Source: Dromaius novaehollandiae
Lineage: Eukaryota > Chordata > Aves > Casuariiformes > Dromaiidae
NCBI RefSeq assembly: GCF_036370855.1
Contig: NC_088101.1
Location: 40,842,544-40,906,543 of the forward strand
Direction of reading: 5' to 3'
Length of the DNA stretch: 64,000 nt
Numbering within the stretch: the stretch's first letter is position 1; every line of letters starts with the position of its first letter. Under the pieces are notes generated by a model. It was not told the DNA's origin, ran no database searches, and saw nothing but the letters and a program-made list of their open reading frames with translations. This document shows, piece after piece, positions 1 through 64,000 of the stretch. Both the position numbers and the translations under genes were made by a program.

Positions 1-1320
1 AGTCAAAGTGGCAGAGATGAAAGGAGTACTTTTCAATTCCGTTATTGCAAATATACAAACAACCCCAACCTTAAAGTCATGTCAGAGGTAGGATAAACTG
101 AAAATGAAAAACGAAAAAGCCAATGCCAATCAGCTGGCTATTTCCAGAACCGGGCTCAGACTCCAGGCTTGCCAGCTCGCAGTTCCCCATCCTTCCCACA
201 TGCCTCTACACATTTCTCTTCAACTACAAGAAATCATGGGAGAGGCCTCATAACATAAAATGTTCAGGAAGATGATGCTCCGCTTGGATCCAGGTGCCCG
301 GGCTGGCACTGAGCCACACAGCATGGCTGGGTGCATGGATGCAACAAGCCCATTCAGACGTAGTGGGCCAGCAGTGTCCTTCTTGTCCCTCACCCAAACA
401 GTTGTTTATTCGATGCTGGCCCTTTGCTAGCAATGGCTTGTATTGTCTGCTGACAAATTCCTGAGAAATCTGCCTTTTCCCACACTTCAGCTTAAGGGTA
501 AAAATTCAATCAAGTCAAAACAACCTCAGTAAAAACGATGCAAGGACAGCAGCTTGTTGTGCTGAGGAGACTCTGAGATAGATCCAAGGAAAAAGGCTCA
601 ACCACAACCTATCTATACACCTTGGACATCAGAACTGGAAGAGTGCCAAAGTGGCTTAAGTTGCCTTTAAGGTTCTGTCTCATTAGTGTAACATCACCCT
701 GTCTTTAAAACAAGCCATTCCAATGTGCTGTTCAGAAAAACCAAGCAAACTTCTGGCCTCTCAATAGTAGCTATTGATAATTGATATTGATAGCTTTTAT
801 GGTAAAAAAGCAGTATTCAGGAGTAACAGTTGTATAGTATAGTACTACTTTAGTGATCTAGTATAGTACTATGCTCCAGGTAGTGAACCCAACTTGGGAC
901 TTTTATTCTGATTAATATTTGAGAAACTTGTTAATTTCTACACTCTGGAGTAAAATATGTGTTCTTGGTCATTGATAGGATAGTTCCTAATATATAGATT
1001 GAAAATGTATGCATTAGTTGATGGTAAGCTCTGTTAAGTGGCCTTCAGCAGTAAACTAGGCCCCTTCCAGCTTGCTGGTATTTTCATCTGTGCCACAAAT
1101 GAACAATTCCATCAGCAAGCAGAATGAAAACTTGTGGAAATGAGTAACATTTTATGGAGAAATAGCTCCAACCCACACCTCTAAACAAACAGCAGAAACT
1201 ACTTGTGTGCAATTCAGGAATAAGTGAATCAAACAGATTTGATCAGAATAACCTTTCAACCATGATAATGTTTACTTTGCTTTGCTTGGCCAACAGTAGA
1301 ACACAAAAAGCAAGTTCAGA
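1..1320. other. 3' flank of FGG, no gene seen
   Basis: I see no exon, RNA gene or recognisable transposon here. Short AT-rich duplications around 832-873 share the core tatagtact. By the usual vertebrate order of the fibrinogen cluster, the fibrinogen alpha gene would be expected further left, outside the window; this is inference only. Confidence 0.6.
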
Positions 1321-1339
1321 ATTTTGTAATAATCAAAAA

Positions 1340-1345
1340 TTTATT
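1340..1345 (-). terminator. poly(A) signal AATAAA for FGG gamma-A mRNA
   Basis: On the minus strand a canonical AATAAA lies about 190 bases past the gamma-A stop codon in exon 10. This gives a short 3' UTR of roughly 200 bases. It is the first canonical hexamer after the terminal exon. Confidence 0.75.
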
Positions 1346-1536
1346 GAGAATCGGTACAGAAAAAATAACGATGTACAGAGGTAAGTAATGGCCTGCATAG
1401 GGAAAAGGCCTGGACATTTTACAGTCAAGGGTGTTTTACAGTCAAAACTGAGCTGAAGAAGGTTAGGTAAGCTCAGTGTCCCACTGATATAAGATTTGTT
1501 TTCCCTGTTCAGATGAGTCTTTGTTAAATTGTCTAT

Positions 1537-1551
1537 TTATGCGTCTCCAAC
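1537..1551 (-). CDS. FGG exon 10, gamma-A C-terminus
   Basis: Encodes only V-G-D-A and a TAA stop, following Lys-Gln from exon 9. The acceptor is strong: a run of ten T on the minus strand, then CTGTTGTAG. It aligns with the human terminal exon coding AGDV, the integrin alphaIIb-beta3 contact of gamma-A. Confidence 0.85.
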   Translation of the reverse strand, partial: VGDA

Positions 1552-4500
1552 CTACAACAGAAAAAAAAAACCAGAGCATTATAATTTTCTTCTCAAAGAA
1601 AGATGGACTATATAAGGCTATGATGACGTGCTGATAGCATTCATACATATTTATATTAGTTGGAAATTAGAAATGTAGCATTTAAAATGCATGAAGGCAA
1701 AGAATTATTTCTGATCATAAGACTATCCTTTTATTTTTCAGTTAAAGGAAACAGTAATGAGGTAGGTATACTAGAACAAAACTACGAATATTTCTGTGAC
1801 AAAACGGTAAATAGAGCTGACTTCTCTAAGATACAGTGGGCTTAACACTTCAACTGTATATGCTCTATAATTTGAAACAATAATTGTGTTAGGTTGTCAT
1901 TTTACATATCTCCTCGGCCCTGTGGTCGAACCTGTTTGGTTTTGCCTAAGTTGTGCTGCTGTCCATCTACTGACAGTCTGTTGAATGGGATGATTTTCAT
2001 TGCAGTTTTCTTCATGGAATACCACTGGCTACGCCACGTCACCCAGATAATGCCATTGTCGTATCCAGCTGGACCAGCATCTTCAGATGTGTACTTGCCA
2101 TCTAAAAATAGTAGTTGCAGCAAAATATTTAATTGGTTTCTGAAATGATTAATGTGTCTGGTGCTTGACACCTCCATGGTATCCCTGAGCATGCCAACAG
2201 GCCCTGCTTCCTGCCTCTATCCCACCAGTTTGCTCCTATGAGGACCAATTCTCCCACTTCAGACTGGAGGACAGCCAGAAGTTCCTACTACTGGTATTAG
2301 TATTAACAGCTATTGCTAAGAATGAGCGATGCCAGCTTTCGGGAAACCACACAGTTACACATATACAATGAAAGTGACACATTTTAATTTGTCATTGGAA
2401 TGTGGTGTAGAACGGCTGGGTTACTTTTTCTACATAAAAATAGGTATTTAGAAGATATTTTACCTATATAGTATTTGCCATTGAGGTGGCCAGCATGACA
2501 TCTATTCATCCACCATCCGGATCCATCTTCTGCAGCACAGTTGCCTTCAAACTTATCGTTGTCGTTATCATAGGTACTGAACTGCATGCCATTATGGTAG
2601 GTAGATGCTTTGTCACTTACAGCTCCAAAATCAAAGCCATCAAAGGCATCCCCAGCGTCGCCACCAATAAAGTAGGCATAGGTCAATCGGTATTTGTCTT
2701 CTTCACTTCCCACTTTGAATACAGCATAGTCAGCAGTGCTGTTAACAAAGAATAATGGTGAATGTGAGCACGCTGCACTCCCACATTCATGACTGAAAAA
2801 TACACAGGCAATGCATTGCAGAAAAGGCATTTCTGCCATCCTAGCATGTAATTTTGAAAAGGGGCTATTCTTTGTAAGATTGTATACCTCACTTTAATGA
2901 AATATGTCTAACCAAGTTTTGTGCTCCAGCATTAGACATCTTTTCTGACTACTACTCAGTGATGTACCACAGATCTACATTATATATGCATATATATAGC
3001 CCAGGCTCATACTGTTTAGGCTTACGTAGCTCATGAGGAAATTCACAGTTGGAGAAAGGAATAGATATCTCAAGAAATAGCAAAGATAGTATGCCCTGCT
3101 AGCTTCCTGGAAAACGGAAACAACCTAACCATTGTATATAAGATGCGAAGAAACTTTGAAGGAAAGAAACAAATTCATTCTGCCAAATAAACTAGGGCTG
3201 CCAGTGCACTGCCTTCAGATGCACATACATCTGGCAGCCACAGCTGTGGATTCAGGAACTGATGAACTTTCCCATGCATATATTAGCAGATCTAAGGGCA
3301 TCATCATTTTTTCAGAAATCTATATGAATTGACACAACAGTGTGTTTTAAGCTGTCACTTTCACAAGCTTCATTAGCAGATACCCTTTTTTGCCACTCCA
3401 GTCCTCCAGTTCTATTCGTAAGGTGTAGGGTAGAGTAGACTGTGTAGTTATTAAATGAATCTTTTCATTGCCCAGCCAGAACTCTGTGCTGTCATCTGGA
3501 GACAGGTGTCCAAATCCTTCCTTGTACTGATCCCAGCTTTTCTTGAAGTCCTGGCTCCCATCCAGTCTCTGGAAAAAAAAAAAATCTCAACAAAAATGTC
3601 ATGTATCATGTGTAAGTAAATTAACACAGTGCTGAAGCAATAAGCTTGTTCCTGTAGCTAAACAACTGACATACCCTCTGTAACACTGTCCACCCATTGC
3701 CATATGAGTCAATCTCACAATAGACTAGGAACGTCTGCTTGGCATTTTGAGGCTTGATGAAGTAAAGACCACTTTTTCTGGCACCTTTATTTGCAATATC
3801 TTGACAATCTGCAGCAAAAATATTCAAAGGATTGTTATTAATTTAGCTACTGTTCTATCTTCATATTTATTTGATCTGACAACCTTCTTAGTGCAAGAAG
3901 TACAATTCATCTAAATATCCTTGTTGCAAAGTTAGCTATTTAGTCTACATCCTTTAACCATAAAAATCCTACTGAAGTTCACAGGAATTGTGTAAGATGA
4001 GCAGGACTTCAGTTTCACATACAGTTTAAGCAACTTAAATGTAAAATGCAATCATTGCATTAATTTCTACAGCAACAAAAATGGTACGTTTGGTGCTAAC
4101 GGAATAATTACATTTTTTTCAGGTGACTGCAGAAATGTGATAATGATAATTCTGTTCTTCCTATATTCATGGAAACTCTCCTCCCCTCCCTGATGTACAG
4201 CATACATTTTGGGCTGGTCATATTTTGGCTAACTAGGCCAAAGGAGCAAGTACGACTTCTGTTCCAACTGAATGTCCTTTCTGCAGAGCATCTACCTGTC
4301 ATTCATGCTGATCCAAGTGCAACCGTACAAGAAGTAATTTATGTACCTCTTCCAGTTGTCTCCTGTATTTCGGCAGTATCTTTGCATGGCGCCTGACAGT
4401 ATGTTTCAAGCTGAGCAATCTTCTGTCTTAGTAGTGTGATCTTGTTGTTGTTCATTATATGTGTATCTGTCAACTGTCTGGAGAGACATAAAAACGGCTT

Positions 4501-7053
4501 GTTGCATCAGCTGTTTCTTACTGACAATAATAAACATTTTCCAACACACATGCGCCTTACCTATCTAGCATGCTATTCCAAAATGGCTGCCTTTCCTAGC
4601 ACTGGTATTTAAAGTTGAGGAAGCCCTAAAGAAAGAAAAGCAGCTTCTGCATTTACCACCAAGCAGAGAAGTGCCATCACATTCCTCTACAAGCAGCAGA
4701 GCAGGCGTTACAGCCCTCAGAGCTCCCCTCAGCTAGTGCTCTGGGAGAAAATGATTTTTCTGCTGTCAGCTATTGTTTGGTGCAAAAGGTTCAGCCTATG
4801 CTCCGCCATTCCCTGGCCCCTTTTTTCTCATGGTTTTGACTGGCGATGCGTGAGTGTCAAGCACAACTGAGTAGCAAGCACACCCAAGTGCAAGCACCAC
4901 TATTCCAGTTTGCCTCTCGGCAGGCTGTTCAAGTATCAGTAGGCTCTGTCCTCCTTATGATCTCCCAAGCAGTGGGATTAGAGCTTGCCACTCACTTGCC
5001 CCATGTTAATACCTATCAGAACTATGCCAATAAGCACACAAAATTCAATTTTCACATAGGCATAATGTTTTAATCCAAAATTCCATTCCAAGGGCTGCAA
5101 TTTTTCTGTTGTTAGATTACCATAAGAAAAATGGTCCCTCATTTCCTTTATCTCTTCTGTGACTTCTTCCTGCCCTGTATTCAATACTTCATTCCCAACT
5201 GGCTGAAACAAGAAAGTGTGCACTTGACCTTACGCCAAATTTGACTTGACTTTGTCACTCTAATCAGCAAAGCTCAAACCAGTAATTAATGCATGGATAT
5301 AACTCTATGGAAAGTTTTTCTTTGTTCTCCTGAAGTAGATGATAAGTTATTCTTTTTAATTATGGATATATTTGTAAAACATAGATTATGCAAATAAACT
5401 GATGCAATAGTCAGAGGGCCTAAGTCATCATTGATATAATGTTATACAGAAGGGGAGATATTGCTACAGTCAGGTCAAAACCATGTCATTAACATTTAGA
5501 CAAGTTAATGATCTTTTCAATTTTATCTTACAATGTCGATCTACAAAAGAATGTCACTGAGTTTATAGTTACTTATGATTTATATCAGTGGAACTAAGAG
5601 CTGATTCACATGGATATATGCAGCAAAATTCGTCAGATCAGTGATTGCATGGATATTCAATACACTCTGCATTACAGCACAAAATCATATTAATAAAATC
5701 TCCAAATTTCATGACAAAATTGATATGAATATTTGGCATAGCAAATGAAACACAAATAAAAAAATCTGCCAGCCTTCACAACATTTTCGTCTTGCACTTC
5801 TTGCACAATTAATGGGTTATGTAGATGAGCAAAGAATGCAATATCAGATCCACATTGTGGCTTGCTAGGCAACTATTAATAATGCGGGTGTAATGGTCCA
5901 CACAAGCACAGAAAATCTTTCTGAGAAAGCCTTAACTGCAGTTGATAAAAGAAGAGAAAGGAAATGATCTGGACTGTGATACAAAAGGTGGAAGATACCT
6001 ACTGTATAGTAGTTTCATGAGACAAAATAGTGTTTTCGTATTTGATAATTTCTTCAATTATTTTCCTGGACTTTTGAGTAAATCCATCAACTGAATCTGT
6101 AAAACAGGTAAAGATGTAAAATTAATGCAACTAATTAAGCGAATGAAAAAAACAAGCACACTGCATAAATTATATTTTTTCAATGGCATAGTTATTTTTA
6201 TATTCTCACTTGGTAGTGTCTGCTTCTCAGGAGGACTGATGGTTTGGATGTGTTGAATCAAGTGCTCTGTTGATACTGTGGAGTTAGTGATTTGCTGCAA
6301 AAGTCTCTCAATTTCCTGCAGTTCATTATCCATAGTGAGATGGTATTTATTAAAGAAATCTGCAATGCCACAGGTAGTTGGGCAATAGCTACCCTAAAGA
6401 GGAAAGAACAATAGTTGATAATGTTTCAGGAGAAAAAAACCCCAGTAAAATATTTGGGCAGGAAAACTTGCAGGCACCGTTTATACAAATGATTGTGGAC
6501 AAAAAAGGGTAGGCATTTGCCACTTTGTCTGCAGTATTTGAATTTATAGGGATGATTTAGTTTCACACGTATATATACACACACAAAACAAGAAAATGGT
6601 GCATGCTATTACTTTTAGTGTCTTCTGGATACGTGCTCTTATCAACAGTGCAACCTCCTGTGCATTTTTAACAAATGCGAACCACTATTAATAATGGGTT
6701 TAAAGCACAGAGCATTTATAAGTACAGAAAATAACAATGGGGCTCAAATAAAGCTACAAATGCATGCTGCTAGTTAACAACCAGTGCAGCAAAGCGATAG
6801 TTAGCCTCTTAACACAGAAGAAAAATAGTCAGATACTTACAAATCGCTCATCTAATATGCAGCAGTTTTCTCTGGTAGCGATGTACTGAAGAGAAGAAAG
6901 AAGATCATTTTCAGTGAATTTTCTCTGACAGCATTTTTGGCACAGACATGTTTCCTAACACTCTCTATCTCCACTTACCGCCATGCTAGTAGAAAAGAGC
7001 AGTGAGAAGAGAGGCCCCAGAGGCGCCCAACTGCCCAACTTGAGCACCATCAT
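1537..7053 (-). CDS. Fibrinogen gamma chain, ten exons, complete
   Basis: The gene encodes the gamma chain of secreted fibrinogen, the clotting protein made in liver as a dimer of alpha, beta and gamma chains. Ten exons (7053-6979, 6885-6841, 6393-6210, 6096-6003, 4477-4347, 3808-3675, 3568-3384, 2738-2464, 2101-1932, 1551-1537) join in phase to 435 residues, against 437 in human. Residues 1-25 are a signal peptide; the mature chain begins YIATRENCC. The N-terminal disulphide knot cysteines (mature 8, 9, 19, 23) are present, as is the N-glycosylation site NST at mature Asn52. The coiled-coil arm ends in the YCQAPC disulphide ring, and the fibrinogen C-terminal globe starts near DCQDIANKG. The calcium loop DNDND, the tract [13 protein letters not shown] and the factor XIIIa cross-linking QQ and Lys are kept. 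Exon lengths match my recollection of the human gene, except exon 8, which is one codon shorter. The first of two adjacent ATGs was taken as start; the second would shorten the signal peptide by one residue. Confidence 0.97.
1730..1735 (-). terminator. candidate intronic poly(A) signal for a gamma-prime-type FGG mRNA
   Basis: AATAAA on the minus strand inside intron 9, about 170 bases past the read-through stop at 1902-1904. In mammals the gamma-prime isoform uses polyadenylation inside this same intron. Its use here is inferred. Confidence 0.4.
1902..1931 (-). CDS. alternative gamma-prime-type C-terminal extension of FGG exon 9
   Basis: If the donor after the last CAG of exon 9 (1934-1932) is not used, the frame continues for nine residues, V-R-P-Q-G-R-G-D-M, then TAA. 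The isoform would have 440 residues. Position and first three residues match the human gamma-prime start, but the human acidic, tyrosine-containing tail is absent and an RGD tripeptide appears instead. VRP may be conserved simply because the DNA doubles as the splice donor. No transcript evidence is available here. Confidence 0.5.
1932..2101 (-). CDS. FGG exon 9
   Basis: Residues 375-431. Acceptor TTTTTAG before ATGGCAAG, donor CAG|GTTCGA. Contains GYDNGIIW (the Tyr/Asp pair of polymerisation hole a), the [16 protein letters not shown] core and the cross-linking segment [11 protein letters not shown], in which the reactive QQ and the lysine before the final Gln are kept. Confidence 0.95.
2464..2738 (-). 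CDS. FGG exon 8
   Basis: Residues 283-375, the centre of the fibrinogen globular domain. Acceptor TTAACAG|CACTG, donor ATAG|GTAAAA. Contains [19 protein letters not shown], the calcium loop [14 protein letters not shown] and [16 protein letters not shown]. It is 275 bp, one codon shorter than I recall for human, with the gap just before SDK. Confidence 0.96.
3384..3568 (-). CDS. FGG exon 7
   Basis: Residues 222-283, starting [20 protein letters not shown] and including [15 protein letters not shown]. The acceptor has a long T tract ending CCAG; the donor is AGG|GTATCT. 185 bp, the same as I recall for human. Confidence 0.96.
3675..3808 (-). CDS. FGG exon 6
   Basis: Residues 177-221, the start of the C-terminal globe ([20 protein letters not shown] and [16 protein letters not shown]). 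Acceptor CTGCAG, donor AGG|GTATGT. 134 bp. Confidence 0.96.
4347..4477 (-). CDS. FGG exon 5
   Basis: Residues 133-177, the end of the coiled-coil arm: [20 protein letters not shown] with the two cysteines of the disulphide ring, then [12 protein letters not shown]. Acceptor CTCCAG|ACAGTTG, donor AGAG|GTACAT. 131 bp. Confidence 0.94.
6003..6096 (-). CDS. FGG exon 4
   Basis: Residues 102-133, part of the coiled coil ([20 protein letters not shown]). Acceptor TTTACAG, donor ATACA|GTAGGT. 94 bp. The following intron (4478-6002) is the longest in the gene and shows nothing recognisable. Confidence 0.95.
6210..6393 (-). CDS. FGG exon 3
   Basis: Residues 41-102. [13 protein letters not shown] carries two disulphide-knot cysteines; coiled coil follows, with the N-glycosylation sequon NST at mature Asn52, the same position as in human. 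Acceptor CTTTAG, donor CCAA|GTGAGA. 184 bp. Confidence 0.96.
6841..6885 (-). CDS. FGG exon 2
   Basis: Residues 26-40, [15 protein letters not shown], the N-terminus of the mature chain with the paired cysteines. Acceptor TCTTCAG, donor TTT|GTAAGT. 45 bp. Confidence 0.96.
6979..7053 (-). CDS. FGG exon 1 coding part, signal peptide
   Basis: Residues 1-25: a short N-terminal region with one lysine, then a hydrophobic core around [12 protein letters not shown], with cleavage expected after the final Ala at the exon border. Donor GCG|GTAAGT. Two consecutive ATG codons open the frame. Confidence 0.9.
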
Positions 7054-7136
7054 GTCTACCCTACCGCGCGCTGCTGGCTGCTCTGGGCAAGTGCAGGCAG
7101 CAGCCGAAAACGTTCAATCCCGTGCCCCGGGCAGCG

Positions 7137-7145
7137 CCTTTATGG
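7137..7145 (-). promoter_or_regulatory. TATA-like box of FGG (CCATAAAGG)
   Basis: On the minus strand CATAAAG stands 85-90 bases upstream of the start codon, which would put the transcription start near 7,110 and give a 5' UTR of about 55 bases. Inferred from position and sequence. Confidence 0.5.
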
Positions 7146-7244
7146 TCCTCGGCACACCAGAGCAGGAGCTTAACAGAGCAGGCTGGAGCTGGGGGCGGGC
7201 ACCGAGAGGTAGCGGGAAGAGGCGGGGTGGCGGGTTGAGGTAAA

Positions 7245-7253
7245 TTCCTGGAA
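7245..7253. promoter_or_regulatory. palindromic STAT-type site TTCCTGGAA in the FGG promoter
   Basis: TTCCTGGAA fits the TTCCNGGAA consensus of STAT3 and related factors and lies about 140 bases upstream of the inferred start. Fibrinogen genes are known interleukin-6-induced acute-phase genes, so an element of this kind is expected. Binding is not shown by the sequence. Confidence 0.5.
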
Positions 7254-7405
7254 TCTGCACACATCTCCTCCTCCTCCCATTTTCAGAACCCGCTTCCCGC
7301 TCACCCACCTTACCTCTGTTCCAGCCGGGTGGTCTTAAGACAGGCAGAAAGGTGAAACAGGGCATGGAGACACCACTTCCACTAACGTGGGAGTAAGAAA
7401 ACGCG

Positions 7406-7411
7406 CACGTG
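7406..7411. promoter_or_regulatory. E-box CACGTG upstream of FGG
   Basis: A perfect CACGTG about 300 bases upstream of the inferred FGG start. The human FGG promoter uses a USF-type E-box, though closer to the start. A six-base match can be chance. Confidence 0.3.
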
Positions 7412-7589
7412 GTTTTGGAATGGGGCCTGATGGAAGGTTTATCTAATGACCATAAGGGCACACTAGCTCTCTGAATTATGTGCGAGAACTACCAATAGCC
7501 TAGTAAATACTATCTATCCAAACTATCAATATACTCTCAATACTAACCTATCAACAAACTATCAATAGCCTAATAAATACAAAGAATGC

Positions 7590-7745
7590 TTTGCTGCTAT
7601 GTAGCACTTTTCCTCAGCAGATCTCAACATGCTTTGCCAAGGGGACCATCATTCTCCCTATTTTGCAAACGACAAAACTGAGGCAGAGAAAGAGCAACCT
7701 GCGGCAGAGAAAGATGTGAACTCACACTGGGCAGTGGCACATCTG
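7590..7745 (-). repeat. MIR-like SINE fragment
   Basis: The tract with ccctattttgcaaacgac followed by aaaactgaggcagagaaag matches the reverse complement of the conserved MIR core (tgcctcagtttcctcatctgt type). Recognised by eye; the ends are approximate. Confidence 0.6.
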
Positions 7746-8280
7746 GAAAAAGAAGCCCATAGTGTTTCTCAAAGGCAATGAAAATGTGGCTCTTTTCCAC
7801 CCCTCAACCCAAGGAGCCCATTTGAACAACTTTGTTCAAAGCTTCCTTGCGGGGAATGAACATTGTCAGTATCACAGGATCAGAAAGGTTTCCTTCCCAG
7901 TTGCCACAAGTCTGGAACCAGTGTTTGCAGAAACATACTGCTTCCAGATAAAACTGTTATCTCCCTGGGGGCAGAGGCTGACTCTGAGTTTACATTTGTA
8001 CTCTGCCTCATTCAATATACCTAGAGGATTGGTGACAGGCTCCCTGTTCTGCTACCTACTTTACCCTGGGCAAATTATTTTCTGTACGTGCTTCTGCGCA
8101 CTCTCTGTAAAATACCAGTGTTAATATCTTTCTACTCATGTTCTGCACCTAAATCTTCTCTTTAGGTTAGAGCGTCTTCAGAGAAAGCCTGCATTTGTGC
8201 CTATGCAATATCACAAGTGATGGGGCAGTGTTGACTGAGGCTTTTAACTTCAGTGCATGGTTGACCAAATGATGAGAAGA

Positions 8281-8400
8281 AAGGTGGGACTGGGACTCAG
8301 GAATGCTGAGCGTCACTACTAGATCTGTTACTGTCTGGCTTTGTGATTATGAGCAAATGATTTCACCTCTGTACAGCTGTATTGATCTTCAGCTTCCTTT
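8281..8400 (+). repeat. MIR-like SINE fragment
   Basis: The order gggactcaggaat, then ctgttactgtctggctttgt, then gagcaaatgatttcacctct follows the MIR consensus (a tRNA-related part leading into the core). It is heavily diverged, as expected for an ancient copy. Ends approximate. Confidence 0.5.
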
Positions 8401-11400
8401 TCTAGCTATTTAAAATACATAGAAAAAAAAGCATTGTATAAAAGCTAGATGTCATATTATTATGAAATTAGATACAATTACATCCTGAAACATGCAGAGT
8501 TCCTGGCTGGTATATCATCTTTTCACTTGGCCAACTGGAAAGTTCCCATCCTGTCTGAGGATCCAACCACACACTGCCAGAATCATACGTGAGCATTTAT
8601 GATGCTAAAAATCAAACTTATGGGACATTTAAGTGGAAGCTGAAACAATGTGAATGGGAGAATCAACTTTGCAGTGACTGTACTGATGACAAGGAGTCAG
8701 CTGCCTGCCCGCCATAAATCCTTTCCAAGGGGTGACCCTAGAAGTCTATGCTTCCAAATTTTGCATTGGTTGGTTCTGTTTCCTACATAAAGAAGATGAA
8801 ATAAATAAAAATGAGTAAAAAGTCAACCTGCTCTTGTAGTGTTTTCTATCCCTGTTTCACTGAAGCTGTTAACATGGACTCAGGAAAGGACCATCAGGTC
8901 CCACTGGGCTTAGAGACAACCTCCCTGCCACTGCTGCTCACACATTGCTTGAGCTTGCTTTACCGCTTTGAAGGCTGAGGTCATCTGCTGGAGTGATGCT
9001 GCTGCTGGGGCCAGAAGGTCCTGGAGACACAGTTTCAGTAGCTGTGTACCACCAGTTTCTATGAGATAAGATTATGTAGTGTGAGTAGGTCACTGGCACG
9101 AACTACCCAAAATAATTGGGCAAACTTCAACCACAAACATGCACTCAAGAGCACAGACGGGCACACAATGTTCATGACACTATAGGTGGAGCACGTAACA
9201 TGATCCAGGTATCCTTTATCCCTTAACAGTATCCAGAACATACCCTTTCCTTTTTTCACTAATAGCAGTACGTATAGGTTTGAGACTTTTTCAGAACTGG
9301 ACTTGGCAACAGAGCATAGAAAATTTGGTCTTGCATTCCTAGGCAGGCATTTCAGAATTCAGAAAAGATGGTAAAAGTCAGTACTGCCAGTGATAGCTAT
9401 TAGTTAATCTTGAGATAAAATGTCTAATATCTTAGAATTAAAACCTCATGATGGTTGTAATGAAATCATTTCAATGTATAATGCAATAATTTTTACTAAA
9501 GTCATTAATATTTTAGGTAACAAAAAGCATTGTTAGAGTTTCGTTGTTCTAGATAATTGGCTGGTTGGTTTTGGAAAACAAGAGGATCATTATGCCTACA
9601 AATGGGTTTGGAGTTGGAAAACTGAATTTTCAGCAAGTTGCTTATATTAGGCAACTTTCTAGGATCAGTTTATAGATCTACATTCACAAAGGAATCAATT
9701 TGAAACATTTCTTTAATGATTAGCAAATATCTGTATACTTTATAAGTGCTGTCTAGCTGTATTTCCGGCTGCAAGCTCTTGCACTTCTTGGCGGGAGATA
9801 CAGATATTTAGACCTCATGAAATGTTTGTTTGCTGATTACGTGGTCATGATTTAGCCTTGAGTGATTAATCCTTCCACATCTTTGCTTCCTTCACTTTCT
9901 TTCTATGGTTTCACTTGGCATGATTTAGAAATAATTTATTCCTACTTTCTCATTAGGTTGAAAACAATATGTATTCTTAGTGGAACGTCTATGTAGTCAT
10001 TTTCCTGCCTTACATACCATCTTCTCTTGGTTGGTCCTGGCTGCAAAACAGCTGACCCAAAACAAATGTTCTAGAGATTCAGTTGTACTCTGCTATGTGT
10101 CCAACATAATTCGACTATTGATTTTATGACCAATTTTATCTTTCCGGTAGGTTTATTTGGTGATTTGCTAACAAATTAGAGTGGTTAACGTAGCACAGAC
10201 AGAAGGAAGAGTTCTCAAATTCAGTTTACCTTTCTTCTTGCAACTTATTTTTTGAGTACATAGTAAAGGTGAATCATTATTTGTTTAGAAGAGCCTTGTT
10301 AATGTAGCTCAATAGGTGAATAGCATTTTATTCATCAGATACACCCTCATCTTCTCTGTCTCCATATCTCCATATAAATGCGGTGGTAATTCAATTAGTG
10401 AATTTTTGTCAAAGAGCCACTGGAAAACTATCTAATACCTTCCTATTATTCGTAGTAAATCTTTCCTTGAAAATACAAAACAGGAAAAGAAATGTGTTTA
10501 TATTTGTAAATTAGTTCTGAATACCAGAGCATTCTTACAGCTGTCTTGGAAAAACAACTGTTTCCAAATTTATGACTCATACTTATGTGCCCTTATGAAT
10601 CAAAGTTGAACAATCAACATATACAATTTCAGAAATGCTAGACTGATACTTTTACATTTCCAGTGGGGCTTTGTTATTGCTTGAACTGAAAGTGTTAACT
10701 TTCAGTTAACTCAGTGGACTTCATTTGGATTTGCACATTTTTCAGGTGCTCCAGAAGTGATTTTTTTTATTAAAAAAATACCAAAAATAAATATTGAAAA
10801 AAGCAAATATTGAAAAAATGCCTATTTTACTTTGCAACCCATCACCAGTATACCTCACTGCTGGTTGTACTACTAATAAGCTATATAGATTGGCGTGCGC
10901 AGTCTCTTTTGCCAGGCCAGTCAATGAGTGAGTCAGGATGAATCAGGATGAGAAACAGAGATGATTAAAGACCTGTGTAGTATTGAAATTACGCTGCTAA
11001 TGCACTAGAAAACCAACCGCTTTACAAACAAACAGAAAAGTTAAAACGAAAAAAAACCCCAAACAGTTTTTTATGTCATCTTTCTCTTTCTCTTTCAGTA
11101 TTTAAATTTTGGTCAAAAAGTACAAGGCAACATTTTTGCAATTCGATAGTCCTCTCTCTCCAGCCAACATGCTTCCTCACACTTCTGGGAGTGAAAGGCC
11201 CAGGGAACTCCTGAGTCAGCAACAACCAGCTCTCACTTGCTTTGCACGTGAGAGGCTTCCTACTTCTTTCTGCTTCCCACCAGAATGTATTCTTTGCTCC
11301 CACTAGAATGTACTCTTAAATAAGGATGGGATATTATGTATTTTTAAATCTGCACAGGGAAACCACACTGATGCATGATTGCTAAATGCCATTTGAGTTC

Positions 11401-14400
11401 TGTCTAATGTTCTCGTGGTTATTTTTTCCAGCACTTTTTCTACATAATACAGCCAAGAAAAGACTCTGAAGAAACACCTTTGATTTCTGCAAAGAATAAC
11501 AGAGTTTTTATATGGCTTCATTACTTCAATACACTGTTCTTATTTTGACTACAAATGTAATTACAGACAAATTTTCAAAAGTATTTAACAACTAAAAAGG
11601 CCAAAAATCCAGGTGCCCTATCATTTAACTATTTTTGAAAATACCTCAGGTCCATGAGTCAGCTGTTTGATGGTTTGGATAATGGTTTGATGGTTTTATT
11701 TTTTTAAATCATATAGTCTTCCTTTTAACACTTGCTTTCACATGAAATAACATTTTAGATGTTATTTAGACTTCATTCAAATGTTGAGGAATTAGGAGAG
11801 AACATATCTCTAAAAACAACAGAAATGTAATATAAAGGAACAAGACCAATACAGTCCATGATTACAGAAGATTATTTTCTTGCTTCGTCATAGTCAAGGT
11901 TTCTCACTTGAGCATATGATGCTATACCTGAAAATACTAGAAAACTATTAAACGTGCTAAAAATAACAAACAATATGTTGGGAACAGTTAAACATCAGTA
12001 TTAAGCTTTGGATGATTTGTGCCTTATTTAGGGGCATTAGATGCAACACTGCAAATTCTCTCTCTTTACTGATCTACAGAGATCATCTTCAACTGTTGAT
12101 CGATTTAGAAAAGGCTGGGTTTTAGATTATCTGCAAAAAAGATATTGCAATGTATACTTTACCTTGAGGGCAAGAGCAGTGAACTCCATTTGTTAAACAA
12201 AGATTTGCACTAATTCTCAGGAATAAGATAAGTAATAAATTCAAATATTTGCTGAATATTTTGTAATTAGTTGAGAGGCCAAAGCCTCAATAAACTAAAC
12301 AGAGCCTTCTCAATAAACTAAAATACTTGTTGGTAACTGTTTATACTGTTGTTTTGGATAGGAACTTATTTTCAGTGACATTAATGGTAACATAGCAAAA
12401 ATGTAATCTATTTGACAATGAAAATCTGGCCTGTGAAATACTTTGCTTGTACTTTTTAGCAAACAAAGGAAGTCTGACTGTCAGCAAAATCCTAGAAAAA
12501 TACATGTAAATTGTATTTGATTTGGAACAACAAACTCCCGCATTTTTTTTCAAATGTCCACCCTGACTTCCAGGATTAGCTGTGAACAACATTCATTAAG
12601 GATCATGGTAGTAGGAGAATGAAATGTGCGTTTCCTTTACACATCATCCGTGCTCCATGTTGGTGCACAAATCTGCTTACAGGGAGGGAAATGCCAGCCT
12701 AAATTTGAAACATTAATGGCACTAACATAATAAAAGTAAACCTATATATTTAGGGTCACTGTAGGACACTGTGACAGACCTGCATTGGAACTGTGAACAA
12801 GAAAGAAAGAATACTCTTTAATCTTTATGCTTTACTCTGTAACCTTTATGTTTCTCCAGCAGCACCATCTAGCCTAACGATTCAGGCCAGAAGATTTTTT
12901 TTTCCTCTCATAATTTAATTCAAAATCTGGTTTAGGCTTAAAAATTGCATGTTAGGTAACAGAGTTGACAGGCAGTGGTCCTCACCAGGTGACAGAGTCA
13001 TAGTGACTGTCATTGTTTATCAATATCCCCTAACTAGGCCACTAGGCCACAAATGCAGTTAAGCTTTTACCAGCACCTCCATGTATTAACTTCCTGTACC
13101 CTTGCTCCTAAGTGGAGTTTCTTTGGGGCTTCACGGACAGCCACACAGTGCCACCCAATGTCCTCAGTGAGCAATGAACTTTTTCTAAAATCTGTATTCA
13201 GTCAGGTAAGAAACCAAAATCTCCAGATTAAGACTTGAAACATCACAGAGTGGGGAACAGCGGAGTCAGCTGGGACACTTCAGCTGGGAAAAGGGGTGGT
13301 TCAGAGGGGCCATCAAGGGGATCTGTCAAATCAGGAGCAACCTGGGTAGCGCAGGCTGGCTCTTTATTTTTATTTCATGTCTGTCTTTTATTTTTATACA
13401 AGAAACAGAGAATAGCAAAGGAAGCTAGTAGAAGTCAGCTTCAAAACAAAAGCAACAGGTTTTCACATGACAGATATCAGACCCGGGAACTCCTTACCAA
13501 AGGATATTCTGGGTACAAAATGTTTACATGGGCACAAGGGGAACCTGGGCATGTACTTGGAAAGGAGGGAACTATTGAGGGTTACTAAACACATAAACAG
13601 CTGAAACTACAGGGTGGGCAAATACTCAGTAGAAACATGAGTTGTCAATTGTCTCAATAACCCACAATCACCTACACAGCTATGTTCATCTGTATTACAT
13701 ATGAGAGGAGGAGGTTTTCTAGGACTATATATACCACCATATATATTGCTGGATATAGCTGTAGCCCCAACATAGGGATATGCAGCTGTATAGCACGATA
13801 AAACCAAGACACCCCACATGACATTAATCTGGGATGAGACACCAGTCATAGTTCAGAAACACCCCTGCATAAACCAGCACCTGCATTGCCTTTATCATGA
13901 TTTTAATTACTGAAGATCCAAAGAAAATCATCTGTCTAATCAGACAGAGAGAATCCAAGGAGTGTATAAAATACTCTCACCGATAAAATCGATGATTTTG
14001 CCAGAGCATTAACAACCCTATTAAATGGCCTACTTAAGCGACAAGCCTAAACTGAGTAAGAAAAGCGCTTGCTGAGGAAGCCAACAAAATGCCATCTTCA
14101 GCTCTTCAGTGTGCTGTTACAAGTAATGGAGATAATCCCAAACCCTTTCTTCATATTTAATTAATTGGTTGACAGACAAAATAAGTCATAGGTGTGTATT
14201 AGCATCTTATGTACCTTATTAGCATCTTATACAGTATCTTATATATGTTGTGTACTGATTTTCTCACACACACATACATAAACGACTACATGCAAAGGCT
14301 GGCGAAATTGTGTTTGTGCTCCACAAGGCCTTAAAAATGCTTTATGACAAAGCAAGATCCAACCCATCACACAGCCACGGGCAGCTGCTCTCAAGATCCA

Positions 14401-15561
14401 TGCTACAAGCATATTTGAAAGAAGTTAAAAGAACAAAGTCCCTTCTGGATTTCTAGACTGCTATACCAATGCATACGTGTGTGTGTCTGTTTGTATATAT
14501 GTGATTTTTTATATATTAATTTAAATAAACTGTATTTGTTCATCTGGGGAGAAATGCATACGTTTGTGTATGCTACACACAGCACACCTGATGCTGACGG
14601 GAATAGATGACGGTTCCCACTCACATTTTTTGTGGATGGGACTTAGGTTGCATAGGAGGTAAGGACATGGAAGCTGGGACAACACAGCCATCTACCGGCC
14701 GCGGCGGGGTAGGTTAACTTCTTTGAGAAGGCTTGTCTTTCCGTGTCCAGAAATTCAGTTTTGTAGTGTGGAATCTCGGCCCAGCTGATTTCAGTGGAAC
14801 TTTTATTTATACTCCTGGGTTATAAAGTATGGCATCGCTTCTAACCGCAATTAGAAATGCATCTAACTGGACTCTCTGTTTATCAACAATTTTCAAAAGT
14901 ACTTAGTTAAATATTTTCAATGTGGCCACTTTCTGCATCAATAAAACTGCCTCTCATCATCATGTACTTATAATTACGTCAACGTCTCTTTGAATGTTGC
15001 ATTTTCCAGCTTTCCTACCAAGATCCAGAAGAACCCCAAATCTTCTTAGTGCTTCCTTTGCAAGAGGTAATGCGCAAAACTGGCCAGGATCAAATCGCAG
15101 GTGTTAAGTCAGGCCTAGCAGTTTTCACATGGGATTCGCACGCCAGACCGGCAGATCCAGCTACAGCCCGTCACACTAGACGCGTTACGGGGATCCTGTC
15201 CGCACGGGGCTGTTCTGGGCACCTCCACGCGACCAACGCGTCCCTCCGTACTGGGCAGCCTGCTAGTTTGGTCACGTTTCTCTACTCCAGGTTCACCGCC
15301 GAGAAATCCCGCCTGGGACCCGAGACACCTCCCCCGTCAAAACCGCGGTACGTAAATAAATATATGCGTACGTCAAAGCAGACACCCGCGTGACGCCGGC
15401 GCCCCGCCCGGCTGCACGCCCGGACACGCCGCGGACAGCCCACAGCGCCGGGCCCGCGGCCCCGCCGGGCCGGGCCGGGGGCGGAGCCGGCGGCGGGCCG
15501 GGCCCGGGCGGTGCCGCCGCCGCCGCCGCCGCCATCCCGCCCCGCCGCCGCCACCGCCACC

Positions 15562-15727
15562 ATGAGCTGCGCCGCGCTGCTGGGGCCCCGGGGGCCGCGG
15601 CTGCTGCGGGCCGCCGCCGGCCCGTCCCGCTGGAGCCGGCGGCGCAGCGGCGGCTGCGAGCCGGCGGCGGGCGGCGCGGTGCGCATCGGCTGCGCCTCGG
15701 GCTTCTGGGGGGACACGGCGGCCGCAG
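15562..15727 (+). CDS. AtuA-like exon 1, leader plus start of domain
   Basis: Residues 1-55 plus one base. The ATG has a good context (gccaccATGa) and is followed by the Arg-rich, acid-free leader [20 protein letters not shown] and further arginines, then [16 protein letters not shown]. Donor GCAG|GTAGGC. The frame is open upstream but has no other ATG before this one. Confidence 0.9.
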
Positions 15728-18700
15728 GTAGGCGGCGGCCCGGGGGGCGGCAGCCGCGGGGAGCCGGGCGGGCGGCGGCGCTCGGCCCGGCGCGTTGCGC
15801 AGCGCCCTGAGCCGCCGCGTTGCGTAAGCGGCCGGGGCGAAGCCGCCGCACGCCCGGGCGAGGCGGCCCCGCGGCGGGAGCCGGTCGCCGGCAAGGCCGT
15901 GGCCAAGAGCAGGGGCAGGGGCGGCCCGGCCGCGGTGTGCGCGGTGCCCTGCCCGCCCGGGCGGCGGGGGCCGGCGGCGGCGCGAGGCGGCTCCCCTCAC
16001 CCCCCCCCCCCCCGCCCGGGCCCGGGCCCGGGCGCGCCCGCGCAACGGCCGCCGGGGCTAACGGCCGCCGCTCTCCGCCCGCTAGTGCCGCAGCTGCTGT
16101 ACGGAGGGAAGCTGGACTTCCTCGTCTTCGACTATCTCTCCGAGATCACCATGTCGCTGCTGACCGCTGCCAAGGCCAGGTCTCCCGTAAGTAGCTGCGG
16201 GGCTGACCCCGGGCGGGGGGCATCCCAAAATCCAGCCTCTGCACTAGATCACATATATGTATATAGGTGAAGGAATGGTTTCTTCCGCTGCTGAAACAGA
16301 GCCCGGACAGCCCGATGCCTGTGTACGCCGCTTTGCTCCATCGGCTGTGCGCTGGAGTTGGGCAGCCAAGCTGGGGACAGCACGAGCGCCCTGTCAGTGT
16401 TTGCCCCGCGTTGACCGAGGCTGGACCAGACCCTTGCTAAGCTCCCGTCCGAACTAAGTCACCCTACGAGTCTAATCTAGCATCTGTCAGGCTCTTGAGA
16501 AAGCTGCCCGTTTGCTTTCGTATTTTTCTACTGGCATGCTGTTATTTGTTCTTGAGGAATACCTGGTTTTCATATACTAAAAACAATCACGTCTTTTTCT
16601 GTAGCCTTGCATAAATGTTTTGAAAACTAGTCATTCTTCAGTGTTTTCTTCTGTCAGGCAAGGAAAAGGGGTTGGGTTGATTTATCCTTAACAAAGAGTT
16701 ACAGCTTTTTGTTGTTTCAGGTTTTGGGTTACACTCCTGATTTTGTCTCCACTGCAATGGCTCCCTATATAAAAGACATTCACAGGAAAGGTATGCTGCT
16801 CATTCTGTGAGTTGGTATCTTAGTGAATTTAAGTTGTTTAGATATATAGTGTAGCTTACTAGAAGCAGTTGTTTTCCACCCCACGTTTTGCTTTTCTGTG
16901 GGAATAATATTTTAAACACCAGTAGAAATCCCCTCCCTGATTGTAGCAAGTGCAAATCTGGTGGTAGCACTTAAACTGGGTCAATTTAAAATGTTTGCCT
17001 GTAATTATATATAGAGAGATATATATTTATCTGTCTTTATGTAGTTGTTATTGTAGCTTTAAATCAGGAATGGAAGATAACTTTGTGTGCAAATCTTTGC
17101 ATTGAAAATGTGCTAAGTTCTTGTTTTGACAAACTAAAAATTTGTCAACCTTCCTGAATAGTTCTAGGTTTGTATATAGGAGTATAATTTATTTTCTGGT
17201 CATTTATTTCTCTTGCCATTTATATTAGTATATCTTCATAACTTGCTCAGTTCGAGAGGAAAAAGTGAATTATTTCTTCTAAGCTCCCAATACAGTCTGG
17301 AATTTATGTATAGATGCATATTTCTGTTAAAATGAAGCAGTTTGAAGAACATAATTGCTTTGAATGACTGGCATCAAATGTTGTACTTTCAGGAGCTGTT
17401 GTGACACTATCTGTTTCCTCATCATGGCTGTGTCTCTTTGGTTACTTCCCATATGTCAAAGATCATGTACAAATGGAAGAAAATGATCTATAACAATTTT
17501 TTTTTCTGTATAAGACTTCTACATTGAATCAATCAGTTCCTTTTATTTCACAGTATAAAGGAGGTTGATACTTTAATGTAATTTTAATACTTTACTTGAT
17601 TAGATGTCTGACACGTTGCAGAGATGATGTCTTGCTTGTGTTTCAGCATGCTTTAAGTTTTTGGAATACAAGTGATTGTTAGTGTTGCTGAACTCACTTT
17701 GTCGTTTCTGTTTAGGTGTTCGTGTCATCAGTAATGCCGGTGGAATTAACCCACTTGCTTGTGCAGCTGCCCTTCAGGAGGTGGCAAAGAAAGCAGATGT
17801 TGACTTGAAAATAGCTGTCGTTGCTGGAGATGACCTGATGAGTGAGGTATTTTACTTTGTCGTAAGGCTTAGGATTGCGAAAGTTCTTTTCTGTAGCAAA
17901 AGATGGCATTTATTATCCTATGAGAGCTTGTCTTGTGCATCCTTCTGCAGTATCTCCTGCTAAAAGCATCTAAAATTGCTGCTTCATTTTTTTTTATGCA
18001 TGAAAGTAATCTTTGACACATTTTGTTTGGTGTATAAAGGGATGAATTTCATAAGACCCTGTCTGCTGCCATATACCTTTTTGAAGCAGATTGTGAATCC
18101 CTGATCTAAGGTCTTCTCTCTCTTCAGGAGAATATAGCATGTGCTGTTACTTACGGCTTCTGTCTAAAATAATAATAATAAATACCTAATCTCTTAAATT
18201 AAGATGTGGTGTCGTTACCACATGGTCAAATGTTCATGCCTCCTGGCTGTTTTTAGTAGTTTGCACTCATTACCTGTTGTTACTTTGTTTACAAGTAGTT
18301 GTTTCTTAAGTAATTAGTTTATGGTCTTTTCACTGAATTTGAAATCTAGAGATGAAATACATGGGTTTTTTTGTCTTATTTTAAAGGCCTTTTTTTTCCT
18401 GTACAGATTCTCATTCTGCAAAAAATGTTGGCCATACCTGAAAACATACCATGAAAACAATTCTATGCATTGGTAATGTTTAAAAGGTGATAAGTTGGAA
18501 CTACGTTTCAATCTCTGCCTGCAACTTGAAAAATTGTTAATCTCCATAGGCTGTATCTAATTATTCCTTGCATGCTATTGAGTATGGAGGAAGCTTGAAT
18601 AAACTTCTTTCTTCACAAATCATGTGCAGTAGGGCAGAAATGTCTGCCCTGTTGTAATTAGCGTAACATCAGTGGTCCCATATTTCATTGCTGGTATGAT

Positions 18701-19309
18701 GGTGAAAAGGTTGTTACTTGAGGCTGGCATGGATGTTTCTTATCTGAAATGGATTGTTTTCTATCTCATTGTTGTCAATACATAAGTGATATGAGCAAAA
18801 TACAGCCTTAGAGATAATTTCATACTGTTGACACCAAAACTCATGAATAAGATTAGGAAATGTCATTTGTGGTTTAAAAGATCTCAATCCTTACTCAAAG
18901 TATACTAAATTCAATAGAAGTAGAAGGTTTTTTTAAATGCTAGGTTACTGGCTGATTGTCATAGTGATGGGAGATACTTGGACGAAAGGTTGGATGTAAA
19001 CACACAAACACAAAAAAAAATTTGTTGAGCTAATTTGATAACGTTCATGAAAAAGATCAGCTGTCAGAAAAGTTGTTAAGATGCTGATAAATATTCCATG
19101 TTAATATGTTGAAAAATATCTGGGAAAAGTTCTGCCGTTCCTAAAACATCAACTATTCTCCAACCTGAACTGATACTCTTTTAGGAGTTGCCGAATCTGG
19201 TAGTCCAATAGAGGCAAGGCTGCTGCAGCTCTATGTCCTGAAGTCTAGCTCGTAGTGAGGATGCACATGTGTTCCAGAGAGGTGCACATGCATGTGTACA
19301 CACTGTATA

Positions 19310-19346
<37 letters not shown>

Positions 19347-22300
19347 GTATGTGTATATACATACATATATACACCTATCTATACATTATATATATGTATA
19401 TACAATGTGTGTGTATATGTGTGTATATATATACATACATACACATATTGTATGTGTGTGTATATATGTATATATACGTATATATACACACATATACAAT
19501 GTGTGTGTATGTGTTTATATATACACACATATACAATGTGTGTGTAAGCACATGTTAAAATGCACACACACCCATCTACACATAACCACACGCATATATA
19601 ATATGTATACACACACATATATACGAACACACAAGGCAGTCACGCAGTTCAGCACATATGGAAGAAACACAACACTTAGGCAAACACAAGCAGCATGAGT
19701 GAGCTGATCGTGTTTCCCATCTCCAAATGATCAAGATAAAAGCCCAGTGGTGGAAAATATACAGTATGGATCCCTGTCGTAGCTGGGCTCAGACACTCAG
19801 TCTATCCAGTAGCTGGCGCCTAGATCCCCAGGTCTTCCCAGTTACTAGCACCTGGGCATATGAGCCCCCAAGACCTGCAGCCCTGCTCCAACTGCTAGTA
19901 CTCGGACCTTCGTGCGCATGCACACACGCTCTATAGATCCCTCCGGAAACTAGCCTTATGCATTGAGTCAGTCCAGTTGCTTGCCTCTGGATTCCCTGTT
20001 CTCCCCAATTGCTTTATGTGCAAATACACTCACACACAAATGAGTCCCTCTGGTAACATGCTATACTGAGGAAAACAGCAAAGTACTGCCTGGAGCTGCA
20101 GCATTAGCCTTGTTTTTTGGCTATGCGACCATTGCTGTTACAGTAGACATGTTTTTGTTGGTATGGTTTGATTTATTCAGTTCTACAGGAATTAAAGACA
20201 GTTTCAAACTCTAAGGAATATATCAGCTTGTTGTAGTTGATCATCTGTGAATGGACTAGCATTCTTTCTTTTTCTGTGTTCAAGAACACTATGATTAAAA
20301 AGGTATGTAAAGCTTTCCATTGATTTGTATTTTGTTTTGAATTTTAACAATTGTACTTTTCTTTAAAGTTGCTACAAAGTGGATCTGATATTAATAAAAG
20401 ATTTACACTAAATACATACAAAACATCCATAGACGTGAGTTTTGTTTTTTCTTTTAATAGAAAGAGAACCTGAAAGGAGCTGGTATCATTGATTTAGAGA
20501 GTGGCAGACAATTTCCAGAGAGCATTCACAGCATGAATGTGTATCTTGGGTGAGTTGTATAAACAAGTCTTTATTGAGGGGGGAGGGGATATAACATATT
20601 GACTACGTGACATTGTTTTGATTTGCAGGTAGAACAACCTAATACTTAAAGTTCTCTGTTGCATAATTAAAGCTACCAGAAAAATAGATCTCTCTTCTTT
20701 GTTGCTTCTGAATAAATTTTTAATTCATAACTTTGCCAGTTGTGACTCTTTAGGATTACATTTCCTGAGAATCTTCAGGTTTTAGTTCAAGCCAAAATCG
20801 CTTTAGTTTAATTATAACAATCCCCCAAATCCTTTCGTATATGCAGAGTATCCTGTCACTGCATGGAGCAGGATTGTTCAGGTTTGTCATCCCTAGAGAA
20901 ATGCAACTCCGAAGTGGAGGTACCATGACACACGATGAATGCTGTAGAAGATTTCAGTATTTGTGTTTCAAATTTTGTACTTTTGAAACTTTGGAGGCTG
21001 CCTTTTTAGAACAGATCACGGTTCTGAAAGATCTTAGGTACTTTCTTTATGATGCTGAGTGCCTCCTGAAAATCTGTTAAGTGTGCTTGTTCTAGCTGGC
21101 CATTTGTGAATGGTTACATCTTCATTGTCATCATCAACTTTCTCAGAGGAATCAAGGTAAATCAAGTCTATCGAAAGTGAAGGACTGAGAAGTGGGACAA
21201 CAGTCAGGCATTCCCAAAACCTAACATCTCTTCTGGTTGACAGTCCTGGTGATCCTGCTTTTGTTTTTTTGTCCTCTATGCTCTATATATCATCCCTTCT
21301 GTATTTCTTTTCTGTGTATTTCTTAAGTCCCTACACACAGTGCCCCTCTATTACGTTAATCTGGATGGCAAAAACTGTCATGCTCTCTCTTGTATTGCTG
21401 TCATTGCAATTTCTAGGAATGCGTTTCTGGCACATGGCAGGGTATGGCTGTATCTAACACAAAGTATATTTTTCTCTGTAAAACAAGGATCTTCTAATAG
21501 CTTACTCTTTCAATTTGTCTTTATTGTTTCCTGTTACAGTTGTTGCTAGATTTTCTGTTTGTTAATCTTTTGGTTTGCAACATTTGTGGATCATAAGTAA
21601 TTGTAAATGAGGTCTAAGAAATAATGATTAATATTTATAACCATGAGAAAGTGTTAACTTCAGTCTTGATGAGTCATGATTTATTCATGATTTTAAAAAA
21701 GAAAAAGGTCCAAGTCAAAGCAGAGAGGACAAAAGCAGACTAGTTACTAGGATGATGGATTTTAAAAATCTGTCTCTGCTCAGCTTTGCTAACAGCTGCT
21801 ACAGCAGCAGAGAAAGGAGAGTCTTGCTCTTGATTTTCTAATACAGGCAGCGTTTCTTTATGGGACTCTCTTTCTCCGATGAGTTGAAATGCAAAACTAT
21901 TCCCAGTGCCTTAGATCAGCTGTGCTTCATAAATTATGTTTTTCTTTGACATCATCAGCAGTGGAGGCTTATTTGTAAACCAAAGGGAAATTTATATATG
22001 TCTGTAAAACAATTTGAAATCATAGCATACTGGGTAAAATCTGTAAGTTACGTAGATTGGCCTTGTTTTTTTTAATTCCCTAAGTCAGGTAATGTTTACA
22101 GTTTTTATTTTTTAATTCAGAATGCAAACTCCACCTCAAAAATTTGCATTGAGATACAGATTCTGAAGTGTTTCTTCTGTCCCTCATGATTTGGACTATT
22201 ATAAATTCTGCAGATTGAACTCATGTACATCTTCAATAATAAGATCCAAGCTGCTTTACTTGCTGACATACTGCTTTTTAAAGGTAGTTATGCAGTTGCT

Positions 22301-25300
22301 GTGTCACTATCCTGCATATTTGTATGAAGAAATCCTATTTGTGCTGCTTACCAGTGACTATTGCTTCACACTATGCTCAGAGGTGTAAATTCTTCCAGTA
22401 TGCTGTATATTTGCTTACTTATCTTGCTAGTATCCTTTAGTCTACGTAGTGTTGGCTAAATATGTATTTATTTACATTATATGTTATTTACATCATTAAG
22501 ATGATAACTTCTGTGCATTCTAACCTTTCTCTGAACAAAAGCAGGGCTAAGTCCTTTTGTAGAAACTTTATAAAAATCTTGGTTTTGTTCTTAAAAGCAC
22601 CCAGATAATGTGGTTTGTGTTTTCAAGCTGCCTATTTCATGAATGATGGAAGAATCCAGTACAGAGCATGGGTTTAGAAGCCAGGAGTCATGCATTCTGG
22701 GCAAAGGTTTCTTACTAACCTTCTGTCCAAACTTGAGCAGTTCACCTGGTTGAATATTTTCAAGCACTGCTAGTTCTGATTGGGCTAACTTTTACTAAAC
22801 GAATCTGGAAAATCTGTTGCCTAAGCCTCTTCAGAAATAATCAATGCACAATGCTCTTCTTTAGATCGGTTGATGTTGTTTTAAAAACATTCACTATGTA
22901 TACAAAATGACTAATTGATTTTAATTTAAGTGATCAGGACATTTAAGTGATTTTATTCTATCTGTGTCAGAGAACTGATTTTTAAGCAATGTTTTAAAAA
23001 GTGAGAGTGTACATTGTTTTGTTTTGTTATCTTTAGAGCAAGACCAATAAGCAGGGCTCTGGACCTCGGAGCTGATATTGTTGTGACTGGTAGATGTGTT
23101 GACAGCGGGATTGTATTAGGACCCCTCATCCATTCAGTAAGTTCAAGTTAATTATCATATGACGCTGAACATGTGGGAATCAATATTCAGTAATCATTGT
23201 CAGGTATTTCTGCTTCTTAAGAAAATGTAGGCACTAAATGAAAAACAGTGAACTCTTATATTTTTGTTTCCTTTTTTTTTTTTTTCCTACATGAATGAAA
23301 TTTTGCCAACTTTCACTGCTTCTAAATTTATAGCAGGGATATATAAACATGCATATATCATGAAGCTGGAAATCATCTCAATGAAGTTCAGGGAATTTTG
23401 CCTTGTCTTACCAGGATTTCACTTGTAACCTTTTTTCACTTCATATTCAGTGCCTAAGGTTAAAAAACATACATTTTTCTTTACCACAAGGTGGCACTTG
23501 TAGATCTCATTTTGTTTCAGGGGAAAAAAGGCTCTCGAGGTGGTCTAAAACACTGGTCTTTTTCAATGGGTAAGCAGTTCTATTTTAAGAAGTTGAGTTT
23601 GTGTGACATTTTTCAAATTCTTTCAGTTTCAAGAAATAATATAAGGCAGGATATGTGGTTTTCTGCAGTGTTTTTAGTAGCATGTGCACTTTTGTGAATG
23701 ACCACAGACTGTGGAACATTCAAGATTTCTTTTGGTATGTATTTAAAAATATACTGGGGTACGTGTAAAAGTTTTTTGAAGAGGATGAGACTGTGTAGCA
23801 ACTCAAATCTGCCTGCAGTTCCTACTAACTAGTTAGATTGTTCTGTAGATTTCTGCAGTTACTTAAAAAATATGTACCATGCATTGTTACTCAGAGCAGT
23901 GAACATATTATATTCTGTTTCCTCTATTGTATAAAATGTTGTATTATATAATATATTTGTATTTTTCTTCTAGTTTGGCTGGAATAGGGACGAATTTGAC
24001 TTACTAGCTGCAGGAAGGTAAATGATATCAGAAGAAAAAATTGTATTCAATATCAAATTATGTCAGAATAACAGAACTTTAACGTGCAAAATCTCTAATG
24101 CTCATATTATTGAATTCATTTGTTTGAATGTTACGGTTCGGCTCACTTAATCTCTTGTTAGAACTGAACTCATAAAAACTTCACTTTGGAACCACTTAAA
24201 ATAACAAAATGAGGGAAAGAGTGAATGATTTTATTAAACAGCGTAATTTTTTCTTCTTGTCCATTTTGTGTCAAAAGAAGTGAACTCTTACAGTACAGAC
24301 CAGTGATTCTCAGCTTTTTCTATTTGGGCATCACTGTTGATAGTTGAGATGGCAGCAGCTCTTGTCCTCAAACATGCACAGAAGGAAAGAATCAGTCATT
24401 GGTCAGCATCCATTTATGGTTTTGCAGAAGCTGGGTGAGAGTATCCCCATTTGCAAAACTAGCTGTAAACCCTAGGGTTAGGAATTGGATGCAGAAAGTA
24501 CAGGGTGAAAATCTGCTTTATCTAATTTAATTTTCTGCATCATCTTTACTGTGTTGAAGTCATTAAAAATGAATGACTATTTAGATAATCTCGGTGCACC
24601 TAGTAGTAGTATTTTGGACCTCCTATTGCTTGAGAATAAATGCAGAAAGAAATTCTGGCTCCACTGAGTTGGAGATGTAGTGAGTAACCACTTGGTTTAG
24701 AGAGAACAGGATTTCTCCCATAATTCTTTTAGGTAGTCAGTATTTATAGAATGTCACAATCAAAGATTTGAAAATCGTAGTACATTCAGTTCAAGGATGT
24801 CCTTTGCCTTTAAATGAGACCTTTTAACTCTGGATTAAAAGTGAGTTTTGCATAGTTAGTTACTAACAATGCAGACCAACCAGAATACTGAATTTCGGTC
24901 AAGATTTTTGGAGATGAGCAGTCAAACTTGCTTTTGGTGTCACATGATATCTTTTCAGATTGTTTTCAGTTTTTTTAGAGAGTTCATTTGCTTCTTCATG
25001 TAAAAGTCTAGTTCTTTTAAGCCTTATGTTAGACTTTCAAAATCCCTAGTTATATTTAATACAAAGTTTATAAATGTAGTACTGGATGCTTATGGAAAAT
25101 TTTTAGCATGTTCTGTTACCTAGCTTTCTTTTCACTGTACTATAATACTTTTACGCTGGACTTGTGAAACTTTGTTTTACAAAATACTTAGTTATTTGAA
25201 CATTTGCCATTTTCCCAGCCTTGCAGGTCATCTCATTGAATGTGGTGCTCAGTGTACAGGTGGAATATTCACTGACTGGCATACAGTACCAGACTGGTAG

Positions 25301-28300
25301 GTAACCATGACATCAGCATGCATGTTTGTCGTGGACCAACGATAAGGTTTCCTGCTATTCCTGTGTTGTGAAATCTGTTTTCACTTTTCTGGAGGGAGAG
25401 GAGCAGTATTTGCCTTTTCGTATTTTCTGCTTTAGAGTTACCCTGCTGCAATATTCATTCTCCGTCTTCTAGGTTTGCTTTCTGGTTAACTGGGGACTTC
25501 GGTAACTTAAGAAGCAGATGCTTTGAAGCAATAATCGGCCCTTTGATACACATTTTTTTCTTTTATCTTGTCTTTTTTGGTGTTTCCTTTTCTATCATCT
25601 GCTTTTTGGAAAGATCTGTTATCATTCTTGGTATATCACTGTATGTGATGGAAAAGACAATATGAATATTTTATGTGCTGTTTTGTCAGTCTTCAATTAG
25701 ATCAGAGGCATCTGCTGTTTATTTACTGATCTCACATAATTTACTCTGGCAGGAGTGACTGTATGCCGCAGTCTTCTCCTGCCGTATGACCTCATCTCCA
25801 TAAATGTATTGAACTGTCTTGTCTATCCATATACACTACTGTCCTTTCAAAGTTGCATTTAGCTCATGTATTCAGACCTACTGAATTAGGCCTCCACATA
25901 GGTAGGTCTCTTTCTGCTTGCTGAAAAGGGCCACAAAGGTCTAATGTGGCCTGCTTTTGACCAACTTGATTTTGAGTAGTTTAAAAGCAGTCAAGGAACA
26001 TGTTTTATATAGGATGAATGATTCTGGTTGCGGTTTATTCACATTTTTCATAGGATAAGAGGGAGGAATCGTGACCCTTGCCTTGTCGTGAGAAAGGCAG
26101 TGCTTCCATTATGTGACTGAATAAAGCGCTGAAGGATAGTAGGAAGGATGTAGAAGAGAAGGTTGATTTTCATCTGGCTGTATTCCTGCTCCCAAGCTGG
26201 CTCTAGGAAGAAGGCCACTGGGAGCAGTCTATAGGCCAGGTGCAGCGAACTAGTGGGACACCCATGCCCTGTAATCTGAAGATGCACTCTGCTGGGTTAG
26301 TTCCTTCAGGCTGCCAAGCTTCCACCCATCCCCCCTTAGTAGTGACTGTTTCTAATTCAGAGCTTGATCCTGAAATGAGTGTTCGCTTTTGAGTCACTGA
26401 ACACCATTGATTGACAGGTGAAGGCACATATTGCATCGAAGGAAAGAGGGCCAGACACTTCTCTCCACGTATTAGAAGGCCATTAACCCTGAACAAACTG
26501 CACTCACTCTTTTCTTCATTATCATGGTCAATGGGAATGACAAATGTCAAATGAGACATTTTGTTCAGTTCAGAAGTTTGTAAGTGCTAATCTTATCCCT
26601 GTTTCTGTATCTCTTGATAATTTTATTATGCTGTATTATGAAACTTTTTAAAACCTCCTGTAATCTTTACTCCGACAGACCTTTGATTTATAAAAGAATG
26701 AGGAACTCTTTCCCCCTTTTTTGTATTAAAGTACTGGGTTGTCCTTTATTTTTTAAAGATTTTTTCTGTAAAAAATGGCAGTCTAGTCTTAAAAAAAATT
26801 GAAAACAAGAGGAAGTAATTTTGACTATATTAGGCTATGAACTACTGGAATAAGAATAGGAGTAATTTTACATACACAAATATACATTCATTATACATGC
26901 CTAGCTAATACTCAGGCATATATATATATATTTAAATCAGAGAGCTGTGTCTAAAATTACAGTAGTCTTGTAGCGTAAAGCTGACTGGTAGTAACTTGAA
27001 CTGCTACTAATGAATATAGAAGACTAGTACTAAATACTGCTGCATTACCTTATCCCCATCTTCCATCTGCATGCACACATTTGAACTGTGCCTGATTTTA
27101 TAACAGTAATTTTTTTACCTTCAAATTAAGTCTGCTGAAGCATGATTGCAGTGCCTTAGAATTGGTAAATGTTTTTGTTTTTAACTCCAGGAAGTCTCAG
27201 GCATTTAATTGATCAAATTCTTGAAACACAAGCATGATATTCTGCCCATATGATATACTACTAATGCTATTCAAAACAAAAACAAAATATCTAGTGAGCT
27301 TTAAAATTTTGTAATTTGAGAGGCAGAATAGAAGACTTGACTAAAGCGGACTTGCAGTCCAGTGCATTTCTTGAGATGCAGTGAAAAACTGATTTGTTAG
27401 AGTTTACTTTTTTTTTTTAAGAAATAATTTACTATAAATAGGTCCTAGTAAGCTAAGGGGAAATATTATGAAAGTTTTTAGGTTGCAGATAAATGGATTT
27501 TCCATTTGCTGGCTTTATTAACAGTAGTCTGAGTCTTAAGCAAAAAAAAATTCTGTATTTGAACATTTGGAATTGGTTGTTAATGCATGCAGATTCATGT
27601 AATTTTACAATGATTATTCATATTGTCTCAGTACTGATCAAAACATGCAGTATCTGCTGTCACCAGTATTGCTTATATTGCCAGTAGATCAATGGAGTTC
27701 TCAAAGAAGATACTTGACTACAGTCTGTTAATGATTTTTGCTTAGTTTAGAAAGAGCTACATTTTTATCAGTCTCTTGAAAATAAGCCTGTGTAATTTAA
27801 ATCTCAGTAAATCATAGTATCTGTGGTATGCAAAATTATGTCCAACCCAGCAGAGTCAGTAAATGTGGGAGGAAGAAGCCAAATCAAATCCCTGTCTTGT
27901 CATTAAAGTGCCTCTTGTATGTGAATTTCTCACCACCATGAATGTATTAATGCAGCCAAAGGTCCTTATCGTTCAGCTCCACAAACATTTACTGGGCCTT
28001 ACTGCTAGAGTTTAAGGATACCTTTAACACTGTTTATGCTACTACTTCTGGCAACCAGACACTAGAGGGCAATCTCGTGCTCGCTTACCCTCGCATGCTC
28101 ACGCGTGCACTTAATTACGGAATGTGCTTTGGTTATGGTGAGACTCAGGTTATTGCATTGTCTGTGCCTTTTTTTGTCTTTTTGTTTTTCTTCCTGAGAA
28201 CAGACAGTCCACTTCACTGTTCTGTCCTTGGCTGCTGAAAAAGGTAAAAGTGTACTGCTAAGCAGGCTTGATGAGCATGGGTTTTTCTAACTTGTAGACA

Positions 28301-31300
28301 AAAATAAAGCAAGAAATTATAGATCAAGTTTTAGAGCTACAAGCCGTATCTGTCTATTGTTTAAGCATAAACAAAAATCCATAAGTTATGGATAAATCTA
28401 TATTATTGTGTCTCTGAGTACTGAGGCACTGAATGGGACCCACTACATTCTTCCAACATCGTATTTTGAATTTTTTTGAAGTATTTGATGCAGACCACTT
28501 TTGTAAACTGGATGCAACTGCAAAAGGGTGTTTTAGTTTACCCTCATGAATGTTCCTCAGACTTTATTGTGGTGATTGAATGGTTAGCTCTTAAAACCTA
28601 AGCTACTCTTCCTTTTTCTTCATTGTCTCAGCAAAGTAGGTTTTAATATAGAATGAGTAAAGTATATCTTCTGATTCATGGCTCTCCAAATTATTTTAGC
28701 TGTTAGAAGCTCGAGTTAATTGATTGTAGTCTGATGTCTTAATGCACTAGGACTTCTCTAATTGTGCTGGATTGTATTGCTGGATGTATTGCTGATGTGC
28801 TTCAGTGTACTTAACTCAGAGGCAGCAGTCTTGAAGCTGTGAAGTTTTTATCAGTTTTCATGATAACAGGCAGACAGGTAGAGAGGATGGACATTATTGA
28901 ATTCTCCAGTGAGAGAAAGGTTCCTGAAGTCATCCTTTGTGTGAATTCTCTGATGTTTAGTAGAGGAGATGCAATAAACTGTTAACTCACAGTTTACAGA
29001 AGACTACTAAATATACTTAACATTATTTACTTAAAATGACTATCAAAAGACATGCATTCCTTTTCTGTTATTTGTCCAGTAGTGTATTCTAGCAGATGTA
29101 TGAAAGAGGCAATTAATATTTTTACTGATTTTCTTGATGCATCACCACTCCCTATTTAATGTCTAGGCACAGCAGTCAGTAGGGAATTCACATGCTGAGT
29201 CAAAATGCACTGTGATACCAAAAGTATATTGATAATGTGCAGCTCTGAATTTCATTCTCGTTTAACCCCGGACATTGCTGTCTCTTACTATTTAGTGCCA
29301 GTGGGTGACTAGCATTTTGTTTTGTTTTGAAATGCAGGAGAGAATAAACTAATGCTGATCAGTAGTAATCATTTTGAGGAGATGATAAACACTGACATTT
29401 TGCCCTAAGCCAAGAGTGTACAATGGTTGAGACCGCATAATCATCTGGCCTGGGATGACCAAAAGGGTAAGTCAATAGTTGTAGTCTCTAAGGGCTGGAT
29501 TCAGATTGCTTAATTTGGGACTTGAACAGAATCCAGCATGCAAGTCCTGATCAGCAATGTGGAATGCCTTTTCTTTGTAGCACCATCTATTTCCAGGCAG
29601 CTGGAATCACTAGATGGCCTGTCTGGTTGGCCTGAAAATCATCTAGGCATTTAAAGTTTATGTACTGCCCCTACTCTGAAAGGCTCTAGTCAGAGGAGGC
29701 AGATGATGAGATAGCTAAATTCTACCTAAATCTCAATTGCAGCAGAGCTTAGGAACATGATGGGTACCTGTATATCGAGCGATGCCTTACCCGTAAGTAT
29801 GTGCTGACCTCGCCTGAGACATGCTAGCAGTTTTGAATTGGTTAAAAAAACATAGCTAGATGTGGTAGCAGTTCCTGCTTTTGCCTTAAAGCTTTGTGGC
29901 TAAAATACTTGTCCAGGGAGTTGAGAAACTTGGCTCTGAGCTCTATTCAGCCTGACATTGATCGAGTCACATCCCAAGAAACTATATTAGCTATAAAGCT
30001 AAAATTTCATACCATAGACTGCTTGTGCCATGGTATATGCATTTCTTTTTTGGGGGGATGGGAGGGGTCTTGTAGCATCTTCCCCTGGAAGTATATGTGC
30101 TACACCATCTTCTCTTATGTTGCCAATAATCAGTTCAGTTTCCCAGTAAGTGGCCAGAGTTAGATACTTCAGGGTTTCTAAGGGATACTTACAGGAAATG
30201 AGGGAAGAAAGATCCATTTTTGTCTCAAACTTTCTTTTTCCCCTGAGCCTATCAGGATCCAATATTGATCATAGTCATTATTACTTTTGTAATGCAAATG
30301 ATTTAAGATGTGCAACACAGCAAGAGGGAAGGATGTCTTTACAGCTCTCCAAAGATAAAATAGTGCATTGTCTAAGAGCAGATCAAGAATTCTCTTGGAC
30401 AATTCATGGTGCAGCTCATGGGGATGTCCTGGGTGATAACATTTCTCAGTGCCAAAACTGCAGCATTTTACACAGAGAAAATTGATCTAAGAGTAAATGT
30501 TTGTCAGGATGGAGAACTGACATGAGGTTCAATTTCAGAGTCCTAGTTCCTATTAGAGTAGGACAGTAACTGCAGGTGTGAGAAGTTGGCTTCAGCAGCA
30601 AAACCAGTTTTGAACTTTGCTACCCCTATGCTGCAGTTAGTGAGGGCCTGCTTTCACCGTTAACTCCTCAGTTAACCCTGATTTGGAAGGGAGGGGAAAT
30701 GAGAGGTTTTTTGGTTTTTTGAGGATTAATCTTAGCCTGGATTTATTCAGGTCTCTGATTAATTAACCCATATAACTTGATTATTAAATACCAAACACGC
30801 AGCCTGAAACAGACATGTTGGATAAAGCAGTGGTAGTTAACATCTCCTTTCACAAACCTGATTTGCAGTATTTCTTCTGTATTTCAGCTCCATGTTAAAA
30901 GAACAGTTCAAAATGCTTCTAATAGTACTTCCATATTTTTATTTCTAATACTGTTTTTTAATAATTGCATAGTCATATAATTTAATTGGAATCAATCTTT
31001 TTCTTTTTTTTTTTCTTCCCCCTTCTTGATATTGCCCCATCCTGGCAGGAGATTTTTATCATTAAATTTATGCAGTCCTTTTATTACTAAAGCATGCCCT
31101 TTGGCTACCATGACTGCAGTTGACCGCTGGTGAAGTGCAAATTCAGTTTTGTGGTTTAATTCCCTTGCTATGTTGTACAAGATTACAACTTGGCCGTGGG
31201 TTATGTCGGTTTATGTTGGCACGTTACAGAGCAGATTACATGTGGTCTGTAATTTTTCAGCAAAACCTGCTAGTAAATCAGAGACAGAATTATTTCTTTT

Positions 31301-34300
31301 AGTGGAAATGCTGATCAAAGTGAGGATGTAATTGTAGTACATGTGGTCATACACTAGAATACCTTATCCAGGTAGCTATTGCTGCTGGTGAGCTCTAACT
31401 CCAGATTTAAGGAGCTGTCATTTGACTGAATTGTTGGAAAACAGCAACAGCAAAGACTATTCCTGATGATCTTTCATTTGTTGCACCTCATGCCTTAGGG
31501 GTAACTTAGCCCAGTGTGCTTCCAAGTTGAAGTTTAATTTTAAGTAATGTCTTATGGCAACACAGTACCTTTTTTTATATATTAAGAAGACACGTTTTAA
31601 TGTAACTTCTTATTGGCGTCTGTTATGAGGTAGTACAGGATATTTTCCCAAAGAGATCTTGTTACAATATTGATAGAATCTAGGGGCTTCTTGCTCAGTT
31701 TATTTGCATTAGTTTAGTATTTGTATGATATAAATGTCTAGGTTAATGCCCATCTATGAGTGCTGGAAGTACTTCCAGTTTTTTGTTGTGTTGTGGGACT
31801 GGACTCACCATGTGTAGTTAGAATGGAGATTGTTGCTGAGTTGTTTTGAGTCAGGCTGTCATACTGGTACTTCATTTTATGTGGGTGTATATGGATAAGA
31901 TAAATTAACTTTTAGGTACTGTAATTTTGAATGAAAGTATTCTTAATCCATGTATTTCATTAAGAGTGCTTCATGGTTTTTTTATGCAACAACAACAGTT
32001 AATCTCACTCTTGACTGTTCAGTCCTGTCCATGTCAGTCAAACTTCACCAGAGAAACACTCCAGAAGACTCGTAACTGGAAGTGGGAGATCTGGAGCTTT
32101 TTAAGAGGTTTCATAGTTTTAAAAAAAATTTATTGTAAAATCCTAACGGTTCTTCACTGGTTTAGTTTTTCTTTTTTCTTTAGATGATCTGAGTACATGA
32201 TTTGGGCTTCCTGAAGGGAAGATAAAGGAAAAGAAGCTCAAGGGGGGCACAGTGAAACTAGCACTGAGCAGGGAAGAAAAGTGAGCCAGGTCCATACCTG
32301 TATTGAGACTGAACAGAAACTCCCTTCACCAGGAACAGCCGAGATTTGGTGGCTTGGAGAAAAAGGAAGCTTTCAGAGCTGACATGGCCTAGTAGAACAC
32401 ATTATCTTCTGCAACTGATTGAGCACTTGGGAAAGTTTCTCTGGGTGATGTTAAATATTGAGAAGGAAACATCCCTTGTGCTCATCTTGGAGGAAGACAA
32501 AATGTCTTCCTTGATGCCCTCATTTCTTCAACAGTCATTGAGAATAATGATTTGGGAGATTACCAAAGAATAAGTCACTGTGATTACATTGTCCTTTTCC
32601 TTCACCTTTTGGGTCCTGAATTTCAGATTGGTTTAAATGTAGCTAAAATTTCTCAGACACCCAAAGCTTACTCAATATAGTGTCATCCTTGACCAAAATT
32701 CTCAGTGCCTTCTTGTGTTACCTAAAAAGCTAAGAAGTAGGAAGTATTTTAATCTGGTTTTCATTTCTTGCTATGGAGCAGGAGTGTAGATCCTGTCCTA
32801 GGCTGTACAAAAAATGTTTCAGGAGAGGATGTGGTTTAGAGTCTTAATTTTCTATTTAGTCCTGAACAGATAAATCCTGCTTGCTCTTTCTTGAGTCACT
32901 TACTGGTTTCTGCATCTCAGTAGAATGTCTATTTGATGTAGAAAGGTGGAGATAGGAAAATTCAGAGATTTAGTTTCTCTGCCTCAGTTCAGACCTTTGA
33001 ATTTTCATCCTAGCTTCCTGTATCAGCCTGCTTTTCTTAGGAAGATTGCCACTTTTATTTTTACCCTCTTGCTTTCTTGTCAGACTGTCCTCTCCCCTTC
33101 ATGCTATTTTATTCTAAGCTATGGGTCAACACTTTGCTGCCAGTGATAAGAATTGAATAGCATTTTTATATAGCAAATAGCATCTCAGCTCTAGAAGCTG
33201 TTGTTCTCGGAAATGCTGTCCCTATCTGGTCTCCTCCCCACTGCTGTGGCGATGTGAAAAATTCCACCAGAAGGATCCCATGGAGGGCCCTAAGATATCA
33301 GGAAAATCAGAATTGTGCTTTCCTTTCACATACCAAATTACTTGAATGACAGTGTTATTTGTATTGTTTTTCTGTTGTCTTCCATGGTTGGTCCACTTGT
33401 AGTGACCGAAGTCTTTGCCAGATTCCAAACACTTTAGGGATGCAGTTCTATCTTTGCCTCACTGTATTGTTGTCTTGTTTTCATGTTTTCTTTTTTAATG
33501 GTCCGAATCTTTTGAGACCTTGGTTAAATTGAAGTTTAATCTACGTTAAAATTTTTCAAATTTCTCTTCTATTTTTTGGAGGGAGTTGTTTTGGGGGGTT
33601 TTTCTGGTGAGCTCTAGTGAACTCAGTGGTTCAGAGTAGAAAGTTAAGTATCTACTGTTTTCCTCTTCTTTCAAAACAAAGATCACTGGGGACTAGGTGT
33701 GCCAACGTGTGTCTTAAGAGTTGCATGGGTCAATGATTTAGGTTAAGGTGGGTTACAACAAAGATACCTGTTCTCCCTGCTGCGTTGCATTGTGGCTGCA
33801 CTGCCTAGATTGCACTGAGTAATCTGTCTTGGTAGAAGTGATGTTAGTTTTGGGTAAGTGATTCAAATAAGCTGTGTTCAGCCTGCTAGCAAGGCAACCA
33901 GTGTTATTGCCTGAAGAAAAGATGGGAGGTAGGGTCAAAGAATACAAGCATGTCACTAAGAGGTTAAAAGCACCTTAATTCTAGCGTTGTTCAGTCACTG
34001 ATCTTGCTGTGTAACGCTGGGTGAATCACCTTCCTTCCTGTATCTGTCTCCTCATCTGTAAAATTGCAATAATTACATATGTTAGTTTACTAACTTACAG
34101 TGATATTTGAAGCTGAGAATTGAGAGGGTTTTTGGAGGGTATTGCTTTCTTTCATGTCACATTTTAAAATGATGAGTTTACATACTTTTTATCAGCATCT
34201 TTTCTCCCTCCTCTTCCCCTCAAAAAAGTCTAGAATCACTTTGTCCTCGCAGATTTTTTTTTTCTTTGTATTCACAGATTTTTTTCCCCCCTTATCTGTT

Positions 34301-37300
34301 TTGTGTTTCAGACACCAGGCTAATGAATTATGGTCTTTTGTGATTCATGATGGGCTTTTCTAGGTGTTCCCCAGCTACCACAGTTTCCAAGTTTTGTATA
34401 CAATCAGTGTTAAAGTTGCTGATCTCTAGTAACAGAGCTTGTTTCTTAATCCTTTTTTTTAAATAATGGAGTTATGTTTGAAGCTTCCCCGTGTTAAGGA
34501 ATCTGTCCAAACTCCCATGAACTTTTACAAATGTCAATTATAAGAGTTCACTGGTTTCTTTACTTACTTCCTTTAAAGCTTTGTGGATTTATGTTGTCCA
34601 AACTATGTTCGTCTAACCTTTGCTAATAACCAGTTTGGTTGTATGTTGAGCACATGTTCTTACTAACACCCAAAGATAATTAATTTCAGGGATCAACTGA
34701 TCTTAAGTGATGTACAAAGGACCTGAAGGTCATTGACTTTAATGGGGATAGTGATCTTCAGCACCTTTTGTTATCAGGTCCTTTTTAGAACAGTTTAGAT
34801 TTTTTAAGGACCTGTATCTGCTTAGCTCCCCATTTTCTATCAGCTACTCTTCTTATGTCTCTGGGAAATTTTATTTGGACAGATCTCCAACTTCTTGTGA
34901 GACAGGAGTGAGCCAGGCAGTCTCTTTAAGAGAATATTGAAACTTTGCTTTAATTTTCAGGTGCCTTTCTTTTTTTAATCATTACATTTGCTGAAAGAAA
35001 TTCTCTGGAAATGAAAGAAAAGCCTGTTAACCTGGAAAGCAGCTATTTAGAGCTCTTCTACATAACGCTGAAAATTCTGTCTTGCTACTGTAACGGAGGT
35101 GGTGTACTATGAGCTACTGATGACTTTCCGTATTTTAATCTCGTGAAAATGTGGGGAGGGGAAATACTTTCATTTATGAAGACCGCTGTAATTTGCTGTT
35201 TTACCATTTGTTTGTTTGTTTTTTTCCTCTTTGCTGTGCCTGATTTTTCTGTCTTTCTGTGTTTTACTGTTGTTCTGGTCTAGAGATCTTAATTTCATCT
35301 ATCTTCCTGTTTACTTATTATGATTTCTTTGTGTATATAATTTATCACAAACATGCAAAATTGTCCTTAATAGTTGTGATTATTCTTGTTTCCTACTTCT
35401 CTTCATTTCTGAGATCGCCAGCACAGACTGTTTTTACTGCTTGACTTTCTTACAAATCCATATTCTAGGATGCATTTACTTGTCTGTCACCTTCATTCTG
35501 TGTCTGCTGCTATAGCCAAACTAAGTAGTGTCATCCTAGTCAAACATTTTTTTTCAGTCTTTTCTCTGTCCAGAACCAGCAATCATGCTTTTCTTCTGAA
35601 TTTACCTCCTCAGTTATATTTCCTCTAATTCAGCCTCTCCTCCTTTTGTGGTTTCTGTTAGTGTCCTAATTTGTGGCTTCTGCTCCATTCCTTTCTCCTC
35701 TCCCATCCATTTACTGTTGATGTTTGATGTTATATCTGCACTCGTTTGCCAAGCACTAAAATGCATCCTCTTGTTTTCTTGGTTAGCAGTTTATTCAGTG
35801 CTTTTTCTTGTGCATGTTTCTACAGAAGCAATCAGATGTGTTCTTACTTAATGATCAGTTTTATTTAGTCAGTCATTACTGTGAAATTCTGATACGCTGT
35901 TAATCATTTTTCTTTCCCCTCTCCTTTTGTATTTATAAGTTTTTTGTTTTTATGTTTTTAATATTCCAGGCATAACATAGGCTTTCCCATTGTGGAATGT
36001 TCCTCTGAAGGAGACCTAATTATTTCCAAACCACCGGACACGGGGGGGCTAATCTCTTTTGGCACTGTGGCCGAACAATTGGTGTACGAAGTGGGCAACC
36101 CTCAGCGTTATCTGTTACCAGATGTTACTTGCGACTTTTCTGAAGTTTCCATCACTGAAATTCCAGGTTAGTCCTATAACATGTTAAGAGATCTAGGTCA
36201 GTGAACTGGATTATCAAACTAAAGCAGTTACTTTAGTTTTCTTTTTTTTTTCTTTACGTATTCCTTGTTAAATCTGTTCTTCAGAGCATAATAGTGTGAT
36301 AAACTCATTTTTTTCCAAGGAATTTTGTTGGAAATTTCTTTGGAAACTTTAACTGTAATCTTATTTATTTTGTTTGTTGACTAATGTAAATCTTTGATCA
36401 TTTTTCCTTCTGATCATTTTGATCCTTTTTGATCATTGCTGCTTTAATGCATGCCTTATACCTGGCAAGTCTTTAAACTACGCATTGTGTTTGAGCAACA
36501 CTGAGACAGCTCTACTATGAGATTTTGGTATCTTTTGCAAGGGGGGCCTAGCTTCTTTAATTAAGAAGGCTTGTATTTTTTGGTAGATGTTCTGTCATGT
36601 GGCACTTGAAATGTTAGTGGCAATAGACAGCTATACCTTTCAAAGCATTACTTGATAATGACTTTTTCCTAGATGTTTAATGGGTCATCTTAAATTGTAG
36701 GAGCTTGCTTAGGTATAGGTTATCCACTAGGGAACTTCTGTTAGGAAAAGGTCCATTTGTCATCATCAAAACTATGAACAGCCATATTAACAGACTAAGG
36801 ATGGATATAAGATTCACTCTAGATTTAGTCTTTAAGTCTGGGGGGGAGGGGTTGGCTTTTAAGATTTGTAGCTTTTTTGTTGTGAAAAAAGAAAAAAGCT
36901 TGATAAAGTATTTAGCTATAGTAATTTGATGTTTATTTTTATTGCATGTGTATTATATAGGGTTTTTATTTTAATGGCACTTACCCTTGACAGTATTGTG
37001 AGTGACCTTATAAAACCTAGAGCGATTGAAATCTCCAATTAAAAACTTACTGTGATAATATTCCAAACTCCATAACATCAGAAATATTTTGCTTCAGTAA
37101 TAAAAGTAGCATGAAACTGTACAGTAAAACTTCTGTTGACACAACATAATCAAATGACAGTCCAATAAGGCCAGCTTGTTACTCTTAGCCACCAGTCCTT
37201 TAAAAAAAAAGGGGGGGGGAGGAAGAGAACCCTAACCTTCCTATGAACTTTTAGCTTGCAAACGACCTGATATGACATGTTTGAACTTAAAATGAACTTT

Positions 37301-40300
37301 CACATGAACTTTTAGTTAGTCTTCTTAGAAATGTAACAGATGGAAAATAGGCAGATTTCTTAAATATTTTTAGTTTGAAGTGCTTTGACACGTACTCCAG
37401 TTAGATCAGGGCAAGCTATCTGTTTTTGCTGTTTACATTGCTGGTTTTATTATCCTGTTGGATTAGTTGCAATGCTGGAACTGAGAGGTGCTTCTGTTTT
37501 CTTTTTGTCAATGAATGCCATGCATTTTGTTTCGTGAGGTTTTGTTAGTGTTTCTCCATCACCTGGCTTATAAAACTCTTCCAGATCTCTGCGCTGACTG
37601 CAGAGATATTATTCTGTATTGACAGAGTCAATTAACCTTATGTCAACCTGTGGAGATAGTGATAATGCTAGTTTTTGAGTGACATGTAGAATTTCTGCCA
37701 GTCCCATTGAATTGCTCAGATATGTGCTGAAGAAATTCCTGTGTTTTGATCTCTTCAGAATATTTATATATATCTTGAAATTGTTTTCTAAATACTCTGA
37801 AGCACACATTAGCTACAGGTGAGCTGCAGTATAATTCGGCTTATTTTAGATAGACACATAAATGAGGTGCTGATTCTGCACTGCTAATTTTCAAGGGATT
37901 GTGCCTACTGATTTTTTTCACTAGTGCAAGCTCAAAGCTAACGACATGGGAACATTTTCTCCAGTTTCTTACTGGCATTAACATAACATACCTGGCACAG
38001 GCCACAGTATTTGCCCTGGAACATATGTTCAGGCTGTTAGTTTTCTTGTTGCTAACAGAAACAAAAGTTAAATTACCTTTTCACTTACCAAGCTACCAGC
38101 AAATAAGCTCTCACTGGTTTCTTGTCTTTCTCCTGTTCTGTTTATGTGCCAAGTGAAGGACTTCAGTCTGTTCCAGCCAACTACAGTAAATTGAATGCTA
38201 TGTGTGTCTGCAGTAACTGGCTGTTAAATGGAAGATAATTATTGGGTCCAAAGTCCTAAGGTTACATTCTGTATTAAATATTTTAAGTACATGAACAAAC
38301 ATTTCAAGCATTATATTAAAATGCTCATTGAAGTCATAAATTTAGTCACCAATTTGTTGTCTTCCTAAGGCATGGAGAACTGTGTAGTGTGGCAGTACAG
38401 CTGTCAGTGATTTGTTTTTAAGTGTATTTGTTTGATATGCATCACAGGTGAATGTCTTTGAAGTTATATTGAAGAAGTTTAAGCATTGATTTTTAACCAT
38501 TTTAGGTATGGAAGGTGGGGCAGTGAAAGTTCATGGAGCAAAAGGATCACCGCCTTCAAAATTTTATAAGGTATAAATTTTATAAGGTATTATCTCTTTC
38601 TACAGAGTGTAAGGTATTTTTGACTTCAAAAATCTGGCATTTTTGGAGAAAATTTTGGAGGAAAGTATTTTCTGTCAAAAACTGCCACCACATTAAAATC
38701 TTTCTTGATTTTTTTTTTTCTTCCCCCAAGAGTAACAAAAAGAAAAAAGAAGCCACCCCGGATATTGAAAATGTTCATTTGTATAAGGGGCTAATCCAGA
38801 AGTCTCCAGAGAAGGCTGAGATGGTTCTTTTACAATTTTCAAAAAAAAAAAAAAAAAAGTCTGTCATCCCACTACTCATTTATATAATATTTGTTCATTT
38901 TTATACTGGCATGCTAATCTTGTATTTCGTTGTGAAGTGTATCTGCCATCTGGTTTTCAAAAGTTAAGTACTGAGTAACTAGATATGTCAAGATAGCAAT
39001 TAAGTATGAGACAGTCTTTTGTATAGTCTCTTGAAACATTCTACTGAAAGAAACTTGCACTTCCGGTAAAAGTGTGAAGTTTTATTCGATGTTATTCAAT
39101 TATAATACAATTCTGGTGAAGTGCTGGAAGGGCTGGATCATTTTCCTGCTTAAACTAATGGCAAAACTGTTTTAAAACCAGTTTTATGTAAGATAGTTTC
39201 ACAGTTTTTAAAAACTGTTATTTCAAAAATAAATATCATCATTAAGGAAAGTTTGTTTTTGACAGGTTGTAACCTCAGTTTAGAAAACAGAACTCTCTAA
39301 AGGCTTCATAATTGGAGCATACTGGCAAAGTCTTTTTAGCATTGAACAGTATACCGCAATTCACTTTCTCATGTACTCAGTCATCAAGTTTTTCACTTCT
39401 TTTTGTTTTCTAGTGATCACCTTTGTATCAGCTTTATGAAAAAGGGCTTTGGTATTTAAAAGTCCTGTAGCAGCATAATCTGACCATGAATTTTTCTAAA
39501 CTTTCGTCTGATTTAATAAAACATTGTTGGTTTTTTTTTTTTTTTTTTGATTGACAGCCTCCAACTTCAATGTTGTCTTGTCAGGCCTCTGTATTTTTTC
39601 AGTTTTAAGTATTAGATCAAGAATTCTCATTACAAATTTCCCTTCTCTGACTGATCTGTATCTGGATGATCTGTATCTGTGACTCAGTGTGTTTTTTTTT
39701 CAAATCTGAAATTAAGCTTTAGCTGTGTTTGAATTAAAAAGTTCAAATACATAAACTATAAGCACATTTCTAAAATATGTTTAATTTTAAAAATCAAATT
39801 TGAACCAGTGATAGTATCCCTGACAGAAGTCAATTTAGCAGTAATTCCTACAAATGACAGAGTGAAGAGTACTCATTTTTACATAGCATTGAAATCCATT
39901 AATCAAAATGATAGCAATACTAGTGCTTCTTATTACTCCTGTATTAAATAGTGAAATTTTATATATTGGCAAATACAGAAGGCAGTGCATGTGTGAAGCA
40001 AGAAATACTTACTCTTCCTTGATCTGAGTGTGCAATTCAGAGCAAAATATACTTTGTTTCTGCTCAGCAACCTCCAGCAACTGTTGTCTTGAGCAGCATT
40101 GTCCACCTGTAGTTATTGTTCTTGACCTTATGTTTACATACTCTTGTAAAGGAAATAATGAAAATATCAATGTTAATAGGAGATCAAGTGAACCATTTTG
40201 AGTAGAAATAGTTGTATTTGGTTGTTCATGCTTGTAGTTGTTCAGGTTGAGATTTTCAGCTAATGAACCATGAAATGGAATAAACTAAAAAGAACAGAAC

Positions 40301-43300
40301 GAGAGTTTGTGGTTTTTATTTGTCAAAGCAATTCTTTCTTTTACATAGCAGTAAAACAGTAAGAAATCTTTGTGTGTATCTCAAGTAGGTCATATGAAAT
40401 GTATATGTTCCAGGTTTTTTTGACTATATCTTATGTTTAATATTTGAAACAGTGCAATGATGTTCTAATGTACATAAATTAGACTTCCTGTAAAATAGCT
40501 CCATTTTTTGAAACTTTTGTTTAATTGGCTGTCAGTGACAAATGGATGGGTTTTGGCAAAGCACTTCTATTTGAGAAGTCATTTTTAGGACATGAGCTTA
40601 GTATGGTCAACTTGGCTAAAAAGTGACTGAATGGGTATTATTACAAGCTAGAAATACTTTAAGGGTATGTTTACATCCTTCAGTAATTTTACAGTAAGCA
40701 TAAAGGAAAATCATGTAGTTGCTGCATCAAAGTTGAAATGGAGTTAGTGGGAACAATGGTAAAAGATAGCGAGATACAAGGTAAACTTGAGGGAAAATAA
40801 TGAGCAATACCTTACTTGTAAAATAGCTTTCCAAAAGAAATAGCTGCAACCCCGTTACGTGGGACATTTAAAAGTAGACTGGATAAAGTGCTTGAAAACT
40901 TACTGTAGGAAGCATGCTTCTGGCTGTAGAGAGTTATGCTGTATATCTTAGCAGATTCTTCCATCTGTTTTTCCTGTTAGATAACAAACCTTATCTTGAC
41001 TATACTTATCATACTTAACTTAGATACATCTACTAAAGCCCCTCTACCATTTACGGCCACGTGTTATGGTCATTACTTTTATTGTGTTAGAGCTCTGTTA
41101 AACAGGTATAACATTGGAAGTGTAGTGTAATGCTTTTTACTCAAATGTTTGCAACATATGCTGTGTTCTTTTTAAACTATACACGCGCGCGCACACACAC
41201 AAATGTATATACATTCCCCCCCACACACACATTTATTTTAACGCTCCAGGAACTTTTTTCTAGTTTATTTCTATGTGATAGTTTATACAGCTTTTCAACA
41301 TCATAATGTATCCTGTGTTCCAAAATAGATATGTATAAGAGGATTTTTTAAGATTGCAGTGAGAAGCAATTCTGAGTTTTTCTGAGATTTGAAACTTCCT
41401 CCAATACAATTTTGAATTTTAAATAATCGAATAAGTTTTCTTGATGCCATGATGATGACTTCCTGTTATTCCACTTCTGGTTAGTGTATGGATAAAGATT
41501 GTCAGAGAGATTTATAGTATGTCAGTACTGAATCTCACGTAATTGTATGCTCCTTTTATCATTAGGTAAGTGCCACTTACCTTGATGGTTTCAGAGCTAC
41601 TGCTGTCTGCCCAGTGGGAGGGCCAAAGGCTGTACAAAAAGGAAAACATACTGCGGAAAGTATTCTGAAAAGGTTAGTATTTGAGATTTGGAAGAGGTTT
41701 TTTTCATTTTGTTTTTAGGGTCGAGATCAAAATAGAACAGTGAACTGTACATGTGATAGCAACCATATCTAACAAGAAGGAGTCCCAGAAGATCCTCACC
41801 TTCTGATTGGAAGGACATTTCAAGACATGAGTAGTCTGTTTAGGAAACCTGCCTTCAGGCTGTAACTACATTTGAAATATATTTGACGGAGGGGAAAGAG
41901 ATCTCAAATGTTACTGAAAATAGACAGCTAGATAGCAGAGAGGGACCCAAATTAATGAGGCAAAAGCTGCAAGTTAGACTAACATGTCAGAGAGAAATCC
42001 AAATGAAACCAGGTTTCATTGATTCCCACAGAACTTTTTTCTTTTTATCCAGAATCTTAGTGCTGTGAAATATAGGCAGTTTACCCAGATCGTGTTTTAA
42101 GTGTTTAAAGTTTGATCTGCAGCCTTGTCAAGTGTCACAAATTATTTTGTCTGCCAGAACAATTTTCTACTTGGAAGGCAGCCTAATAAACCTTTAGTCA
42201 TGTTTTCATGTCAGTGTATGTGGGGGAGGAGGGATTCCTCTTAAAAATATAATTCCGTCTCCTCATAGAAGTCTCTGAACATTTACTCCAATAGCACCCA
42301 ATCTTTCTAGCTGTTAGCTCTTTACTTCCTTTGCATCATGTTATGTATATATATGTGATCTCTCTCCCATCATATAATAGAGCTGTGGAGCAAGTACACT
42401 AGGATAGATGCCTCTCAGAAATGTAAAATTTAATGTGGACTTACAGCATAACGTACTGCTCATATGCCCATGCACAGCCCTTTGCTGAAAGAGTTGTGTG
42501 ATTTTTCCCTTGAGAAACATGAGACTGACATAGAATGTGTAATTACGCTATAGAATCCCTTTCTTCAGTATGTTGTGAATGCTGAAAGTTTACATGTGTC
42601 CAAAACCCACTGAGGAAATTAATGAAGAGAAAGTCCTTCAAGACCTATGAAATACAAAGACTCAAAGGCTCATGAAATCCCTAAAAAATCTTTTTATGGA
42701 AGCTAGGCAAGTATTCTGGAAAGGAATGCTATATTTACTTTTTCTTAAACTTTGTTTTTATTTGCTCTTGGCCACTATTTCAGACTGGAGTACATGAAAA
42801 GTTTGTGGTACTGCTGCTGCCACCAGCACTGGAAAATTAACTCAGCCTGCTTGCTGTGCTGTCCTGAGTAATCCTCAGAAGAGGACTGATGGGCAATAGC
42901 TAAAGGCTGGTTAACTGTCCTGATGAGTTGCATCTAGCCCATGAGTCATACCTCAAGCAGCTGTTGTTAGTTCTGTGCATTAAAAATGACAATATAGAGT
43001 ATTGCCCTATAGTAGAGAACAGCTTAATGTGAGGAATTGTTTACTGAACATGTCCAAAGGATCTGTGTATATGAACCCAGGTACAGAGTAAGAGTTAAGG
43101 TATTTCTGATCACTGTCAGAGAATGCTCTACCAGTAACTACATCTTTTTAGGAAGTACCAACTTCAGTCTTTCCACCCATTTCTATTGCAAGAGAATGTC
43201 ATAAGGAATGTTATCTTTCAGGTAGCCAGCTTCTAGTGCTTTATAAATTAAATTCCTCCCAGTAGTCTAATGGCAAGAAGTATAGATTTCAGTGCACAGA

Positions 43301-46300
43301 TTTAAGCTGCTTCAGTTGTACAACTTAAATTAATAGGCAGCCTAAGGCATTTAGCAACTTCAGCAGCTTGTAATATGACTACTTCTTTCACTTCTTTCTT
43401 GCATGCCTCCTCTCCTTTATTCATTTATTCATTGCAAATGCAGGAAAGATTTGGCAGAATGTGTAAAGTAGTCTTCAGTGTCTCTTTTGCATTACAAAGG
43501 CATGTGAATGGGCTAAAAATTGCCCATAGAATGTATTTTGAATTCTGATGTCTCTAGCTAACTATTTTTAGGTAAATAACTTAAAATAATTAATTACAAA
43601 TACAGTTTGCAAATTTAAGTGCATTAAATTGGGTATTTGTCCTTCTGTGGTCATCAAAATAAAAATGGCCTCATTCTATGGTATACTGACCACTTTCATC
43701 TCTATACAACAATTAAAGTCGCATTTTATATTTAAGTCCCATTTATGTCTTCTCCTCTCAGGTACCACATTTAATATTGACAATAATTATGACACACTAA
43801 CAATGTCTTCAAAATATTCCACTGATCCAAAGTGTTTTTGTGATTCTAACATAATTCCCATGTTTCAACTGATGAAATCTTTTAAACGGCTAGAAGGGTG
43901 CCAGACAAAGGGTTATCGGAAAACCGGTTTAGGTGCTTAATGGTTTTGGAGTTCGACTATTTTAAAAAACTGCAGTGGTAATTCTCAGCTTGTTCTGTGT
44001 TTGAGCATTGTGCTATGTTTTAAGAGTTGCTGCAAATGCTCTGTTTAATCTTACTTTAATATTTGACAAAACACAGTATTTATTAATTGCTGGCTCTCTT
44101 TAAGCTGACTTGGATGGAAAAAATGAGAAAAAAGCAATGTGTGTTTTTTATGATGTCTAAAAAGAAGGTCCATCTCACTTATTAATCCCAATAGGACAGG
44201 CTTGGTATTCTTGACACAATGTGCTTTTGGTGAAAATATTCTTAGAAAAAGGGTTTGATGGCTTTCACAGTACCAGACTAGAAATGCATAGAAAATGAAA
44301 ATTTCTGTTTAAAAATATCATTTATTTTTTGGCATTTGAGTCATATATTCATTACTCCAAAAAAAGTACCTATCAAGTTTGAATAAAAGGTCGTTCTTAA
44401 GTTAGATTTTTCTTCCTTGGTGCCTGTGATGTAGTGATACGGCTTCATATATTGGTTGTTCATAATGTCTTACAGGAGAAACAGATTTCCAATTTGAAAA
44501 CCAGGAAGACTGTATATACTGTAATTATATTTCAAACTGTCTTAAAGATGAAGTGAAAGATCAGGAATCCATATGTTTGCCTATCATCTTTCAAATAATT
44601 TGAATAAAGAAAAGATTCAAATTGAAACCCAGAGACAAAATCAGAGGTATAATTTCTTGACAGTATCACTTGATTTGTAGTTTTCAGATGATAGCTCTAT
44701 GGTGTAGACTGGAATATGAATACTTCTCACTAATTGCTGTGGATCACACAAGGCTATTTCAGAGAATCATTTTGAGGCAGTTCGCTAATAAAACATCATT
44801 TGTTGCAGGACTCGTCTTATTTTCAGTCAGCTTGGGTACGAAGATTACAGTGCAGTTAACATACAAGTTTTAGGGTCTGAAGATACATATGGACCTCACG
44901 CTAGAAGTATAGATGGTGTAAGTATTCAGTGGAGTGTTTTTAAACTTCTGCTGACCTCTGTTAATCTCCCTCTATTGTTATCTTTTCCGTAACTTTAAAG
45001 GAAGTTGCTATCATCTCAGGAATTTCACCCCATCATCTTACAAAGAATTCAGTATCACTACTTAGTGTACAAAGTTATGCAAAGAATTATGTCTTTGCAG
45101 TATTGGCTCTTCCAGAAGAATTGTTATAAAATCTTATAAAAATGTTGTTGTAGTCTGTTCCAATGTTTATCTAAAGAAATATCTTCTTATAAAAGTTCAT
45201 GTGATGTAAGCTTTTAAATTGCATTGAAGATAACTCTAAAAGACCACAGTATAAAGATTGCAGAGTCATGAGATGGCAGAATTATTATTTTGCATGCAGT
45301 TTTAAAACTATCTGTGAAACAGTCTTCAGCTCATCATTTTGTATTATGTTTTTGACTTCTTGCATTCATATGTAAGAATCTGAATGATGGCCATAGCAAC
45401 TGAGACATCCACAATAAGTTTTCTTAATCTATAATATGGAAGTCCTTTTTTTTTTTTTTTTTTTTAAGGCAGTAAATCTTGTCCTCACTTACATACACTT
45501 TAAATATTTAGACAGCTTAGCTTTTTCCAAAACAGTAGCATCTAATTCTTCTTTGTAAATGGCAGTGTCTTGCAAAGCTCTAAGGTACCCATGTGACAAA
45601 ACTCAGCTCTGAGAATTTGATACGAGGAATGTCAGCACTTAAAATAGCTGAGTATTTGTATTTATAGGGAACAAAAACATATGATAGTGAGAAAGATAGT
45701 GAACTTTTACTGTAGAAATTAATTGTTTATAGAAATTGGGTAAGTTATATCTGCAGCTGTTCATTTTAGTGCTGGAGTTTCAATTTAATTCTGCGCAGCA
45801 CCGCAAGTCGCTTGCTGATGAACCATCTGTATAATGTGATCCCTTTCCTTCTCAGGAAAGGATATGTTAAAAGTGTATGACTGAGATTGCAGAATCAAGA
45901 TACTCAAACATAGGAATGGATGCTCCAGATGTTAACTTGTCTGTGTTCTGTTAGTACCAGCTCCTTATGATTATTCATTGTAATATATTCTTTAATAATG
46001 TGGTTACATAGTATGTTTTCTGTCTTGCTTATTGTATAGAGTGAATAGTGATTTGAGAAAGAGCTTCTTATTGTTTGTCTTTCTTGCTGTGCACTAAACA
46101 GATTTTCCAAATCAAGTTGAATATTTAGTGTTTCTTGTATTTCAGCCACAACTCTCAAGTTTTTTTATTAAAAATAAATAGAATGTTATCTCTATTGTAT
46201 GTGCTTCCCATATATACTTGATACAGGATGTGAGAGTTGAGACTAAAATACGGGAAATCCTTCTGCTGCCTTCCCCTTTCACCCTGTTCCACCAACAGTT

Positions 46301-49300
46301 AGAAGAAACTAAGCAGATGAGTTTTCATCTGGAAAGTAGCTGTTGTAGCCTAAGGAGGAGGGAGGAGTGGAGCTTACTTCAGCATTTAAAACGTAAAGTT
46401 ATGGAATCCTAGGGAAAACATCTGCCTTCTGGGATATCAGGGAGGAATTGTGTATTCTCTTAGACACTCTTTCTCAGCGCACCTTTCTGTGCAAAACTAG
46501 ATCTGGTCATTTGGATTGCAAATAACGGTCAAAACCAGAGGCTTGTCATGTTAGGTGGTATATTAACACACAAGAAAAGCAGTCCCTGCTTTGAAAATTC
46601 TGACATCTAAATTTATAAAGGAGAGGCAAATACGTATATGAATACTGAGACAGGAGAAGTATGTCAAACAATACTCAGAGTTCATTGTAGATGTCTGGTG
46701 TGACTAGGCTAATTCCCACATAGGTCTGTCAAACTGGGTGGGTGAAGTCAATTTCTCTGTGAAGAGGAGGAGGAGGTTTGGCTACGTTAGCAAAGACAGT
46801 CGGTTTGGACTTTAAATCTTGGGTTTGCCTCTGTAGTTATGAAATCACAGTTCACCACAGGCTTAGGCTCATATACTGTAGTCTGAGTTGCTAAGCAGAG
46901 CAGCTTTGAAGGTCTTCTCAGTATTGTCTAATCCTAACAACGGAAAGGAGCATTAAGAAATGCTTTCACCCTTTCCCTTGTCTGTTTTCCTTGTCTCATT
47001 ACATGGCCTTTCCACCACACTCATGGCTCGTTTAGCTACTGCTGTAGTAGCAGCAACAACACAACACGAGCATGGAAAGGACCCAAACCAGCACTGAGTA
47101 ACCCTAGTGATATTTAACTTTTAGTATCTCCTGCTTTGTGGTTTTCTTGTGGGGCTGGGGTTAGGGCACCATTATGAAAGTGTCATAGCATCAACAAGTT
47201 CATCATTTGAAAATATTGGAGGTGTTTCATATGAAGAGTGCTTATTAATAGTATATTACAGATATTAGAGTTACAAAATACAAATTGTGTGTGTGTATAT
47301 ATATATATATAAATATGTATAAATCTGTATGTGCTGAATATGGATATAAGCACATAATTTTACTCTTAGCAGTACTCATTAAAATCTGTTGTTTACTAAC
47401 TCTGCAGCACAGCTTTAAGACTCAATGAACTACAACTTTGCTATTTTTTGTGTTTGATTATGATGCTATAAGAATACATCTTCAGTTTTGATACTGGATT
47501 CGCACACTCAGGACAAGATTCATTTTTTTTGTTTTATAGATCATTTGCGTCATTCATTATCTTGCATCTGTTGGCAGGGAAGTAAATATAAAACTTAAAT
47601 GGAATATTGAAGATATGATAGAGTTTAGAACTAGGAAACAAATGTGAATGCATAAGTATGTTTTCTGCAAGAATATTTCCTGTTAATTACTACTAGTAGT
47701 AATTTATTTAATATTTTGGTAGCTTTTGAAATACTGAATGTAAAAAATGCATCTCTACTTGAATTTGTGGTGTGGCTGCATGTTTTCTGTGTAGTAACAG
47801 TTCTTATAACAATCTTGCTTTTTTTTTTTAAAGTCAAAGTTGATTGGTTTCTTATTATTTAAATGAACCTGGTGAGGACATCTGTTTGTACATTCATAAA
47901 AGGAAATTTCTGTTGTTTAACTTCATGTCTCAGTGTTGCATCACCTGATGGAAAATATAACCTTTCTCCCCTCACTTCTGCTAAACTCTTATTGTAGGGT
48001 TTGCCTGCGTGGGTATTGAGGTAAACTAATTAAAAATGTGAATCAGGTTTGCAGGTTTTCCTACATGATACCATCTTTGCAGGCTTTTTCTAGGCATGGA
48101 GTTGGGAGCCTGAGAAATGAATGAGTGTGTGTCTCTCCCTGTGTCTACAAAATAGTACTTAAAAAGATGAAGCAAATTACCTGAAGCTGTGGATTTACAA
48201 GGGCATCAGTTACTATGCTTCAGAGTATCTTTCTGTAGACATGCCACTAGAATAGAAGTAGTGAGATCCCATCTCTCTAATTTGCAAATGGTTAGGAGTT
48301 GGACTTAAAAATACTGAAACAAGGTTTTCTTCATTATTGCGTTTTAGCTGATCGCCAACTATAAAGTCAGAAGTTTCCCTCTCTTGGTATAAGCTGACAT
48401 AAGTGAGCTTGTTCACTTATGTGTTTTGTCTCTGTGTGTTTTCTATTAGAATTGGAATACAGAATTCAGTGATATGTGGTAATATAACAGTTCTTCAGGA
48501 TAATCTTATCCAGGATTTTGGTAGAGAGTACTACACCATGTATTATAAACAGCACTTCAGCAGCTGCCAGTAAGAAATACATCCATGTTCTTACATTGCT
48601 GAAGTTACTTAAATTCCTGAATTTGCTTGAGATTTTCTAATGTTCACATGTTCTATAATACTGCTTTTGGGAAAAATGTACTATATACACACAAGAAAAT
48701 GACACTAATATACAAGACATCAGTATTTCAAAAAGCTTAACGTTCAATTTGCTGTTTACTTTTATGTAATGCTTTTAAAGAATGCAGCTTTACAGAAATG
48801 TGGACAATTAAATAACATTAGAGTTAGGAGATGTGTTAAAAGCTAGGCAAATTAGGAGTTTAGATGTAGCAAGTTAGTTTTGCTGCGTATTTTGAAGAGG
48901 CAAGCCTATTTTTTAAATGGAAAATGTTTAGTCAGTCTTAAAATTTGGGGGAAAAAAAAAAAAAAGGTTAGTTTGATATTATGTTGTTTGTTAAATTTAA
49001 ATTTACTAGAGTTCCAGTGAGTAAATTTGCATTTTGTTAGGCATAACGGTTTAACACTTTTCACTGCCAATTGTGTAAATTGGCAATTGCTTCAAGTTAT
49101 TTTTGAATTGTTCTAAATATGATTTCTAGTTCTTGAAATTAGGGATACCCATTTAACTTCAGGTAGTGAATAAACTTCTAAACCTACAGCAAGGAGGAGG
49201 AGAGATGTGGTTTTCTCTGACAACTTTAATTCAGTTCATCTAACAGCTGCTTGCCAGTAAATTCTAGGAGGTAACCTTTTCTCTCCTGTTTCCATCAATT

Positions 49301-50577
49301 GGAGGAAAGATGCCATTAGCGTGAAGAAAGGTACCCCTGCCTCTCCCTCACTTTTTTTCAGCGTTAAAGCCTGAAAAATCTGGGGCTGAGTAGGGTGATG
49401 CTATTCCCTAGTCCAGAGGAGGGAGGACTCCTTGAAGGAGTCATGCTTCAGTTCTTTCCATCCAACCAGAGGAATGTCTCTCCTGCTCCATACTTCCTAC
49501 GTTTTGAAGTTGTGGCTGTTGGATTCTAGCAATACCCTAATCCTCGTCTGCTGAGTATTTCATCTATGATGATGTTTTCAGAAATGTCTTAAGTTTATGT
49601 GTAATGAAACAGGCTTTTTGCTAAAATCTGTTATAAATATTATACTAAGGAGATTAATGCTGTTTTAAAATACTCTTCATAATTTTATACATGCATTGGG
49701 AAGCTACTGAATGCTTCAGAAATGATTATATGTAAGGAGAAAAGTTGGAACAAATTAAAAATGAATTATTTAGTCTTGTATAATCATTTTCTGGTATAGC
49801 AGACTTCTAGAATAGATGCAGAATGTCTTGAATCTTCCAAAATCTAGTAGTTCCTTTCTTCCAGGAGGAGGTCCTCTTCAACCTCTAGGTAGCTATATGT
49901 TAGGATTTTCCTTCACTTCTCTATGTTGCTCCTTGCATTTTTAGTAGAACAGGTACTGAATCTATCAGTATGCTTTAGACAGGGCATTTGGAGTGTTACA
50001 AAGTCCATTGAGCTCTGTAGAAAACACCTTGGTATATTTTTCATGCTTCTGTGAAATATATCCTTTCCTATTGACATAAAACAGAACATAGGCAGAAAGT
50101 GGAAGAAATCCCCGAGTATCTTTTAGTCAAACTCCTCCTTTTCAAGCTTCATGTTGATTTAAGTAAGCCAAGAATTTCATGCAGGTGTACAAAAGAACCT
50201 TTAGAAATTTTCTTCTTGTTCATTGACACAAAGAACGACAAATTAAAACTGAGCTTGGGGAGTCAAGTCTGAAGTGAAAAACTAAAGTTTATGTAAGCCT
50301 GATGTGACCTTGAACACATAAGAATTTAACTTGAACTTCAAATTGCGTAATATAGCTGGCTACCAGAAAGAAGAAATACCCTTCAGCAGGATTCCATGCT
50401 TGTATGATGCTGTGTGAGAAAATCTGAACCAGCAGATTTTGTTACTTTGTGCAGACCCATTTCGTATGAGCAATGGAAATGCTTTTTTTTTTTTTGCCCC
50501 CTTTTTTTTTTTTTTGGCCTTTTTTTGGGGGGGGGGGGCCTTTTTTGGGGGGGGCCTTTTTTTTGGCCTTTTTTTTG

Positions 50578-50612
<35 letters not shown>

Positions 50613-53600
50613 GAAGGAAGGGAGACAGATTTAGGAACAAGTACAGACTTTGAAATCTAATCAAAAGACTAGAGATTCCAAGGCAGACCCAAAGATTCAT
50701 CTTATTGATGGGTGCAAATTCTTGAAAAAATACACAGGTATACACAGGTATAAGTGTTTGCCTGTTGTAAGGGGCAACAAACCTGAATTTGACAGAAGCT
50801 GAGTTTGACTGCATGAGATACAGAAGTCCACCTCAGATGCATTAAGAGAATATTCAGAAATCATGGTCAGGTACATAGCTGAGGATTTCTGTATAAATAA
50901 GAGAGCCATGTTATGTTTCCTTAGTATAAAGAGAATTAATTATATTTAATAGAAAGTAGTACTAATAGACCAAAACCTTGTCTTTTCCTTCAGTGAGACT
51001 TGGTGTTCACTTTAAGCCTTTTGCCGGTGTGTTGATCCCAATGGAAGATCTTTCAGTGGCAGAAAAAGATTCTTAGAGAATGAAAATCCTAAATGAGAGA
51101 TAGTTAGAATTTATCTGTTGAAGGGGTTGTTAGCTGACTGTAGGGTGGGGCAGCATATTGATTGGGTTTATCTTTAGAGTAGTGTCTGCTCTCTTTGGAA
51201 AAGGTGATGGTTTTTGTAGGTTCCAATCTTCTATCTAATCCCCAAGCAATAGGTTTGACTTCTTTTCCATGAGAAGATCTGTTTACTTTTTAATGCTGAG
51301 GGAAGTGAACGTGGCTGTCTAACTTGTTTCCAGATTATTTTCAGTGGGCATAAAATAAGAGGAAAGTTTGCTTGCCTATCCCATTGAGAATGAAGCAAAG
51401 TGTTTCTTTTGTTATAAAATATTGATTATTATAGTGCTTGATGCTCTAAGACAGTTGGAGAAGATGCACGGTGTCCTCGCAGTCTGAAATATCCAGCAGT
51501 TAATTTCAGGCAGCGAAAGAAAAAAGATAGTGAAAACAATAATAGAAAATTATCGTAATGTTGGCTACACCTTGAAATGTCACTGAATGAAAATTGTTAT
51601 AGCTATTAGTAGTGTCAAGCACTAACATTTCTGTTAATTTCAGTGGTGAGCTACAGTTCTCTTTCAGTTTCACAAATTTAACTAATGCTCTGCATATGAG
51701 CTAATCTTCTTATGACTCATTTTCTACTTTTTGGAAGCAGGGTCCTCGGGAAGCTGTTATTTGGCTTGCTGTACACCATAAACAAAAAGAGGCTGTAGAA
51801 ATCTTCTCCAAAGAGATTGCAGCAGCTGGAACTGGAATGGGTAAATACTCACATCTTTATAAGAATCTGAAAGTTATTTTTTTTTGTTCCTGAGCATGAG
51901 TAGCACCTAGCTAGTCACAGCCAGTTTCATAGACCTGTGAGTAGTAACACCGAACTTTTTTAATGTGTTTATATTCTTTGTAGAAATGGGGCCTACAGAC
52001 ATTAACAATATGATAAAACGAAAGTTTTAGAAATCCACCTTTTTATTCTTTTGACTTTTCATCGTTCTGTTGTTGTTACCATCCCTTCCTGCATTTTTTT
52101 TCCTCTTTTCATCATGTTATCTTTATTCTCCTACCCATGGCTACACTGACACATGACAATGTTATAATCAGTTTCACCAGCTTACTAAAACTCAACAGTG
52201 CCATTAAAACTCAATGGCAGTAAGCATTAAGAATGTTATTCAGCTGGCAAAAATATATCACATACTGTTTTGCTGTAACATTGCAGCTTATCAAGAGCTG
52301 TGCAGTTCAAGGGTGTTGAAGGTTCTCTTCAGCACTAGTATCTGATGTTACTGCAAAGCTTTTAATGGTACTACTGTACTTCTAATCTGTTTAATGAGTA
52401 GCTGCTTGTGTAGATGAATACTACTTTGAAATGTAATTCAAATCTCATTTTTTAAAATGATACTGCAGTGAGTGCTAATAATGTACATATAATTCTTTTT
52501 CACTGCATATGTGTGTGTATATATATTAAAAAAAAACAACTCAACTCAGATTCTGATCCTGTGCTCTCATGTCTAACCTCAAATCAGTCTGTCTTTAACA
52601 TTTGACTTCTCATGATTTAATATCTGCATCCATTGTAAGTTTTTCTTTTGTTTTTGATTGACTTCCAAGCTAGAAATTAAATATCAAGATTTAATTATGT
52701 GTCTTAGTTTTAAGCATATGTTTTAAGTATTTTCACAGCTGGTGTGTAAGGGCCCCCTATTGTGAAGTTATCTATGCTGCTTTTGTTTGCCTTCTGTTCT
52801 AAAAAAAACAAAAAAAACTTTGCATTGGTTCTTTGTAAATTTCATTGTCTTCTCTTAACTTTTTAGGAAGAATTACTCTTTGATTATTTTGAGCAAACTG
52901 TTCTTTTTTTGTTTTCTGTTCTCCTCCCAAGTGACTTTTATCTGTGACCACTGCATGCCTCTCAGTTTTAAGCAGCACTTTCATATGTTGTGATTTGACT
53001 GCTGCCACTCTATGGATACTTCCCCCCACCCCCTCTTTCCCCCCCCCCCCCCCAATCCATTTAAGATTTGGCCAATTAATTTTTGAGGATTGTAACTTAG
53101 ATATTTTGCAGTAGCTCCTATGTAACTTGCGGAAGAATATATTGAGGGATTACAGGAGTTACATGAGCTTAATTTAACTCTCTCAACTTCCACAGCGAAT
53201 CTAGACTCCTACTTAGTTTTCTTTTTCCTGCCTTGCAGTAAAAGAATTAATAAACATTTTATTTTCAGTGGATTTGAAACTGTATGCAAGTATGCATGTT
53301 CTGTCTTGCTGTCTTTATAGTGGTAGCAGAGATATAGTTAATGTAGTAGCTGGGGTTTTTTAAAGTTGTGTTTATAGAGGCAGGGTCAACACATGGTCAT
53401 CTTTTTTTTTTTCTTTTCTTTTCTTCTTTCTTTTTTCTACCAGATAGATAGAACACAATAATGCAGAACTAATCAGGAATATTCATGGAGATGATTTTAA
53501 AAAATTTTGCAATTACAAAGGCTAGTTAGTAGATCAGCATTTACTGTAGGTGTAAATTGCTTCCAAAAGTGTTTTTCTGATGAATGAAAGGTGGTGTTTT

Positions 53601-56600
53601 TACTGTTTGACCAAGCTTTCATTTTTAAAAATAATTAAGGATTCATAATTAGATTTTCTACTCTTCAATTATTCAAGTAGACATAACATACCTAAAAGTT
53701 AAGATCTGTACTTATTCATTATTATATATATGGTAGACAGTCCTCTAAACAGATTTCTCTTTGAATTAAGAAAAGCTGATTGGATTTGAAAACAATTACT
53801 ACTTTTTAAGAACCAAAGTTCTTTTTAAGAACTGAAGTTAATGCACTTATACTTGTCTTTCCAAATTCCTAATCTATGCCTCTTATTTTGTAGAGCAACT
53901 ATTGTGTAATTAAACATTGTTCGAAGGCTGAAAAGGCTAGGCTTATTAAAGTTTCAGTTTCTTCCTTTCACTGCTGTTACCACTGAATGAAAAAGTCAAA
54001 AATCTGCACTACCTGGATTGTGTGGAGTATGTGCAGTATCAAAATTGAGGTTACCGTAATATGTGAACATCTGTGTTTTAACATGGCTGGCAAGCTTTCT
54101 GGCAGCTCTTGTTCCCAGAGCTCCTGGAGAAGACCCAGATATGTTCGTGTTCAGAATCAGGTAGAAAGGCAGTCTGGTTGGATGATTGTGGTGGCATTGG
54201 TTTTGTTTTATAAAGGAATTGTTTGAACTTTCTAGAACATCCTGTAGCGTTTATTCAGTAAGAATCGACTTCACTTGGTAGAACCGCTCCTAATGAGCAG
54301 CAGTGGGAAATAGCATGCTTCTGGAATCATCTGGGGCATCCAGCGATAATAGCAATTCCTTTGCTTGCTAGGTAGAGGACTACAAGATTTTTGGCCTCCT
54401 TGATGTAAATTACCAGTGTCAGAGGGCATTGGAGAGTATTTACTGACGGGCTTCCAAATGCTTGAACAAGCCCATAAATAGGCAGTTTAACTATGCCTTG
54501 TATCTCTGGTTGCTGTGGAGATCATTAAAACTGCTTCATACAGTCATTTTTTTTGGTTGCTGCTGTATGGTAGATTTCCATGCTACCTGCACAGATAAAT
54601 TCTGTGTATGCAAAAAGGGGCCAGATTTGGGACCTTAAACACTTAGGCTGCATATTGATCTGATATTCTTCTATGGCAATGGTTTTCAAGTGTCTCCGTT
54701 CCCCCCCCCCCGCTTTCCCCCCGGCTAAGTCTCACTAAGGAAAATAACCAGTTCAACACTGTCGACCAGTAATTAGCAGTGTATTGATGATTGAATCAGC
54801 GTATAACCTTTTGTTTCTGCATGTGGTGTTGGCTGACAAACTTGCTGTGAAGAGCAGAAGTAGGAATGCCCACTGCTTAATTGTGTTAAAACAAACAGTT
54901 CTGTAGGTAGCACTTAAGTTAAAATTCGTGTTGGATAAATGTACAAATGATCTTAAGAGCAGAAGCCCCAACCCAGATTGTTGTTCACCTAGGTGAATTC
55001 TCTAATCATGGGACTTGACATTCATTCCTTTCTCCCCTGACTTTTCCCCTCTGTTTCACTTGGCCAGTCATGGGAATAATTACTTTTCTCCAAAGTATCA
55101 CAGCTTCGGTGAGAAGCAGAGCATGTCTCGTGAGAGTTTGGCCACTTTTACGGGAGGATTGGGATATCCACAGGCAGAGAGGAAACTGGAACAAAAATCT
55201 CCCATACCCTGAGTAGGTACTCTGGCCAGTGAGCACCTGAGGTCCCATTTCGTACAGTGCTGCTGCACCACCTTTTCTAGCTCAGTTTTGAATAAAAATC
55301 ATTGTTTGCTTCAGTCTCTTATGTGGATGAAGCATGCCTACCTGATGAGGTTTTGCAAATCCCACATGGGTTTGTGTATGATATAACCTTGAGTGACTTT
55401 TATGCCACGCTGTCAAAATGGTGTCAGTTGTGAGGGTGAACAGCAAGTGAAGTTTTAAGCATGTGTGGATTCTTCCTGAGTAAAAGCACAAGCGCACATG
55501 CAGTTTAGGTTTAGGTGCACATGCATGAGGGTTTTGAGGGTTGCTGGCTTAGTCATGGCCTGCTTGGCTCTACTGTGTTAGGTATCTTTTACAGGAGGAG
55601 AGGTAGTGACTATGGGAATGATTGCAAACAAACTTTCTTTTGTATATTCTTTAATGAAAAATTGAGGAAAAGCAGGAACAAATTAAGAATCCTCCAAAAC
55701 CAACAGCAGTGAGAAAAGAGGAATTGTTAATCTGCAGGGTGACATCACCAGAACTGAAACACTTCATTCTATTACGTTTTTGATGTTTTGAGAGTGAATT
55801 TAAGGAAACAACATTCGTTTAGTCTGTACCAGACAAAAATAAAAACCTGGAAATTTTCTCCCATTTTAATTGGACTGTACCTAGTGGTTGTGGAATATTG
55901 TTTATAGCTATATATTTTTTTTTTCACCTCAATAGCAGTTTGGTGTCTGTTACTTTAAAGTAATGTCTGGACAGTTGTACAGATAATAATTGTCAAATAC
56001 AATACCTTTCATCCAAGAACAGAAAGCTGTGTAAACATGAATTAAGTAAGCTTTACAATATCTAGTAATATTGGAAAGTATTATCTCTTCTTTAGAGATG
56101 TTTTCCTGAGATAGCAGAAGGAAGCATAACCTGAAAAGAATTTGAATTAGAATTCTAGGCTCTGCTTTCTCTGTAACAAGTGCTGGAGGGAGGTCCTAAT
56201 TGCTCCTCATCTGGTCCTTGAGACTTATCAGTACTCAGATTTATTGGAGAGAGGCAGCAGCAAGCCCAGGCTCTTAGGTTTATGTGTGTTTACCAGCTAC
56301 ATCTGTGACAGAATCCAAGAGCACCATCACTCTTGGAGTGACCTGAAAGTGTTCAGGTTCATTCAATCTGCTAGTCATACTTGCCGCCCTGAGCTAGACT
56401 TGGTTTTATTCTGGCAGTAGTATCATAGTAGAAGAATTACAGATAATTGAGGTATTAATTTCTTTAATTGCCAGCAGTAAAAACCTAGTTTTGGTTGCTT
56501 CCATTTCAGCTAAGCTTAAACCATTTAACATTTTTCTGAGCTGATAAATTTTTGAGGGAGTTTTCAGCCATGGTTTTTCATGATTTGCAAGGAACAAGAA

Positions 56601-59600
56601 TAAAACAAAAAGAGTATGCTTTTTAATCATACAAAGAGAAGGAATCTGTAACAATTTTGTTGAAAAGTAATCATCATAATGCTTCCCAGCAGAGTCTTAA
56701 AATTCAGGGTGCTATCTCTTGCATGTCAGAAATGTGCTTTTAGCTCTGCTGGTGAACCTTAAGTCTTCATGTCCATATTTCTTAACTTCTGACTGATTTT
56801 GCAGATTTGGTTGTTTTTTAAACTTCTTTCGATATGATACACTGTTTTATGTAGGGACAGTAAAACTTAGTCCTCATAAAAGGAAAAAGCTCTAAAAATT
56901 TCTGATTTGTAATTGCTGTTTCTGAAAATCTGTAGAAGAAGAAGACATCCATCACAAGGGTTGTACTGGTTTGAAATTTCCTATTATGAAACCTGTGCCT
57001 CAGTGTCAGAAAAGATGACGGAGTGTTGTATATGTTTTGGAATTGGCTGAAGCGTGTCTGTTTCTGTGCCCTGCAATAAATAAAAAGTGTTAAATCTGCA
57101 GAAGAGACATTTGAGAGAGCCACACCTTTTAAAACATGTCAACTTCTATGATCAAGATTGAATAATTAAATTTTTTTATAGCTATTTCTTAATTTCCATT
57201 CTTTTTGTGGAGACCATTGAGGCACATGAGCATACACTCGCAGAGTAATATTCTGAAGTACAAGTCTCAACTTCAAACTTGTATATGAGATTCTTAAGCC
57301 CAGAGAAGAATTTGAAGTTACTGTGTACATAGATGTGCCATACATGAGTGATTCGTTATTTATTTTCTGTGTTTGGAATGGAACACTTTTATTGTAAACT
57401 TCTGTTGAGCATGATATTTAGTTTGCCAGTTTAAACACTTAATCAGTTTTCATTTGGAGTCTTCTATTATGACAGGATTAAAGGGATACAAGCTCTAAAA
57501 AAAACAAAAAAACAAAAAAAAACAATCTTTTTTTCAATTTTACAATTAATACCTGAGTTTAATAAACTTCCAATTAGTAAAATCATGCTTTTTGTTTACT
57601 TAGTTTTATTTCTCTATACTTAGAAAATTGATCATAAGCTCAGAAAAAGAAGGATTTAAATGTGGCTTTTAATAGGGCTTCAGTAGCTAAGACATGTTTC
57701 ACTAATAGCTGAAATAATGTGCTGACCCTTATTTCACATTAAAATGACCGGAGTTTGACACTAAGATGACAGCTGGTTGATACAGCTTGATATTTTAAAG
57801 TGCTTGAGTATATGTAAATATTATGACTGATCTTATAAGCGTGTTGGAAGATACTTCGAGAAATGTCCTAGTTTTAACAATTTACTGCAGTTCCCATTTT
57901 TTTGTTTGAGAATAATACTGCAGAAGATATTTTATCTGCTCTAGTCAAAGGACATAGATAGAATAATTAAGGACGTATAATTGACCCCCATAAACAAAGA
58001 TTGTAGATATTTTATATTTTTACTGAACAATATTGTAAGCGCTGTTGACTGTAAAAGCCTGGATTTCAGATTCCTCTAGTTGATCACTTAAAACAAAAAC
58101 AAAAAAACCCATAATGCTCAGAAAATATACTTCTTCAATGGCTGCTATAAAAATACATACATATATATACGTGTGTGTGTATCTTAAAATGTGCAATAAA
58201 TATATTGATAAGCTTTGGTTGAGTTTATTCAATCACAATGGAAATATGAGGGACAAATGATTTAGGATCAAAAAATGCAAGTCAACATATGAGATGTGAT
58301 TATGTTTTGGAACACAATGAACTTTCAAAGAAAGAAGTGTTACCTGTTGAATTAAAACTATTTAAAGTTTTTTAGCTCATTGGTTTTTGGCTAGTCAGAG
58401 CATTTTGACTTTTTTACTCCAAAACATTTTGCGAAATAAATTTCATGTGATCTAGCATCTTTCTTTCAAATACTGCATGATGTTTTATTCTGTTGAAAAC
58501 TATATAGATTTGTACAGAAACTCTTAAAAATTTGGGAGGATAGAAGTAGGTTAAAGAATAGCCAGTAATAAGCCAAAATTAGATGTAGCCTTTAAAATAC
58601 TGTTTGAATAAGGTAGAGAAACTATTAAGCAGGCAAAACATAAGGCTTTCCCACCATCAGTAAGTCTAATGAGTAATTCTGAGAGCTGGTATTAATGAAG
58701 CTTGTTTCACTGCAAATTTACATTTTGTAGACTGACTGCGAGTTCCAGCAGAAGCTTTTCCTCCCCTGGGGCATTTTGCAGGGTATACAGATGGCATAAT
58801 TACCTGTTTGCAATATGTATTAAAACATGGTGGTTACACATGCTTTGGGCCTATTTCAAGCATTCTTTTTTCTAGGGCTGATTTTTCAGTGGATCCACTC
58901 CCTGAAATGCTTGTTTGAACACCAGATTTGGTGCAAGGGAGGAGAGAAGAATGTATGACAAAGGATGAGGAGGGGCAAGCTGTGACCGCCCTGATGTAAA
59001 GCAGCATAAACTGTCATATTTTTTCCAATAAGGCCTGGTACTCTTTCCTTTGTTTGCTACCAGCGTTCTTGAAACTTGTTGGAAATTTGCTGTCTTTTCC
59101 AGCAGATGATGTATGAGCTTTAAAAGTGTTGGTATTTACAAATAAGTCCTCAGGTAAGTTTCATACAGTAAGGGAATAGACTGAGATGCAGGGAACATCT
59201 TGGAACAGAGAAAACATACAGAAGAGATCATGTAGAGGACACTGTGGAACTACTGTACCAAGAAGTATCACCTGAGCAGGCTTCACCTTATATTATCTAC
59301 ATTCACATCCATCACCACAGTGCTGCTGAATCATGGGGCAGGGGGAGTGGGTGCTAATATGCTTTAACCACCAAGTGGTTATTCTCAAGATTCCTCTCCA
59401 TCGTTCAGCTTTGGCTGACATTTGCTATTGGGCCCAAAACTTAGCTTGCAGGTGGGCTGGAAGAATCATAGACACATGGGAAAAAGCTGCAGATACAGAT
59501 GTACAGACATGTACACAGAGAGTATGATGGCTTGTTTTTCCTAAGGAAATCAGGCTAAAAATGGATAAGAAGATTGAAAGTAGGCTAGAAGGAGGAGTCA

Positions 59601-62600
59601 CACAGTAAAAAGGTATGAAGAATTGTACAGGTTAACCAAAGAGAAGCACTTGCTAAATAATAATTCATTCTTTATTTGTAGATTTGGTATAGATTCAAAC
59701 CTGTTTAAGCACTGATTCCCAAAGGAAGGGTCCTAAATGAGTATTTAGTCACCTAGATAGAAGTAAATTGTTCTGCAGAGATGCTGTGTGCCTGCAGGTA
59801 TCACTGGCTTTAGTAGACTTGGTACCTGATATTCCTCCAGTCGTACCTTATATTTGGGAGTTAATGAAATTAGTGGAGTGTAAATGGCATAATCCCCAGT
59901 ATTGACCCATAGGTTTTAAATGTGCAGCCACATAGAGGATTTTTAGCATCAGGCGTTCTCCTCAGGCATTGTAAGAGAAAACATTCTAGAAAACAGCAGG
60001 CTATTGAATTAGACCCTTGAGGCAAAATAAGTGAGATGATATTTGGTATGATGATTACACCAGACAAATTCTGTAACTAAAGCTGATCCTGAACAGAGTA
60101 TAGATGGATTGAAAGGAAGGGCTCTGACTGTTTTATCACCTTAACACAGGCATTCAGCTCAGTGTGTGATGCGTCTGTGCTGTGCTATTCTGAGGCAGCA
60201 GAACCTGGCAGTTACCTACCAGCCATGAGTTTGCAGTCCTGGCCAACTGCAAGTGAAAGCACTTGTTCAGGAGGGTGACTGGCAGCAGATACGGTGACAC
60301 CATGATTAGCAGTATTTTCTTTATCTGCTTTGATGGACTAACGAATGGAGTTCTGATGGTGTGGTGCTCTGGTGATGCTTGTGCAAAATTTCTGGGTAAG
60401 GAGATAAACAGCTTCAAGATAGCTGATAATCGTACCTACTTGATGCTGCAGCCTGATCGATACTCTCTGCAAGTAGAATGAATGATTCGTGCTACATGTC
60501 ATTGGAGACAAAGATAAGTCTTCTTCCAGAAAGGAGGGAGGAAGGGCATCTGCACAGATATTTAAGTAAGCAACGTAACGGGAGCACGAAGTACAGCACG
60601 AGTAGGTCTTCCTACCTGGAAAGTGTCTTGGGACAACAGTTGCTCTAAGGAGATCACAGTTACCTTTCTGGAAATAGCTCTGGCCACAGTGGCAAACCTG
60701 CTGTTACGTGCTTGTACTTTACCTTCCGTTGTCTTCTTGCCACTTTACTTGAGAAATGTGGTGGGGATCTGAGCCATGGGAGGTAAGGTCTTGTGCTCTA
60801 GTGCTGTCTGTTTACACAAATAACAAATCATCAAGTGTAAACCAAAATCGATTTAAGATTTGCTTCCTCTTCTGTGCTTCAAGTCTAAGTAGGAATTACA
60901 TATAGGTATATAAAATTAGATTACCTACCCAGCAGCACATGTAAGTATAGTAATCTTGCTTACGTTAACATAAACAATAGATTGGATTATCGTAAGATAG
61001 AAATGGATAACTGCAACTGGGATATTGTCGTAGCTTTGCTCTGCAGTTGCATGTATTTGCAGGGGTATCCATACCATCTCCAGAGACAGGCCTGCTGTTA
61101 CTAAAGCTCGCACTGGAAAACTTTGCAAGACTAGTAATAGCAAATAGCCGTAAAAGGTGGCTGTTGTACCCTCGAGGTGTGAGCACAGTTGTTGCTCTTG
61201 GATTGTTTCCTTATTAGTGTTTAGAGAGCTGCTTTGCTTTAGGAGCCAAGTGCCATTGTATGAGAGCAAGCAAGTGAAGAGCTTTCTCTGAAAGCTTTCA
61301 GGAAGTTGAAATTGATTTCAGAGCAAAGTCTGGTATCCTTAATGAGCAGTTCAGCTGCTTAGCAGGAAGTCAGCCATGTGGCAATCCACAGATAATTTAC
61401 ATGAACTAACTTTATGAACCTATATTTTGAACATGACCTTAGCATATCCAGCCTCCTCCCCCAACAACCTAAATAAACAAAAAACTAGGAGTATAATTCA
61501 GTAAAATAACTGTGTGGGGGGGTAATACTGAGTTGTAATTAATACAGTGTTCTTCCTTTGCTTGAGAGTGAGCATAGGTAATACATTTAGAGCTGAATCT
61601 TCACTGGATGATTTAAAATTGTGTAAATGTAACGTAAGAGATTCTTTCTATTTTCTATCATTTTTTTTCAATATAACTTTGGGGGCAGTGGTTTTTCTTG
61701 GCTTTTAGTTGAAAGTATTCTTTTTTCCTGTATTAATTTTTTTCTTTTTTACATATATATATATATACACACACTAACCCCTAATTTTCTAGTTGTTCTC
61801 AACTGTAGTGCCTTCCAAAGGTTGCTGTGTTTTTCAGCCGCTGGCTAAAATACAGTTAGTGAAGTCTGTTTATCTGGTGAATTGGTTATGATGCGCAAGT
61901 ATTGTACTGGCCAAGCTGGCAGAGTGATCATAAACTGGCCTCAGCCAAAAGACCTCTTCCATAACTTTAAGTTTTATTTACTGTAATTGCCATCTGTGAG
62001 TCAATCACTCAGGTATGCACTGAACTTAAGTACTGTTGATTGAAAATGAGTCTCAGATTATAGAGTGGAGTGATCAAGGTAAAACTATATCTGTAATTTA
62101 TGTAACATCCTCCCTTTTCAAAGACTTAATGCAAACACACTTTTAAATGTTATTTCAGTGAAATCACTCTTCCAATGAATGTGGGTGTATATCTATAATC
62201 TGGACCTGTGCTGTGTTGCAGCATGTGTGCTGCCACTGCTGCGCGTCCACATTAGCAAGGCACTGAATCAAAGCCAGGACAGCCTACAAAGACGTAGAGG
62301 TCATCAGTGCAAGCTTAGTACCACACTGGCATAGTTACATGGCTTTTAGTTTGTTTGGAGCCTAGGCAAAGCAAATTCACACCTGGAAGAAGCGTGAGGC
62401 AGAGTGAGTACATGTCAGCCAGGTTTAATTTGAGTAAATATACTGTGTGGGCAACTTTTCATAGCTTTTGTTTTTGAGGTACTGCTTACATGCATGTTAT
62501 TTCCTAGATTGACGTAATTGATCCAGTTTATCATTTCTTTCCCCTGCCAGCAGGATATGGACCTCTGATGCATCATGTATGCACACTGTCCATGCCAAAA

Positions 62601-63389
62601 TAAAATGTCAGAAGCTACCTTCAGGATGAGGAGAGCAGAACTGTTTCTGTCATAAATACTAAGCTATTAGATGAGTTTAATGGTATGAAAGCCTGGCCAC
62701 CTGAGGTTGAGATTAGACAAGAGTCTAATCACAGTGCTGACGTGCAGTAAATCTAGGCTTGCACCAGTGACTGAAGCCTCTAAATTTGCCTGTGTAGCAA
62801 AGAGAGAATGGGATCTCCACTACCCAGCACCTTAAGAACATCTGGGTTAGCCAGCGAAAATGCCAAAGAGAAGGGTGCATCTGAAACAATCTAAATAACA
62901 TAGCCATGTTAAACAACTATTAAAACAAGCCATGGTTCATGTCAGAATTGTTTTGATTGTTCTCTTCAAATAAAAAACAAAAACCAAAAGAATCCCACCA
63001 GCAAAAACCCCCCAAACCAGTTATTTTTCTGCCAAATGTATTACCTGCTCGGCACTGGGATACAGAAATAATATTAAATTCTTCATATAAATTAGTTTAT
63101 ATTTTGCACATTTTGAAACAAATTCAGTCTTTTTCTTTTTTTTTTAAAGTCTCAATGCTTTTTACTTGTTTTACCTTTTTATCTGTTGCATAAAATGTTT
63201 GGATGTGTTAATTTGTGATGCCATACATAATTTGCTAAGTGCTGCCAGCATTTATTAAATCTGAACCATAGGAATGGTTCAAGCTACAGTAAAATAAGAG
63301 CCCCAGTGTTGTGAAAATGGCTGTAACGGTTCTGTTGTTTCATTTCCAGCACCCGGTCTCACTGGAGTTGTTGGAGGGCGTCCTAGAGT
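15562..63389 (+). CDS. AtuA-family (acyclic terpene utilisation, former DUF1446) protein, 14 exons, 3' end outside window
   Basis: Fourteen exons (15562-15727, 16086-16186, 16721-16790, 17716-17846, 20461-20549, 23037-23136, 23974-24017, 25219-25296, 35970-36166, 38506-38570, 41566-41672, 44809-44917, 51741-51840, 63350-63389) join in phase to 465 residues with no stop, all with GT/AG borders. Residues 1-31 hold seven Arg and no acid, consistent with a mitochondrial presequence. The domain begins near [12 protein letters not shown] (40-51) and carries the family blocks [29 protein letters not shown] (115-129), VVAGDD (147-152), [14 protein letters not shown] (197-210), [17 protein letters not shown] (238-254), SKPPDTGG (279-286), [33 protein letters not shown] and [13 protein letters not shown]. 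Bacterial relatives are linked to terpenoid (citronellol/geraniol) breakdown, but the reaction of AtuA is not established. Bacterial proteins run on into a smaller C-terminal domain, expected here beyond the right edge. Family assignment is confident; location and function are inference. Confidence 0.92.
15728..16085 (+). other. AtuA-like intron 1, GC-rich
   Basis: Lies wholly in the CpG island. Contains a run of 14 C (16000-16013) followed by a repeated cccggg tract. The opposite strand could form G-quadruplex-like structures. No coding content is supported, although long GC-rich open frames cross it on both strands. Confidence 0.75.
16086..16186 (+). CDS. AtuA-like exon 2
   Basis: Residues 56-89, [20 protein letters not shown] then [13 protein letters not shown], a well conserved family block. 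Acceptor GCTAG|TG, donor CCC|GTAAGT. Confidence 0.93.
16721..16790 (+). CDS. AtuA-like exon 3
   Basis: Residues 90-112, [20 protein letters not shown] then HRK. Acceptor TTGTTTCAG, donor AAAG|GTATGC. Introns 2 and 3 on either side (16187-16720, 16791-17715) show nothing recognisable. Confidence 0.92.
17716..17846 (+). CDS. AtuA-like exon 4
   Basis: Residues 113-156: [20 protein letters not shown], the glycine-rich signature, then [14 protein letters not shown]. Acceptor TGTTTAG, donor GAG|GTATTT. These are the most diagnostic motifs of the family. Confidence 0.95.
19303..19635. repeat. compound (TG)n/(TA)n microsatellite with higher-order repeats
   Basis: About 330 bases of almost pure alternating purine and pyrimidine: TG runs, TA runs, and several returns of the phrase cacatatacaatgtgtgtgt. 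The alternation suits Z-DNA or cruciform formation. All open frames here are low-complexity and not coding. Confidence 0.9.
19760..20065. repeat. degenerate minisatellite beside the microsatellite
   Basis: Loose repetition of a unit built around cagttactagcacctggg / cagtagctggcgcctag / ctccaactgctagtactcgg, separated by pyrimidine-rich spacers such as cccaggtcttcccag and gatccctccgg. About four to five diverged units can be seen by eye; unit length and borders are uncertain. Confidence 0.45.
20461..20549 (+). CDS. AtuA-like exon 5
   Basis: Residues 157-186, [20 protein letters not shown] then [10 protein letters not shown]. Acceptor TTTTAATAG, donor CTTGG|GTGAGT. Confidence 0.93.
20550..23036 (+). 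other. AtuA-like intron 5
   Basis: 2.5 kb, AT-rich. One weak MIR-like fragment near its 3' end is listed separately; no other gene or repeat is recognised. Confidence 0.6.
22655..22765 (+). repeat. possible MIR-like SINE fragment
   Basis: The stretch agagcatgggtttagaagcc, then aggagtcatgcattctggg, and further on a cttgagcagttcacctgg-like part follow the order of the MIR consensus but are strongly diverged. Tentative. Confidence 0.3.
23037..23136 (+). CDS. AtuA-like exon 6
   Basis: Residues 186-219: [20 protein letters not shown] then [13 protein letters not shown]. Acceptor ATCTTTAG, donor TTCA|GTAAGT. Confidence 0.94.
23974..24017 (+). CDS. AtuA-like exon 7, a 44-bp exon
   Basis: Residues 220-234, [15 protein letters not shown]. 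Acceptor TTCTTCTAG, donor GGAAG|GTAAAT. Introns 6 and 7 beside it (23137-23973, 24018-25218) show a T-rich tract near 23,270 and nothing else recognised. Confidence 0.93.
25219..25296 (+). CDS. AtuA-like exon 8
   Basis: Residues 234-260: [20 protein letters not shown] then HTVPDW. Acceptor TTCCCAG. The donor must be GACTG|GTAGGT, because this makes Trp260 across the junction and keeps the DWHNIGFP frame into exon 9; using GTAACC three bases on would add an in-frame stop. Confidence 0.92.
25297..35969 (+). other. AtuA-like intron 8, 10.7 kb
   Basis: No supported gene. Holds a MIR-like SINE (listed). An open frame of 118 codons lies on the minus strand (26203-26559) in a locally less AT-rich patch, but I do not recognise the protein. 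The rest is AT-rich unique-looking sequence with short homopolymer runs. Confidence 0.6.
33985..34095 (+). repeat. MIR-like SINE fragment
   Basis: Good match by eye to the MIR core: cactgatcttgctgtgtaac, then gggtgaatcacc, then ctcctcatctgtaaaattgc and aataattac. This is the clearest SINE fossil in the window. Confidence 0.75.
35970..36166 (+). CDS. AtuA-like exon 9
   Basis: Residues 260-326, [40 protein letters not shown] and [20 protein letters not shown]. Acceptor ATATTCCAG, donor CCAG|GTTAGT. It is the longest internal exon seen in this gene. Confidence 0.95.
36167..38505 (+). other. AtuA-like intron 9
   Basis: 2.3 kb. Has a short repeat of tgatcattttt phrases at about 36,395-36,440 and an A9/G9 homopolymer junction near 37,203-37,220. 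Nothing else recognised. Confidence 0.6.
38506..38570 (+). CDS. AtuA-like exon 10
   Basis: Residues 326-347, [20 protein letters not shown] then YK. Acceptor CATTTTAG, donor ATAAG|GTATAA. The donor lies inside a perfect 16-bp tandem duplication, so a second copy of the same donor follows at 38,587. Confidence 0.92.
38559..38590. repeat. 16-bp tandem duplication over the exon 10 donor
   Basis: The unit aaattttataaggtat occurs twice head to tail with no mismatch, covering the last 12 bases of exon 10 and the start of intron 10. Use of the second donor would insert 16 bases with an immediate in-frame TAA. Confidence 0.9.
38571..41565 (+). other. AtuA-like intron 10
   Basis: 3.0 kb. Contains an A run at about 38,842-38,858, a T18 run at 39,531-39,548, a CR1-like LINE fragment (listed), and a short CG/CA repeat at about 41,182-41,202. 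Confidence 0.65.
40790..40990 (+). repeat. CR1-type LINE 3' fragment
   Basis: The string of phrases tagctttccaaaagaaatag, acatttaaaagtagactgga, taaagtgcttgaaaactt and ttagcagattcttccatctg follows the order of old CR1 3' ends (the AGACTGGATAAAGCACTTG region through the TCTTTTCCATCTCT region). Diverged and truncated; limits approximate. Confidence 0.6.
41566..41672 (+). CDS. AtuA-like exon 11
   Basis: Residues 348-383: [20 protein letters not shown] then [16 protein letters not shown]. The acceptor is ATCATTAG|GTAAGT; the exon itself starts with a donor-like GTAAGT, but phase and family alignment require it as coding. Donor AAAAG|GTTAGT. Confidence 0.93.
41673..44808 (+). other. AtuA-like intron 11
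   Basis: 3.1 kb, AT-rich. An open frame (43629-43940) follows an acceptor-like cttctcctctcag but has no recognised protein content and no family support. Nothing else recognised. Confidence 0.6.
44809..44917 (+). CDS. AtuA-like exon 12
   Basis: Residues 383-419: [20 protein letters not shown] then [16 protein letters not shown]. Acceptor TTGTTGCAG, donor GGT|GTAAGT. Confidence 0.94.
44918..51740 (+). other. AtuA-like intron 12
   Basis: 6.8 kb. Contains a T20 run (45,446-45,465), a TG/TA microsatellite (about 47,286-47,312), an A14-15 run near 48,950, and the alternating homopolymer block listed separately. No gene supported. Confidence 0.65.
50483..50611. repeat. alternating T / G / GGCC homopolymer block, probable artefact
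   Basis: Runs of T (8 to 31 long) alternate with runs of G or C and with GGCC junctions. The pattern is neither a normal microsatellite nor a transposon poly(A) tail. It most likely reflects a poly(T) tract corrupted during sequencing or gap filling. Confidence 0.75.
51741..51840 (+). CDS. AtuA-like exon 13
   Basis: Residues 420-453: [20 protein letters not shown] then [13 protein letters not shown]. Acceptor TTGGAAGCAG, donor ATGG|GTAAAT. Confidence 0.94.
51841..63349 (+). other. AtuA-like intron 13, 11.5 kb
   Basis: The longest intron. Contains a C-rich tract with a C15 run (53,023-53,053), a C-rich tract near 54,700-54,722 and short TA/TG runs near 52,507, 58,157 and 61,752. No gene, RNA or clear transposon recognised; open frames do not exceed about 115 codons. 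Confidence 0.6.
53023..53053. repeat. C-rich homopolymer tract
   Basis: ccccccacccc followed by ctctttcc and a run of 15 C, within intron 13. Simple-sequence tract with no other meaning seen. Confidence 0.85.
63350..63389 (+). CDS. AtuA-like exon 14, a 40-bp exon
   Basis: Residues 453-465 plus two bases, [13 protein letters not shown](V). Acceptor TCATTTCCAG, donor AGAGT|GTAAGT. With exon 13 it makes MAPGLTG, a conserved family end block. At least one more exon must follow to the right, because the codon is split and no stop has been reached. Confidence 0.93.
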
Positions 63390-64000
63390 GTAAGTTTACT
63401 TTTGATTGTGAAGTTGTTTTAATGTATGATGATAGTGTTTCCACTGCTCACCACTACAATTAAAAAAAAAAAAAAAAACTAAGAAGTCTTTCAGTTGCAT
63501 ATTATGCTTAATAACTAATAACAAGATGGTAGTGAATGCTACAAGATACACATCCAATAGCAAACTTCTCTGTTGAAGAAGTGACTGGATATGAGTCACT
63601 TAAGTCTGGTCATCTCGCAGCAGTATCTTTGCTTAATGAACTATAGGGAAGGCTTTAGATGCAACTGTGTGGCAGGGCATTAGCCAAGAATATGTTAACA
63701 CGTGAAGGTTTCTGGACCAGATTTCGTTTGAACCTGTTCAGTTTGGAATACAAGCACAGCAAACTTGTGTCTGTACCCACCCATTTCACCTAGAATTGGC
63801 TTTTTTATGAGGTCAGTACACACACAGAATTGTCCTTACAAAATGTCTCTTTTTGCAGTGTTAGCATGAACCCGTTAAATAACTGAGCCAAAATTTTGAG
63901 CATATGAAAAATCCTGTTTTGGTTCAGTATTTTTCTAACATGGCTAAAATCTGCTGGTGATTCGTATGTTCACCTTTCCATATTTACTCATGGGAACATC
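63390..64000 (+). other. start of AtuA-like intron 14, cut by window edge
   Basis: Intronic sequence with an A16-17 run near 63,462. No further exon is recognised before the window ends. Confidence 0.7.

Follow-up and report, generated by a model that had tools for sequence, protein, structure and literature searches.

The locus examined here raises the question of what AtuA, a protein previously known mainly from terpene-digesting bacteria, is doing in a bird genome, where it is encoded by an intact gene of 20 exons. We analysed a stretch of 64,000 nucleotides from Dromaius novaehollandiae (the window) and the DNA that follows it in the assembly, where we carry on the numbering of the window. 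The reading that we favour, with reasonable though far from full confidence, is that of a functional single-copy nuclear AtuA gene, whose product is predicted to be a mitochondrial nucleotide-binding lyase of tertiary 3-hydroxyacyl-CoAs or related acids, releasing acetate.

Gene structure and genomic setting

An earlier note on this DNA had described 14 exons joining in frame to 465 residues, with GT/AG borders, seven family blocks and a CpG-island promoter. Positions 15562 to 63389 indeed splice to exactly 465 residues, with GT at 14 of 14 donors and AG at 13 of 13 acceptors. The gene starts with exon 1 (15562..15727, + strand, as are all its exons), which carries the start codon, a basic presequence-like N-terminus and the SGFWGD block. 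It continues with exons 2 (16086..16186), 3 (16721..16790), 4 (17716..17846, with a block of 12 residues), 5 (20461..20549), 6 (23037..23136, TGRCVDSG), 7 (23974..24017), 8 (25219..25296, with a block of 14 residues), 9 (35970..36166, KPPDTGG), 10 (38506..38570), 11 (41566..41672), 12 (44809..44917), 13 (51741..51840) and 14 (63350..63389), the final exon inside the window. The + strand encodes all seven blocks, six of them each within a single exon, while MAPGLTG is assembled over the junction of exons 13 and 14. The CpG island, likely the promoter, spans exon 1 and extends over exon 2 (15000..16200, approximate bounds from GC content and CpG o/e). GC is 0.748 and CpG o/e 1.07 in 15000-16000, against 0.509 and 0.71 in 16000-17000.

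The 465 residues are nonetheless only part of the product. No stop codon stands at 63389, where exon 14 instead runs, in phase 2, into the donor GTAAGT, so the gene is truncated by the window; together with six further exons, this rules out the 465 residues as the complete protein. The complete gene runs from 15562 to a stop at 83349 and encodes 644 amino acids without any stop or frameshift, a second domain being encoded outside the window. Beyond the window lie exons 15 (64884-64935), 16 (68856-68967), 17 (73260-73343), 18 (74901-75024), 19 (82053-82143) and 20 (83275-83349). A model of exons 15-20 restricted to GT donors had no solution. Permitting GC at one donor gave 18 in-frame models, from which one was picked by donor consensus and alignment, so that exons 15 and 16 have less certain ends than the other exons. 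Across the whole gene 18 of the 19 donors are GT, the donor of intron 19 (outside the window) being GC, and 37 of the 38 splice dinucleotides are canonical.

The gene sits between FGG and LRAT on an 88-Mb contig. FGG (fibrinogen gamma) is a separate gene, but it anchors the location of AtuA: its exons occupy 2447..6393 on the - strand, with the Pfam domains Fib_alpha at 6208-6393 and Fibrinogen_C at 3675-3815 and 2447-2740, and the best solved match of its product is the fibrinogen gamma chain. A six-frame Pfam scan of 600-15499 returned fibrinogen domains only and no other upstream gene. Genome matches at E<=0.001 numbered 16; they fell on 16 of the 20 AtuA exons and nowhere else. Searches of the window against Rfam, of 15000-17000 against plasmids, and for a pattern of the bird CR1 3' repeat (0 matches) yielded nothing, and the last of these thus lends no support to an assignment to birds.

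Family membership, conservation and predicted location

The 465 residues match PF07287 at E=1.5e-132 (profile 1-408 of 437), in line with the family named in the earlier note, and the 644-aa protein does so at E=1.1e-134 (450 bits against a cut-off of 22.8; profile 1-434 of 437). The exons outside the window add the C-terminal AtuA ferredoxin-like domain PF23544 (E=3e-35, profile 2-113 of 113). NCBIfam returned no family for the 465-residue product. AtuA proteins from proteobacterial geranyl-CoA carboxylase clusters contain both domains in the same order in about 600 residues, with identities to the 644-aa protein of around 50% over about 590 columns and up to 52.6% over 582. Unlike them, the bird protein has a 39-residue N-terminal extension and is encoded by 20 exons rather than in an operon. 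With column classes defined on 34 bacterial sequences picked from 80 loci, it matches 77 of 78 invariant and 41 of 46 near-invariant positions against 100 of 292 variable ones, and hence its sequence looks to be under constraint. The lone invariant mismatch is A to V at residue 183; five near-invariant positions also differ.

The N-terminus resembles a mitochondrial presequence. Its first 40 residues include seven Arg and one Glu but neither Lys nor Asp, and the extension has a net charge of +6; the corresponding stretch is only 1 to 11 residues long in the six bacterial relatives checked, which have no such extension. The hydrophobic moment at the N-terminus is not exceptional, given that a higher value is reached by 12 of the protein's 633 windows. 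The basic extension would predict import into mitochondria.

Structural relatives and predicted chemistry

Food for comparison comes from citramalate lyase. The predicted model of a bacterial AtuA (pLDDT 92, for the bacterial protein and not for the one encoded here) matches subunit A in the citramalate lyase-ADP-pyruvate complex, 9EVF_A, at E=7.7e-24 with a TM of 0.74 by target, and subunit B weakly (E=4.9e-3, prob 1.00, TM 0.72). A sequence profile also finds 9ERQ/9EVF, listed as AtuA family protein/citramalate lyase subunit A, at E=3.5e-8, with motifs in common. The bacterial model thus shares the main-domain fold of CmlA and, weakly, the small-subunit fold of CmlB. Citramalate lyase differs, however, in consisting of two separate subunits where AtuA is one fused chain, its substrate is likely different, and it lies beyond single-sequence detection: a search with the 465-residue product returned no solved relative, CmlA included, at E<=10. 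The earlier note had held that the family has no settled reaction. It is less blank than that, as one member has a solved structure and the name citramalate lyase subunit A, and the literature does contain a proposed reaction for bacterial AtuA. PMC9973270, however, calls this reaction speculated, and it also counts against the assignment that PMC4097962 gives the step to LiuE.

We regard the protein as a probable mitochondrial enzyme that cuts carbon-carbon bonds. It would bind ATP or ADP and break the bond next to a tertiary alcohol, releasing an acetate-equivalent and leaving a 3-oxo product behind. The likeliest substrate, judged by the family, would be a 3-hydroxy-3-alkylglutaryl-CoA derived from a branched enoyl-CoA via carboxylation and hydration. 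ATP might, for example, activate the carboxylate that is to leave, with a retro-aldol cut to follow, a guess drawn from the ADP-pyruvate complex of the relative. Mitochondrial HMG-CoA lyase (LiuE/HMGCL) makes a chemically similar cut beside the tertiary 3-hydroxyl of a glutaryl-CoA; it belongs to another family and releases acetyl-CoA instead of acetate, and the two are likened here by chemistry and not by sequence comparison. The HMG-CoA lyase step is also compared in PMC12016498, which describes, citing unpublished results, AtuA-like ThnQ/ThnS of anaerobic naphthalene degradation. These are reported to cut a bond at the tertiary alcohol of a CoA ester to give 3-oxoazeloyl-CoA; unlike the single-chain AtuA they are encoded by two genes and act on a cyclic substrate, and they are AtuA-like by name and likened by description only.

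Partners, pathway and alternative readings

Among the closest bacterial AtuA relatives, 53 of 80 loci have both acyl-CoA carboxylase subunits within reach; if only loci of 16 kb or more are counted, the figure is 41 of 47. The one bacterial beta subunit tested is that of a geranyl-CoA carboxylase, which it matches with 842 bits, whereas bacterial methylcrotonyl-CoA carboxylase reaches 474. The genome carrying our gene contains at least five carboxyltransferase genes (PF01039; C33 and C35 counted once). By best solved match, four of the five were typed: C8 and C33 as methylcrotonyl-type, C9 as propionyl-type and C17 as acetyl-type (C19 is the fifth). In a search that gives lower bounds, no geranyl-CoA carboxylase was recognised among these four, and a full bacterial-type terpene pathway is therefore doubtful. 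C8, an extra carboxyltransferase, had been the candidate for such a partner, but it was rejected because its best match is the human methylcrotonyl-CoA carboxylase beta subunit (496 bits, against 346 for geranyl-CoA carboxylase beta). The biotin carboxylase profile PF02785 gave five matches at four places, too weak to indicate an extra biotin carboxylase. A broader scheme is conceivable but speculative: birds may have kept a working mitochondrial breakdown of acyclic isoprenoids or branched acyl-CoAs in which methylcrotonyl-CoA carboxylase, or else its paralogue C8, acts together with an enoyl-CoA hydratase to supply AtuA, the latter being a nucleotide-dependent lyase that releases acetate in the final step. 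Mammals would have lost this route from the interval between FGG and LRAT.

Alternatively, the substrate could be a small acid, either citramalate itself or a 2- or 3-hydroxy acid related to it; the products would then be acetate and a keto acid, as with the solved relative, and isoprenoids would play no part. That no geranyl-CoA carboxylase was recognised among the four genes typed would fit this, as would citramalate lyase being the only strong fold match of the bacterial model; in enterobacteria, moreover, a DUF1446 gene adjoins that of methylaspartate ammonia-lyase, according to PMC4682846. We nevertheless consider it rather unlikely, the bird protein being far nearer to AtuA of geranyl-CoA carboxylase clusters than to CmlA.

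A less probable reading is that the gene looks intact but is non-catalytic or was recently silenced, so that its protein serves some other purpose or no purpose. The substitution at residue 183, the five near-invariant differences and the GC donor point this way, and an MCCC2-like carboxyltransferase with altered catalytic-half motifs in the same genome indicates that open but altered metabolic genes occur there. The uninterrupted 644 codons, the nearly complete canonical splicing and the retained invariant positions argue instead for the functional lyase gene that we prefer. Finally, although the family is mostly known from bacteria and the best identity is to proteobacterial AtuA, contamination or recent transfer is dismissed, as in the earlier note, by 19 introns, the CpG island, the position between FGG and LRAT on a contig of 88 Mb, and a 75-row tree (quick method, long branches flagged) in which the protein has an end branch of 1.49, its nearest row at 2.46, and falls inside no starred set. 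The description of a genuine vertebrate gene on a deep branch is thereby upheld; what is dismissed is recent transfer, as distinct from ancient.

Significance

No vertebrate AtuA appeared among the titles listed for one open-licence literature library; annotation databases may well list the gene automatically. A family of bacterial catabolism, for which a relative has been solved and a chemistry proposed, is now placed at a fixed site of a vertebrate chromosome, between FGG and LRAT. Three questions thereby become open to direct test: whether mammals lack the gene, which substrate vertebrate mitochondria would feed to AtuA, and whether the whole AtuA family might consist of nucleotide-dependent lyases of tertiary alcohols.

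The AtuA gene and its extent

All seven AtuA-family sequence blocks quoted in the earlier note lie on the + strand and in order, the MAPGLTG block being formed only after splicing. Searching with bacterial AtuA proteins (tblastn) matched 14 ordered stretches in the window, and the 14 exons, joined at GT/AG borders, give 1397 bases in frame and exactly the 465 residues described. The match of this product to the AtuA domain (PF07287, E=1.5e-132; Pfam) is far stronger than chance would give. Exon 1 lies within a CpG island, and GCCACC precedes the start codon.

Nonetheless, the 465-residue product, which splices precisely as proposed, is not the whole protein. Exon 14 ends in phase 2 with no stop and the PF07287 match ends at profile position 408 of 437, so the gene must extend past the window (C4:40842544-40906543 in an assembly of 1,468,444,375 bases and 271 contigs). 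We added 98,557 downstream bases, joined by exact overlaps, and located six further exons. The complete gene (15562-83349, window numbering continued) has 20 exons and a stop codon and encodes 644 residues, covering profile positions 1-434 of 437 in PF07287 and 2-113 of 113 in PF23544, the C-terminal AtuA ferredoxin-like domain (Pfam). For exons 15-20, 18 in-frame models passed, of which one was picked by donor consensus and alignment. GT donors occur at 18 of the 19 introns and AG acceptors at all 19; the sole exception is a GC donor in intron 19 (82143-82144, CAG/GCATGT), beyond the window. An ATTAAA or AATAAA word 56 bases beyond the stop could also arise by chance.

Intron 4 holds an AT-rich TA/TG repeat array (19330-19550) with a higher unit of 37 to 47 bases, and tandem arrays (~12-20 bases) of T-rich and GGGGGGCC units, with a 31-base T run at the end, occupy 50483-50611.

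Chromosomal place, constraint and origin

Upstream of the AtuA gene, on the - strand, lie Fib_alpha and Fibrinogen_C domains (Pfam) whose best solved match is fibrinogen gamma; the exons are identical to 1M1J (chicken) at 175 of 200 aligned columns and to 3FIB (human) at 160 of 200. This similarity points to a bird genome, a reading that a search for a CR1 repeat pattern, which found none, does not back up. Downstream, an LRAT-family gene starts at 89388 on the + strand (PF04970, E=1.1e-39), and near 110.8 kb there is an RRM gene, identified at Pfam level, presumably RBM46. The human order FGG, LRAT, RBM46 is the same, and no AtuA gene is known to lie between them. A loss of the gene in mammals would be an attractive hypothesis.

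A search of the assembly with the AtuA protein returned 18 candidates, of which at least 16 passed E<=0.001 (match counts are lower bounds). Every one of these lies on an AtuA exon; 16 of the 20 exons were matched and exons 1, 7, 14 and 15 were not found. A prokaryotic genome scan yielded at least 595 pattern matches and from these at least 366 AtuA relatives; the analysis went on with the best 80. In an alignment with 34 bacterial sequences selected from these loci, 77 of 78 invariant columns and 41 of 46 nearly invariant ones are preserved in the product. At the 292 variable columns, by contrast, it has the majority residue in only 100. This pattern is an indirect measure of purifying selection, distinct from dN/dS.

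The highest identity to the bacterial relatives compared is 52.6% over 582 columns. In a 75-row tree of 74 of the best 80 relatives plus the window product (quick method, long branches flagged), the end branch of the window product measures 1.49 and has no well-supported partner. This tree of prokaryotic relatives would fit ancient transfer as well as vertical descent.

Metabolic context

Bacterial neighbours were counted by tblastn at 1e-15 with representative neighbours, identified by Pfam, at the best 80 relatives' loci. Biotin carboxylase subunits occur at 56 of 80 loci, carboxyltransferases at 53, acyl-CoA dehydrogenases at 52 and enoyl-CoA hydratases at 48, followed by SDR (34), TetR (32) and CoA-transferase (15). 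Both carboxylase subunits are present at 53 of 80 loci (41 of 47 among those of at least 16 kb) and all four main enzymes at 39 (31 of 47); 18 loci, several of them short, have none of the four. Single examples of three of these were tested. Compared with solved structures, the carboxyltransferase is geranyl-CoA carboxylase beta, with 842 bits as opposed to 474 for the bacterial methylcrotonyl enzyme, and the biotin carboxylase has its best score, 545 bits, with methylcrotonyl alpha in a list without geranyl alpha; the hydratase falls below the gamma-carboxygeranoyl-CoA hydratase cut-off (173 versus 426 bits).

In the genome of D. novaehollandiae, a PF01039 profile search found at least 29 carboxyltransferase matches at six places. 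The best solved match is methylcrotonyl beta on contigs C33 (381 bits; geranyl 199) and C8 (496 bits; geranyl 346), propionyl beta on C9 and acetyl-CoA carboxylase on C17. No geranyl-CoA carboxylase was recognised among these four typed genes of five, the fifth lying on C19. This counts against a full pathway of the bacterial type, although a related substrate might be handled by methylcrotonyl-CoA carboxylase.

Two contigs carry the MCCC2-like gene, at C33:42258001-42287800 and C35:55962001-55991800, in near-identical copies (99.83% over 29.8 kb); this would fit an assembly that retained both haplotypes of a single chromosome. The C8 gene (C8:41170951-41179672, outside the window) is additional to it and resembles methylcrotonyl-CoA carboxylase beta. 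Its exons are open and its catalytic-half motifs altered, its second half being without the NITGFMVG- and MGGEQAA-like stretches of its relatives; it is perhaps a pseudoenzyme.

Fold and proposed chemistry

A structure model of the Pseudomonas lini relative, built with 34 sequences, reached a mean pLDDT of 92.2 and a pTM of 0.91. Foldseek returned one convincing match for it, 9EVF_A (E=7.7e-24; TM 0.58 by query, 0.74 by target), which is a chain of citramalate lyase in complex with ADP and pyruvate; the small subunit 9EVF_B was also matched (E=4.9e-3, prob 1.00, TM 0.72 by target). The 34-sequence profile retrieved the same protein as 9ERQ_A (E=3.5e-8), an entry named both as an AtuA family protein and as subunit A of citramalate lyase. 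In anaerobic naphthalene degradation, AtuA-like ThnQ and ThnS are reported, from unpublished work, to cleave a tertiary-hydroxyl CoA ester (PMC12016498), and another paper places a DUF1446 gene beside a methylaspartate ammonia-lyase gene (PMC4682846). An AtuA enzyme would cut the bond beside a tertiary alcohol, with an acetate-like carboxylate as leaving group, and would bind a nucleotide, for which any role is a guess. This single scheme fits the fold matches, ThnQ/ThnS and the DUF1446 context alike, and lyase chemistry is the likely mechanism.

The AtuA-family gene in the D. novaehollandiae genome is real and probably functional; it is a new member of an already known family.
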